A stretch of DNA of 64,000 bases from Apostichopus japonicus. Lineage: Eukaryota; Echinodermata; Holothuroidea; Aspidochirotida; Stichopodidae. The notes under the pieces are model-generated. The model saw only the letters and a list, made by a program, of their open reading frames with translations. It was not told where the DNA came from and did no database searches. This document shows positions 1 to 64,000 of the stretch, piece by piece. How positions within the stretch are numbered: position 1 is the first letter of the stretch; every line of letters starts with the position of its first letter. The position numbers and the translations under genes are program-made. The stretch lies in NCBI RefSeq assembly GCF_037975245.1, contig NC_092562.1, forward strand, positions 23,861,554-23,925,553. Reading direction: 5' to 3'.

Positions 1-316
1 TACTGTACACATCCAAGGATGAAGCTCATTACTTAGTTTAGGCTTCTACAGATTACAGTAAGCATTACCTAAAAACATAGAGTAAGAATATCTTAAGGAT
101 TCCAATTGTAGGATAGGATTTACTGTGCATAGAATACTTAATATCTATAACAGGCTCACTTAATAAAAGATAATTTACAGTGTTATTCCAAGAAGTGATC
201 CCTACACCACCCCTCCTCCCCCTTTAGAAGTGAGGTCCAATCCTTTACATGTTACTATTTAAGTATATAATCATCTACCAACCAAGGTAAAGGATTAAGT
301 AAATGGAGATAATTAC

Positions 317-447
317 CCTAAGACCATGGCCAGAGAGGCAATGCCATAGAAGGAGGCATACCAATTAAATAGCTCCCTGGACCCTGATAGTTGCATAGCC
401 ATTCCTTTCTCTCTCATCTGGTTTTGCATTTGGATCTGTCTCTCCAA
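317..447 (-). CDS. PLGRKT: PLGRKT coding exon 2
   Basis: This exon has 131 nt, which is 43 codons plus two bases. It carries the LERQIQMQNQMRE motif region and the start of the first membrane helix. The shorter frame opposite 365-589 with an ATG start is a shadow in another frame. Confidence 0.85.
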
Positions 448-958
448 CTGTAAGATAAATTGTAAATTCCTTACAATTTAGGAAAATGGATACAGTAAAA
501 GTCTTGGATATTAAACTCAAATTCAAATATCTATGTAATCCCTTACCAGTGTTCTTCAAGACAGTTTTTATTCTGAAAGTATTCATCAAAGGATAGTAGA
601 ATATTTTACAATTAATACACTCATTTGAGTCACTGACAACATATTACAGGCCAGTTTTGTGGATCAATTTTTGTTGTTCTTCGAGCTTCCAAAGCAAGCT
701 GGAAGAAATTCCTGCACAACTTTCAAGTCACCCCTCTGTACTCTCATATCATTCATCCAAATTTTCGAAATATGATATAGATTCAAATTTTTGATTTGCA
801 TATGCGATACCTAAGGAGACACAATGGAAACTCAATTACATGATAAGCCAATGCAAGATCTAACGAAGGTAACTTACCATTATCTGCTGATTTTCGGTCA
901 TGAACTCCTTATTCTTCTTAAAGCTCTCCTCCATCGCTTGAGACATTAATCCGCCCAT
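317..958 (-). CDS. PLGRKT: Plasminogen receptor (KT), first two coding exons (5' part of gene)
   Basis: Two minus-strand exons, 958-878 and 447-317, join in phase 0 and give 70 residues plus two bases. The product begins MGGLMSQAMEESFKKNKEFM and continues through an ERQIQMQNQMRE-type stretch, then SREL and a hydrophobic start (YASFYGIASLAMVL). This matches the N-terminal part of PLGRKT, a small two-pass membrane protein that binds plasminogen through a C-terminal lysine. The donor after exon 1 is GTAAGT, the acceptor of exon 2 is TTACAG, and the donor after exon 2 is GTAATT. An upstream ATG at about 971-969 is out of frame, so the MGG start is preferred. The second membrane segment and the C-terminal lysine lie left of the window. 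Family resemblance is recalled, not searched. Confidence 0.85.
878..958 (-). CDS. PLGRKT: PLGRKT coding exon 1
   Basis: This exon has 27 codons starting at ATG 958-956 and ending with ATG before GTAAGT. It is the acidic/basic amphipathic N-terminus. AG-ending sequence just upstream of the ATG leaves open a separate 5' UTR exon. Confidence 0.85.
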
Positions 959-2012
959 CTTGATCTTCCATTACAGAAAAAAGAAATGAATATTTAGTAC
1001 ATGCAGTGATTCCCAATTTTCAAGAGAACATACATATGCAAAAATCCAAATTTCAGTACAGTCTATCCAGTTACTGAAACAGTTATTTCAATTTGTATAC
1101 TGATTGCTTGATTAATTGAGCCGTACCAGGTTTCTTCAGTATAAAGCCTTCAATACCGTATTCTTTTCTTAATTTCAGCATAGGACTATTATGTTCACAT
1201 GTGGAAATTTGTGCTAAGTGCTAAGTTCTGCAGCAGGCATAAGTGAGGGATCCATGAATGTCCTAACACCATTCGGCCTATGCTAGGCCTAGTGTAACTA
1301 GGCTACATGGAGTATCGGTTAACTTAGTTAGACCTAGTATTAAATTCAGTTACAGCTAGTCCTAAATCGGCTAGGCCTGTAACTATTAGTACTACTACTA
1401 GACCATTTCTATGCAATATTCTTTGTACAGACAACGAATCGTTTGTTACAATACCTACTGAGATTTATACTAGATCTGTCAGACTTGTCAAACTTTGATA
1501 ATCCTACGTTCGTTGTTATGCAGTCCACTATCAATGTGCCCTTGTCTAAATGTTCTGCTTTTATTTTTACACACAGCTTACGACAGTTCACACGCACAGC
1601 ACAGAAATCCAACACATTGACTCACAGCTGATTGTCCCAGGTACAGGCTCTAAATCCTGGGTGTTTCAGCCAATCGCTCTCACGAATACCACAGACTGAC
1701 AGATAGTACCGTTAGGGCCACATCTGTAATGATATGGTGCGCTAAAGTGACTCAATATAACATATCACAATCACTGTAATACGTATCCAATCTTGGTTCT
1801 TGGACCATCCTAAATGAAGATACCTAAACATATTTTCACTGTAACTGACCCCTATAAGGAAGCAATTATGCATCGTGTTTGGTCCTCAAAGTTATGATAT
1901 CTCTAACGTGTCATTTTTACACATTTAGAAGTCTGATCTATTCGAATATAATTAGGTTAAAATGTCATGTAGGCCTTCTCAACATCCAAAAAGGAAAATT
2001 TTAGTATTTCTG

Positions 2013-3460
2013 TCATTATTTTCTACGTAACGTCTGACTGAATGACTTTTTCCGACATGTTGACAAGCAGAAAATAGCAAACACCAAATTTTAGGTTTTT
2101 CGACATTTGACCTCTGAATTTAGACCTATATTACGTCATCAATCACGCAGACATAAGTTTACATGTTCATGCATGGGCGTCAACAGGTGGGGGACGGGGG
2201 GGGGGACATGTCCCCCCCCCACTTTCAAAAGTGGAGGGGATATCATATCATTTGTCCCACCCACTTTTCAGAGTAGTTATTAAAAATAATCACATGCATA
2301 TGCGCGATTTTCTATTTAAGGTCAAGAAATCTGGACTCCCTGGGCCCCTGCTATCTATCACTTGCACCGTCATTAATCTCCCATTCTCCCAATATCCTAA
2401 ATCTGCCCATTTAATTCGTTCGGGGGGGGGGGGAGACCATTCGAAAGTGTATTGAATCTTGCAAACATGTTGTTTGTATGGGTTCCAAGGGATTAGGTAA
2501 GCCATACAGGTAGATGGTGATGAGTTACTATGTTCATATCACTACCTGGACTGGACGGACGAATAGGGGTGTAGGGGTTAAGTAATTAAGGCTACATGTA
2601 TTCGCCGGATATGGTAGATCTTTATTGTTGAGTGCCGGCTAGGCGCTACACACGCTCTGCGCACGGTGCCTTTTTCTGATTATTATTATTAAAGTACCTG
2701 GGCACATAACAACTGACGTCTCGCACCTACATGCATGTATTATATATACCACTCCACTCATCCCGGAGGTGACGGCGCCACTTTTTCAATATTTCGTTTG
2801 AGATGGACGCTGTGTAATTCGTCTCCCTTGGTGTCAGAACGGCATCTTTCTACCAGTACTTTCTGTCGGAATTTAGTTTTGTGAGACAAAATTTCTCCTC
2901 ACAGATCTGGTTCTGATGTAACTAAAAACGACTCAGGAAGGCTGTCTCCTGCGATCTAGGGGATCTTATGTACCCAAAATTTTCTGGTACGCTTCGCGCC
3001 AACCAATGGTGGCGCTCCGCTTAGATAGTATAGTGTCCCCCTCACTTTCTGAAACCTGCTGACGCCCATGTGTTCATGCACCTTCCCACCAACATTGATC
3101 GTGATTGGACTTTACTGTCTATAGGACGGGTTTGTGAGTAAATTGTGACACATTTTCTCACATAATATAGGCCAGTTTGACCCTGACCTCAAATGACCTT
3201 TGACCCCGACCCCAAACGCCTAAATATGTCCTGTTTTCAAATTCGTTAATTATTTTCTCTACATATCGTGTGTTTGACTTACCTTCTTACATATTGACAA
3301 GCAGGAAATGGCTAAAAAATAAAGTTTGTGGTTTCTTGACCATTTGAGATCTAATCTTTGATCTATGACATCACCAATCACGCAGGCACGAGTTTACATG
3401 ATCAGGCATCTACCCACCAAGTTTGAACATGATAGGACTAGCTTACGGTCTAGGATGAGT
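2013..3460. repeat. Diverged tandem duplication, first copy interrupted by a transposon
   Basis: Sequence at about 2013-2171 plus 3071-3140 resembles about 3246-3450. Both contain TGACAAGCAG, then AATCACGCAG, then a GTTTACATG context, in the same order. The first copy is split by the 2172-3070 element. The second copy shows the unoccupied target (ACATGATCAGGCA). Confidence 0.65.
2172..3070. mobile_element. hAT-like non-autonomous DNA transposon, 899 bp
   Basis: The termini are inverted repeats: CATGGGCGTCAACAGG at the left and the complement of CATGGGCGTCAGCAGG at the right. The element is flanked by a perfect 8-bp direct repeat TGTTCATG (2164-2171 and 3071-3078). An 8-bp duplication with short terminal repeats is typical of the hAT superfamily. 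No transposase frame is present. The interior has long G and C runs and one copy of the conserved GCGCCA...TGGCGC hairpin near 2996-3020. Confidence 0.8.
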
Positions 3461-3690
3461 TCGCCACACATTTTTTCTTCCACTCCTTCACTCCCTCCAC
3501 CCTCAGTCCCTCATTCCCTCGATCACTCCCTCACTGCCTCACTCCCTCACTCCCTCCACCCATATCTGCACTCACTCACGCCACCTCTCACTCTTTCACC
3601 CACTCAATCACCCCCTCACCAACCCACTCACTTTCTCACCCACCAACCCACTCTCTCACCCACCCACCCACTCACTCACTCACATTTCTG
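3460..3690. repeat. CT-rich degenerate CACTCACTCC-type repeat
   Basis: A pyrimidine/A-rich tract built from CACTCCCTC and CACTCACT words. It produces a serine/histidine/proline-rich open frame that has no other coding support. Confidence 0.8.
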
Positions 3691-4428
3691 ATGTGGGGTG
3701 AAGTACAATATGTCTTCATCAGTACACATTACATGTAGGGAGATGAGATAATGTCACCCCCACCCCTCCCCCTTTAATCCCTCAAGTTAGGCGTTATAGG
3801 TAACTTCGGTCTATAGTGGGATTAGGGGGCCATAACACCGAGAACCACTCAGCCCTCCTAATCTAATTCCACCTCCCTCCTAAAGAAGTCATCTATATTT
3901 GGGCCCGGATGTTAGCTCTTTGGGAACATCAAGGCACCATTTAAAACACCGTTACATGTACCAATTTCAGCACGGTCCATTTCAACACGGTCAATATATA
4001 TAATGACACCACAGTACACTGCGGGTTTAGATCAATTGGGGTATTGTCTTTGGTTTGTACGAGTTCTGTACATGACATCGTAACCGCACAAATAGCGCTA
4101 TACAAAATCATAAAGTAGAATGTATGACAATTGAATACAGAGCTCAAGTGAATCCTACAGGATTATCTTTGCGTTTAATTACCACTGAATTTGTTTTGCC
4201 AACAGTTTGAAGGGAGACAACGAAGGAATATTCAGAAACTATCGGTGAAGTCTGTAGTGGCCAGTGGAAAAACCCAACATCGAATCATGATTTGAGTAAA
4301 CAACATAGCACAGGCCTATATTTAGGGTAACATCGGACGATATAGTCCGGGAAGTAAAGGCAAGTAGATTTACCAGGGCAAACGTATGTTTACAGCATAG
4401 GCTAAGTAAGAGAACTTAGGCCTAGGCC

Positions 4429-5012
4429 TACTTTGGTCTTACTTGCAGTAGGCCTAGCCAGGCCTATTGCAAACTAAGTAAGGTTAGTAGCAGTAGCTCA
4501 GTCAATTAACTTGCTTTAGGCTTTGAAGTTAGTAACACTGACTGAATGGAGTGAAACATCAGGGAATAATTTCGCATTCAAAAATTGTACAGCAGCTTGG
4601 CTACTTTAGTCTTACTTGCAGTAGGCCTATCCAGGCTGTAGCCTAGCATAGCCTATTGCAAACAAAGTTAGGATAGTATCAGTAGCCCAGTCAATTAACA
4701 GGCTTTGAACTTAGTAACACTGAATGCATAGAGTGAAACATCAGGGTATAATTTCGGCCTAACTTTAGAATCCGTACCATATGAATGGGAAAGCTTACTT
4801 CGAATCGGCAGAATAAGGTTAGGGGTTAGAAAGTAGGGTTAAGGAGTAGGCTAGGGCTATAGGGGTTAGGAATTAGGGAGTAGGGAATATGGTTTAGGGA
4901 GTAGGGTAAGTAAGTAGGGGAGAGGGTTAGGGGTTAGGAAGTAGGGTCGATTGGTACGGATTCTAAACTAGTACCATAATTTTGCATTCAAAACTTGTAT
5001 GGCAGCTTTAAT
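4429..5012. repeat. Local tandem duplication
   Basis: The segment starting with the CTACTTTGGTCTTACTTGCA type sequence at about 4429-4600 is repeated at about 4602-5012. The order GTCAATTAAC, AGTGAAACATCAGGG, ATAATTTCG, GCATTCAAAA is shared. The second copy is lengthened by the 4755-4975 insertion. Confidence 0.75.
4755..4975. mobile_element. Foldback MITE with telomere-like interior, 221 bp
   Basis: Compared with the uninterrupted copy at 4429-4600, this insertion is bounded by a 7-bp direct repeat ATAATTT (4748-4754 and 4976-4982). It carries inverted TTTAGAATCCGTACCA near both ends (from 4764, and ending at 4967 in complement). The interior is a degenerate run of GGGTTAGGGGTTAGG / GTAGGG words. 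Confidence 0.7.
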
Positions 5013-6152
5013 GAATGCCCAGAAATGTTGTTCCTTATAAAATACGTAGACTAGCCTACACTGTACAGTAGCAGGATAGATATGCTTCAAACCAAAATTG
5101 ATGTCGCCAAAACTTTGCCAAAAATCCTTAATTCAGTTTTTGCTGTGGTTGGTTAGAAATTTAATTTATGTTATTTTCTCTCCTTGCCATTATAAAATGA
5201 GATATGTATATATGTGGTGCATCATTATTAGGCCTATTTACGAACTAAGGTGTATATTGTGAATATTTGGTGGCTAAATTATTGCCACCATTAGCCGAAG
5301 TAATAAGAATATAGTCAGCAGTTACTTTTATGACGCTTAAGCGACCACAAATGTGTTAGAAATTCCCACCTATAGGGGCTTATGAATTACAACTTACACG
5401 TCGGGTGGCTTCCAATTCAACATTTTAACTCATATTTGGAATCTTTTTTTCAAGTATATTCAAGTATATTATGTGTTTCTACTTCTGTTATGTCAGATTA
5501 TATATTTTTTACCAAACTTCATTAGCTTGTATTGCATTAATCATGATTTTTCATTAAAGAGACCAATACTGCACGAGTTCATGTGCCATTTTGTTTCTAA
5601 ACAAACAGTTGTGACCCCTATAGTTTTAGAAGTGTACAAAAGTACTGAACCATTTGTCTTCAGTCAGATATTACTAACTTTGGGCATAAAGACAGGTCTT
5701 CTTTATGCCAACTGAATGTTGTGTTGCTTATTTCCATACGTTGGAGGGAGGGGGGGGGGCAGGGCTGGGAGAAACGGAATTTTGACCAAAAATCACTGTC
5801 GGTTCACATCTGTTCATTAATGTTTCATCAAGTTAAGTGTTATTTAAGAAACTGATGATGTACTGTACTTGCCAAAAGTTGGGCTTTAGATATGGCCTAT
5901 TCTGATTCTAAAATCTTGATTAAATACATGCAATATATTTATAAGCAATTCAGGGTCTGATGCAACAAGGACTATATTTTATCAATTTGTATCAATTCTG
6001 ACAAGTTTATCTTCAAAGCAAACTGACTCAGTAGCATGCAAGCTACTTCATCATTAAAAGCACAGTCTATTATCTGGTAAAAGAACAATTGTACCCCAAT
6101 TTTGTATTTTTTAGATATATATCTTTAACTTTGGACCAACCAACCTATTGTG

Positions 6153-6318
6153 ATGGAAAAGAAGAGAAGAAGAGAAGGATTTCGTACTCAGCCAACTTTG
6201 GCTAGTTTATTGGTGGCGTACATGCTAAGATATGCACTTGTAGGTGCAGTTAACAGTGGTAAGGTAGCAGACCAACACAACAGCTCTAATGTTGAGAGTA
6301 GCACTAATTCAGATCAAG
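6153..6318 (+). CDS. Membrane protein exon 1 (signal sequence)
   Basis: It encodes residues 1-55 plus one base and ends before GTAAGA. It holds the MEKKRRREG basic start, the hydrophobic LASLLVAYMLRYALVGAV segment, and a Ser/Asn-rich stretch with one NSS sequon. Confidence 0.75.
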
Positions 6319-9300
6319 GTAAGATACAACTGCATTTCAGAGAGGACTGCATTTCATTCATCTTTTGACCCAACATTTATATTTACCTCTTTGCAATATA
6401 TGTGCAATAACATTTTGTAAACAACATATATACAGTAGGTGCTTTGGGTGTTTAGATTAATGCAACAATAAACTAGGACCTAATGAATATGTAGATCTAT
6501 CTATGTGGTTGAGGAGATTTTCAAGAGAAGTGTTTTAAAACAAGAAAACTTGTGGCCACGTATGGTGATAGTTTAGCAGAAAGAAAGAAAGAATTGGGGA
6601 GGCACAAACAAACCCCATCAAGTAACTCTACAAAAAAAATGTCTTCGTGATACAACTGTCACCAGTACATAGTTAATTGAAGTCCTATAAACTGAAGCAC
6701 ACTTAAAGATATTATTATAGAAGTCACCAAAGACTCAATTTGTGGCTCTGTATGTAGCAAAGGTTGTATCACAGTTATGAATGCCATGGACAATGATATG
6801 CTGAAGGTGTAGATTATGTGTTTGAGAGTTTGTGAACGCGAAAGTATATATCAGTACAGCAAATTTTGTCTCGCAAATCGCTGTCTAGGCCCATCAATGA
6901 ACTATTTCACTTGGTGATAACATTATTAGCTGTACATTGTTTTAATAGATATACCAGAGTTCTCTTTGAATCAAATACTGACAGTGAAAAAGAGTACCTA
7001 CAGAATGTTGTTAAATATAGACATACCTTGTCATACAGTAGATGTATGTATGAGTAAGATTCAGACACATTATAGTTTGGATCCCATGTATTCAAACTGG
7101 GAGTCGCAACACTTTTGTCATAAAAAATTGAGAAAAAAATTGAACATGAAAGCATTTGTCGATATTTCTGAAAGAAAACATGGACAATTTGGGGCATAAA
7201 AATTAGCCTCCTAACTTGCAATTTAACATCAACAATTTGCTACTATGTACCCTCAGCCATATATTTAAAAAAATGCTACTGTATAAGAAAGGGGAGAGGA
7301 TGGCTCCTCCCCTTAGCCTCCTTTCTACACAATATTCACAAGTTAGTGGACGGTTTCCAAGATGGTTGTGAACATTGGGATCTTCAAGCAAAAAGGTTGG
7401 AATACCTGGGGTTTTCACGGGATCATTTCTTAAATGCTGGTTGCAAAAACTAAACTTTATATCGGCTCCGTCATAATAAACAATTATATTTTATTTTACC
7501 AACCTGTCTATAAATTGTCGTACGTGTTACTGTACATTTTGACAGAACTTCCTGTGTGCGCCGACATCAATCCTTCGCCGGCTCCCGACAAAGTCTTGAT
7601 TCTGTGGGCACATTTAAAGTTACCCAACTGTGGGGTACAAGCAGAGGACGAGTTGATATCTGTCAGCCCAGTAGGAGCCATCGGCGGTTACCTGATGGAT
7701 AACATCGTTTCAGACAAGCAATATAACATTTCTATAAAATGCATCGGTGGAGAAGTTAAAAAATCGGGAGCTGTGCATTTCCGTATAGGTTAGTACTGTA
7801 TTTTTGATATGTGTTTGAAAATGAACCAAATGCAGATGGTTGATATCCCAGATGGTCAGGCAAATTTTAACCGTCAGGGAAAGGTAGGTGAAATGACCAG
7901 AAAATCTCTTCTACTGGGTCTTGAAAGTTTGTGAATTCTATGGGTTTAGCCTTGAAAAGTGAGTTCAATCCTTATATGCACACTTTTTATTTTAATGACT
8001 ACTTTTGAAACATTTTTTTAGCTTTTTTAAAGTTTTTTTTTAAAGCAAACAGGTATTGAGACTTGAAACTTCTCTCCCCAATTTACATAACTAACAAAAA
8101 GAGGTTAACTCCTACATTTTTGTCTCTCGTTTATTTTTCTTTACTTAATATTAGAACAATTTAACCAGGTCAAGTATGTTTGTGTGTTTTCCAACTTACC
8201 ATCGTTTATTCGTTTTTTGGCTGAACTTTGGTTCTTAATGGGTTTCGTAATTTATTAATCCACATCATCGTGACGAAGATATTTTTCCTCAGCGTGTGGG
8301 ATTCCTTTATTCACAGTCATTTTTCATCTTGACGATATCGTAAATTTATGTGAGGTCGCTTTCAAAGTTTCACTACTAACTTAGTATAAACAAGGTATAG
8401 ATCGTTGCTCCCTGTCTTAATACTGTACAAGTTGCAGACCCGGGCAACCGCAGTCTCAGACAGTTGTAACTATTTAGTAGACTTATCCTTTGCATTAATA
8501 TATAAATAAATGATGATATTTGTGGCATTAATGCAATTTCATACATTTTCACAGATGACCAGTACAGTTCCAGCCCATGTACAAGTGCAAATTGGCTTGA
8601 ACAGGAAGGTGAGAACCAAGTTTTGTAATGATTGTGTCTTTTTTGACGACGTATGTCGCGGTTTTTGTTTTACCGAGATACTCTAAACCAAGCGGGCGAG
8701 CAGATCACTCAACTCCAGGAATAGAGGGCTAGGTATTTGGTTAGGAATGTTATTTCATATACAGTGTGCATGAAAAATATGTCAGCTTGAAATACCCATC
8801 GGTGGTAGGGTAGAGAGAGAAAACTAGAAAACAGTGGATTTGGATTGGTCTTTCTGGTTCGAAGTTTGAACAGTAGAGTCTAAGGGCATGAGAACATTGC
8901 AAAAATTGTAGGAGGGGGTTGGGGGGGACGGGGGTGTCAAGAATGTATGGGGAAGGGAAAGAGGAGGTTAAAGGATCCAACTTAAAATTGATAGCTGCAT
9001 GAACTAATATTAAGCCCATATTTGGTACATTCACAAAGTTCTTTCCAATGCTAGGTAGTATGAGACTAGCAAGTGCTGCAAATCATTGTAAGAGGTTTAT
9101 GATAGTTTTCAGTGCTGAAGAGTCTATTATACCTGCACATGGTATGATCAGTGGCAGAACATGGTTTGAGTTTGTTGCCAAAATGATATGACCACAGGTT
9201 CAGCCATCATACTTGTTAACATTACAAAACCATATATGTATGTCTAACTGAAAAAAAGTGATAGTGACCAACAGTTTGTCAGACAAAGGAACATACAAAA

Positions 9301-12008
9301 CTTACTTATCAAAAGCTGAGGGACCATAAAGACCAAAGAGAGGGGGGTGGGGGGGGGGGAATCCATGAAAGATGTTAAAAAAACTGGGGAAAATGCTCAG
9401 AGGTGTTGTCACAGTGTCAAATGAAATGCTCTACATTAAAAAATAGAAACTATTGATAAGCATAAGCATAGTTCTGAATCTGTATTTAAAAGAAATATGG
9501 GAAGCATTCAAAATGGAACATGTTAGATAAAAAAAACAGTCAGAGTGTTGATGATATTAATTAGGATACTCGTGGATGGTGCTTGACCCAGGTGGTTGGG
9601 GGGGGGACATGGTAGTCTACTGGTAAAGACAAATCGTGCACACCAGCCATTTTTGACAATTTTCCCCATGCTATTACCACTCTGTACTGTACTCCAGTAT
9701 CAAGCTTCAAAGCACCTGTATTGACAGTATGAACAGTTCATAATATTTATCTGATAGAAACATGAATATTCATACTTATACATATTCATACATATATGAA
9801 TACCCAATAGAGAAACTTGGGTGTGTAGATATACTTCAAAATTAGCACACTGATCAAACCTTCGTTTTCATTTCAGGTGCTAATAAACTTACAATTTGCA
9901 ATAACAAGCTGCGCAGCAAAACACTTTTAATATCATACAATGCAACGATACCGCTGGAAGATTGCTACCTCAAGGAGTTTCCAATGCAAGGAGAAATGAT
10001 CAAGAAACCAATCCATGTCTTGCCTTTTACAATTTCGATTAATCAGAGTGCCAGCTCGATGAATTCAAGTTTTTCAGTGGAATGCTATCACCCACAGTTC
10101 AAGAAACTTTACACTGCTGGTCCGGTAATCAGTGATGAGGGTAAGAGGAGGGAGAGGTGATAAGGTTGATACCTGCAGTCACAGATAATATTTCTAGGTA
10201 GTGCTGGAAAAGAAATCAGCGATGGGGTTAAGAGGATTGGGAGGTGATGATGTTGATACCTGTAGTCACAGGTAATATTTATAGGTAGTGTTGTTAAAGA
10301 AATTAGTGATGAGGGTAAGAGGATTGGGATGTGGTGAGGTTGATACCTGTAGTCACAGGTAATATTTATAGGTAGTGTTGTTAAAGAAATTAGTGATGGG
10401 GTTAAGAGGATTGGGAGGTGATGATGTTGATACCTGTAGTCACAGATGTTATTTATAGGTAGTGCTGGAAAGGAAATTAGTGATGAGGATAAGAGGAGTG
10501 GGAGGTGATAAGGTTGATACCTGTAGTCACAGATTATATTTATAGGTAGTGCTGGAAAAGAAATAAGTGATGAGGATATGAGGAGTGGGTGGTGATGATG
10601 TTGATACCTGTAGTCACAGGTAAATATTTATAGGTAGTGCTGGAAAAGAAATAAGTGATAGGGAAAAGAGGAGGAAATTAGTGATAGGGAGGTGATGAGG
10701 TTGATACCTGTAGTCACAGATAATATTTATAGGTAGTGCTGGAAAAGAAATTAGTGATGAGGGTAATATGATTGGGAGGTGATGATGTTGATACCTGTAG
10801 TCACAGATAATATTTATAAGTAGTGCTGGAAAAGAAATTAGTAATGAGGTTAAGAGGATTGGGAGGTGATGAGGTTGATACTTGTAGTCACAGATCATAT
10901 TAAATGGTAGTGCTGGAAAAGAATAAAAAGAAAAAAAAATTACCTTTGATGACTTTGGTGGAGAAGGAGGTGTAGGTGGAAGGAACATGTTGTTGCTGTT
11001 GCACCATATTTGGAATGAATTACCTGTAGTCATCAGGCTGGCAACAAGTATAATCATTTTTTTTAAGAAGAAACTCAAGGCTTTATAAATAAGAAGGCTT
11101 GTGATGATGACATCTCTTAATTATTCCATTTTATTGTCTGAATGTTGGCTGTCCTTTACTTTTTGCCATGAGCTCTCTGCAGAGATAAGTTTTGCATAAT
11201 AAATCCTTCCTTTATTATTTACTTTGATGATTATTTTTTCAACATCAATGTAATTTAGTTTGGATGATTTTCACATTTTGTTTGACTCACTGCATCAGCC
11301 TTCTTAAATAATTTGTGAACCAAAAATAATTTGTTTGTTTGTTTGTTTCTTAATATCCATTGACAGTTTTGTTTCTTGCAGAAAATGAGCTCAAAGAATC
11401 TTTCTCCCTTGTTTCCCTTTCTTTCTCAGGTAAACAGCTTTGCGCAACAAAAAATATGATAGTCAAGGGCACAGACAACGGAGGTACTACGAGCAAAACA
11501 AAGGTCCACCAGTCATTCGTGACATACCATGTAGGACTCTTTGTAGTTTTCATAGTGGCAACAATAGTCTGCAGCGTGGCGGGAACCATCTTTCTTACCA
11601 GAAGATTGCGACTTCACCGCAGAAGACAAGGTCAAAGGTTAGTTTGATTTCTAGGTCGCTCTGTAGAATGACAAACCTGTTGAAAGTTGTGTTCATTTTG
11701 TTTTTTCAGCCATCCAGTGTTGACAAATGTTTTATAAAGTGGTAATATCCTTGCATATCTCTGATTTTTGTTTTCCAATTTTGCTGATGTCAAACACATT
11801 GCACCTTAAGGGCTCCTAATTGGTAAATGGTTCTGTCCCTTCCAAGTATAACTCGGATTATCTTCAATGTCTCTGTGGAACAGCCAACAATACTATCTTG
11901 CAGTCGTCTTTGATGAGTTGACAAATCTAATCGTTTTCTTCCAGATTGCTAGTAAATGAGGACGGAGATGAAGCTGCCTTCAGAGAGTACAGAGAAATGG
12001 AATCATAG
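6153..12008 (+). CDS. Unrecognised single-pass membrane protein, 348 residues, six exons, C-terminal YXXM
   Basis: The exons are 6153-6318, 7546-7788, 8555-8608, 9877-10140, 11382-11637 and 11945-12008. All junctions are GT/AG, the first four introns are phase 1, and the sum is 1047 nt. Seen: a basic N-terminus followed by a hydrophobic stretch (about residues 17-35), probably a signal sequence. A cysteine-containing ectodomain follows with five N-glycosylation sequons. A membrane helix lies at about 292-314, then a basic stop-transfer (RRLRLHRRR), then a roughly 34-residue tail ending EYREMES. The exon 2 segment has the spacing of an FN3-like beta sandwich, which is an inference. The topology looks like a type I receptor or adhesion protein. 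YREM (343-346) fits the YXXM consensus bound by p85 SH2 domains. I do not recognise the family. An upstream GTG in frame at 6150 is not needed; ATG 6153 is the start. Confidence 0.8.
7546..7788 (+). CDS. Membrane protein exon 2 (FN3-like segment)
   Basis: It encodes residues 56-136, between a TTGACAG acceptor and a GTTAGT donor, phase 1 on both sides. Alternating hydrophobic strands (VLILWAHL, YNISIKCIGG, AVHFRI) and three cysteines fit one small beta domain encoded by a symmetric phase 1-1 exon, as is usual for extracellular modules. Confidence 0.8.
8555..8608 (+). CDS. Membrane protein exon 3
   Basis: A short symmetric phase 1-1 exon of 54 nt encoding a cysteine-containing linker (SSSPCTSANWLEQE). 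Acceptor TTTCACAG, donor GTGAGA. Confidence 0.75.
9649..9790. repeat. Dispersed foldback repeat (copy 1 of 3)
   Basis: It shares an ordered set of words with 43432-43580 and 60390-60550: ACCACTCT, a TTGACAGTATGAACAGTT-type core, then AATATTCATACT. It lies in intron 3 of the membrane-protein gene. Confidence 0.7.
9877..10140 (+). CDS. Membrane protein exon 4 (second ectodomain segment)
   Basis: It encodes residues 155-242 with NAT, NQS and NSS sequons and three cysteines. Acceptor TTTCAG; donor GTAAGA after GATGAGG. The last bases of this exon and the donor are the seed of the 87-bp tandem array that follows. Confidence 0.85.
10125..10921. repeat. 87-bp tandem array seeded by the exon 4 end and its donor
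   Basis: About nine units of 87 bp. The first unit contains the last roughly 15 nt of exon 4 and the true donor at 10141. Donor-equivalent positions recur at 10228, 10315, 10402, 10489 and 10576, then near 10664, 10763 and 10850. Only 10315 and 10763 keep GT after GATGAGG; the others have TT, AT or AA. The minus strand is open across much of the array because of its period, and I do not regard that frame as a gene. Confidence 0.85.
11382..11637 (+). CDS. Membrane protein exon 5 (transmembrane helix)
   Basis: It encodes the juxtamembrane region, the helix (GLFVVFIVATIVCSVAGTIF) and the basic stop-transfer. A second, stronger-looking acceptor lies inside it: a pyrimidine tract ending TTTCTCAG at 11429. 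Using it starts the exon at 11430 and removes exactly 48 nt (16 residues) in frame. Either form is possible. Confidence 0.8.
11945..12008 (+). CDS. Membrane protein exon 6 (cytoplasmic tail, stop)
   Basis: Acceptor TTCTTCCAG. It encodes an acidic tail ending AFREYREMES then TAG. The only cytoplasmic tyrosine is in the YREM motif. Confidence 0.8.
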
Positions 12009-12565
12009 CAAAGGATATGTGAAAGGAGTGACCAAAACAACAGACTGAAAATCAGACGAAACAACAGAATTAAGATATCAAAATGCCATTGAGATACAAG
12101 AAGGATGGAACATGGAAGCAAAGATGAACTCTGTAACGACACAGTTTCAAAATTTCAGGCCTAAAGACCGCAAGAGGAAGCCTATTTTTGAAGGATTTTT
12201 TTTTATGAGAAACTGTACTCAAGGTAATTAATTTTGTGGAATTATCACTCTCAATAGTTGGAATCTAGGGCAGGAAGCTCAAAACAGCATTTGGGGTTCT
12301 GTTCTAACTCAAAGAATTACCTGAAGAGGTGTAACACAGTGTTATTGTTTATATACCTGTCCAGGAAGGAACTCATACGCCAAGCTTCTATTCCGGAAAG
12401 GCATAATTCATACGTATAACCAGTTGAATGAAAAGTACAAAATGTAACACATAACATGTAAAGTACAATGCTAGATATATATCAAATTAACAATAATAAT
12501 AATGATGCTTATAACATTCGTAATTATTTGGGTATTAGTAGTAAGTTTTCCCCTCAGACACATTT
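12009..12565 (+). other. Probable 3' UTR of the membrane-protein gene
   Basis: Non-coding sequence between the TAG at 12008 and the first strong polyadenylation hexamer. Confidence 0.5.
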
Positions 12566-12571
12566 AATAAA
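12566..12571 (+). terminator. Polyadenylation signal AATAAA
   Basis: First AATAAA downstream of the stop, about 560 nt into the presumed 3' UTR. Confidence 0.45.
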
Positions 12572-13629
12572 AGCAAACCTGCAATTTTAATTTGAGTGTC
12601 CCACCCGATTTACCTATCATTGTACTTTGTATAATCCCTTCCTTTCAAGTGAACATGTTAGTTGACCATGTACTGTCTTCCAGGGTTGGTGCTTGTAACG
12701 TTTTAAATGGATTGTGGGTTATACTGCTCGTTTTCATAAATAGTACTACCATAGACTGGTTTTTTTCACAGAACTGGTGTTATCGGATACTTATAAATAC
12801 TCAGTGACAAGTTTCAATATTTTGACCATTTATATATATTTCATTTGCAAAATGTTAATCATCCTATTGTTATCAATTCTTTTGTGAATAAGTTTTGCAT
12901 TAATTCAGAAATTTTTCCCGAGATATATTTTTTTTACACTAGGTGTCTGCTACATCTTCAAGGTCATCCTTATTGACTCCAGATGTGCTAGAATGTCAAA
13001 TAATGTCACTCATGTTGAAATTTAACCAGCATTTAACTGCCACTCTCAACCACTGCCAAATCATCACAGATCTGTTAATTGTGTGATTAAACATTTTGCT
13101 GTATCTAAGGGGATAATATGGATGATCTGAAGTTTTATCAAACTGCAAAATTTAGCATTGAGAGGCAACACTGATGACTTTAAAGTTGTATTTGAAATGA
13201 TTGAGTAGGTTATGTTGAAGATGGATTGGGTAGGGTTTGTGGGATATGGAAGGGGGTTGGGGAGGGGGGGGGGGAAGCTGCTAAATTTCTAATCAAATTT
13301 TGAGTAGCACTAATAGATTGCTTTCAACTGCTATATCAAAATTTGGCATCTCTTTTTGCCAAAAGATGTGTTATAAAAAATGAGTCAATTATAAACAGAT
13401 GTAAAAGTCAATGGTTGTTTAGGCTATACTTAGAATAGGACAATTGATTCTATGCTAGAGCATGCCTGCATTGGAATGCATAATGGGATTTAATAGTGTG
13501 AAGTACATTAAATAGCAGCTGGTTGTGTTTACAGAGTAAACTTCCATAAAAACCAAACATATTTTAAAGGAAACAATATTGCATTGTTTGTCGCTCCAAT
13601 GGCAATTGATATCTTCAATTTCTTATCGC

Positions 13630-15358
13630 TAGTGTTCGACCGATTGTATGACAATCGGTTTTACCGATTACCGATTATTTCCTGTGACAATCGGCCGATT
13701 GCCGATTACCGATTACCGATTATTTCAAAATTTTCGTGGAACTGGCCTAATGTATGATTAAGTGTTATGCATGATTACCAACTTCTAGGCCAATACAATC
13801 AAAGATGTAAATGAACCACTTAACTTTTCACAGTAAAGATTAATGGAGCAAGTAAAGAACACTGTAATACATACATGGGGCGATGTACGATTATAACGAG
13901 GAGTCGCAATATTGCAATCCCGCCACAACACAGTACTGTACAGACAGAAGGGGGGAAATAGTAGCCATTGGCTACGAAATGAAAAACAAAAAAGTTAGGG
14001 ACAGGTTTTACAACTGCTACGAAAACCATTATCAGTGTTGCAACTCAAACGTAAATAAAGTAAAAAGTATATCGCACGTAAATAAAATATTCGTTATTTC
14101 GTTAGCTGATATCGAAATATGTGATCTGATATGAAAAATAATGTGTAGGCCTAGTAAGAGTAAGTTGGCCTGACGTTTCGATCCTAGCAGGATCGAAATG
14201 TAACGCCACATTACTTATAACATATTTTTACAAAGGCTCTTTAGTGGATAAGCAGTTTGCTAACAGTTTTATTTTATTATGAAAAATAAAACAATCCCGA
14301 ACGTTTGCTTCAAGTTTTCAATTACCATCTGCGCGGTAAAACTTACGATCGAACGAACGTTGTTTCAAACGATCATACACAGTAAGTCAATGGCGCTTCT
14401 CCATTGACTTAACTACATGTGGGAGAAATCACACACTAAAGTCCCATTGACTTTGTCGCGGCGTGTCACTGGAAATCAGACTTGCTTAAAGTCGGTTGCG
14501 GTAATGAGTTTAGTTACTGTTAGCACGTATGGTGGTAGATGCGGCATAGGAAAAAAAGTTCATCGGGTTTTTCGTAAAAATATGCGTAAGAATGTTTGCC
14601 TAATCACAAAATACTGTTATGCAGTAGAACTTCTGAGGAATGTCGCCAAACGTGTTTATGGACTTTTAGGTGTATTTGGAGCCTTGATTTCATCATTTTA
14701 TGCCATTTGTAAAATCTTGGGCGCATTTTCAAACTTAACAGTTCTGAAGCTCAACCGTTCTTCAGCCAGACTAGCCTAATGTACGTAGTTCTCACAATGA
14801 ACAAAGCCTAATGTTATTGTTTTCACTTTCCAGTTTTCACCTACAGTGAAACGGCCAAAGTGGTTCAAAAGTATACTGATTTGGTGATTATATTTAGTAT
14901 AGACAATTTTTCTTTCGTATAAATCGTTTAACATGATGACAGGTGGTTCTGTTAGATGCAACAAGCGAAGTAAAAAAATAAGTCGTTCCCCTAAGCTTAT
15001 CGCGGGTATACTGCGTGTTGTTACGAGGGTATACAACATGATGTTAACTGACAAAACTGGATAGTGTATCGAACAGCATTTGTGCAAACTCGCGCAAGCG
15101 ACTTACGATACCGTTCCACGGTAGATTAGCGCACCTTCCCCGGTTATGAATAGCATTGGAATCGAACGCTCAAATTTTTTTTCTCCCGTTGTAGTTGTGG
15201 TGTTTCAAAAGCGCGGAAAATACAATCCTTTATGTGGAACGTAATAATCGGTTCCAACTAATCGGTAGCGCAATGGATTTTGCCGATGCCGATTATTTAC
15301 CGATTATCTGATAATCGGCCCGATGCCGATTGTCTAACCGATTATCGGTCGAACACTA
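13630..15358. mobile_element. hAT-like non-autonomous element, 1729 bp
   Basis: The termini are perfect 15-bp inverted repeats TAGTGTTCGACCGAT, flanked by a perfect 8-bp duplication CTTATCGC (13622-13629 and 15359-15366). Both ends carry clustered ACCGATTA / ATCGG subterminal words, as expected of transposase-binding sites. The 120-codon frame at 14417-14779 shows no transposase motif that I recognise. A perfect palindrome TTTCGATCCT-AGC-AGGATCGAAA lies near 14177-14199. Confidence 0.88.
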
Positions 15359-17039
15359 CTTATCGCTGCTTTTTGAGTGGATAATACAACTGGCAAAATA
15401 CTCTGTTGTTTTAGCCCACCAAAATGTTCACCAGGAATGGTGACAATTAACAAAATCTTGACTTATTTGCCAACAACAAGATACAGCATAATGTTTAATG
15501 TGTGCCACACATACATTACTCTGTATTTTGTTTATGTTATTGCATGTCACTACACATTATGTGGTAAAGAGCCTAGCCTACCATGAAGTTTGTATATAAG
15601 AACTGAGGATAGTGTTATCAATATCACTCACTCACTCTAAATGCTGATATCTAACTTATAATGCATCAGTTTGAGTAAGAGGTTAAATTCATTCAGAAAT
15701 CTAAACGGAAGTGTAATGTAGCAAGATGGATGTAACCAGCTGCAAATAGAGTATAGACTACAGCTAAAACTGTAATTGGGTAAAGAGGTATAACCATGCA
15801 CATGGGTGTATAGTGGTGTGATTTCTCTATTCTTTCTGACAATGTTCTATGTCATAGCAATGCTTTACAAATCATTTACATCTGCTTTTCTCATTGCAAG
15901 TTTTTAATCTGTGACAAAATGGAAACTCTTTTGGGTTGTCGAAGAACTGCAATAATGTACAGAATTGTAAAATATTGTGTAATATTAAGCCTATTTACTA
16001 TTATTATCTTGTATACTACTAAATATGGTGAGGTTTTGTGATGGTCTTGTATATACTACTAAAATATGGTGAGGTTTTGTTCTTTAAAAAGTTGAACCAT
16101 TTAACAGACAAGTTTTATTTTTATGAAGTGAACAGTAACACCAAGGAGTATTTGGAATTTTGCACAATAGTTTGTGTGAAACATTGAATTTTTTGATGAA
16201 ATAAGGAGTTTTAAGTACAATTACCACATGTTGTTAAAGTCATGAACGTTAGGTGATGTGTATATAACCTTTTCAGTGTTGTGAATTTCATATCCAAACC
16301 CCATCGTCCCTTTTCACTCAATATCATCTCTGTTGTGGGGTTATTATGTACACACAAATTATTCAATGTGATACGAACAGGAGATTTATTTACTTTTATT
16401 TAGATTAAAATTGATATGATGTCATCATCATTTCTGTCTGTACCCATTCATCTGCTTTTGACCATAAAACTAAATCATTGACATAAAAAATTGACAGAAG
16501 TTTCAAATGGATTTGTTTATGTATTGATTTCCAAGACTTTTGGGTCAATTCAATTGAGGTAAAAGACAAAAGGAGTCAAAGAAAATGCTTGTTAAAACTT
16601 GACTTTTCTAGAGTTTGTTTCTCAATGTATCAAAGTAAAAATCTTTCCCCTATTTAAGGATGACTACCAATCAGTTCTAACAGCTCAACCCCTTTCTCCT
16701 CTGGTTTCCTAAAGATTGTTCTATGAGCATTTGTAAAAAAAGGTTGACACATTGAATAGTCAAAGGTTTCTATCATATTCACTGCTGAATTTACCCAGAG
16801 GTTTACACTGTATATTTATTATTTCAAGCTATGTTTGGTCTTAAAGTTTTCGTTTCCTTATTCTATTTTTTTTGACATATATTAAATAAAAGTGCCATTT
16901 GAGAAAAGGTAACTTCATCTATTTTGTTTGGTATATAAGTGAGAAGGACAGAGTTTTTTCTTTCTTTTTTTACTTTTTCTCTTGAGCATGAACAGAGTTC
17001 AATCTGGTTACTCCTGACTTGGTTTATACCCGGAAGAAA
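15359..17039. other. Gene-poor intergenic stretch
   Basis: AT-rich, with no exon or clear repeat except a short direct repeat of an ACTACTAAATATGGTGAGGT-like phrase near 16013-16080. It could be distal 3' UTR or ordinary intergenic DNA. Confidence 0.4.
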
Positions 17040-17187
17040 ATCAGTTAACTAACGTAAAATGTTTGAACAGTAATTAAGGCAAAAATTCACTCTTTCCTCT
17101 ATTGAATTTGAAACAGGCTAACCACTGTGATACTGTTAGCAGGTGCGTATCCAGGGGGGGGGCGTTGGGGGCGCGCGCCCCCCGGGT

Positions 17188-17307
17188 AAGAAAAAGAGAA
17201 GAGAAAAAAGAGAAGAAAAAAGGAAAAAAGAGGGGAAAAAAGAGGAGGAGGAGAGGAAGGAAGGGAAAAGAAAAAGAAGAAAGAGAGAAAAAGGAGAAAA
17301 GAGGGAG
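17188..17307. repeat. 120-nt pure purine tract
   Basis: Only A and G occur on the plus strand from 17188 to 17307. It yields lysine/glutamate-rich (plus) and phenylalanine/serine-rich (minus) open frames that are not genes. Confidence 0.9.
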
Positions 17308-18191
17308 TAAAAGCAAAACACGAAGACACCGGGAAGAGAAAGAAGAACGGTGACATCATTACAGCGCTGAAGGGTAGCCAGTGACGGATCAATGATTTCG
17401 TAAAAGTGTGACTCACCCTACCCCTTACACCGACAACTTCATTTTTTGACGTTTCCATTTTCCTCTCTCACTAATGATCTATATATATACTACATATGGT
17501 CTATCATAACGCGTGTGTAGAATTGTGCTATGAAACCAACTGTGGCTGGTCTCGAACTCGACCGTGTCGTCGGGGAACATGACGCATTTTGGGATGGGGG
17601 CGACCGCCTGCCCCCCCCCCCATTCAGCATTTTTTTTAAATGATATCGCTAAGTAATTTCAAAATAGAAAGTGCTTAGAGGCAACTTACAAGGCCTGGGA
17701 AGTGTCATTTCCAGCGATCTGGGAGACATTTTCGGCCAAAATTTGCTTGTACGCTTCGCGCCAATCTATGGTGGCGCTACGCTTAGATAATTTGCCTACA
17801 GGCTTCGCCCCTCCCAAATTCCTCGCTACGCGCCTGTTCGAATTTGTAACGCAAACAGCAGATATCACATCATATCAGTGAACATGAAAATGGCGTTCCA
17901 GGATGAAAAGCCTCAAAACTGTCCGACTTGCCTGAAAAAATAACCAAAAATTTTCGCGCGCGAAGCGCGCGTTCAACGTGTTCGTGACAATATCATATAA
18001 GCAAGCATCGGTTATTACATCGCATGCCATCATGTACCGTACGGTCCGTTCAAATTGCGCAGTATACCGCCAAATGCTAATTTAAACAACGACATGTCTC
18101 ATGTAGATGTATAAAAAGCATGGAGGTCCAATTATGTCAAAACTCTCTTTTACATTAGTAATGGCGAATTAGGGCCTGCACCCCCGCCGCG

Positions 18192-18584
18192 CAGTGGCGG
18201 AGCGTCCATATGGTCAGGGGGCGGATGCCCCCTGACGGACTCAAATGGACTGCTGGCGCCTTTATCAGCTGTTTACCACTTTTTACTTATTCTAGATTAT
18301 TGACTTTTTTATTGCGCTCTCATCTACTTATTGACATTTGTCACATTTTGTTGGTGTACTGTAATTTTCTGACAAAATGGCGATGACACCTATTTATTCT
18401 TCGTTATCTGCAAATTAGCAAGGACCGGAAAGGGTCATTTCCTGCGATCTAGGGAGTATCTTTACTCAAAAATTTTCTGTACGCTAAGCGCCAACCAGTG
18501 GTGGCGCTCCGCTTAGATAGTGTCGAAAGCGCCCCTTCAGACCATTCTCGCCACTCCTGACCAATACCCCTAGCGCCGCCACTG
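18192..18584. mobile_element. hAT-like MITE nested in the composite element, 393 bp
   Basis: The termini are CAGTGGCGGAGCG at the left and GCGCCGCCACTG at the right. The flanking 8-bp duplication is CCGCCGCG (18184-18191 and 18585-18592). It includes one GCGCCA...TGGCGC unit. Confidence 0.75.
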
Positions 18585-19400
18585 CCGCCGCGCCTCCTAC
18601 GCCTATGTGTGTAGTGTTCGGTTTCGGAAATATCTGCTATTTTTTCATTTCCTTCAACCAAGTTTCATAATAGCCGTTATAACAGGTTTTAATATTTGTA
18701 CACCAATAAATTAACTGTGTCTGAATTTTCCAAAATTTCTGACCAACATTCTACATCACACTTCCCGCTACTCGTGCAATTTTGACCGGTCTGTTAGGGG
18801 TTGAAGGAAGTTTTTTCTGTATTGGTTGTCCATAGATGAAATTTTGTACAACATTATGGGTATGTTTTGAAGTGAGTTTTTTCACGAGAAATGTGAATTT
18901 TCAAATTCTGAACAAATATGGGGCTTAAAACCTTGAAAAGTGGGGCTGACGGGTACTGTGGGCCGCGACGTAGAATCACCTACAAAAGCAAAGACCCACA
19001 GGAGATGCGATCAGGTCGAACATGATGTGTGCCGGGTTGACAATCTTCAAAAAGGTTATAGATGGAAAAAAAAAACTATTATGAAATACTTGGTTCGAAG
19101 GCAAAAAGTGTACATCTGGTGGTCATTTCAAGCCCGAGAAGTGCCGTTTCCGGTGATCTGGGGGGTTTCAAAACAAGAAATTTTCTTGTACGCTGCGCGC
19201 CAACCGATGGTGGCGCTCCGCTTAGATAGTAATTCGCGCCCCCCGGGTTTGAAAATCCTGGATACGCGCCTGGTTAGTGTTACTTATCATTGTGACTTCC
19301 TAGTCCTACAATGATGTGACCTCAGGTAACATTTACATTTACAGTAACATTAACTTAGTTTTAAGATAGACCCAAATTTACTAAAAAAGATACGTTAGTA

Positions 19401-20143
19401 TAATACAACGGCCCGGACATTTTCCAAGTATCGCGTGATCTGCGAAGTAACGAAAGCTATCTTCCATACCTTAACTCGGTCCAGTGGAAGTCATGCACAC
19501 TTACAGTGTGAATTTATTGTGTTGACTGTCACTCTCCAAACTCTTCTACATTTTAGTATCCGCTTCTACACGAAATCATTGCGATTAGGAACATTATTGC
19601 GAAGTGGGGAAGTAGAGAGTTGGTCTGTACTGAGATGGTCTCGCATTGGGTTGTGAGACTATACCAAAGAGGGCACACAATTCTTTTGACCAGTCTGAGG
19701 ATGGTATATCTATAGGTGAATGGTGATGTGGGGATATTGGTTACTACAGCACTGTGGATGGAAGGGTTAGGCTTTCGCTACCAATTAGATGCCAAACTAT
19801 CACTTAAAAAAAAAAAAATACACGTAAATGTGCCCCATAAACTAAGCACACAATAACGGTATAAATGCATTACTATGCAGTACTCATGTGAACAAACAAC
19901 CGCGTCGAACAGGTTTTACGGTAGCCTACGTAGGCAATAAATTGTGTCTCGACATAGTTTAGTTACGTAGGCTGAGAGGATAGCTCCTACGAGGGGGGAA
20001 GGAAAGTTTAAGCCTCTTGTCGAACGTTCATCACGAAATGTCAACAGTTCATCTCGGACTATCGACAGTCTAGTTCATCGCATCATTTTAACTTATTCCA
20101 CCGAAAGTATCTGACTGGGCTATGTAGTAAACACGACTATAGT
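19401..20143. other. Intergenic sequence without recognised features
   Basis: I see no exon or repeat boundary here beyond a short A run near 19806. Confidence 0.4.
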
Positions 20144-20218
20144 GGCCCGGCCGCGAATACTCCCAAACTGAACTGACACTGAAATTATTTCCTCTATTCT
20201 GACTGGCTCTCAGCGAGC
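20144..20218 (+). repeat. Left arm of a 75-bp inverted repeat
   Basis: Reading from GGCCCGGCCGCGAAT to CTCTCAGCGAGC, it is the reverse complement, with a few changes, of 22671-22748. The arms lie outside the 20523-22384 element. Confidence 0.75.
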
Positions 20219-20522
20219 ATGTGATATACTTAAGTATTCAACATGGGCCCTCCATACTCTGTCGATATCAGTATGATCAACACAAACAAATTCAAGATAT
20301 TCACATTAGCAACTTTCCAGAACTTTTGGTAGGTATATATGAACGAAATTATACAGTGTTCTTAATACAATGAAGCAACTATTCCCAGCTACTGCGCCCA
20401 TTATAGGCAGTCCTCGGTCGTTTGTTTACTCGCTTGACTCCGCTCTACACGACACGTGTAATGTAGCCTATTGTACTGCGTATAGTATACAACACAATAA
20501 AACAAAGTTCATTTGTAATTGT

Positions 20523-22384
20523 CAGGGGCGTAGCCAGGATTTCAAAGTTGTAGGCACGACTATCTGAGCGGAGCGCCACCATCGGTTGGCGGAAAGCGTA
20601 CAATAAAATTTTTGGTTTTACAAACCCCCCATATGGCCGGAAACGGCCCTTCCCGAGTGTTCATTCTGGTTCCCTGGCCTCATGCTAACTTGAGACACCT
20701 CATTCAATATCACTTTTAAACCAAAAAACAAACGAGTTAAAATAGTACGTAATGCAATACTACATAATGTATTTAAAATTAGCAAGGTACATGTACAGCT
20801 TCTGAACATAGATACAAAGATAGGCCAGAAATGTCTTTGATGCAACTATAGCCAGTAATTGTGTTTGATACAACTGTAACTAGTAAATGTTTAAGTTAGC
20901 GGAATAATAGAAGGCGAGAGCTATCCGACGATTGCCATCTGATGCAAATTTCTTCAGCACAGAATCAACATCAATTGCAAAGTCTCTGTGGATGTCAGTG
21001 GCGTAGCCAGGATTTTTCAGTGGGGGGGGGGCGCTGGGGGACTTGACCATTTCCTGGGAGGGCGTCTTGTTACTATCTAAGCGGAGCGCCACCATGTGTT
21101 GGCGCGCAGCGTACCTAATTTTTTTAGCTAAAAGGCCTCCTAGATCGTCGGAAATGACACTTCCCAAGCCTTGTAAGCAGGGGCGTCAATCCGATTTGAA
21201 ACGTGGGAAGGGTGGGGGGGGGGACGTAATTGATTCGAGTATTCCGGCCGCGAGTACTATCTAAGCGGAGCGCCACCATCGGTTGGCTCGCAGCGTACCA
21301 AGAAAATTTCAGATTTCAATATCTGCCAGATCGCTGGAGATAGCACTTGCCAGGCTGGATAGCAGCCATCTATAGTTGCATGATTTCGGGAGAAAATTAC
21401 AAATTCGTGACTCAGGAAATCTGCAATAAAGTTCATGCGGCCTTAATTTTTGGTGGATTGTTTCTGTTATTAGCGATTCCAATTGACATCAACATGAGAA
21501 CCCAGTGCATGTTGACATATGATGCGGCGAACTGGAAACCCCAGCCCCATATTGCCCTATGTTTCAGGATAGAATACCCCTCATTTGTTCAAACCCATGA
21601 CAACTAACAATCTGTGAATAAATTTACTTCGAAATGGGCACATTATATTGCACCAAGTCGGTCAAGGAATGACCCCAGGGCATCAGATATAGGCCTATAG
21701 AAACGATGCCCCAAATTGTCCCCGGACATACTATAGGCGAAGGAAGCTATTCACCGAGACTGCATGTGCGACTGCGGTCGAAGGGTCGTTCATGAGTGGT
21801 AATCATGGATATTCGAGACCATTCAGACCAATGATATATCATTTTTCGCACATGTAATTTTTTTTCGACACCCAAAATCCCAGTGGGAGGGCGACTGGGG
21901 GGCGACAAGCTTTCATGGGGGCTGTCGCCCCCACCCCCCCCTTGGCTACGCCACTGGTGGATGTGCATGAGTGCCAAACCGCTGAGTCTCTCTTCATTCA
22001 TTGTAGAACGCATGTAGTTTTTTTATTCTGCGCATTGCGCTAAAAGACCTTTCAGCAGTTGCCGAAGCTATTGGCATGATTAATCATGGTTAGTCTTAAC
22101 TAGATGTTAAAAAACTGACAAGATCGGATCCTAGTCTTTTTCGGCGGGTATAGTGTTGAATGAAACGGCACGCGATAGAAATGACAGCCTAGATGACAGA
22201 AGAATAGGTCACCTAATTTAGCCATATTCTTGCTACGTTCATTTAAATAGTTTTTCCTGTCTAGACTCTTAAACTCGTCCAGCAAGCTTATGGATTTGAA
22301 TTATGGGTGTTTTAAAGAAAAAGATAACTTGGCCAAAAAAGTGTACGCCCGGGCCTACAGTGCTACATACTGGCTACGCCCCTG
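20523..22384. mobile_element. Composite hAT-like element, 1862 bp, 5-bp target duplication
   Basis: The left end is CAGGGGCGTAGCCAGG; the right end is CTGGCTACGCCCCTG. The flanking duplication is ATTGT (20518-20522, 22385-22389). It is the same terminal family and same 5-bp duplication length as 17140-19272. Another element (20996-21956) is nested inside. Confidence 0.7.
20996..21956. mobile_element. hAT-like element nested in 20523-22384, 961 bp
   Basis: The left end is CAGTGGCGTAGCCAGG; the right end is TTGGCTACGCCACTG. The perfect 8-bp duplication is GTGGATGT (20988-20995, 21957-21964). Two GCGCCACC hairpin units lie inside (about 21081 and 21262). No transposase is seen. Confidence 0.82.
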
Positions 22385-22670
22385 ATTGTATACATGTAGC
22401 CGATGATATGTACGAGGTGTTTGTGTATATTCGGAGTTGCGATACTTTTAGTTTTATAATCATAAATTCAAAATGTATTCAGTCAATGAATCATGGTAGG
22501 CCTAGTCGAATATGCCGTGGCCTTGAAGACGGCGAGCGAGTGTGTGCCAGCCAGTGAGTGTCACAAAAAAAGGCATTTGACGATATGTCTGTGTCTTTTG
22601 ACTTGCTAAACTAGTTGTAGCAAATAGCCTTATAAACTATACGTACGGAAACCTATACGGAAACCCATTG

Positions 22671-22748
22671 GCTCGCTGAGAGCCAATCAGAATCGAGGAA
22701 ATAATTTCAGTGTCAGTTCAGTTTGGGAAAAAATATTCGCGGCCCGGC
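22671..22748 (-). repeat. Right arm of the 75-bp inverted repeat
   Basis: Partner of 20144-20218, reading GCTCGCTGAGAGCC to GCGGCCCGGCC. Confidence 0.75.
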
Positions 22749-23230
22749 CTTAATATAAGTTATTGCACTCTTGGTTAAACTCAAAACAATCGGTAGGGTA
22801 ATCTTCCCGTTGTTTAATGCGAGAAAAATGCAAGTGGTGGTGGCCTTTATGCTTGGTCCAATGATGTTATCGGCTTACAATGAGTTATCGGCTTACAAGC
22901 TTTGCCATGCCATTTGTTATCCCAACACACTCTCAACTTACCGTAGACTACCCTGGAGTTGCGCGCTCCTAATTGCTACTTTCACTGAAGCTGATACTCG
23001 CCCAGAGTCTGATACAAGGCTGGAGATTCGAAGGAAAAGCCACACATCACACTTCCCGCAATTCAGGCGCAGCCATAATCGGCAATTTTGGCTCTTTATT
23101 ACGTATGACCGCGGCTCTGGTGTAGATACCAATTATGGAAACTAGCAATTAGCCTACCGGTAATGCACTTCGCGTATAGCATAATGTATGTTTGACATGG
23201 AAATATTACGACTCAGCGAACGCGGTATCC

Positions 23231-23350
23231 AGTCAAAACGTCCCTTTACCAAAACGTCCCCGCTTTTTTAAGACCAAAACGTCCCCGCTTTTTACCAAAA
23301 CGTCCCCGCAGTCAAAACGTCCCCGTGAGTCAAAAACGTCCCGCTTTTAT
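23231..23350. repeat. Six clustered CAAAACGTCCCCGC motifs
   Basis: The word CAAAACGTCCC recurs six times in 120 bp with uneven spacing (spacers CTTTTTTAAGAC, TTTTTAC, AGT, GAGT). The core stays nearly constant while the spacers vary, unlike a simple slippage repeat. Confidence 0.8.
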
Positions 23351-24490
23351 AATCAGTTGGAATGCAAGTGTGGATGTTTTTAGTTCAAATCAAAGAGTAA
23401 GGATAAGTATAGTTTAGGTTGAAAACACAGTTTTTAGGAGTGGGAAGTGCCGGGTATGAGGGCGGAAACATTTTTGAGTATAATTTTCTGAGGTAAGATA
23501 CTAGAAAAGGGAATGCAAGAGGGCTGTAGGGTAATAGGATTTTTTTAAACACGAGTTGGTTTCTGAATGAATAGCCTTTATACGAAATTGAGGGAAGCGA
23601 ATAAAAAAGATTTTTGTTTTGTTTATGTACAACAAGTTACTTTTGGAATATGCGGGACGGACTGGATGGAAGTGATATATATTTTCATACAGCACATAGG
23701 TTAATTTTTTTTTTCGTCTGAAGACACTTTATATTTTTGATTTTCGTGATTGTTTGCCTATTTTGCTACCCTTTTCCAGAATTTATTCTGCCTTCTTATT
23801 TTTTGATGGTCTAGAAGGGGGACTACGGCTAAAGCCCCAGCCCCCTTTCCCGTCTCTGCCCTAAACGATCGTCCTTCATGATTTATTTAGCTCCTGTAAT
23901 CCAACTTGCATGCCGATAACTTAGCTAAATAATAACTTAATATTAATTACTAAAGACGTTTCCTTGCTACCGTACTTCAGAGTGTTGTGTGATCGCATTA
24001 CATTTCAATACATTGTAAATTTACAGTGCGAATCTTGAAGATGTACGGTAGGTACCGTATGTAGATAATAGTGCAGTAATGAACACTCGGCGTATATATA
24101 TGACTGTGATGACATCACAACACTATTATTGTCAATGGTACTCAGTGGTAGTGTTCGCTTCCTGATTTCAACACCCAGGACCCGACCATTTTACGTATTC
24201 TTTAACTCCCAGCATGCCTGCTGATATCTGAGATAAAACGATATAACCGTTTATCCAATGGACAATAAGTGTGGAATCAGCTAACGAAATGGCATAAATT
24301 GTAAGTTTTTTTTATACAAATATCAATAAGGAAATGGGGAACGAAGCACTGTTCTCACGTTAGGCTATGTGGCCTAGCCTAGGCCAAAGGGATTTTTGCT
24401 AATGCCAATGGTAATAATGCTAGTAGTGGTACATGTAGGCCTTAGTTAGGCGGGCCTGCTGACATGACCGAAGTAATAGTGTTGTCAAAG

Positions 24491-24699
24491 CAGTTAACTA
24501 TCGTAAAATGTTTGAACAGTAATTTAGGCAAATATTCACCCTTTCCTTCATTGAAACAGGCTAACCACTGTGTTACTGTTAGTGTTACTTGTCATTGTGA
24601 CTTCCTAGTCCTACAATGATGTGACCTCAGGTAACATTTACAGTAACATTAACTTAGTTTTAAGATAGACCCTAATTTACTAAAAAAGATACGTTAGTA
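24491..24699. repeat. Duplicated segment, empty copy
   Basis: Paralogue of 17042-17139 plus 19273-19400, lacking the transposon. The target GTTAG appears once at 24578-24582. Confidence 0.8.
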
Positions 24700-27600
24700 C
24701 TACATATTTCGGGAAAAGATAGTGAACATTGCCAAAAGAATGAAATGTTAGACATTATTACAATAAAGATTTTTGTAATGTAATCTTGAATGCAATTACT
24801 GAGTTCTGTTTGCTGTAGGCCTTACATAGTAATGGTAGACCCAAGCTCTAATTAAATGAAGCAAGCCTAACTAAGTCCAGCATGGTATTTTATTTTACAT
24901 TGTCTAGTAGCCAAACGTTTGGCATATTATCAAATAACTTGGTTCCTCACATTGATGATGTTACTGTTAATTTCAATGTAAATGAGATTAGGAAGCAGGG
25001 CTCGAAAATCATATGCACCGAGTCTTAGTGTTATTGTTAACTCAACCCGGACACATTAGTCACAGATACTATCTTGCCATACCCTGGGGCTTCTTCTGCT
25101 ACTCACAAATTTATAGACCATTCTGGGGTCAAACAATGTGAACTGATATCGAAAAAAAAAAAAATCCACACAGTTAATAAAAAATCTTAAGTAATCTTTC
25201 GAGATATCTCAAGAGATATTAGCTTAGCCTTCTTTCATCCCTCCAAAAAGTGGACCGCAGTAAGTGGACCACAGTAAGTGGACCACAGTCAGCAGACCAT
25301 GTGGTCCACTGACTGTGGTCCACTTACTGTGGTCTATTTACTGTGGTCCACTACATGGTCCACTTACTAAGTGGACCACAGTAAGTGGACCACAGTAAGT
25401 TGGCTGTAATGTCATCTGGACGGATGTTCTTCAAATGATTTCAAATAGTCTAGAAAAGATATTATATCCTTAAAACCTGATACATTTTGCCTACAATAGC
25501 TGTCAATGTTATCAATAGTTTGAATTCATCAAAATGCAATTCTTCCTTAGAAGTATTATTTACCTCTGTAGATAAATGATTGAAATATATAGGGCCAAGG
25601 GAAACAAAGAAGAAATTGCCCTACTCAATTGTCAGGTGCTTTTAAAAAATATCACCAAAGTTAAAACAAATCATATCTTCACAATACAAAATGCCATGAC
25701 AAAATGATGTTAACGTCTTGATGCTGCAACTTTTTCGGCCGTTTGCTTAGCAATCAGCTTCAGAGTCCAAACGATCCTTTTAATTGGCCTGACTGTTAAC
25801 AAGATTAGACATATTAATTAGTATAATCTACTAATCTAGATGACTAAGAACTGAGATTTTTCATAGTGATGATAGAAGACTGAGAAAAGCTGGCTGGGCA
25901 GAGTATTGTTTGCGAAAATCTTTCTTAAACTGTCACTGCCTTTTAACATCTGGAGTAGGCTACATACTGGGATTGCAACACAACAGTATATGTGCACAGT
26001 ACAATATACCACACGCAATTGACATCATAAATTTATTCGAAGTGCACGGAGTTGTTTAGTAGTGAACAGGTGCAGGAGAATACGGTAGTATAAACACATG
26101 CTTTCTTTTTCCAAAACCTAAATGGGAACATTTTTTTGGTTTCTAAATGTATGGAAACAACCTAGGTGAAAATAGATACCAGTTGACTTAGGATGTTGGA
26201 ACTTGGAAATATTGTGGGGTAGCACATAAGCTGCATTGTGCCACTGAATGGTTAACGACTGACTTGTACAGATAGGTAACAGACAGGAACAATGCATGTG
26301 CAGATGCGGCAGGCAGGATTGTCACTCACAGGGAAAAGTCCCACCGAATCATCACTCCAGTTGTACAACAGCTTCACTTGTTGACAGTCCCATATTGTAT
26401 ACATTGATTTTAAACTTATGCATACTGCTTACAAAGTTCCATACAATGGTCCAACTCCACGTTATCTTTACAACCTAATCCAGCCATTTTGTTCTTAGCT
26501 TCCCTTTCAACGTTTGAACTAATGTGGAAGCTTTTCTCATAGTACTATTTTCTCATCTGGCGGCCGATGATTCTCTGTTGCAGCCCCAGATCTTTGGCAA
26601 GATACTTCCCCACTGCCATCAGAACAGTGTGTAATGTCAACACTTTTGAAAGGAAAGGCTTAAGACTTACTTGTCCTCAAGAGCATTTTGGTGACTCTGA
26701 GAGGAGAGCATTTTGGTAACTCTAAGAGCAACTGAATGTTGATTGAATTCGGACACTATTAAGATGTGCTACTGTAAGTACAGTAGTACTGTAAATGGCT
26801 AAATCTTGAATTGACATAAAGCTAGGACTGTTGCCATGTACAGTATGTACAGTACACTGTCTGACTAGTAGTCATCCATTATTATTGATGTTACAATGTC
26901 AGTAAAGTTGAGTCAGGTTGCATTCAGTAGGTCAATGTCCATCCGACGTAAGATTCATACATGTACAGTATATTGATAATGCTGGGATGCAAAGTCACTC
27001 ATTTGTAGGTGTAGGCATGTGAAAGCCATTACTTTAGATGCTCATAGCCAAAGAATATGAGAGAATCATTATGCTTGGGTAATAGAGCATGACCAGCCTT
27101 TTTATTCAAATTTTCTTTTGTCCTTCCTATGAATGCACATGGGTGTGTTATTGTATGCCTACGTTCAGATATGTTTAGACTGTACTTGGTCTGTGGTTCT
27201 GGTGTAAAGGAAGGCATTTTGTAAGCAACCTTTGATAGCAATGCTGGTTTTCAATCTATTTCATCTTTCATTAAATGTTCTAAATGTCTAGAATGTGATC
27301 TGTACCTGATCAATTAGTAATGCAGTCAAAATTGTTGTTTCAAGGCTAACAAACGCTGATCAGTTTTCTATGGCTTTGCTTTCTGATCGGAGCCGACTTA
27401 ATAGTCTGTTTAAGTGTTTACCAGAATAAGTAGTCCAGACACTAATTCTGACGGATTTGTTTCTGATGTCAGTACTCAGGATTATTTCTGTAAAATATTA
27501 GAAGACTGAAGTAGTACAGGAAAACAATGTGGACTTCTTAACGCACTGTGTATGGGAGGTCTCTAACATATATATCAGAACTTAATTACGTGCCTTTCAT

Positions 27601-29395
27601 CTTGTAAGGTTTATTCATGTGCGGTATGTATTATGATAATATTACCTGGCTTCTTTTTGGGGAATGGTGCAGTGTCACAACAATCCCATGCAGAATATTA
27701 ATTACAAAGTTCAAGTGTTATAACATCTATGCATTGCATCGTTGTCTCATGTTCCTGGTTGAAACAGTAGTCAGTAATATTCTCATGCCAGCTCCTGTTT
27801 GTATATTAACACCATTTCTTGACTGTAGCAAATTAGCAATGAAGCTGAAACAGTTAACTATTTCTTACAAGGAAGTTACAGTATCATTTTCAGTTCAGCG
27901 TTCAGTTCTCATGCTACGCTATTGCAGACTACACAAGGAACAACCTTCCCACTGTTGACTTTGGGACAAACAACCTTGCGGTAGCGTGTCAGTGTTAGAG
28001 TCCACCGGACTTGTGTGTTTGTTTCTTTGAAGTAAACATGTTGTGAACAAACAAAACAACTAAACAATCCATGGACAGTTTGTTGACATTATAGACTTGC
28101 CAAATGTAGGGAATAATGTTACTACTGTCTGTGTGCAATGATGAATACCGCTATAAATGGTCAACATTCTAGATCGAATCATTGTTCAGGACCATACTTA
28201 GTTCAATTCTATACCTTGCTGATGAAACCACAGATTTTCTGTAAAAAAAATTAGACTTTTTCCTTCATATTGTGTGAAGTTTGTTGGTAGTGGTGTGGTT
28301 CCTGTGGGGTAGGGGATGTAAGAGGAGCTGGTTACATACACAACTGGTTCTAGTACATGGATCCCTCGTTACATAGTATGAAAGGTACGGTACTGTGGCT
28401 TCTGTGACAAACCAAAGCAATACATGTAGTGTAGGGATTACCACAAAGTGATTGTGGATAGCTCAGTTGGTACAGCACCGTAGGACTTACCTGTATACTT
28501 TTCTTTGCAAAACTGTACTATATTATGTGTAATCTGGTTTTCGTTTGCACCAAGTTTGTGTCATAGCAATGAAAAAGTATTAGCAGCAAAGGTTACGGAT
28601 ATTTTCTCTATCTTGGCAACCTGCCTTCGCATTGACACACATACTGGGATATATCCAAAACAGTGACAAGGGTGAGGTTCCAAAAAGGTGAAAAATAGCG
28701 ACTTCATGCAGGAAATGCGGACTGTTTCTAGGCACAGGAAATGCCCAGCCAGATTGAAATAGAATATATATGGCACTGGTGACACCTAACACCACAGTAG
28801 TAGTAGTAGTAGTAGACTGACAAAGTAGGGCAATTGGGACTGTTAACTTGGCAACTGGGGAAGAAAGTTTGGATGAGGGTGGGAGAGAGAGGCGTTAGGA
28901 GTAGATCTAAAAATATTAAAATTTTCAAGAAATACCTGCTTGTCTACATCAGACAGTCCACATATACTGACACATCTAGAGAGCTTGAAGTATCAAAAAG
29001 TCTTCCTGACAGACATACATCTTGAACATCATTGCATGCCCATCCCCAACCACCCCCCCCTTACCCCGTCCCTCTGCCACTCACCTTGCCATGTTCACTC
29101 AAGTGCGGTTTCATAACACAAGTAGACAGTCATGTGTTTGAGTACTGTACCTGTCAGCTGTCAAGTGTAATTGTCAAGTGTTTTGTTATTGTCCTCACAT
29201 TTAAACTTCATGATGTGCAGAGCTACTGTAGTACGCTCTGTATTATAATTCCATACAGTGTTTGAGTATTATTTAGTTTGTCTTCTGCACAGGGCTAATT
29301 CCTATTGATGCATGGAAATAAGGACACCCTAGTTTAACAGAGCCTGATGATGTATGTAGCAAATTTCACTGCTGTTGAATGCATCTTGTATCAGC
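24700..29395. other. Gene-poor region upstream of p85
   Basis: Apart from the palindrome at 25249-25400 and a short CAG/TAG run near 28796-28815, I see no exon, RNA gene or element ends. A 5' non-coding exon and promoter of the p85 gene may lie here, because its first coding exon starts at an acceptor. Confidence 0.4.
25249..25400. repeat. Palindromic cluster of AGTGGACCACAGTA words
   Basis: About five direct and four inverted copies of AGTGGACCACAGTA-like words. Arms 25271-25292 and 25309-25330 are perfect 22-nt complements around a 16-nt centre, so the strand can form a strong hairpin. A second inversion follows at 25340-25395. Confidence 0.85.
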
Positions 29396-30011
29396 CAAGG
29401 GCGGCAGAAGCTCTTTTAATCTGGGGGGCACCGACATCAAAGGGCACTTTGCAGAAATTCGATTGGACTGATGCAGCCTTATATTTAGTACCCTTTATAA
29501 CTCTTATTGTATTATCTTATTTGCGCATACACATCACTCCATCAATGCCCCCCCCCCCCAAAGAAAATATGCATATTAGCACTGCAATATCCAATGTGCA
29601 AATTGGGAAACAGTTTTGAGATAAAATGAGGTGAAATCATGCTAGGAATCTTCCGAATTAGAGTTTATTTCTTGTCAATTTCATAACAAATTTTTTTCAT
29701 TTGAAATAGCTTTGAGTTTGACCCACAGAAATTCATTAAAAGTCAGGGGCATAGCCAGGATTTGCAAAGTTGTATGCACGACTATCTGAGCGGAGCGCCA
29801 CCACTGGTTGGCGCGGAGCGTACAAGAAAATTTTTGGTTTTACAAACCCCTCAGAAGGCCGGAATCGACCCTTCCCGAGTGTTCATTCTGGTTCCCTGGC
29901 CTCTTGCTAACTTGAGACACCTCAATTTTTATGTAGAAAAAGGGCACATTTTGAACCTGAGAAAAAGTGGGGGGCACGTGCCCCCTGTGCCCTCCGGTTC
30001 CACCGCCCTTG
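29396..30011. mobile_element. hAT-like element with a nested repeat fragment, 616 bp
   Basis: The termini are CAAGGGCGG and CCGCCCTTG, flanked by a perfect 8-bp duplication GTATCAGC (29388-29395, 30012-30019). From about 29742 it contains a CAGGGGCATAGCCAGG-headed copy of the GCGCCACC hairpin family, closely similar to the start of the 20523 element. Confidence 0.78.
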
Positions 30012-30337
30012 GTATCAGCCCATGGAAGGACTGTACTGTATTATCCTGAACATTTTTTACAAAATACAGTAACAGTCCAGCTATGTGTACATGCGAAAAC
30101 TTCTTTTTGTTTTTGTGATTTTTTCGTTTCTTGTCCAGTATTCATCATGTGTATTTTTTCAGAGGCCCCTGGATTAACAGTTTAGATTTCCTGGTTGAGG
30201 TTCAGTAGACTCTTAGCTTCAGTTCCGTGAGTTACTGTACATAGTGACAACCATGACTTTCTGTACGTAAACACTACAACACACATTAGCCTGATTTTTT
30301 TTACCCCTTCTGTAAATATAATAAGGTAATTAGACAT

Positions 30338-30571
30338 TTATAGAGAGCATACAGACAGTGTATCGTACAGTGTTATGTATACCGTACAGTGTTTCGTGTA
30401 CAGTACAGTGAACAGTGTACAGTACTGCGTACGGTACAGTGTACTGTATATATGTACCATGTACTGTATGTCTCTGTAGTGTTCTATATAGACATACTCA
30501 TGTATATATTTGTGTGAGCATTTCAGAATTGTACTCAATAATACTGTAGCTGATTCAAGCATGATATACAC
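30338..30571. repeat. GTACAGT / GTACTGT-rich tract
   Basis: Irregular repeats of TACAGTGT and GTACTGTA words. The minus-strand 77-codon frame over it is repeat-derived. Confidence 0.6.
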
Positions 30572-31925
30572 TGTACGGTGATGTTGTTATTCCCTAGCAG
30601 GAAGATCAAGCCCTCAAATTGTCAGGGTGACTGACCTGACATTAAAACTTGTGATTTCAATATTAAAAGGATGTGGTGATTAACTAACTATTTTATTTGT
30701 TTATTAAGGCACGTGATGTTTTGGCAACATGCAATTGTATTTCTAATGGTTTGCTTTGTCATAAATTAATTCTCCACCTTTTCTTTTGTTTTTCCACCTC
30801 AAGCATTACTGCCATGCTTATACTCGCATTCTACGCATATGTGGTTGCAATATACCATATGATCTGTGTAACAGGGATCATTGATTTTCCTGTAAAGGCT
30901 CATCAGTCTAAATTGGTTTTCTGTTGTGCAGCCAACCGCAGGCTGAATATTTATATCAAGTTTTCTTAGTATATACAGTACCTGTCGTAGTGACATAAAT
31001 GCAAATGTTTGTATCATTGCAGACACAATTACTGTACAGTACTTCAGTCAAACCACAGACAGACATTAAGTTCCTTGTGGCAATTTTGTTTCAGTAAACA
31101 ATTTGATGGTTAATAAGTGGTTAAAAAAGTGAAGTGGTTGGTAATGAGACTTTGGCTTTAATTAGTCCCTGAACATCACACATGTTTTTATTGCAGCATA
31201 ATAAACTCTCAAATTACAAATACTTTTCGAAAATTAGAATGGCTGTCGCTCCGGGTCATGATCATTGCAAGAACACACATGTTTTTGATTTAAAAATTGG
31301 AGTCAGTTCAATGTGAGTCACTGACTATGCAACACACAGTCCACACACTTCCCCCTTCATTGAAAGTCAAACCCTCATGTCATCCAAAGAGGAAACCATA
31401 TGAAGTGAACGAAAGATGGCAAAATAGGGGATTCCTTTACAGGTTGATATGAAATCAAGTACACCATTGTCCATAACAGTATCTGTCTTAACACCTACAA
31501 AATGTGGCAACACACACCACACATATCATTCACACATAAACATCAGTTAAGCATTGTATGCAAAGTTCACCATGATGCTTCAAATGTGTTTTTTTCCTTT
31601 TATCATTCAAATTGTCAGATTACATTAAAGTGTTAGAAAACCCTCTTTTTTTTTGAAACTCAAAGATATCATCAAGGGCTTGTTATAATGGAGTTTACTA
31701 CTAGCCTCAAATCTTTGAAGGCTTGTTGAATCAAAATAAGCCTGGCGTCTTTTTTTTTCACCGGAGGAAGAACCATATGTCACTCCTATTGTATGAAGAA
31801 CATCTGTGTACACCTACATGTCATAATTTAATATATATGTATATATGTTTTGCAGCCTCAATGCCTTTTGGTGTAGTCATTTTAATATCTATTAATATAT
31901 ATTTTAATATCTTTTATCGTTGCAG
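30572..31925. other. Sequence immediately upstream of the first coding exon of p85
   Basis: Because exon 1 begins at an acceptor (TTGCAG, exon from 31926), this is the 3' part of a 5' UTR intron. A TATATGTATATATG tract and a pyrimidine/TA-rich region precede the acceptor. No separate gene is seen. Confidence 0.45.
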
Positions 31926-32235
31926 AATCATCTCTCGACCCGCCAACACCAAGTGTGTACTATGGCTCAGGAGTTCATGCGTTACGAGGCCATGTTCGAT
32001 TATAACGTGGACAAAAAGGGAGACATCGAAATTAAAGTCAAAGACATTTTGATCGTAAATACCAACATAGTCCGGTTTAGTTTTTTCAAGGGAACATTAG
32101 AGAAACCACTGGGTTGGTTACTAGGCAGAAATGAAAGAACTAACGAGGAGGGCACGTTTCCAGGCCCTTTTGTGAGGTTTATCGGCAAGTCGCCTCCGGT
32201 TCCCGTGCCACGTCCTCGCACAGTTGTCAGTCCAG
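31926..32235 (+). CDS. PIK3R1: p85 exon 1: 5' UTR end, start codon and SH3 domain
   Basis: The ATG at 31962 is preceded by 36 nt of UTR after a TTGCAG acceptor. It encodes residues 1-91 plus one base: AMFDY, the long n-Src/RT insert typical of p85 SH3, LGWL, and [16 protein letters not shown] proline stretch follows that could bind SH3 domains, including its own. Confidence 0.95.
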
Positions 32236-35200
32236 GTAAAATCAGGATTTTTTTCCAGCTCTTTTGGTCGGTGGAATGTTGAGATACTCACTATGATATC
32301 ACTAAGTACTAGACTACTCGTCTAGAATGAACTGGTAACGTGCTAACACTAACCTCTGACAGGGACCATTCATATCAGATACATGTATTAAGACAATACA
32401 CGGCAGTTTTTTTTTAAAAGCATGCATTTCATTGGTTGCTTCATAGCAACCAAAGTGTTTTTGTGAAAAACACAGTTTGTAACTCGATACTTAGTAGCCG
32501 GTAATACTGATACTGTCCAACTTTGGATCAGGTTCCATTAATTCCGACATTATCCGGCCATCATTACTTGGCAGCCTGCCAGCGTTACTGTGAATATGTC
32601 CTGCTCTTTCATGAGCTTGAAATGGGTGGTACATATATTCCAAAACACCATATTTTTTTTGTTCAAGCTCGGCACGGAAGCTCTTGAAGAATGCTTCGGA
32701 TGCAGTCAGTTAGCCGTGCTCTTGGCGCAAGGAACATGACTTTGAATTTCCTTATATTTAGCCCGACGAATAACTCAACGATAATTGCATCTGTTGAAAC
32801 TTTTGATTTCATCAATGATTACATAAGGCGGTACAAAAACGAAAGTACCGTTTGTTTGCAGTTTACACTTTCCACTAAATGCACCACTCTCTAAAATGAC
32901 TGATTGATGATTTTACAGTCATGATAGGCAGACTTTAAAAATAGGCTGCTTTTATTGATGAAACCAAAAGTTGTAGAAACCATATCATTGAAGTTTTAGA
33001 AAGTTTCACATAATCGATGAGAAAAATATGACCAGAGTGCACTCTATGTTAACTTATGTTTTATGTGTTTTCCATTAGATATTTTTGTGTATTAATTAAG
33101 TATACTTCAATTCTTCTAGTCTTAAAGACTTTCTTTCTGGTGTCCTCAAATTGATCTGTCTGTTCCAAATCCCCACCCCCCCCCAAATAAGTTTGTCAAT
33201 GTTGTGGTGTAGTATATAGCAGAATGAGTACTGTAGAAAGTAAACTGTCTCTTAAGTATCACTTCTGCTATCGATAAGAACATTAATAAAAAAAATTGCA
33301 TCCATGGTTTTGTTGCTCAGTCTCTCCAAAACTGATACTGAACATGAGAAAACTTGATTTATATTTATTTTATTTAATTACCAAATTTATATAGCACTCA
33401 TTTCATGCTTTTCAAAGCATGTTCAAAGCGCTTTACAATGACAACAAAATGACAAAACCCTTAAAATATGAATAAAATATAAATATGAAAATTGACACAG
33501 CTTAAATATTAATATATAAAAAAAATATATACGTACATATAAATGAAGGAATATATAATTTTAAAAATAAAATAGATTTACAGTGAAATTCCTAAGAACG
33601 AAAAAAAGTTAGTAAATTTAAGTAACAAAATAACAAGACTTCTTCAGAGCATTGGAGGTCCAAAACCTGGTAAGCTTTGGCATCTAAATTCCAAAAGTGC
33701 AGCCTCTCCAGTCATAGGCATCTAGGCATACACCAGTACTAGTTTATTACAGCTGTGTAGTTTGTGTTATCTTATTGTTAACTATATTCCATAACCTACT
33801 GTACTTTTGTTGTACAGTATGGAACATAAGAACTGCTGATTTTAAGATACAGGTAAAGGACTCAAATAAGTCACATACAGTATATCTCATTTCCATAATT
33901 TCATTTACACAGTTTTTAACTGCTTGTTTATATTTCATAGAAGTGTTTATATCTGTTTTTTTTTGTTTTGGTGATAGGTTAGTTAGGAGGGGAAGGAATA
34001 AATAATATACTATTTGATTCACCATCTCCTACCAGTTTTGCCTTGCATAGGTTCTAAACATTTCTCCAATGAAATGCACAATGCACCTCAAAACCCAACA
34101 GAACTCTACCCCCTAATCCACTTTGGATTGTTCGGTTGCACCAAAGTTACCTCGTCCGGGACCGTACTTTGAAACAACTCTTTGCAACTGACTGTGATAT
34201 AGTACTGTATCGGTATATCGTAAACAATATATGAATATTGTCTGACACTTGAATTAGCACAGTATCATATGTAGATGTGATGCATAGTTATTAGACAGTA
34301 CTGTACTATATATACTACACATTTATGTTTCAAACGTCACATAGTCCATTTTCCCCAAAATACTTCCTCTAACTCTGTCTAACCAGCAAAGGAACTAACT
34401 GCAGATAAGGATACACAAGGAAATCACTGTTTTGAATCGCCGATGGGCTTCCATGCTGTCATAACAATAAACATGTATACTCTACAGACTAGGTTGTAGT
34501 TCTAACTTCCTGTATATATATATATAGATATATGTATTATGTACAGTATTTCATATTGTATTATGTACAGTATATATATTATGAACAGTATTGCATATAT
34601 TGTATGATGTACAGTATATATGTACAGTATTGCATATTGTATTATGTACTATATTATATACAGTATTGCATATTGTATTATGTACAGTATATATATTATG
34701 AACAGTATTGCATATATTGTATGATGTACAGTATATATGTACAGTATTGCATATTGTATTATGTACTATATTATATACAGTATTGCATATTGTATTATGT
34801 ACAGTATATATATTATGAACAGTATTGCATATATTGTATGATGTACAGTATATATGTACAGTATTGCATATTGTACTATATTATGTACAGTATTGCATAT
34901 TGTATTATGTATGTCAGTATAATGTACAGTATTTCATATTGTATTATGTACAATATATATTATGTACAGTATTGCATATTGTAATATGTACAGTATATAT
35001 ATTATGTACAGTTATTGCATATTGTATTATGTACAGTATATGTACAGTATTGCATATTGTATTATGTACAGTACATATATGTATTATGTACAGTATTGCA
35101 TATGTTTAATTATGTACAGTATTGCATATTAGAGAATTGTGTCATATAATAATGTCATCTTGAGAAGAAAAGTGTTGAGTTCAACTTTTGTCTTTCTCTA

Positions 35201-38200
35201 GATGTAACAGTTATTAACTGAACATTATATTTAAGGGTGCAGATGTCATCGATCTACAGTACCTACAGTGTAGACGGGCTATTAATTACAATTGAATGAA
35301 AAGAAAGCAATGGTTACTTTACTTCAGGCAGCAATCTGGTTGAGCAATCTTCCATAAGAAAAAAAACCCTTATCAAACTATAGTATTATATATATAATTT
35401 AAATTTAATTCCCAAAGTTTCCCATTTTTTCCCAACTTTGCTCCTCTATGGGCTATTATTAACCAGATGGTATTTCTATGCAAACCTATTCTTGCTTTCC
35501 TCTTCTTTTTTTCCCTCTTTCCATCCTTTTCTTTAAGTACAACTTTATCTATTTTTTACTTTCAGAGGACATGATTTCCCTTGGTATTGTCACACCAAGC
35601 CTTTGCAAACATTGTAAGTATACGTGACTGAAACCAGCCAATTTGCCCCATATTCTGGTACATTTCTTGTGTGTGATAATCTCATTAAAAATCTGCTGAA
35701 ATTTTTCATAAAACTCTTTTTGTTTGCAAGATATATCACATTTGAGTTTTGATAAATCTGGGAAACTCATTGAATATGTGCAAACTCTGACGTGGAGTGT
35801 TGGGCTCATCAAAGTGTTTGCCCTTAATGAGTTAACCCCTAATTACAAAGCCAACATATATATATTATTTGAAAAATGTGATGTTTCGCCTTTCAAAGAA
35901 AACAATGAAATGTTTCAAACAATTGCCTAAGGCCACAGACACATGTGTCCAGTGTCCTTGAGACAAAGGTTGTGAAGACATAGGGATTACATAACAGAAG
36001 AGTAGGCAGTCGATCCCTGTACATCATCAATGTGCATAATTAGCTATGTTTATTAATATATTTAAACAAGGATTGAGAAAGGACTTGTAAACTAGTCAAT
36101 CTTTGATGGATTTTGATGGGAGTTGCAGCTATTTTTATGATTTCTAATGCCTATACAGGTAAGAGTGATTAGGAATATCATGTTCGTAAGTGTCCGTAGA
36201 CCTGTAAGATGATATCTTGCCAGGGTTATTACTGCAATGCTGTACTTAAACTGATAGTACGCTGAGTTGTGTTATCTGCACGAATGCAATATTGATGTAG
36301 TAGTACTGTACAGCTAAAGAAGTGTAAATCTTGCGAGCACAGAACCTGATGAATAATTTATTACCTGGAGGTGTTATAAATTTGATATATGAAGACATTT
36401 GATCAATTTATCTGAAATTAACTACATGAACTGTACTAAACATCTGCTCTTTATGGTTGTAAATTGTGACATGAACATTAGACTCATTAGGTCATTGTTA
36501 CCGCTGGTTCCTATATATATGGTTCTTGTTCATGTAGGTAGGTTTTATTTTGGGGGCTTGATTATCATATGTATATATAGAGCTGTTTACAATATGATCG
36601 GCATGAGAGTCAGTGCCATCAAAGCTGGTTGAAAAGTGTGGTCTTAAATTGAATGTCCCTGTATATTTTAATATCTTTCAATCTTGCCTCTTGTTCCTGA
36701 AGGTGATGATTTCATTTGGGGGACTGGTAGAGTGGCGTGGAGGTACAAAGACACTCCAGATCTCTTCCATAAGCAGTGTACACCGTTCGCTTCCACTTAT
36801 CCACGGAAGAAAGTCGATTCCAATTACGCACTCAGCCAAAGAGAAGCGGTAAGCGTACTGTTCATGTATGTGTATTCCTCAGGAGGGATATTTGAGCAGA
36901 TCTACGGTCGGTAATCTGTCTTGAGATTTAACGTTGGGGGTCTGAATATCCTGGGATCCAAGTTCCCTTCGTCGGTGCTCATGTGTGTACGTGGCATTAG
37001 TGTTTCTTGAAGGGCTCACATAGACAAGGGATACATGCAAGGTCACCTGTATGATATTTAGCTGACATGAGCAGTCACGTACCTTGAGCACTGTTAATGA
37101 CTCTTGCAGCTTTGACCTGCTGTCTGTGTACAGTGTATTGTCATGGTAACATACATTGTAAACAAAAATCTTTCGTACTAGTGTTACTGTACCCTGTTCC
37201 CTACAGCATGTAGTTTTAAGATGTAATTATAATAATAACATATTATGACATTTGTATAGCGCTTAATACAGCGTTTCAAAGCGCTCTACAAAGTAGGAAA
37301 GAGATAAAGGAAACCCAGGAAAAAAGAAGCTAGGAATCAAACAAATGTTTTAAGTTGTCTCTTGAAAATACAGAGGGAGGAAGAGTCACAAATGAAATGG
37401 CATGATCGCCATAACGATACTGATAATGTATACTGGTAACCACTAGGTAGCATCTTAAATGGTAGGCTTGACCCGTCCAATGGACACTTAGCTACTGTAT
37501 AACACACCACTGCAAGGTAACCCATCGTCTGTACGAAGAAAGCTAACAAAATTACATATTTATAAAAACTACACTCAGGTGAGTGGAAAATTGGGAAAGG
37601 TTATTCAAATTCGAATGAAGATAGTGCTGTAGCTTGAATTTATTGGGTCATATCCTCTCAAATTTGTATGTGTTGTGAGAAAGTTGATCAACATTGGACA
37701 GCTGCAGTATTTCCATTTTAGTAGGATAATATATTTGGAATGTTCAAAGGTTGCATGACTTCTTTGGGACAATCGTTTGCTTCACAAGAGTGGTCTCCCT
37801 ATAAACATGTGGTTGTCATTTGTGTACCGATGGCTGATTTTTGAGGACAGTCTAAATACTGGAAATGAATATATTAAAAGGAATAATTCTCACTGTATTA
37901 TGTCTCCCTTTCCTACCTCAATACGCTTGACATTACAAGGATGGTTCTATGTGATGTTGCATCATTTTGAGGATTTTGTTTCATTATGTCCTACTGTTAT
38001 CTGAGAGGATTCAAGTGTTAACATTTCTTGGTCAATGTCCCCCTTATAGCCTCTCGAACATTGGAATATAGAAGATGTACTTAATTGGATGGCGGTGACC
38101 AATCTGTACAGGTACGCAGAATTATTCAGGACCAAAGGAGTAGACGGAAACAAACTTGCAAATCTCAGCGAACAGGAGCTGGAGGTGAGTTTAAGTGATT

Positions 38201-41200
38201 TCTCAGATCTCATCATTTCAAATAGTTAGTCAATGTCAGATCTGCTTCGCTGCTTTTGTACATGGCTATCTTCGGTTAAAGAACACACATCTACTTGCCA
38301 TCATCTTTATCTCAGCACATTTCATCCCATTGTGGAGTGCAGGTTCATTCGATGTAGGAACCACTGTAGGGTACCGTTGGTGCTCTGGTGTTGGTTTTCC
38401 CATCTGAAATGGTGTTCCAAATTCTAGAAAAATCCCAAACGATGAATTTTTTCTTTAATTTGATAGCCCCCTACTAGAAATGAAATGTAAGTTACGAGCC
38501 ATTCTGCTTCTCTCACATACACATGTGGCAACTTAGCATCGTAAAGTAACTGGCCGATTACAACAACTAACACATTTCTTCCAATATTTTTACCGGTCTA
38601 GAACATGGGCTTGCTGGACGAGTTTCACAGAAAGTGTATTATCTACACAAGGGATGAGTTGAATGGACGAGGAAGCAGTGCATCCAATCATGTTAATCCA
38701 GATGCTTGTGAGTATGACTAGCATTATCTACACCAGGGATTTGTTAGAATGGATTAGGATATAGTGGATCCATTGGTATTAATTCAGATGCTTGTGAGTA
38801 TGACTAGCAGTATCTACACCAGAGATTAGTTAGAATGGATTAGGAAATAGTGGATCCAAAGGTATTAATCCTGATGTTTGTGAGTATGACTAGCATTATC
38901 TATACCAGGGATTAGTTAGAATGGATTAGGATATAGTGGATCCAAAGATATTAATCCAGATGCTTGTGAGTATGACTAGTATTATCTACACCAGGGATTT
39001 GTAAGAATGGATTAGGATATAGTGGATCCATTGGTATTAATCCAGATGTTTGTGAGTATGATTAGCATTATCTATACCAGGGATTAGTTAGAATGGATTA
39101 GGATATAGTGGATCCAAAGATATTAATCCAGATGCTTGTGAGTATGACAAGCATTATCTACACCAAGGATTAGTTAGAATGGATTAGGATATAGTGGATC
39201 CAAAGATATTAATCCAGATGCTTGTGAGTATGACAAGCATTATCTACACCAAGGATTAGTTAGAATGGATTAGGATATAGTGGATCCAAAGATATTAATC
39301 CAGATGCTTGTGAGTATGACTAGTATTATCTACACCAGGGATTTGTAAGAATGGATTAGGATATAGTGGATCCATTGGTATTAATCCAGATGTTTGTGAG
39401 TATGATTAGCATTATCTATACCAGGGATTAGTTAGAATGGATTAGGATATAGTGGATCCAAAGGTATTAATCCAGATGCTTGTGAGTATGACTGGCATTG
39501 CCTACACCAGGGATTAGTGGTATGAATTAGGATATATTGGATCCAAAGGTAGTAATCCAGATGATTGTGAGTATAACTAGCGTTATCTACACCAGGGATT
39601 CTAAGTTAGAATGGATTAGGATATTGTGGATCCAAAGGTATTAATCCAGATGCTTGTGAGTATGACTAGCAGTATCTACACCAGAGATTAGTTAGAATGG
39701 ATTAGGAAATAGTGGATCCAAAGGTATTAATCCAGATGTTTGTGAGTATGACTAGCATTATCTATACCAGGGATTAGTTAGAATGGATTAGGATATAGTG
39801 GATCCAAAGGTATTAATCCAGATGCTTGTGAGTATGACTGGCATTATCTACACCAGGGATTAGTTGTATGGATTAGGATGAAGTGGATCCAAAGGAATTA
39901 ATCAAGATGTTTGTGAGTATGACAAGCATTATCTACACCAGGGATTAGTTGTATGGATTAGGATTTAGTGGATCCAAAGGTATTAATCCAGATGTTTATG
40001 AGTATGACTAGCATTATCTACACCAGGGATTAGTTGTATGGATTAGGATGAAGTGGATCCAAAGGAATTAATGAAGATGTCTGTGAGTATGACTAGTATT
40101 ATCTATACCAGGGATTAGTTGTATGGATCAATGCATCCAACCATTTCAGACCAGTTTTGACAGCATTAATTTATATTATGTACATGAGTATAGAGAATCC
40201 TATGATTATTTTTTTGATTTGAACTTTTCTGAGAACATTTTACAAAGATTCTTGGAATTGAGATTACTGATTTCTTGCCTCCAACTCACAAAGTCCTTAA
40301 GTTTTAAATAAAACAAACCCTAAAATTGTTAAATTGTTCATGAATAAACTTGCAGTTATTTAAATTGATGACAGACAGAATGGTGAATCTAATATCAAAA
40401 CAACAGAAGTAGTGAAGACTTCCTCCACAAATGAAGATATTCAGTGAAATGATCGAGTCTCTCCTGTTTGTTTGCAGCCTTTCAACACACAGCTAAACAC
40501 CATAACTTGATGGAATACACATTCTCTAAGCTTACGTGGTGTGCGAAATGCCGAAGGTTTATGTATGGATTGGTGCAGCAGGGCCTCTACTGTAAAGGTA
40601 AAAACTTCCGAGTGTTTGAGCCTTCCTAGCGATGTGGAAAGGATGAAGCAACAGGGTTTTTTAGTTTCCATTTTACTGATGGAGATGTAACTTTCAATTA
40701 TATGATGAGGATTATTCGGCAAATAATTATAATTTTCAGTAATGTGACCATATGGCAATGAATGTTCAGAATCTCATGATATGACAAGGAAAATTCACTT
40801 ATATGACATTGAATATTCAGTTCATATGTACATGATGTTCTGTAATATGTAATCTAGTCAGTGTAGAATCGGAATTGTTGAAAATTCATTCATACAATCA
40901 TGTAATATTGATATGAAGAGACACTATAGAACCTTTATGTATGGTTTTGTCAAATTCTCTTTAGAAAGTCATTTAACAATTAATAATCTCAAAATAGTGC
41001 TGATGTATATCATGTTGTCCTTTACATTTTATTACAGTATTATTTAAATAACATATCCCAAGAAACCAAATTTTAGGCAGTACTAAAGTGTAACAATCCT
41101 AGTTCACTTTCCACTCTGTAATCATTGAATTTATTCCATAAACATGAATTGAAGCATGTTTTTCAGACCAAAACCTTTTCTCAGCTGGTGTTACACCCAG

Positions 41201-44200
41201 TTGCTAGACAGCAATCTATAGGTAGCTTACATTGTTGGTTTTATATGCAACCAAGGTAGGCTGACATATTTCTTGTGAGGAGTAATTATTAACCTTTTTT
41301 TTCATGATGCCTTTGTCTTGATTAACTTTGGTAGTTCCATCTTTGGTCATGCTTGCACAAGAGAACACTAAATGATCCAAGAAAAGTTGTATCAATACCC
41401 ATCCATGATTCTATCACCATGAAATGATTACAGACCATGAAATGATTACAGACCATGAAATGATTACAGACCATGAAATGATTACAGACCATGAAATGAT
41501 TACAGACCATGAAATGATTACAGACCATGAAATGATTACAGACCATGAAATGATTACAGACCATGAAATGATTACAGACCATGAAATGATTACAGACCAT
41601 GAAATGATTACAGACCATGAAATGATTACAGACCATGAAATGATTACAGACCATGAAATGTTTACAGACCATGAAATGATAACAGACAGAGAACAAATGA
41701 TCAACATCTTTTTATAACCTTGCTATAAAGCCTTCCCTGTATCATCTTCCTTACAGTGTGCAATTGTGCATTCCATCGTACTTGTGCTGCCACTGGACTA
41801 CCGAAATGCAATGCAAAAGCCATAAACGACAGTGGCATGAGAGAAAAAGGTAAGAACTAGAGTAGTTAGATGTATTAAGACTGCATCATATAGTAGCTAG
41901 TATCGATATAATTTACCTGATTTGTCACAGTGGAATAGAAATATCTGCAAAGAATATCTATGTCTCATTCCAATCCTTCCGTTCAACTCATTTATTCGCT
42001 TTTCATTTGTAGGTTTCACAGATTAACTTATTTAATCCTTCTTGCAACAAAACTAGCCAAAATTGTTGTCCTACCCTATACCTCACCCCTGACCTCCCTT
42101 TGGTAATATCTACCAAACCTTTTACTGCATAAGGGGACATGTTTACAGAGTTCTTTGCTCCTTGCTATCAAAGGAATGGATCTTTTTTCAGTAGAAGCTA
42201 AACTCGCTTTTGTGGTGAATAATCCAAAGGGTCTTTGGAGATTTGAATATGTATCACAATTTCATTTATATTGTTTCTTCTCCACATAAGATTCATTAGT
42301 TAATGAATTTTTAAATTTTTTTTGTGCTTTATATTTTTATTCTGTTTGGTTTTATGTTGTACATGTTAGACATTAGTTAAGTATTTGTGTACTAAATGCA
42401 TCATCCATTTATTAATTTATTTTTTCTGGTTTATTCAGCTGGAGTATTCTGTCAACCACTTGAAGAACAATTTCAAGTAGAAACAGAGAATGCCCCAGTG
42501 GTGATCGTAAAGTGTGTGGAAGCCATTGAAAGTAGAGGTATTTATTTGACATTTTGAGTGTTTCTGATCTTGGACCAAATATTAAACCTTTAAAAAGTGC
42601 TCACCTTTTAGAAAGAAGTCCAGACTCTGAGGAACAAAGTAATATAAATATGTTGGCTTGAAAAAGGTAAAACATAAAGTGTTATCCTTGTGTACTCCTT
42701 TATCACACAAAACAGTTCACCATGACAACCATTAATTCGTGACCCAGGCTCAAGGCATTTTGAACTTCATCAGTGAATTGCCCCCCTCGCATGCTAATAA
42801 TTGTCATCTTAACTTCAACAAGTTTTTTAGGTCCCACTGTCAAACTATTTCCCTAATCCTTAATCCCTCCCCCTCCTCCAATCCATTGTGGGCTGGAGAT
42901 ATCAGTAAGGAATCTGCACTACAGCCAATATATTGCACACAAAAAAAGTTTGAAAAGTGTCAACTAATCTTCAAGAAGCATTTATAAGTCCCATTGTCAA
43001 TATACCCCTACACATCATCCCACCCCCCCACACTAACACACAGTTTTGTGGCATTTAATTGTCCACATTAACCCTTCGTCAATTGATCTAGAGATGAGTT
43101 TGATAGTCAGAATGCCATCCAGGTAAGGATCTTTCTTGTAAGATAATATCTGATTTCACCTTCAGATACTCCTGTTAGAGGGCTCTATCGTACATCGGCG
43201 TCCACGATACCGGTAAATGAAATTAAAGAACAGTTCAACGAGAATCCCGACAAGGTGGACCTCTCAAAGTGTTCAGATGTCCACATTATCACAGGTGTCC
43301 TCAAGAGGTACCTGAGGGAGCTACCAAACCCAGTCATTTCTCTGGAGATGTATGACGAATTTCTTGCAGCTATAAGTAAGTTCATCTGACCTTCTGAATA
43401 CTCATGAATTGACCTCTTCACCATCAGCGAGTCAGTTGGGAAAATCCTCCAATGCTAACACCACTCTACGCTCTCCTCTGAGATCATGATTTAAAGCACT
43501 CGTACTGACAGTATGAACAGTTCCTCACCTGTACCTAATATTAGCATGATATTCATACTTCTCAAACTGCTGTACAGGTTTTTCTTCTGTGAAGCATGAG
43601 AACTATTTCTCCACAAAATGATTGGGTGTTATTTTTCTCTAAGTGTGTTTGAGGAAGCCTAAACTTCCCCTGGGTTGTCTGTTAGTCACAGCTATGTTAT
43701 TTATCATGTGTGGTCAGTTGTGGGTCATGTGTGGGTCAGTTATCATGTGTGGGCCAGTTATGCAAAATAGTGTCTGGAGTATTCCTAGGAGTGTTTTCTT
43801 CTCATCCTTCAAAATGTTGGCACCTTGGCCTATTGTTCTTTTTTCTTCACATATAAACCTAGATGAGTTCGGTCATTATTAAATTTAAATGTTCACTTGA
43901 ATTATGGTTACTGCTTTCACAATCAATACTAGATAGTCTGAATGTTCTTTCCCCATTTCTGAATCATTCCCACACAAAGCCAGATATAGTTTAGAATCTC
44001 TGTCTCTCTGTAAATAATAATAATAATAAAAATAATAATAATAAATAAGTCCTTAATATAGCGCCAAATACGAAAGGCCTCTAGGCTCTTTACAAAACCT
44101 AAAAAATATTAAGAAAATTAAAGACAGAGAAATCAAAAAAGAAATTTATGCAGCAAAGAACAAGAAAACTATCATCACCCCTACTTACACCCCTCCCCTT

Positions 44201-47200
44201 TCCATAATTTTTTCTCCAGGTGTCTCAAGAGAAGGGGACCGAGAAGCCCGGCTACTTGACTGCGTACAGAGGCTTCAGCATGCCCATCGGTCAACACTCT
44301 CTTACCTGATGGCTCATTTTGCTAGAATCTGTCAGAAGACAGACAATCAGATTCAGCCCAGACATCTCTGCTTTGTTTTCTGTCATATTCTTCTTAGACC
44401 GCCAAGAAATAAAATTTTGTGAGTAACGTTATACTGTATTAGTGTATTAGTAATGGTTATTGCATGGAACAATGCATTAAGCATTTACTAAATACAGGAG
44501 TGATGTGGTGGAGGGGGGGTTGGGGAGGATGGGGGGGAGAGGGTACATGGAATTTTCAGAGGTTAGGTGTTAGGAGTTAGGATAAGGATACTTGCTTCAT
44601 CATTTATCTTGTCACCTGACAATATCTTTTTGAATCTGTTTGGATAAGTGGTCATGAGAAATTGCCTCTACATTTTGTAATTGCAAACTAAATAATTGAT
44701 ACAACTTCCAGACAAGTTGCAATAATTTGGGAGTTTTTAACTCTTCCAAAATTACTTGCAAGACCTTAAAAGAGAATCTAATTTAGGCCGTCAAATTTCT
44801 CATTATGGAAAGTTTTGCTGTAAAATAAAGATAGTAAACCCACTGCTGCATTTATATAAAAATTTAAAATATTGAGATCATCTGGACGGACAAATATACT
44901 GTGTTGTGAAATTTGCCTTGCAGTTAAACGGCAGCCCCATGTGCTGGCCACTGTGCCTTAGTTACATCAATTTGGTTAGACCAAATCCTCCAGTTATCAG
45001 CACAACTACCTAATAGAGAAATTTGTGTGTTCAATGCATTTCGATGTAATGGCTTGTCTGTTTCATATGGAAACCGTCGATGTTTGCCGGTGTTAATATT
45101 CCGTGGGACAATTTTGGTGAACTGTATGGCACAGATCATACTTTCAGGTATCTTTCAATGGCAGTTAAGTTACAGCCCTCCTCTTACCAGACTTTTGAGA
45201 GACCATGTTATTTTGTTACTTTGTCACTTGAATGTACTTCTGAACTAGCTTGTAAGAAATATACAACATAATGATTGCAGTGTCTCGTGGGAGTTGTTGT
45301 CGTTAGCAACCAAAGTGACACCAAACCTTTTCCCGTTCCTCTCTGACAGACATGTCATTCACAATACAGACGCTCATCGGAAAATCGTACTAACTTTAAT
45401 CGAGAAGGGAGACTGGGGTGTGATTCAGCCCACACCGATACCTCCTGGTAAGAATAACTCGGTGGTCATCACCTCAACCTTTCAGGTCTCTCTTCACGAG
45501 AGCAGCTGGTTTGGTTTGTCTCGCCATCATGTACCCTCGAACAGAAATCAGTTCATGATGTACAGATTACAAATGGATTGATTTATTGATTGATTTATTC
45601 ATTTAAAGGAAGGTTTCCAGATATATCAATATTGTCAGCTTTCTTTGATCTGCTGATGTACCAGTTTACTCATACTTTCTAAAATTTTGATGGATTCATT
45701 TAATTAGACTAAAGAGTTTGTAGATATCAGAGATCCGCCATGATCTCCTGATGCACCAGTTTTATTCATAATATGGAATTGATTTATTTATTGCTTTTCT
45801 GCAGAAATTCCTGACAGAAATGCAGCGTACGCTCCGATCACTGGTGCGACCAACGGCGGGCCTAAAACCTTAGAGGAGGCAGAGTGGTACTGGGGGAGTA
45901 TATCAAGGTAAGTTGTTAACCTCAAGTCCTAAGAGTGGGCACCTTAGAAGGGCCATTCTCGGTCACGTGTGTGACGGAAAAATGGGGAGATTTGCACTTT
46001 ACCACTAAGTAACTACTTTTAGGTAAAGAAAGTTGGGTTGATTGTAGTACTTAAGTACGCACTAGGGGACTCTTTTACAAAACCATATATCTTAGCCAAA
46101 ATCAGAACATTCATGTGCTGGCAGAGGTCATAGAGGAGGCAGAGTGGTATTGGGGGAGTATATCAAGGTAAGTTATTCAAGTCCTTAGAAGGGGCACCTT
46201 AGAAGAGGCATCCTAGAATAGGGGGGCCTCAAACCTTAGAGGAGTCAGAGTGGTATAGAAGAGGCAGCAGGGAGTGGGGGGGGGGCAGGGAACGAGTTGA
46301 AGGAGACACACTAATCTCTTGTGGACATAGATGATAATTTTAGATGATAATCTCTAACAGCATTTTGTAATTAATTCATCATCTTCTGATTCTCATTTAT
46401 CTCCCTTCCCTCCATCTTTTTTCACTTGCACTTCGTAGCCACCAATATTTCACCTTCCTTGAATTTTGGGGGCTGGAAAGTTCTCGTAGAGCTGTACAGA
46501 CGTGACATTTAGGTACACTCACGATGTGTTTCTATCTCTCTTTTCTCGCTTTCCATCCCGTACATTCTTTCCTTCGATTCATTTTGCTTAGTCGCAAACA
46601 ATGAGAAATGTTACGTTTTCTCCACGTTTTAGGGAAGAAGTTAACGAGAAGCTCCGAGATATGCCCGATGGAACATTTCTGGTCAGAGATGCTGCTAACA
46701 AGTTCCAGTCTGGAGACTACACACTCACACTAAGGTAAATATCAGGTGGGATAGAGGGGGTGGGGGGATAAAGGGGGTGGGGGTGGGATAGAAGGGAGTG
46801 GGATGGGAGGGGGGATGTTCACACCCTCCCTAATTAAAGTCCCACGCCACAAAAAGAGGTTGTTATTAACCTTAAATTTTTCAATAACAGTGCTTGTTAC
46901 AACAAAGCTAATTTTGTTTCTAAGAGATTCCCATTTATAAATTAAAAAAATCTATCTAGCAAAGTCAATGGATATATTCCTTGGAAAGCCAGAATTTGCA
47001 AATACTTAAGATGAATTTTAAGTATTGTACAAGTTAGTTTTTCATCTTTGAGTATTTTTTTTCAAATCTTTTTCGGTGTGTTCTGTTTTATAGGAAAGGA
47101 GGGATCAACAAACTGATCAAGATTTACCATAAAATGGGGCATTATGGCTTCACAGAACCTTTGAAGTTTCATTCAGTGGTAGAATTGATACATCACTACA

Positions 47201-50200
47201 AGCATGCCTCCCTCAAACAGTACAACGAGAAGCTGGATGTCCGATTGCTGCATCCTGTCTCAAGGAAGGACCAGGTTAGTGGTTCATCATCCCTTCAAAT
47301 ATCCACAGCTTTACTGTAAAAGCATTATGGATAAATGATATACCCCATAATAATGATAGGGTTTCAATAGAATATTATCTACAGCAGCTGGAGGTAAGAT
47401 TACCACATCTAATCTCAAGGAAGGACCAGGTTAGTGGTTAATCCTCCCCTAAGATATCCACAGCGTTACCGTTAGAGGGGGGCATTATGGATATATGATA
47501 TACCCCATAATAAAGATAGGGTTTCTAGAGAATATTGTCTACAGAAGCTGGAGGTGAGATTACTGCATCCTGTCTCAAGGAAGGACCAGGTTAGTGGTTC
47601 ATCATCCCTTCAAATATCCACAGCTTTACTGTAAAAGCATTATGGATGATATACCCCATAATAAAGATAGGGTTTCTAGAGAATATTGTCTACAGAAACT
47701 GGAGGTAAAATTACCGCATCTAATCTCAAGGAAGGACCAGGTTAGTGGTTAATCCTCCCCTAAAATATCCACAGATTTACCGTTAAAGGGGGGCATTATG
47801 GATATATGATATACCCCATAATAAAGATAGGGTTTCTAGAGAATATTGTCTACAGAAGCTGGAGGTAAGATTACTGCATCTAATCTCAAGGAAAGACCAG
47901 GTTAGTGGTTCATCATCACAGATTTACCTTAAAAGGGGGCATTATGGCTATATGATATACAGGCATAAAGTGGTTGTTATATCATATTATAATTATCATT
48001 GTTGTTTTTATTATTATGATTATTATATGATATACCACGTAATAATGAAAGGGGTTTGTAGAGAATATCGCAGTTACTGTGACTGAAACGAACGAGACAT
48101 ACTTCTGTCCGTGATTCTAACATTTTCTTTCATTTTTACAGATGGATGTACCCGATGATATAGAAAGCCTGATAAAAACATTGCAAGACAAAAATAGCAA
48201 ATATCTGGAGAAAAACGCAGATTATGACAAACTCTACGAAGACCACAATAAATCACTGCAGGTGAGAGACCGTTTTGTTAATTAATTACTGAAGTCACCG
48301 GCAATTTGATGAGAACCAAATTTGTTTCAACAATTATTTAAACAGTGGCAATACTGACAGGAAAACTGTAAACAAATTTTACAGTGACAATTAAGAAACA
48401 TTTATTAGAGTATTATTGAAGAAACTTATTGACTGGAAACAAAACTTGAACCAGTCATCTCAGGATATACAAGATCTTGTACCTTTTCCAACTGAGCTTA
48501 ACTAGCTGTTACCTTGGTGGTGGGAGTTCCCTTGTAGCTGCTTGTTTGCTAGAAGGTGGCAGGCAGAATATAGTGCTTCCTTCTAAAATTAATGTCCAGC
48601 ATAGGTTAGCAAATGGACACTTTAACCTTTCTCTTGGCATGTGTGGTACATTGCCTTAAATAAAATAAGGGATTGGTTTTTCATCTCTATGTACCATGAA
48701 TGTTCTCTGTATGTCAAAGTACATTAATGAGTTCATATGAACGTAGAGCAAAATTTGCAGGGTATTGTTGTAAACTGTAGTTCTCTCAATTTGAAGTATA
48801 TTCCTCAGATAACATTTTGTTTGTATTTTCTATCACAATTAATTGCTCCATTGACTACTTACACACTGATTTTTAAACACTTTCCAACTTTGCCCCAGAG
48901 CGTATACAAATGTTTTTGAACTGTCATATCATAGTTACCCAGTAAGACTTTAGCCAGAAATGAGATATAGGGAAATTAATCCAGTTTGTGTAATGGGTAA
49001 ACATTTGCTGACTGGGAGGGGGGAGAGAGGTGGAGACAAGGCTCATAGTTTCAGTGATTTATATGACAGACGGTAGCATCATTTGAACTTTTCCGGGGGG
49101 GGGTGGGGACCAGGCTCTTATTTCTGTGATTCATATGCCAGACGGAAGCATTATTTGAAGCTCTTGTGGGGGGGGAGGCTATTTCATGCTCTTTAACATC
49201 AAAGGATTAAAAAAGTGATATGGATGATAAATAAACTGCATACGTGCAAAGAAAGTCACCTCTCAAAGTCTGTTGAGGCGGTCCTCAATCAGGGTAAGCC
49301 TCTGATGTGGATATACATTACTCGGTACTTACAAGAAGTACCCCGGTTAGACAACATGTTTTTTGATAAGGAAGAGCTAATCTATGCCACATAGCTTGGT
49401 GGAAAATGCCATCACAATATCTTGTTCCAAAATTAAGATATTTAATCTTTGTCTTGAAGGTGTAATTAATCTTTATGTATTTTTCCTAATATTTTTGGTT
49501 TATTTGACCTTTGACATGTGCAACAATTTGAGTTTCTTTGTTTTAGCGGTAGATATCCTCTTAAGTCAAGGCTTCATGAATATGCACTTTGTTTATCAAA
49601 GGTAATGATTTGTAGTACGTGATAAAGACATTTTCGATTACCTTGCTACGGTATGTTGCCAGAAACATTCATAAAAAAAAACATACCAAATGTTAAAGTT
49701 TATCGCTGGGATCACACATGTTATTAGGATGCGGTTACCACATATTACAAAATTGTTTTTTCTATTCCAATCATAGGAAATCAAAGTTAAGAGGCAGGCC
49801 CTGGTAGCTTTTGCAGAGACGGTCAAAGTTTTTGAAGAGCAAATTGAACTCCATATGAGGCATCATAACAATTGTCCAACACAAGAATCACAGCCGTAAG
49901 TGAAAAACTTCTGTCATGTTTGAATGTAGCTGTATGCACCGTACAGAGTAGGAAGGTAGTCTACGTTACCCCCCTCCTTCCCTTCTCTCTCTCCCTCTTC
50001 TCCCACCTACCCACCTCCCCACCCTTCCCAAAGGTGCATTTAGCTTGCTAATGCCCACAGAAGCTAGTTAACAGTAGTAGCTACTGACTAATCCTCAAAG
50101 TAAAAGCTAATCAACCCATTGGTCATTTTTACCTGAAATGACGCAGGTGTCTCAATAGGACCTAACACAGAAAGGCCGAGAAAAAGATCTGGTTCCATTT

Positions 50201-53200
50201 GGGGGATGTCAGGGCTTATAAGTGGTGTCAGTGGGTTGAGAGTTTGTCCATGTGTGGTGGGAGGTGAAATTTTGTCCTTTCCTTTTGTTGTCCAAATTCA
50301 AATTTTCCAAGGCTAAGAATAAAAGAGGGCTGTTAATGAGTGGCTTTGCAATACTTCTTTACTCCCTGGTTTATACCGCCTTTGCAACAACCCCTTCATC
50401 TTCATCGTAGACTACTACAAAACTTCCAACTGTTGAAGAATCGTCTGTTAGAGATCCAGGAGAGTCAACTAAGCCTAGAGGAAGAAATTCAGGAAGAAGT
50501 TGGCAGGAATCGAGAAAGGGACAGAGCAATGAACAGCATCAAACCACAGATAATGGAACTGAAGAAGGGTCGAGATGAAGTCATTCAGTAAGTGTGGTTA
50601 TCCATTCCCTGCCTCTTACTGGGGTACCATCTAATTGATAAACGTGACGCCATGACATGACTCTTGTGGGGGACATCAGATAAAATTGAATCCACTAGAC
50701 AGACAGATATTGATGGCATCAAAGAAGGACAAATGCAGTAGGGAAAATGGGGTTTGGAGAAATGTGGATAAGGTGACTCTTATTGAGTAAACAACCGCAT
50801 TGGTGACTCTTATTGGGTACACTACTGGATTAGGTGACTCTTAATGAGTACACTACTGGATTAGGTGACTCTTAATGAGTACACTACTGGATTAGGTGAA
50901 TCTTAATGAGTACACTACTGGATTAGATGACTCTTATATTGAGTACACTACTGGATTAGGTGACTCTTATTGAGTACACTACTGGATTAGGTGACTCTTA
51001 TTGAGTACACTACTGGATTAGGTGACTCATATTGAGTACACTACTGGATTAGGTGACTCTTAATGAGTACACTACTGGATTAGATGACTCTTATATTGAG
51101 TACACTACTGGATTAGGTGACTCTTATTGAGTACACTACTGGATTAGGTGACTCTTATTGAGTACACTACTGGATTAGGTGACTCTTATTGAGTACACTA
51201 CTGGATTAGGTGACTCTTATTGAGTACACTACTGGATTAGCTGACTCTTATTGAGTACACTACTGGATTAGGTGACTCTTATTGGGTACACTACTGGATT
51301 AGGTGACTCTTATTGAGTACACTACTGGATTAGGTGATTCTTATTGAGTACACTACTGGATAAGGTGACTCTTATTGAGTACATTACTGGATTAGGTGAC
51401 TCTTATTGAGTACACTACTGAACTAGGTGACTCTTATTGAGTACACTACTGGATTATGTGACTCTTATTGAGTACACTACTGGATTAGGTGACTCTTATT
51501 GAGTACACTACTGGATTATGTGACTCTTATTGAGTACACTACTGGATTAGATGACTCTTATTGGGTACACTACTGGATTAGGTGACTCTTATTGGGTACA
51601 CTACTGGATTAGTTGACTCTTATTGAGTACACTACTGGATTAGGTGACTCTTATTGAGTACATTACGGGATTAGGTGACTCTTATTGAGTACACTACTGG
51701 ATTAGGTGACTCTTATTGAGTACACTACTGGATTAGGTGACTCTTATTGAGTACACTACTGGATTAGGTGACTCTTATTGAGTACACTACTGGATTAGGT
51801 GACTCTTATTGAGTACACTACTGGATAAGGTGACTCTTATATTGAGTACACTACTGGATTAGGTGACTATTATTGAGTACATTACTGGATTAGGTGACTC
51901 TTATTGAGTACACTACTGGATTAGGTGACTCTTATTGAGTACACTACTGGATTAGGTGACTCTTATTGAGTACACTACTGGATTAGATGACTCTTATTGG
52001 GTACACTACTGGATTAGGTGACTCTTATTGGGTACACTACTGGATTAGTTGACTCTTATTGAGTACACTACTGGATTAGGTGACTCTTATTGAGTACATT
52101 ACGGGATTAGGTGACTCTTATTGAGTACACTACTGGATTAGGTGACTCTTATTGAGTACACTACTGGATTAGGTGACTCTTATTGAGTACACTACTGGAT
52201 TAGGTGACTCTTATTGAGTACACTACTGGATTAGGTGACTCTTATTGAGTACACTACTGGATTAGGTGACTCTTATTGAGTACACTACTGGATTAGGTGA
52301 CTCTTATTGAGTACACTACTGGATTAGGTGACTCTTATTGGGTAATACTGGATTACTTGACTCTTATTGAGTACATTACTGGATTAGTTGACTCTTATTG
52401 GGTACACTACTGGATTAGGTGACTCTTATTGAGTACACTACGGGATTAGGTGACTCTTATTGAGTACACTACTGGATTAGATGACTCTTATTGGGTACAC
52501 TACTGGATTATGTGACTCTTATTGGGTACACTACTGGATTAGGTGACTCTTATTGGGTACACTACTGGATTAGTTGACTCTTATTGAGTACATTACTGGA
52601 TTAGGTGACTCTTATTGAGTACACTACTGGATTAGGTGACTCTTATTGGGAGGGCGTTGTGGTCAAGTGGTTAAGGCAGTGGACTTGTGATCTAAGGATT
52701 ACAGGTTCGAGCCCTGGCCAGATCATTGCGTTGTGTCCTTGGGCAAGGCGCTTTATCTCCATTGCCTCTCTTCACCCAGGTGTATAAATGGGGACCTGCG
52801 AGGTAACTTGTAAATATAGTTGCGTGCGCCGGTTTGTGGCTGCACCCTATGGGAAGTCCCCCGGGGGACACGTGGTTGTGGTGCACTGTGGTGCCCCAGG
52901 AGAGATTGATTGAATTGTGCACACTTTGGTGTGTGGGTGTGACAAGTTACCAATGACCAGGGGTTAAGTTGTAAAGTCGTGTGAGGAGGCATTAGCCTCA
53001 TACAAGACTGTAAACCTTCAACTTCAACTTTAACTTTATTGAGTACACTACTGGATTAGGTGACTCTTATTGAGCACACTACTGGATTAGGTGACTCTTA
53101 TTGAGTACATTACTGGATTAGCTGACTCTTATTGAGTACACTATTGGATTAGGTGACTCTTATTGAGTACACTACTGGATTAGGTGACTCTTATTGAGTA

Positions 53201-56200
53201 CACTACTGGATTATGTGACTCTTATTGTGTACACTATTGGATTAGGTGACTATTATTGAGTACACTACGGGATTAGGTGACTCTGATTGAGTACACTACG
53301 GGATTAGGTGACTCTTATTGAGTACATTACTGGATTAGGTGACTCTTATTGAGTACACTACTGGATTAGGTGACTCTTATTGAGTACACTACTGGATTAG
53401 GTGATTCTTATTGAGTACACTACTGGATTAGGTGACTCTTATTGAGTACACTACGGGATTAGGTGACTCTTATTGAGCACACTACTGGATTAGGTGACTC
53501 TTATTGGGTACACTTCTGGATTAGGTGACTCTTATTGAGTACACTACTGGATTAGTTGACTCTTATTGAGTACACTACGGGATTAGGTGACTCTTATTGA
53601 GTACACTACTGGATTAGTTGACTCTTATTGAGTACACTACGGGATTAGGTGACTCTTATTGAGCACACTACTGGATTAGGTGACTCTTATTGAGTACACT
53701 ACTGGATTAGGTGACTCTTATTGGGTACACTACTGGATTAGTTGACTCTTATTGAGTACATTACTGGATTAGGTGACTCTTATTGGGTACATTACTGGAT
53801 TAGGTGACTCTTATTGAGTACACTACTGGATTATGTGACTCTTATTGAGTACACTACTGGATTATGTGACTCTTATTGAGTACACTACTGGATTAGGTGA
53901 CTCTTATTGAGTACACTACTGGATTAGGTGACTCTTATTGAGTACACTACTGGATTAGGTGACTCTTATTGAGTAAACTACTGGATTAGGTGACTCTTAT
54001 TGAGTACACTACTGGACAAGGTGACTCTTATTGAGTACACTACTGGATTAGGTGACTCTTATTAAGTACAAGTACTACTGGATTAGTTGACTCTTATTGA
54101 GTACACTACGGGATTAGGTGACTCTTATTGAGCACACTACTGGATTAGGTGACTCTTATTGAGTACACTACTGGACAAGGTGACTCTTATTGGGTACATT
54201 ACTGGATTAGGTGACTCTTATTGAGTACATTACTGGATTATGTGACTCTTATTGGGCACATTACTGGATTAGGTGACTCTTATTGAGCACACTATTCGAT
54301 TAGGTGACTCTTATTGAGTACACTACTGGATTATGTGACTCTTATTGAGTACACTACTGGATTAGGTGACTCTTATTGAGTACACTACTGGATTAGGTGA
54401 CTCTTATTGAGTACACTACGGGATTAGGTGACTCTTATTGAGCACACTACTGGATTAGGTGACTCTTATTGGGTACACTTCTGGATTAGGTGACTCTTAT
54501 TGAGTACACTACTGGATTAGGTGACTCTTATTGAGTACACTACTGGATTATGTGACTCTCATTGAGTACACTACTGGATTAGGTGACTCTTATTGAGTAC
54601 ACTACAGGATTAGGTGACTCTTATTGGGGGCATCAATGAAATGCATGTACTTATGCATTAGGTGGTTGTTATATCATACCTCTGATGATAAAAATCATTG
54701 TGAAGTAACACTAACTTTGATTCAATTTGCTAGTGATGATCCATTAGCTTATCACTTGCAAAATTTAAATTTCTAGTTGTGTCAATTTTAGTTCAAAGAG
54801 AATTCTGACAGTTTGATCAATCTTCTCTTCTTCCTCTACAGAATGCTGGTCGGCAAAGGTGTGAAGCAAGATCGGTTATACGACGACCTCAAGCGAGGAG
54901 AAATGTAAGTGTCAGGCATCCATTTCTTCTTCATAATAATAATAATAATAAAATCCAGCAGCGTTTGCTATCTCAGCTTTTTTGAACGGTTTGGGGTATC
55001 TGGGTGAAAACTAATATGGTGGCAGTACATCAGTCGTAACTTCTAACCTGGGTCTTCTCTCCACAGACGAGTGGATAGGTTGCGACCCGAGCCCCTCCCA
55101 CATAGCAACCAGGATCTGTGGTTCGTAGATGTCTCCCGCGAAGATGCAGAAAAGATGCTGAAAGGAAGAAAGAAGGGAACGTTTTTGATACGGAGCAGCA
55201 AAGCAGGTGGTTTTGCCTGCTCTGTGGTGTAAGTAACCCCTGCATGTAAATCTCTGCCTTCTCCCTCTCTCTCTCTTCTGGAGTCCCTCTAGGAGGGGGG
55301 TACCCAATTCCATGCAGCTGACTTTTTCCTTTTGACATCCACCTTCTAGCTTTCTTGCAGCATTTGCAAAATTAGCCACAAATAAAAAATGTGCTTTTTA
55401 AGAAAATTCAGTCAAGATGTAGCCTGGGCACGAAATCCAAAGCAGTCTGATCCACGCTAAACCCTCAGTCGGTGCCCTTGCATTAAGACTGTGACTGTGC
55501 GATTATGACAGTGTGTTATCTCAAGTGAGGTATATAAATCATGATACCCTCTGAAAGGGTGTATGTAGATCTGTATATACTACTGCAAATGATCTCAGCG
55601 TAAGGTCAGTCTGCAATCTACTGCGCAATGGTCGGTGTATCTGATCTGAAAGGAACAGAATACTACACACGACGATCTTAGCCAAGATGCCAAGAATAAA
55701 ATGCAAGCTTGGAATTTATCGTCTCAAGAAGATGAAAGATGTACGATGATGATGGTTGATACTTTCTATAAACTAATATGTAGATACCTATAACATTAGA
55801 TTACAAATATCATGCTCAAAGATGGCCTCTGCAATTGTTACAGCCAACTAAAGCTATAGAGCTGTATAGCTGTATAGCTATATATATATAGTATATATAT
55901 ATATATATATATATACTACAGCTATATATATACTATATATACTATAGCTATATATATACTATATATACTATAGCTATATATACTATATATATACTACAGC
56001 TTTATATATATCTATATATATATATATATATATATAGATATATATACTATAGCTATAGCTATGCAGCCAACTATAGCTATAGAGAAGCCTTATGCGGTCT
56101 TTCTAATGCCCTTTCTCCAAATTTCAGAAACTCCCCGCGTCGTGTAAAACCTGCATTCAACTCATTGGAGCCAGTGACTGAGCGACCCCAAAGGTTACAT

Positions 56201-57164
56201 GTGTACGTTTCTTAAGATATTTCAAAATAAACTAAAACTGTTAGCAAACTGCTTATCCACTAGAGAGCCTGTGTAAGAGAATGTGTAAAAGTAGGTTGGC
56301 CTGACATTTCGATCCTAGCAGGATCTTCTTCAAAGGCTAAATGACAAGTAACAGTAAAGAAGGGACAAAAACATGTACAGAATACAGACAGGTTAATGAG
56401 AATGGTGAACACAAAGAGATGGATGTAAAGGGATTAGTGGACAGGGGATGGAGAGAAGAAAGAAAGAAACCAACAGGGGAAGAGGATAGGTAGGAGATCA
56501 ACAGTGGAGGGACAACGAGAGGATTAAGGGAAGGGGGTAGGGAATAAACTGGAGAAGGACAAAGACAGAATGGTGTGGAGAAACAAAGGGTCGAAGACAG
56601 CTTTGAGAAGAGGAGTGAAGATATTTCACGGCATAATTAAGGATTGGAAACTGGTCATCATTTGTGCTTAAAATTTGCATTTTTACGATTTGAATTATGT
56701 TTTTATTGCACTGAATAGAAATAAGAAGACAGATGTGGACATGAAAAAAGCCATTAAAGAAATTGAAGGCTTTGATTTACTTTATAGGAAAATATATCCT
56801 TTCTGATATGTGATGAGATTTTAGCAACTAATTATCCCATGGGTGTATCCTTTTTTTTGCAATTAAATGAAATAAAAACAACAGATAAAAAGACTTCAAT
56901 CAAATTTTATTCCAATGTCTTTCTCTGTCCTTCTGTCTCCGCAGGGCAAACGAGGACAGTGACGTCAGCCATTGTAAAATTAACAGCACGGTGACTGGAT
57001 TCGGTTTTGCTGAGCCCTACAATCTGTACTCGACTTTAACCGAACTGGTGATAGCCTACCAGCAGAACTCTTTAGCCCAGCATAACGAAAAACTGGAAAC
57101 GGTGTTGCTTCATCCATACCATGCCCCCGCATCACATCAGCATCCTCATCAAAATAGTAAATGA
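31926..57164 (+). CDS. PIK3R1: Class IA PI3-kinase regulatory subunit (p85) with SH3-SAM-C1-RhoGAP-nSH2-iSH2-cSH2
   Basis: Twenty coding exons join without a phase error to 2844 nt, 947 residues (vertebrate p85 alpha has 724). The protein is the adaptor that binds and restrains p110 and recruits it to pYXXM sites. Domains by residue: SH3 about 5-75, proline-rich 78-86, SAM about 157-225, C1 zinc finger 245-294, RhoGAP/BH about 308-525, nSH2 559-655, iSH2 coiled coil 662-820, cSH2 838-935. Visible residues: SH3 AMFDY and W52; a full HC3-type C1 zinc set; Arg-finger R349 with K387 and R391; SH2 arginines R585 (FLVRD) and R863 (FLIRS); D778 and N782 in the iSH2, matching p110-contacting D560/N564 of human p85 alpha. 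SAM and C1 are extra relative to vertebrate p85. The symbol denotes family (co-orthologue of PIK3R1/2/3), not strict orthology. Confidence 0.95.
33355..33440. repeat. Dispersed repeat with AAAGCGCTTTACAA core (copy 1 of 3)
   Basis: It shares the phrase TATAGC...CAAAGCGCTnTACAA with 37215-37300 and, more weakly, 44020-44100. This resembles the 3' ends of retroelements common in marine invertebrate DNA, but I cannot name the family. Confidence 0.55.
34525..35130. repeat. TATTATGTACAGTATTGCATAT minisatellite with about 117-bp higher order
   Basis: Short TGTACAGTAT words form a larger unit of about 117 bp (ATGAACAG recurs near 34582, 34699 and 34816). The long tyrosine/cysteine-rich plus-strand frame is an artefact of the period. 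Confidence 0.85.
35566..35613 (+). CDS. PIK3R1: p85 exon 2 (linker)
   Basis: A 48-nt symmetric phase 1-1 exon, residues 92-107 ([16 protein letters not shown]). Acceptor ACTTTCAG, donor GTAAGTA. It could be skipped without a frame change. Confidence 0.8.
35614..36702 (+). other. p85 intron 2
   Basis: Phase 1 intron without a recognised repeat or exon. Confidence 0.6.
36703..36848 (+). CDS. PIK3R1: p85 exon 3 (SH3-SAM linker)
   Basis: Residues 108-156, including [16 protein letters not shown]. It begins after CTGAAG and ends before GTAAGC in phase 0. The segment has no domain that I recognise. Confidence 0.82.
36849..38049 (+). other. p85 intron 3
   Basis: Phase 0 intron. It holds a second fragment of the TATAGCGC...AAAGCGCTCTACAA repeat at 37215-37300 and nothing else recognised. 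Confidence 0.6.
37215..37300. repeat. Dispersed repeat with AAAGCGCTCTACAA core (copy 2 of 3)
   Basis: Preceded by AATAATAAC and GTATAGCGCTTAA; it resembles 33355-33440. Confidence 0.6.
38050..38184 (+). CDS. PIK3R1: p85 exon 4 (SAM domain, N-terminal half)
   Basis: Residues 157-201. The pattern W-x-I/V-E-D-V-x-x-[21 protein letters not shown] and QELE is a canonical SAM helical core (helix 1 W161 to W169; FRTKGVDG turn; L/NLSEQELE helix 4). Confidence 0.9.
38602..38707 (+). CDS. PIK3R1: p85 exon 5 (SAM domain, C-terminal helix)
   Basis: Residues 202-236, starting [20 protein letters not shown], the expected MGL plus long final SAM helix. It ends GATGCTT before GTGAGT. The last 70 nt are the seed of the following 86-bp array. 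Confidence 0.9.
38638..40150. repeat. 86-bp tandem array seeded by the SAM exon end and its donor
   Basis: The unit runs from ATTATCTACACCAGGG to CCAGATGCTTGTGAGTATGA and is a diverged copy of 38638-38722 (exon 5 end plus donor). The donor word GTGAGTAT recurs about every 86 bp: the true site at 38708 and about 16 further copies to 40085. All but the one near 40000 (TATGAG) keep GT. The copies are one base longer than the exon and carry stops in the original frame, so they are not coding. The last partial unit (about 40130) again resembles the exon (GCATCCAACCA). Confidence 0.9.
40478..40597 (+). CDS. PIK3R1: p85 exon 6 (C1 domain, first half)
   Basis: Residues 237-276 with H245, C258, C261 and C275 of the C1 zinc set. 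Spacing H-X12-C-X2-C-X13-C is exact. Acceptor TTTGCAG, donor GTAAAA, phase 1. Confidence 0.92.
40598..41756 (+). other. p85 intron 6
   Basis: Phase 1 intron holding the perfect 18-bp minisatellite at 41419-41688. No other feature seen. Confidence 0.6.
41419..41688. repeat. 18-bp minisatellite, 15 units
   Basis: The unit ATGAAATGATTACAGACC is repeated 15 times in 270 bp, nearly perfect. Because 18 is a multiple of three, both strands stay open and give MITDHE and FMVCNH-type repeat frames. These are not evidence of a gene. Confidence 0.97.
41757..41849 (+). CDS. PIK3R1: p85 exon 7 (C1 domain, second half)
   Basis: Residues 277-307 with C278, H283, C286 and C294, completing C-X2-C-X4-H-X2-C-X7-C. 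The two C1 exons together form a textbook C1 finger just before RhoGAP, the arrangement also seen in chimaerins. Confidence 0.92.
41850..42438 (+). other. p85 intron 7
   Basis: Phase 1, AT-rich, nothing recognised. Confidence 0.5.
42439..42537 (+). CDS. PIK3R1: p85 exon 8 (start of RhoGAP/BH domain)
   Basis: Residues 308-340: [10 protein letters not shown] ... [13 protein letters not shown], matching the FGxPL...PxxxxKCxxxIE opening of RhoGAP folds. Acceptor TTATTCAG; donor GTATTT is weaker than the others. Confidence 0.9.
42538..43165 (+). other. p85 intron 8
   Basis: Phase 1, with short C-rich runs; nothing recognised. Confidence 0.5.
43166..43375 (+). CDS. PIK3R1: p85 exon 9 (RhoGAP Arg-finger exon)
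   Basis: Residues 341-410. RGLYRTSAS places the arginine finger at R349. [17 protein letters not shown] supplies K387 and R391, the conserved RhoGAP lysine and arginine. Confidence 0.95.
43432..43580. repeat. Dispersed foldback repeat (copy 2 of 3)
   Basis: It shares ACCACTCT, CGTACTGACAGTATGAACAG and ATATTCATACT with 60390-60550. Confidence 0.7.
44020..44100. repeat. AATAAT-headed dispersed repeat (copy 3 of 3)
   Basis: An (AATAAT)n run followed by ATATAGCGCCAAATA and CTCTTTACAAAA, related to 37215-37300. Confidence 0.5.
44220..44418 (+). CDS. PIK3R1: p85 exon 10 (RhoGAP middle)
   Basis: Residues 411-476, with the [13 protein letters not shown] helix. The sequence [14 protein letters not shown] aligns with the NLxxVFxPNLL motif of active RhoGAPs, but the catalytic asparagine position is I467, as in vertebrate p85 where it is also replaced. 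Confidence 0.93.
44419..45280 (+). other. p85 intron 10
   Basis: Phase 2 intron, G-rich near 44510-44545; nothing else recognised. Confidence 0.5.
45281..45447 (+). CDS. PIK3R1: p85 exon 11 (end of RhoGAP)
   Basis: Residues 477-532, ending with a proline-containing linker (QPTPIPPG). The helix [15 protein letters not shown] closes the fold. Confidence 0.9.
45805..45907 (+). CDS. PIK3R1: p85 exon 12 (linker and start of nSH2)
   Basis: Residues 533-566. It ends [10 protein letters not shown], the near-invariant start of the p85 nSH2. Donor GTAAGT. The exon end and donor are duplicated downstream at 46130-46200. Confidence 0.95.
45871..46272. repeat. Exon 12 end plus donor, duplicated in the intron
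   Basis: The last roughly 38 nt of exon 12, the donor and about 45 nt of intron (from 45871) recur at about 46130-46210, with a full GTAAGT at 46168. A third, truncated copy (CTCAAACCTTAGAGGAGTC) starts near 46227. The copy carries GAGTGGTAT against exon GAGTGGTAC and keeps the donor. Confidence 0.88.
46633..46734 (+). CDS. PIK3R1: p85 exon 13 (nSH2 core, FLVR)
   Basis: Residues 567-600, [21 protein letters not shown]585 is the phosphotyrosine-binding arginine. Junction phase 2 at both ends. Confidence 0.96.
47094..47274 (+). CDS. PIK3R1: p85 exon 14 (nSH2 C-terminal half)
   Basis: Residues 601-661: [54 protein letters not shown]. Acceptor TTTATAG, donor GTTAGT (non-optimal). The last 45 nt are copied four times in the intron. 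Confidence 0.95.
47230..47905. repeat. Tandem array seeded by the exon 14 end and donor, with in-frame 45-nt cassettes
   Basis: Four extra units of about 151-160 bp follow exon 14. Each holds a 45-nt segment bounded by TCTACAG and GTTAGTGG: 47385-47429, 47545-47589, 47696-47740 and 47856-47900. Each translates in exon frame without stop as a variant of [15 protein letters not shown] (for example [15 protein letters not shown]). Inclusion of any number would keep phase 0. Confidence 0.88.
48142..48261 (+). CDS. PIK3R1: p85 exon 15 (iSH2 helix 1 start)
   Basis: Residues 662-701, phase 0 on both sides. Heptad-like [18 protein letters not shown] and [14 protein letters not shown] open the iSH2 coiled coil that grips p110. 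Confidence 0.93.
48262..49776 (+). other. p85 intron 15
   Basis: Phase 0. It contains a G-rich local duplication at 49010-49185 (TCATATGCCAGACGGAAGCAT-like phrase twice). No exon. Confidence 0.5.
49777..49895 (+). CDS. PIK3R1: p85 exon 16 (iSH2)
   Basis: Residues 702-740, including [17 protein letters not shown], matching the AIEAFNETIKIFEEQ region of p85. Confidence 0.94.
49896..50410 (+). other. p85 intron 16
   Basis: Phase 2; a pyrimidine-rich tract at 49970-50020; nothing else recognised. Confidence 0.5.
50411..50587 (+). CDS. PIK3R1: p85 exon 17 (iSH2 helix 2, p110 C2 contact)
   Basis: Residues 741-799. [20 protein letters not shown] keeps D778 and N782, the pair that contacts the p110 C2 domain and is a mutation hotspot in human p85 alpha. 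Confidence 0.95.
50770..54626. repeat. 31-bp minisatellite, more than 100 units, with higher-order period
   Basis: The unit is ATTAGGTGAC-TCTTATTGAG-TACACTACTGG. Variants (ATTAGATGAC, TTGGGTACAC, CATTACGGG) recur in blocks: the block beginning ATTAGATGACTC at 51546 reappears at 51982, about 14 units away, so whole blocks were duplicated. The array is interrupted at 52649-53035 by the SINE. Confidence 0.97.
52649..53035 (+). mobile_element. tRNA-derived SINE inserted in the minisatellite
   Basis: The A box TGGTCAAGTGG (52660-52670) and B box GGTTCGAGCCC (52704-52714) form a tRNA-like head. A conserved-looking middle (TTGGGCAAGGCGCTTTAT) follows, and the tail is CAACTTCAACTTTAACTTTA-like. Flanking TTATTG (52643-52648, 53036-53041) is a likely target duplication. 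Because the host array is repetitive, the duplication is less certain than the head. Confidence 0.88.
54842..54904 (+). CDS. PIK3R1: p85 exon 18 (iSH2 end)
   Basis: Residues 800-820, [20 protein letters not shown], matching the LTQKGVRQKKLNEWL region. Confidence 0.9.
55067..55228 (+). CDS. PIK3R1: p85 exon 19 (cSH2 first half, FLIR)
   Basis: Residues 821-874: [19 protein letters not shown] and [18 protein letters not shown], with phosphotyrosine-binding R863. Acceptor CTCCACAG, donor GTAAGT. Confidence 0.95.
55860..56055. repeat. TATATA / AGCTATA self-complementary tract
   Basis: Interleaved (TA)n, TATAGCTATA and TACTATA words form a long AT palindrome. The ends AGCTATAGAGCTGTATAG and CTATAGCTATGCAGCC are also roughly inverted. 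Confidence 0.85.
56228..56345. repeat. Dispersed repeat shared with the 13.6-kb hAT-like element
   Basis: CTGTTAGCAAACTGCTTATC is the reverse complement of sequence near 14245-14268. TTGGCCTGACATTTCGATCC matches 14165-14184 in direct orientation. The two blocks are thus rearranged relative to the element. Confidence 0.7.
56945..57164 (+). CDS. PIK3R1: p85 exon 20 (cSH2 second half, stop)
   Basis: Residues 875-947: [20 protein letters not shown], then [18 protein letters not shown], and a His/Pro/Gln-rich C-terminus before TGA 57162-57164. Acceptor CTCCGCAG. Confidence 0.95.
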
Positions 57165-58161
57165 TAATGAAATTATCATATCTATTCCCTTTTTCTTAGA
57201 ACTTTTACATAATGTATATTTTCAAGCAATTTTGCCTTAAAAACTATATCGAACCAGGTAATGAATGCACCGTTGGGTTAGAATGCATGCAGGGGGCAAC
57301 TGACAGGGAGTTCATCAGAGGTGGCACAGGGGACACTTCCAACCCCACCCCCCCTCCCCAATCCATCCCCAACCTCCCCTTTCTTACACCATTCCTCTGT
57401 TCAGTCAGTTTTGCAGCCTGGTCTTTGAAGTCTCTTTCCAAAGATAAATATGTTCTTATGACATCTCCACTCTTGTTGGGGTAGGGCATGTACCACTTCC
57501 AACAATTCATGGAAACTGATGACAAACAACCGTTTCGGGTAGTAAAATTTGATATGAAAATAAGAAGGGAAGGAATGATTCTTATTACCGTTATTACCGT
57601 TATTTCATAAACGATATGCTATATGAAGCCTCCTATGCATATTTTAATATTTCTAAGACAACTGATGTACATATATTCTACAACATGCTACGGTTCTAAC
57701 GCTCTATTTTGTACTCGCAACAACTAATCAAACCTGAGATTCTTCTATTGTAATATTTTTTCCCCCCTTGTCTTTTGTTTTCTCTCTCTTTCTTATTTTG
57801 TTTTTGTTTGGTGATCGGGATCACACTAGAAGTTCTGTTCTGTGATATTTCTCTCAATTTGTACAGTATAGGAAGGGTAGAGAGATAAATTAAACGTCTT
57901 TGCATATATATAGATAGGACGAAGCCAGCTTGAACTGTGCAACTCACTTTATTTTGTGTTCAAACAGGCTTTATTGATCGATCAGTTATTGATCAGACCA
58001 TCATTTATGAATGTATCAAGGTCACATTCATAGGTATTTGTCAGTCTGCTGGATGTCGGCCAAGTACGAGACGAAACATTAAAATTTAAGTTTATCAAAG
58101 TTTATCGATACCAGACATTACGAGAAGTCTGAGATGTACATTTACAAACCGTTTTTTTATG
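57165..58161 (+). other. Probable p85 3' UTR
   Basis: No AATAAA occurs between the stop and 58162, so the 3' UTR is likely about 1 kb. Frames here have no coding support. Confidence 0.5.
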
Positions 58162-58167
58162 AATAAA
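58162..58167 (+). terminator. Polyadenylation signal AATAAA for p85
   Basis: First AATAAA after the p85 stop (context TATGAATAAACTT). Confidence 0.5.
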
Positions 58168-61100
58168 CTTTTGGCCTATCTAACTTTTCTCAAAATTTGC
58201 TCCCACGCAGGAAACTTTGTAATAACCTATTTTCAACAATCTATAATGTTCGGTTCCAATTCGTATATTCTTACAAAGTCACCAAATCGCGCTATCAATT
58301 TTGACAGTTTGCTTTCACAAAGTGGATAATAAATCAGATATTCACTTCCGAAATGAAAGTAGTCCAATAATAATATTGTGAACGCCTGGACAGAATGAGC
58401 TATTTCAGTTAGTTTTAATGTTCATATTATTTCTTCTGATTTCATTAGTCAGTAGTGTTTTACCTCAAGATTCTAGTCAACTATTCTAGGAATGGCGTTT
58501 AAAAAGTACACCAGGTTTAATGTAACCGCTCATCACATATATCCACGATCGAGGATGCGATGACTGCGTTTGTTTTGGTTTCCACGAGTTTTGTTAGAAT
58601 AACAATAATCGTAGAGAGCTCCTAAGATTTAATATGCATGAACAGTGTAGCGGACTAATGTGAAATGCTTTGCTGGACACTGGTTACAGATGATGTTGCC
58701 CTAACTACACAATACACAGTACACACCTGAAGTCAATGGTCTGTAGGGTTGAGCTTTTTAGTATTGTATCTTACACTCCTAGCAATGGCGTGTAACAGTG
58801 ATACAGCAGCTGAACCATCCACCAAAAACAGTGTGGTCAGCAATCGTTGATGAGATTCTCAAAGATAAAGAATGTTAAGATGCTGCAACTTACAAGGCCT
58901 GGGAAGTGCCAATATTAGTATTAAAAGATGATGGTAGGTTGACCCTCAGAGCTGTTCATATGACCGAGTCTGAATAGGTAAATAATGTAGGGATGTTCTA
59001 GAGTAGTTAATTGAAAAATATATATGTTGCGTTAAATTGCTTGACACAGTGGCAGGCCGATGTGTAGTGGTTAATTTTTTGGGGTAGATTAGTCACAATC
59101 TGGTGCAAAGTTTTGGTGCTAACGGCAGATTAGGTAATGAAGGGCGACACAGGGTGAAGTATTGTCAAATACTCTTGTGAGGTTCATTTAATCTACATTT
59201 TCTGTTGGGTTTATTTCTAGTAATTTTATTGTTGAAGCAGAACTCTCCATGGAGGCATGAAGTGATCCGATTGGTCCTTCCAGCTGAGCAGAGAGAATCC
59301 CCCTTGATTGGGTTATGCATATTTCTGACTTAAGTAACACGTTAAGGTCCAATTTGACAATCAATCAATCAATCAAAAAATTATTTACAGCCAAATTCAA
59401 GTGGTGCTTAGAGTCAAGAAAATGCTCTTAAGAACAGATAAGTCTTAAAAGTTTTGTATTAAAAACATTTAGGTGCTGTTAGGTAATGTCAGTGGTAATT
59501 AATGTCAGTGGTAATTTGGTAATGTCAGTAAAGTATGTTCCACATTTCAGGAACTGTAATATGGCATGACCAACAGTCACATGATTGGTCCTGGTTGATG
59601 TGTTTAAGTCTCAATAGAGGGCTGTTAGTGGCTTCCATACCCTTTTATCTCACCATGCTATGGCCATTAACTCGGGTAGCATTATTGCGTACTGAGGTCA
59701 ACACTTTGGAAACGATCAGACTTGGGCATTTTTTTTTTTTTTCATTTTTGGATATGGACTATAGTATTCACCAAGTAAGAGGTAAATATTCAGTTTGTAA
59801 TTTGACCACTTTGTTCCATTTTATATATGAATTAGGAGCCATTATTATCAACTAATTATTTTAATTGACCTGTGGATCCTTCGAATATGCTATACAGATA
59901 ATAACATATAGCAGATAATTTGACATGCTTTCCTCCGTATCTAATCAAATTAATTCCTTGGACCAGTTTCTGGGTAAAGACGTAAGCCGGCTGTGAACAG
60001 GAGATACATTTGGTGTTTTACTAGGTGTACTGAATGTTTTATTGAATAAATCAGAGATAATGTAGCCAAACGTCGAAAAGTCGAACATTTTATTCTAATT
60101 CTTACATACTTGACCACTACATTGCCCTAATATACTTTGTATCGTGTTGTTGCTTATATTCAGAACATGACATACAGCAGTTTATCCATAATGCCAGTTA
60201 TTGTGAAACAAAGATTCATAGTTTTTACCCTATTTCTGCTACTACATTAAAGTTGGGAATATGTGGAGATTTTTTTGGTAATTAAAGATTATATTAATTC
60301 AATATGCCATCTCTATGTCCATAAATTTAAAGCCCATTACACATTTTATAACTATTCAAAGACAATTTGAATTTATTTTTGCCATCCCCAATGTGCAGAC
60401 AATTTTTCAGTGCTAATACCACTCTACACTGTCCTCTCATATCCTGCTTCACTGTACTCGTACTGACAGTATGAACAGTTCTAAACTGAATCTGATAGAA
60501 AATGAATATTCATACTGCTCATACTGTCAGTACAACTGCTTTGAAGCATGATAATGAAAGTAAAGCATATCAAAACTTTGTCCAACTGGTTGCAGGCACT
60601 CTATAGGTACAGCACCACTCCCCCCCCCCCCCCCCTCAAATCTGTTATGTGATGTCTGTTATATGTCACTTTGGCGTTATGTTTTTATTTAAATTAATTC
60701 AAGCAAATTTGTTATTAATGAAAAACCATCTTAAAATTGTTTATATTATGTGGTAATATTTTTGGCATGCTATGTTGCCATCGCGTGAAGAAGTATATGT
60801 TTAAAACTTGTACTGTAATTCATCATTGTAAAGTAAAAAATATTCAAAAGTCTCAAAAGACTTTATGTACGACTAAAGTTTATGAATAAACAATTATGCA
60901 ACCTAGTCAGATGATTATCAAGAAAGGGATAGTAGGGAATTTGAAAGTGTAGGATGATAGCTGTACGGAGATTGGTGATTGGACATTCGATTGACCAATG
61001 ATCACGCAGTCCCAGTTCAGATATTATATGATTGGGGTTGATAGTGAGATCATTTTGGATACATTTTTGGTATCCAGACTCTACCAACCGAGAGCTGACC

Positions 61101-62458
61101 AAGAACCAAGAGCTGACCGACAAAATCTATCTCTTCTTAGTTTTGTAGCAAAATCACTGTCCCACAGATTTCATAGCAAGAGGGAGAACAGTAAATATTT
61201 AGTTTGCATGCAATATTAGCTATTGGAATAAATTAAAAACAAACACTTTATGAAATCTGCTTATTAAAAAATATCCTCCTTTTTTCGTTGTTGTAACAGT
61301 TTTGTATTTTTTTTCTCTTTTCTCAAGAAAACAAGATGTTTCTTTGAATGTGGAATCATAACAGAAATATTTATTCTTATGCAAAGCTGACTTTGTAAAC
61401 ATATCTTGTGGAGTACATATTTATGTAGCAATTAAAGTCAAGGATTTTATACAAGATAAATTGTAGCTGCCCTTTGTTATTAAGTGTGTGACCTTCTTAC
61501 AATTTTATAAACATTCTCCTTTCCATTCACTTCCAATTCTTCCCCTATTCCATCTGTCCCTTCCCCTCCCCCCCCCCACTTTCCTGTACAAAATAGTTCT
61601 ATGCAATCCACTGGACAACAACCATATTGAATGGTAGAAACTTGCCATAGCACAATGCATTAAATCTCACATAGGCATGGTCATTTGAAGAACATAAATC
61701 TGTTTGCTTTTTTAAAGTAATGCAGTTATATTCTGGAGGGCTAAATTAATGTAAATTATCCGATCAGATTGCCAAAACTGTGATGATTTTAGTTACAATG
61801 GTATCTATTGTAAAGTAATGATTTTAATACATTTCTGTTTGCTTTGCGACCTCCCAGCTTGGTGACTATGGCTGAGACCAACAACTGGTGGCCATTATAA
61901 ACCTTGTTCTCCCAAAGAATTCTTTGTAAACTAAGAATGACAACCATGGAAATAGGTCTTTCATCTCCCATGCATTGAAGCTAAGGAACTAATCTCACAT
62001 CGTAATCAAGGCCCTACACCTAATCAATCGTCTTGCTGTTTTTCTCATTTTCTTCCTCCTAGCCATCAAACGGTGATCCAAATTTCATACGATAATGAAT
62101 ATAGCAACAAGTTTCTGGAACCAGCCGGCCAACCTCTTGTACAGGATTGGAATCCCTTGTCATTAGCCCGGCTTGGAACCGATCGGCTGCTGGGTCTTAG
62201 GCATCAAAAGTGTTGCCTAGGTTGAAGGGCAGAACATGACAAGTTCCTCTTGCTTGCAAAAGGTTCGGTTTCAACCACGAAGCCAAAAGCGTCTCTTGTT
62301 TTTTCAAGGACCACAGGCAACCATTTGGATCATTTATCCAGCACCTATTCACAGACTGACCCTCATCATGTCTTATATCTCACTATTCATCTTCCTAACG
62401 GTGAATGTCATCACAGAACAGACTGTATATCCAACGTATTATCTGGTTCCTGATCTAA
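58168..62458. other. Intergenic region between convergent genes
   Basis: No exon recognised. It contains a fragment of the AAGGCCTGGGAAGTGCC repeat at about 58885-58915, a TCAATCAATCAATC run at about 59360, the foldback repeat 60390-60550 and a long C run near 60620. The minus-strand gene's 3' UTR should extend left from 62459. Confidence 0.5.
60390..60550. repeat. Dispersed foldback repeat (copy 3 of 3, best hairpin)
   Basis: Perfect complementary arms GTACTGACAGTATGA (60460-60474) and TCATACTGTCAGTAC (60519-60533) separated by 44 nt. Shared with 9649-9790 and 43432-43580. Confidence 0.75.
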
Positions 62459-62755
62459 TCAGCCAAGGAGGTCTTGGGCCTTTTTCACAAGAATATCTCT
62501 GTCCTGAGGAAGCTCTGAGATACCTCTGGCAGCCCTAAGCATGTCGGAGTGAATGAGCCTCCATTCTCTAACTTTGGACCTCTCCTCCTCGTTCTCTAGT
62601 CGAGCTAGTATTTCATACACCAGGACCAGGAGCCCCTCCTGGTTCCTGTTTGGAATAAGGCCAAATCCAGTACACGCATGACAGAATACTTGACCCGCCA
62701 GAAAGAGTCGACTGTGATTGTCTAAACAAGCAGCTCTCTTGGTCTGTAACAGATC
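62459..62755 (-). CDS. Last exon of an unrecognised gene, 98 codons
   Basis: Reading the minus strand, a TTTATTTCCCAG acceptor precedes an uninterrupted 98-codon frame ending TGA at 62461-62459. The product starts DLLQTKRAACLDNHSRLFLA, continues with GQVFCHACTGFGLIP and LLVLVYEILARLENEEERSK, and ends ILVKKAQDLLG. It looks helical, with acidic/basic amphipathic patterns like the C-terminus of a soluble alpha-helical protein. No ATG is near the start, so it needs upstream exons beyond 64000. The exon is probably phase 0. I do not recognise the family. Confidence 0.65.
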   Translation of the reverse strand, partial: DLLQTKRAACLDNHSRLFLAGQVFCHACTGFGLIPNRNQEGLLVLVYEILARLENEEERSKVREWRLIHSDMLRAARGISELPQDRDILVKKAQDLLG

Positions 62756-63454
62756 CTGGGAAATAAAGAGAAAGGGGAAGTGTGTTCAGATTTCCAGGTA
62801 GTCAAAATAAAGTTCTGATGGAACTTATTAAGTCTCTCTGCCAAAAAATAAACTCAAATAAGAGACTCAGCTAGGTACAGGAAAAGAGTTGTTCTGCTCC
62901 TTTTTTTAAAATCAAAATTGAGAAACGGACATTGGCAATAGGACTAAATAGAACGTTAACTTCCCCAGCCTCGGGGTCGTCAAACTGAATCTTAAAGTGG
63001 GGGGGGGACAAAAATGACTGAACATGGATAAAACTGAAGGAGCCCATGAGCGCCTTGGCCCAAAGCCTTTATCGGGTGGGGTCCAGAGGCCTGCCTTAGG
63101 GCCCCTGATGGGTGAAGCCCTGGTGGGGCCAGGGGGCGGACTCACATCTAGACATCTTACAAGTTTGCTTCTGTTTGGTCTCTGAACTGATATGTCAGTC
63201 ATAAATATATTTTAACAAGAATGTGATTAGTTAGACTTAAGCATTAGAAAGAATTGAGAAAGAATGATCTTATGTAACATCCGGGTGTAACTTAGGGCCT
63301 GGTCAATTGTCAAACGTGTACGGCGACACTAACACATTCCTTAAAGGAATGAGGACTGGAGTTTCTTCCTTAGTAGAAACATGAATGCAGGTTAGCACCC
63401 TTCTCTTCCCCCCTCCCTTCCCAAGCCCACGTAACACAGGCCTTAATCACTGAT
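62756..63454. other. Intron of the right-edge minus-strand gene
   Basis: It contains a G/C-rich patch at about 62990-63140 (GGGCCCCTGATGGG, CAGGGGGCGGACTC) that resembles a transposon end, but I found no matching partner or duplication. No exon. Confidence 0.45.
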
Positions 63455-64000
63455 ATGTAGTTGTATGAACTCACCTGCATTGCTAGTAGCATTTCATGAT
63501 GTGGTACATGTATCAACTCACCTACATGGCTAGTGTTGTGTTCTGATCCATTAAAGTTAAGACAATGACAACTGTGATGTGGATGATAACTCTCGCTTAT
63601 TAATAGACACATTTCATAGGTTTCATGTCGAGAGCTGTCTACCCAATGGACGTACCTCACATTTATAACAATCATTACAGCAAGCAAGTAAGTAACATTT
63701 GATGATGTGGTACATGTATGAACTCACCTGCATGGCTAGTAAGTAACATTTGATGATGTGGTACTTGTATGAACTCACCTGCTTGGCTAGTAAGTAACAT
63801 TTGATGATGTGGTACATGAGTGAACTCACCTGCATGGCTAGTAAGTAACATTTGATGATGTGGTACTTGTATGAACTCACCTGCATGGCTAGTAAGTAAC
63901 ATTTAATGATGTGGTACATGAGTGAACTCACCTGCATGGCTAATAAGTAACATTTGATGATGTGGTACATGTATGAACTCACCTGCATGGCTAGTGTTGA
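63455..64000 (-). repeat. 51-bp tandem array carrying a minus-strand 5' splice donor in each unit
   Basis: On the minus strand each unit contains CTAGCCATGCAG followed by GTGAGTTCA, a consensus donor. About seven full 51-bp units occur at 63700-64000, with diverged ones at 63455-63540. Because 51 is a multiple of three, the array stays open in several frames (MQVSS repeats); I do not treat these as genes. The array touches the window edge. Confidence 0.85.

Follow-up and report, generated by a model that had tools for sequence, protein, structure and literature searches.

Human ABCA7 offers the closest described precedent for a tandem array that lies directly behind an exon and includes the splice donor of that exon. 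The ABCA7 report describes a VNTR in intron 18 with a 25-bp unit, where the donor one unit downstream is used as well and yields an out-of-frame transcript, and where longer arrays raise the skipping of exon 19 (PMC5954066). ABCA7 is one locus, whereas the arrays that we describe here from the sea cucumber Apostichopus japonicus form a genome-wide class. Moreover, the ABCA7 array is described as opening with the two bases of the GT itself, which leaves its repeat free of exon sequence, whereas the sea cucumber units carry about 9 to 90 exon bases. Minisatellites overlapping exon-intron boundaries have also been found by a genome screen, in which De Grassi and Ciccarelli (2009) retained 27 intron modifications in human segmental duplications after manual inspection (PMC2812944). 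That screen concerned only genes in primate segmental duplications, its units average 30 bp, and the text consulted contains no contrast between donors and acceptors. The tandem-duplication model of intron gain likewise has exon sequence and GT signals duplicated in tandem, but in that model the duplicated exonic segment becomes a new intron, whereas the sea cucumber copies fall into introns that already exist (PMC3443670).

Among the papers listed by searches of the open-licence literature, none describes a genome-wide class of repeats that span donors, or such arrays in echinoderms. Human introns derived from tandem arrays are reportedly the subject of Zhuo et al. 2007, to go by its title. 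Single human cases such as ABCA7 are known; the genome-wide class and the asymmetry between donors and acceptors look new.

The window analysed here is the whole 64,000-nucleotide stretch at C2:23861554-23925553, and the genome sampled for comparison comprises 671,581,487 bases in 35 contigs. One ferritin exon of this genome matches PDB chain 7vhr_A, from A. japonicus, at 72 of 73 aligned residues. The plus strand of the window carries a membrane-protein gene and a gene of the phosphoinositide 3-kinase p85 type. Parts of the p85 gene encode SH3 (under Pfam's cut-off), SAM, C1, RhoGAP, N-SH2, inter-SH2 and C-SH2 segments, and the membrane-protein exon matches no Pfam family at E values up to 1. 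Arrays in the window were delineated with Tandem Repeats Finder and by reading the letters by eye. Together, these approaches place the exon tail and its donor inside the repeat at four exon ends (10140, 38707, 45907 and 47274), as the preliminary description of this DNA had reported. Thus, the repeats of exon tail plus donor in the window are real.

The membrane-protein exon is an open frame at 9846..10140 on the plus strand, placed by its reading frame and donor context, with its last base at 10140 and the donor GT at 10141. It runs into an 87-bp array of about 9 copies (10127..10923, plus strand) that begins with the last 14 exon bases when computed and with about 28 when read by eye. The donor GT is retained in 2/7 scored copies and has decayed in 5/7. 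A p85-like exon, also an open frame (38602..38707, plus strand; last base 38707, donor at 38708), leads into an 86-bp array of 17.4 copies (38638..40128, plus strand). Each unit combines 70 exon bases with 16 intron bases, and the donor persists in 15 of the 16 scored copies.

Two exons that code for the N-terminal SH2 domain of the p85 protein show the same arrangement on the plus strand. The first (45805..45907, donor at 45908), which ends with the residues WYWGSISR, is followed by extra junction copies at 46131..46260, identified by eye and by copy scoring. Two extra copies had been claimed for this intron. One is good, with the exon tail and an intact donor at 46168, 260 bases downstream of the first; the other is partial, worn and without a donor. 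The second exon (47093..47274, donor at 47275) opens into an array at 47228..47917 with units of 151-160 bp (spacings 160, 151 and 160). All four extra copies claimed behind this exon were found, and the donor is retained in 4/4.

A fifth likely case had been suspected at the right edge, and the next 3 kb beyond the window agree with it. There, a 51-bp array occupies 63687..64000 on the minus strand and extends to window coordinate 65143, for 28.5 copies in total, as delineated by Tandem Repeats Finder and by reading that additional sequence. It adjoins a probable minus-strand exon (65224-65109, donor at 65108), assigned solely by its open frame and its splice signals, and the first minus-strand copy of the array is the end of this probable exon just past the window. 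The unit consists mostly of the last 35 bases of the probable exon plus the donor. A 31-bp intronic array (50765..54626, plus strand; Tandem Repeats Finder and by eye) serves as a contrast. It was rejected as a donor-seeded array because the exon ends before 50590 (near 50589), and the array thus starts well within the intron. By eye, this 31-bp array is interrupted by a probable tRNA-derived insertion.

When the 20 exons of the window, whose ends were placed approximately, are scored together, donor-side repeats appear at 4/20 (alignment scores 98-172) and acceptor-side repeats at 0/20 (top score 32). Tandem repeats cover 13.6% of the window compared with 6.3% across 170 loci.

The sample from elsewhere in the genome comprises 230 exons from 129 genes, taken together with roughly 600 bases of flanking sequence per exon and drawn from the best-scored Pfam matches listed for seven families (SH2, kinase, kinesin, myosin, RhoGAP, tyrosine phosphatase and ferritin). 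Exons were chosen to have no internal stop, a match of at most 400 bases and an open frame extending no more than about 70 amino acids beyond the match; SH2 clones present in multiple copies were left out, as were most of the 150 phosphatase matches. Matches that share a strand and lie within 40 kb were counted as one gene, and exons of the same gene are not independent. The same test was applied to both exon ends: sequence around the exon end had to recur within the adjoining 300 intron bases, and the matches were then read. Duplications inside exons were scored only where their copies pointed into the nearer intron. The sample grew in steps, after earlier results had been seen, with donor counts of 5/110, 9/189, 9/214 and 11/230 and acceptor counts of 2, 2, 2 and 3 at the same stages. 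In the last batch (n=16), the rule on internal stops was relaxed for ten matches that contained one, and this batch contributed 2 of the 11 donor cases and 1 of the 3 acceptor cases.

Repeats cross 11 of the 230 donors (L041, L045, L047, L050, L067, L084, L123, L128, L131, L173 and L184) and 3 of the 230 acceptors (L008, L039 and L183), which corresponds to donor arrays in 8 and acceptor arrays in 3 of the 129 genes. Thus, donor-crossing repeats are more than a local oddity and affect about 5% of the sampled donors. L084, a notable case, joins some 63 bases from a kinase exon to 7 intron bases and has eight further near-identical copies in the stretch read. Among the others, L131 is a single spaced duplication rather than an array, the L045 repeat is diverged, and in L173 the donor is largely lost from the copies, the first of which has none. 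The window is richer in donor-side repeats than this sample (4/20 versus 11/230, P 0.014), but it was picked for this feature.

Reading of the matches removed several candidates. L164, which the coarse test had counted as donor-crossing (10/214), was dropped because its array begins within the intron, and L048, L100 and L142 were dropped as acceptor-crossing because their repeats stop within the intron. Before reading, the coarse test at acceptors had given 5/189 at a score of at least 60. Among the borderline cases read, none of 8 on the acceptor side and none of 5 on the donor side crosses the exon end. Low complexity does not bias the acceptor count, as only 1/230 test windows on either side is of low complexity and removing the filter leaves the number of crossings unchanged. 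With the test point moved 120 bases inside the exon, there were 0/187 hits on either side (214-exon stage), and at 90 bases inside there were 1/213 and 0/213.

Donor-containing repeats therefore recur in the genome and outnumber acceptor-containing ones, as the preliminary description had proposed (11/230 versus 3/230; Fisher P 0.054). That description had named the lack of any excess over acceptor-containing repeats as reason to abandon the idea, and the 230-exon sample shows no such lack. Adding the 20 exons of the window, which is the discovery set, gives 15/250 versus 3/250 (P 0.007). When arrays rather than exons are counted, the exon-crossing share is 11/24 on the donor side and 3/25 on the acceptor side (P 0.012). 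On the donor side, 11 arrays start in the exon end and 13 within the 278 intron bases that follow, where the expected exon share is 26% (P 0.03); expressed as density, array starts number 11 per 100 bases at the donor and 4.7 in the adjoining intron, only about a twofold difference (binomial P 0.03).

How this difference divides between the two exon ends depends on the expectation used. A Poisson expectation from unit length gives the donor excess P values from <0.001 to 0.052, according to the unit estimate and filter, and the excess loses significance when each gene contributes a single donor array (8/21, P 0.17). The acceptor count of the final sample is 3 compared with 7.4-11.4 expected (P 0.063-0.0035), or 3/25 arrays (binomial P 0.07), a borderline deficit. 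At an earlier stage, donors showed no significant excess (9 versus 5.2-7.1 expected, P 0.08-0.29) and acceptors showed a clear deficit (2 versus 9.9-11.9 expected, P 0.001-0.003). The difference between donors and acceptors is thus firmer than its split into a donor excess and an acceptor deficit.

The coding sequence suggests which of the repeated donors is used. Reading on past the first donor, a stop is met before the donor of the next copy in 13/14 arrays; the exception is the 51-bp array at the right edge, where one copy can be read in frame. In addition, when p85 is spliced at its proximal donors (45907 and 47274), the resulting protein aligns to human p85 alpha without an insertion at the joins, with a two-residue gap three residues before the second join. 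On these two grounds, the exon-proximal donor is very probably the normal one.

We favor, at a probability of roughly 60%, a reading in which the arrays are tolerated short tandem duplications that span the 5' splice site, with splicing acting as the filter and with a tendency that differs from gene to gene. Ordinary short tandem duplications (units of about 50-260 bases) would by chance span a 5' splice site and grow into minisatellite arrays, and they would arise and expand more in some genes than in others. After a duplication that spans a donor, the first donor would stay with the original exon and all extra copies would fall within the intron. The mRNA would be unchanged for as long as the spliceosome keeps to the exon-proximal, first-transcribed donor, which would leave the array free to grow. 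A duplication that spans an acceptor would instead create a complete new acceptor upstream, and because splicing to this site, with damage to the mRNA, would be likelier, such duplications might often be lost. Duplications inside an exon would tend to damage the mRNA and likewise be lost. The arrays themselves would need no function of their own.

The filter draws support from minigenes tested in cultured cells, where the upstream of two equal donors is preferred under exon definition, and this preference would protect genes with donor arrays (PMC9225289). Other observations fit the filter less well. Exon definition alone predicts equal tolerance of acceptor copies, yet these are fewer, which counts against it; commitment to the first-transcribed site would predict the asymmetry. 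A pure filter also predicts equal density at the donor and in the adjoining intron, and the higher density at the donor counts against that. Finally, donor arrays are not necessarily harmless, since longer ABCA7 arrays raise skipping of the next exon (PMC5954066).

The position of the donor within the unit bears on how the duplications begin. The exon portion makes up 0.14 to 0.90 of the unit, a spread not distinguishable from uniform (KS P 0.22, n=16; the shares of L173 and L184 are estimates and L050 is taken as about 0.17), and in 0/16 arrays does the donor lie within 10% of either unit end. If the duplications had started at the donor or joined two AG|GT sites, the donor should lie at a unit end. 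Because its position does not differ from random and is never at an end, AG|GT is not the breakpoint, contrary to the breaks at the donor or duplications between AG|GT sites that had been suggested at first. It is accordingly very improbable that tandem genomic duplication of AGGT segments is making new introns and has been caught in progress. Duplicated coding sequence with AGGT-like sites is what that model requires (PMC3443670), but it would place AGGT at the segment ends, to serve as donor and acceptor, whereas the breakpoints here avoid the donor, and the inspected arrays sit within introns of conserved genes. No new intron was seen there. The arrays have the makeup of minisatellites that overlap an exon-intron boundary, a class with head-to-tail units of about 10-200 bp in several copies, and they take in the canonical donor of the exon before them; L131, L045 and the p85 intron that follows 45907 depart from this in having a single scored extra copy each. 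An assembly artefact is just as improbable. Tandem arrays are classic sites of mis-assembly, but none of the four arrays in the window reaches 2 kb, nor does the one at the right edge, their copies differ among themselves, and the same pattern occurs in unrelated genes. Furthermore, the published A. japonicus assembly was built from PacBio HiFi reads with a contig N50 of 17.2 Mb (PMC10344927). Selection that holds the copies as decoy or backup donors to tune splicing also appears unlikely, if somewhat less so. The GT at the donor is kept in every scored copy of 11/14 arrays, and two of the other three have lost it in one copy (15/16 and 5/6 kept; retention in L045, L047 and L050 was judged from the printed letters). 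In ABCA7, moreover, the donor one unit downstream is used, and the following exon is spliced differently according to the length of the array (PMC5954066). However, young arrays would retain their donors without any selection, and the remaining array, that of the membrane-protein gene, keeps only 2/7, while the first L173 copy has no donor. The stops that precede the next donor in 13/14 arrays would also make the copies poor backups, so the proposal that they act as such is contradicted by the sequence in those arrays; these 13 lack the translatable product expected of a functional tandem alternative donor.

A more serious competitor to tolerated chance duplication, although a tentative one, is a hotspot linked to the donor, in which transcription-linked breaks, RNA-DNA hybrids or a U1-paused polymerase raise the rate of tandem duplication at the junction. 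The share of donor-side arrays that start in the exon exceeds both the 26% expected and the share on the acceptor side, as such a hotspot would predict. Clustering by gene points in the same direction. Donor-crossing repeats form 4 same-gene pairs where 0.33 are expected (P 0.001-0.002), with three in one C4 myosin gene and two in one C18 RhoGAP gene, and the p85 gene of the window holds three more. Interior arrays alone do not cluster (1 same-gene pair versus 0.48 expected, P 0.38). This pattern is what transcription acting at the level of the gene predicts, and it is less as general proneness predicts, which counts against the latter. On the other hand, the donor is near the unit end in none of the 16 arrays, and the donor excess fades once each gene contributes one array. 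Sense-strand GC skew, taken as a hint of RNA-DNA hybrids, is not significantly higher in donor-array introns (0.16 versus 0.04, P 0.17) and does not explain the clustering. Interior arrays are also commoner in other introns of donor-array genes (3/11 versus 10/208, P 0.02), and all donor-side arrays together form 8 same-gene pairs where 1.7 are expected (P 0.001). The pooled clustering and the additional interior arrays in the same genes therefore argue for regional proneness over a process confined to donors. Such proneness appears tied to the gene or region, and a donor-linked part may contribute.

An extended form of these ideas, which we hold to be doubtful, is that the arrays record splice-site choice under a rule of first transcribed, first committed, and that the donors of the p85, C4 myosin and C18 RhoGAP genes are true hotspots where transcription seeds duplication. 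The rule predicts better survival of donor arrays than of acceptor arrays, whereas under pure exon definition both kinds would survive and under pure intron definition neither. The difference between donors and acceptors makes the question of scanning, exon definition or kinetic commitment answerable by one RNA data set. If about 5% of donors head arrays of near-identical donor copies, the genome offers natural tests of how splice sites are chosen by the hundreds or thousands, with sequence near constant and position varying. Tolerated duplications across the donor would also offer a simple route for intron growth with exon-derived sequence, and the arrays call for caution when genes in such genomes are annotated or RNA is mapped to them.

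Identity of the copies to the exon junction ranges from about 76% to 100%, so tandem duplication looks recurrent and in part recent. Exon tail and donor are duplicated together up to 16 times, or 28 times in the probable case at the right edge. In arrays of near-identical copies, the sites can often be told apart by their order only.

The p85-type gene, a phosphoinositide 3-kinase p85-like gene on the plus strand (window 31908-57130), includes domain matches to SAM (E = 5e-7) and C1 (E = 3.5e-6). The predicted protein seems to carry SAM and C1 between SH3 and RhoGAP, an arrangement supported by the order of the exons on a single strand. Human p85 is not known to have either domain.

An AT-rich array with a 117-bp unit (window 34535-35041) lies between the SH3 and SAM exons, and its unit is composed of smaller GTATTATGTACA-like units. 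Further downstream, the intronic 31-bp array (50765-54626) is cut into two parts by a probable tRNA-derived short element, recognized by eye at 52640-53036. Three runs of 14-bp repeats, whose units alternate in orientation, are located side by side at 25248-25400.

Among the matches listed for the genome, tyrosine phosphatase exons appear as very many look-alike hits at about 1-32 Mb of C2, the contig that holds the window, and these flank the window on both sides. Many of the listed SH2 matches on contigs C14, C4 and C19 have both an identical profile span (1-57) and a 133 aa open frame, as though a single sequence with SH2 had been dispersed.

Follow-up and report, generated by a model that had tools for sequence, protein, structure and literature searches.

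The vertebrate regulatory subunits of class IA PI3K, p85alpha and p85beta (PIK3R1 and PIK3R2), share an SH3 domain, a proline-rich stretch, a RhoGAP (BH) domain, and nSH2, iSH2 and cSH2 domains with the protein described here, but, unlike it, have no C1A, SAM or C1B between SH3 and RhoGAP. In the accessible parts of the source reports, human p85alpha forms dimers through SH3-PR1 and BH-BH contacts (PMC7458397), and other dimer modes of human p85 are supported as well (PMC9127371). The accessible parts of PMC9127371 contain nothing on a C1/SAM layout and those of PMC8797975 nothing on a C1A-SAM-C1B layout, while those of PMC3024228, presumably Brown and Auger 2011, deal with the kinases and leave p85 domains aside. 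Chimaerins (CHN1 and beta2-chimaerin, PDB 1xa6) likewise carry a C1 domain directly ahead of RhoGAP.

Parts of a richer p85 layout have been described outside vertebrates. PI3Kp85alpha of the shrimp Penaeus vannamei is reported to have two C1 domains and one SAM domain that are missing in human p85; in the accessible part of that report, these domains are called 'unique structural features' of possible benefit to a shrimp virus, and the protein carrying them is predominantly cytoplasmic (PMC12817958, J Virol 2025). A survey by Philippon et al. 2015 records, in its accessible part, p85 C1 domains in Mollusca, Cnidaria and Ichthyosporea, and p85 SAM domains in Mollusca, Arthropoda and Choanoflagellida; section 11 of the same survey describes neither a joint two-C1 layout nor a vertebrate loss (PMC4617754). 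The protein records of homologues already hold precomputed Pfam domains. The domains were partly known before, scattered in databases and in print, and the interest lies in the evolutionary reading; no statement of a joint C1A-SAM-C1B layout across animals, or of its loss in vertebrates, was found in the literature searched.

Gene model and domain order of the sea cucumber p85

The window analysed here, a 64,000-nucleotide stretch of Apostichopus japonicus genomic DNA, contains a gene that we assign with near certainty to the class IA PI3K regulatory subunits (p85 / PIK3R), with the order SH3-C1A-SAM-C1B-RhoGAP-nSH2-iSH2-cSH2. The gene was spliced by hand on the plus strand by reading three frames, requiring an AG and a GT at every junction and checking phases, which placed 20 coding exons between 31962 and 57164 (Table 1). 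All introns are GT-AG (19/19), and the joined frame is open from the ATG at 31962 to the TGA at 57164, encoding a protein of 924 aa with the first stop at codon 925. The model agrees with the 20 phase-consistent exons claimed in a first-pass annotation of the same DNA; the start given there, 31926, is the splice acceptor of the ATG-bearing exon, but not the coding start itself. No gene was recognised among the open frames of at least 75 aa read in the window outside the p85 gene.

Table 1. Coding exons of the p85 gene, in window positions
Feature	Position	Strand	Basis
Exon 1, coding part: SH3 and first proline-rich stretch, aa 1-91	31962..32235	+	splice model; p85alpha SH3 alignment, 53.2 bits
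Exon 2: first part of C1A (C14, C17)	35566..35613	+	frame reading, junctions, orthologues
Exon 3: remaining degenerate C1A (H39, C42 kept; C31, C34, C50 lost)	36703..36848	+	splice model; 100% to P0002
Exon 4: first part of SAM	38050..38184	+	splice model; Pfam SAM_1 160-216; 100% to P0002
Exon 5: last SAM helix and linker; 3' end and donor repeated in 86-bp tandem array	38602..38707	+	splice model; repeat search
Exon 6: first part of C1B	40478..40597	+	splice model; Pfam C1_1 245-295
Exon 7: second part of C1B	41757..41849	+	splice model; Pfam
Exon 8: RhoGAP (BH) start	42439..42537	+	splice model; Pfam
Exon 9: RhoGAP, Arg finger R349, K387, R391	43166..43375	+	splice model; catalytic-position comparison; Pfam
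Exon 10: RhoGAP, Ile467 at fourth catalytic position (FCHILLRP)	44220..44418	+	splice model; catalytic-position comparison
Exon 11: C-terminal end of RhoGAP and linker	45350..45447	+	splice model; human p85alpha alignment
Exon 12: linker and nSH2 start	45805..45907	+	splice model; Pfam
Exon 13: nSH2 with FLVR arginine	46633..46734	+	splice model; Pfam
Exon 14: nSH2 end; 3' end repeated in array 47228-47917	47094..47274	+	splice model; repeat search
Exon 15: iSH2 coiled coil, first part; missing in public A. japonicus model P0002	48142..48261	+	splice model
Exon 16: iSH2	49777..49895	+	splice model
Exon 17: iSH2, MNSIKP stretch	50411..50587	+	splice model; p85alpha alignment
Exon 18: iSH2 end	54842..54904	+	splice model
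Exon 19: cSH2 start	55067..55228	+	splice model; Pfam
Exon 20: cSH2 end and stop codon	56945..57164	+	splice model

A phmmer search against the PDB, using the model without exons 2 and 3 as query, matched p85alpha (5m6u_B) with an E value of 1.4e-157. Specifically, Pfam places SAM_1 at residues 160-216 (E 4.8e-10), RhoGAP at 327-472 (E 7.2e-36) and, between the two SH2 domains, iSH2 at 636-792 (PF16454, E 2.4e-36). The SH3 domain scores 13.0 bits, below the Pfam cut-off of 22.9, yet it aligns to the p85alpha SH3 domain with 53.2 bits. The FLVR arginine can be read in both SH2 domains (FLVRDA in nSH2, FLIRSS in cSH2). Furthermore, the segment REIDKRMNSIKP of human p85alpha iSH2 is aligned with a 12-residue segment of the window protein in which the p110-contact residues, which we take to be D560 and N564 of p85alpha, are present.

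Pfam and the p85alpha alignment agree with the order SH3, SAM, C1, RhoGAP, nSH2, iSH2, cSH2 proposed in the first-pass annotation. The SAM domain that it had placed at 157-225 is recovered, as is the C1 domain at 245-294 (Pfam C1_1, 245-295), here called C1B, in which all eight zinc ligands from H245 to C294 and every spacing (H-12-C-2-C-13-C-2-C-4-H-2-C-7-C) are kept. Both inserted domains are real, but a second C1 (C1A), at about 92-142 between SH3 and SAM and encoded by exons 2 and 3, had been overlooked. With these exons C1_1 scores 52.7 bits in two stretches, and without them 36.4 bits in one; a Pfam search of the translated exons, a check suggested at the first pass, gave SAM, two C1 stretches, RhoGAP, two SH2 domains and iSH2.

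An NCBI protein from A. japonicus, P0002, is 100% identical to the window gene over six exon pieces. In P0002, repeat-derived sequence of the 47.3-47.9 kb array (47331-47740) replaces the conserved iSH2 exon 15 (48142-48261), and tblastn finds no counterpart in the window for its first 115 residues, so that SH3 and exon 2 are missing; P0002 is probably a faulty gene model.

Two tandem arrays begin inside coding exons and copy the exon 3' end together with its 5' splice site, one starting from exon 5 (38638-40128, 86 bp x 17.4) and the other from exon 14 (47228-47917, 160 bp x 4.4). Within 38-48.3 kb, and with at most 8 edits, there are 7 additional matches to the exon-5 junction and 3 to the exon-14 junction. 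Most of intron 17-18 consists of a 31-bp repeat, which forms two long blocks (60.7 and 51.2 copies, 50765-54626), and the intron that splits C1B contains an 18-bp repeat (41416-41687, 15.1 copies, 98% matches) in one open frame (DHEMIT).

Spread of the layout and the vertebrate branch

With the window protein as query, 7991 proteins were scored and 1562 of them were homologues at E <= 1e-3, the best 120 being listed; the queries themselves carry SAM and C1, so the match lists favour proteins with those domains. C1A-SAM-C1B ahead of RhoGAP is found in echinoderms, hemichordates, amphioxus, arthropods, molluscs and sponges, and orthologues with an identical order in so many phyla exclude a chance origin. 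A survey for SAM and C1 had been proposed in the first-pass annotation; run for echinoderms, hemichordates, amphioxus and molluscs, it finds both ahead of RhoGAP.

Three protein searches and the window together gave 135 p85 rows, of which 116 contain the C1B motif. The 19 rows without it comprise 15 vertebrates (15/15 in the set) and four non-vertebrates; the missing motif in every vertebrate row, together with the p85alpha alignment, bears out the earlier statement that vertebrate p85 passes directly from SH3 to RhoGAP. As read from their sequences, none of the four non-vertebrate rows cleanly matches the vertebrate condition. The Amphimedon protein (P0131) starts inside RhoGAP, an Ephydatia protein (P0132) ends abruptly inside C1B, and a spider isoform (P0134) and a tardigrade protein (P0136) have decayed cysteine-rich stretches at the place of C1B, indicating that decay also occurred outside vertebrates.

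The C1A motif is present in 71/135 rows, many of the rest being N-terminally shorter models. Amphioxus C1A has a longer spacing (a pair of C1 stretches is recognised by Pfam in P0013). The order is complete in the sponge Corticium candelabrum, SAM and both C1 stretches included; Oscarella (P0126), Dysidea (P0127), P0125 and P0128 have both C1A and C1B motifs, and Ephydatia P0129 has the C1B motif without the C1A motif. SH3 is annotated by Pfam in some of the p85 rows. No cnidarian is among the 16 proteins of a hemichordate-region search, the best 120 of 304 matches to a sponge query comprise sponges and few bilaterians but no cnidarian p85, and no tunicate p85 is among the matches listed. A tunicate protein with C1 and RhoGAP, P0135, is not a p85 but chimaerin-type and was excluded from the p85 counts: it has one SH2 before C1 and no iSH2 match, whereas in the window p85 the SH2 domains follow RhoGAP and SAM precedes C1B.

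A maximum-likelihood tree was calculated from RhoGAP to cSH2, with the inserted domains excluded from the alignment, for 47 rows picked from the 135 (39 with the C1A-SAM-C1B cassette and 8 vertebrates without it; P0131, P0132, P0134 and P0136 left out). Rooted on sponge rows P0123, P0125, P0126 and P0127, the tree explains presence and absence of the cassette by one change, on the vertebrate branch. Vertebrates form one clade (100/100) inside the rest, amphioxus adjoins at only 80/84, and a single sponge row sits on a long branch. The layout is very probably ancestral in animals and was lost in vertebrates; on a plain reading, the loss would lie on the vertebrate branch, or in vertebrates and tunicates together.

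The first-pass annotation had offered an ancestral layout and a lineage-specific gain as alternatives, and it is the former that stands. An insertion of SAM and C1 by echinoderms into a vertebrate-like p85 would fit the direct SH3-RhoGAP order of p85alpha and the 15 vertebrate rows, but it is scarcely credible and was rejected, given that arthropods, molluscs, amphioxus, hemichordates and sponges share the cassette order and that the sponge-rooted tree has its single change on the vertebrate branch. It is also highly improbable that the cassette is a splicing artefact, with exons 2-7 belonging to another gene or to rare isoforms. These exons amount to 648 nt and are flanked by phase 1 at either end, so the frame survives when they are skipped, and N-terminally shorter models are common among the homologues listed; however, the frame is kept in 11/21 contiguous skips within exons 2-7, so there is nothing special in this, and the idea of a specially skippable cassette was dropped. 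Furthermore, two proteins from close relatives, P0001 (921 aa; contig of 4734 bases) and P0003 (911 aa; contig of 3831 bases), have SH3, C1A, SAM, C1B, RhoGAP and both SH2 domains in one frame. Their contigs are too short for a gene of about 25 kb with introns and are thus probably transcripts, and on this intron-less full order the artefact was rejected. In these close relatives, the same order counters a direct joining of exons 1-3 to exon 8, the pattern that the first-pass annotation had named as contrary to its claim. The ancestral layout with a vertebrate loss is the reading followed below.

Zinc ligands of C1A

By sequence, the closest solved chain to the window C1A is the first C1 of PKC beta (E 2.8e-5), which is also the closest to the intact hemichordate C1A (E 2.4e-13). 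The p85 C1A differs from the first C1 of conventional PKC in having no Gln27, which is the sorting rule itself, and in the sea cucumbers also by the absence of 4/8 zinc ligands. Specifically, the window C1A keeps C14, C17, H39 and C42, but H1, C31, C34 and C50 are replaced, leaving the eight-ligand set incomplete. We take the kept and the lost ligands to be the two separate zinc sites of PKC C1 structures, in which case exactly one zinc site is left; cucumber C1A thus appears to retain a single site. No statement of a one-zinc C1A was found in the literature searched.

The 71 C1A rows were collected by a pattern that requires the four kept ligands. Six of them have an acidic residue at H1 and, in the same rows, a non-Cys residue at C31, with C50 also lost in all six; three come from sea cucumbers (window, P0001, P0003) and three from urchins (P0007-P0009). 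C34 is replaced by Thr in 3/71 rows, those of the cucumbers, so that three ligands are gone in urchins and four in cucumbers. One further non-His row, P0121, has the His one residue earlier. All eight C1A ligands are complete in sea stars (P0005, P0006, P0012), a brittle star (P0004) and crinoids (P0010, P0011). Urchins and cucumbers do not come together in the gene tree, which has another grouping (86/75), so a single shared origin of their ligand losses can be put forward only tentatively. Identity among the three cucumber rows is 67-76% in C1A, 78-94% in SAM, 88-90% in C1B and 42-79% in the linkers, a pattern that suggests some, but not strong, constraint on C1A.

The C1B-RhoGAP block and candidate functions of the cassette

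Consistent with the chimaerin likeness noted at the first pass, C1 is followed by RhoGAP, and the closest PDB entry to the sponge C1B-RhoGAP block is beta2-chimaerin (1xa6). For the cucumber orthologue, CHN1 is the first structural row, tied with other RhoGAPs, and 1xa6 superposed over C1 and RhoGAP of the orthologue model gives an rmsd of 6.2; this structural comparison covers mainly RhoGAP and nSH2, with C1A and SAM matched by sequence. In a C1B-RhoGAP tree, the p85s lie on one side (85/91) and chimaerin outside. Fungal LIM-C1-RhoGAP proteins (P0137, P0139, P0144, P0149, P0200) also pair C1 with RhoGAP, indicating that the pairing predates animals or had more than one origin.

The tip of the window C1B has Leu11, Tyr22, Gly23, Leu24 and Gln27; Pro11, Trp22, Gly23 and Gln27 are presumably the residues of a canonical DAG binder. 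Among the 116 C1B rows, collected by a pattern that required Gly23 and four ligands, position 11 is Pro in only 5, position 22 is Arg in 48 and Trp in 9, and Gln27, which is also the criterion separating C1B from C1A, is present in 116/116. In the window RhoGAP, the Arg finger R349, K387 and R391 are present, with Ile467 at the fourth position; we take the positions of an active RhoGAP to be the Arg finger, a Lys, a second Arg and an Asn (Thr in chimaerins). Across 136 RhoGAP rows, which include P0135, the fourth position is Asn in none (0/136) and Ile in 93, and the Arg finger is kept in 87. Sponge rows P0123 and P0129 combine Pro11 and Trp22 in C1B with R, K, R and Thr in RhoGAP, where they share FGPT with chimaerins; Oscarella P0126 has Leu11, and in Dysidea P0127 the last two GAP positions are Gln and Ser.

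Among the p85 RhoGAP rows (P0001-P0136), sea cucumbers, urchins and most molluscs retain the Arg finger, which is replaced by His, Ser, Cys, Tyr or Ala in the listed beetles, bees and wasps. A planthopper (P0038), a cricket (P0046), stick insects (P0054, P0055, P0073) and a mayfly (P0068) keep it.

An explanation that blends architecture, ancestry and mechanism is, as a whole, reasonably likely, and its mechanistic part is advanced here only tentatively. The nSH2-iSH2-cSH2 region would hold and restrain p110, as human p85 does. The N-terminal cassette may be a docking platform in which SAM binds to itself or to partners, a role filled in human p85alpha by SH3-PR1 and BH-BH contacts. C1A could serve as a structural finger, and C1B, packed on RhoGAP as in chimaerins, could form with it one GTPase- and lipid-facing block, which in the sea cucumber would more likely act weakly or by binding alone than as a DAG-gated GAP. 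The closest solved chains to SAM include liprin-beta-1, SARM1, SHANK2 and DGK-delta (weak matches, best E 2e-6), whose SAM domains have scaffold or oligomer roles. An AF2 model of the orthologue P0001 has a mean pLDDT of 88.0, with C1A blocks at 91-94 and five predicted SAM helices, but its pTM is only 0.53, so the model does not establish domain packing. The extra SH2 reported in p85 of Cnidaria and Ichthyosporea counts against the blended explanation (PMC4617754, accessible part).

A protein that works chimaerin-style, with C1B binding diacylglycerol, bringing p110 to DAG-rich membranes and opening an active RhoGAP, would draw on the Gly23, Leu24, Gln27 and complete zinc ligands of the window C1B, on the Arg finger, Lys and second Arg of its RhoGAP, and on the chimaerin-like residues of P0123 and P0129. 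It is nevertheless unlikely in view of the rarity of Pro11, the excess of Arg over Trp at position 22, the Leu11 and Tyr22 of the window itself and the fourth GAP position; moreover, the sponges disagree, as P0126 and P0127 illustrate, and shrimp p85alpha is mainly cytoplasmic in the accessible part of its report (PMC12817958). Nearer to an even chance is a scaffold that makes protein contacts only, in which C1B is a rigid collar of RhoGAP, GTPases are bound and barely stimulated, and SAM recruits partners, for example SAM proteins. The replacement of Asn/Thr by Ile at the fourth GAP position fits such a scaffold, as do the closest chains of SAM and the very low GAP activity of human p85alpha given in the accessible part of PMC7458397, but an Arg finger in the window and in 87/136 rows is beyond the drift expected of a dead site in those lineages.

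A further reading can be proposed, although it is doubtful: the first animal p85 might have been a lipid-gated Rho GTPase switch of chimaerin type, joined to a PI3K adaptor, so that DAG, Rho GTPases and phosphotyrosine were all answered by a single protein. Some sponges (Corticium, Ephydatia) would then retain Pro11 and Trp22 in C1B and the four chimaerin residues in RhoGAP, bilaterians would have eroded the C1 tip and the GAP site, urchins and cucumbers would have come to a one-zinc C1A, and vertebrates would have dropped the cassette.

An ancestral layout alters the reading of the Penaeus vannamei report, which held the domains to be unique, whereas here the layout is traced to sponges, with the loss on the vertebrate branch (the shrimp being compared by description). 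Within echinoderms, the stepwise loss of C1A ligands offers a natural test, on a small scale, of whether one zinc can support a C1 fold. Class I PI3K structures and drug models take the p85 layout of vertebrates as their basis. Should this layout be a reduced one, three features of human p85 can be interpreted as remnants after cassette loss, namely the low GAP activity of its BH domain, the weak BH-BH contact and SH3-PR1 dimerization, and invertebrate or sponge p85 would be where the original purpose of the BH domain could be sought.
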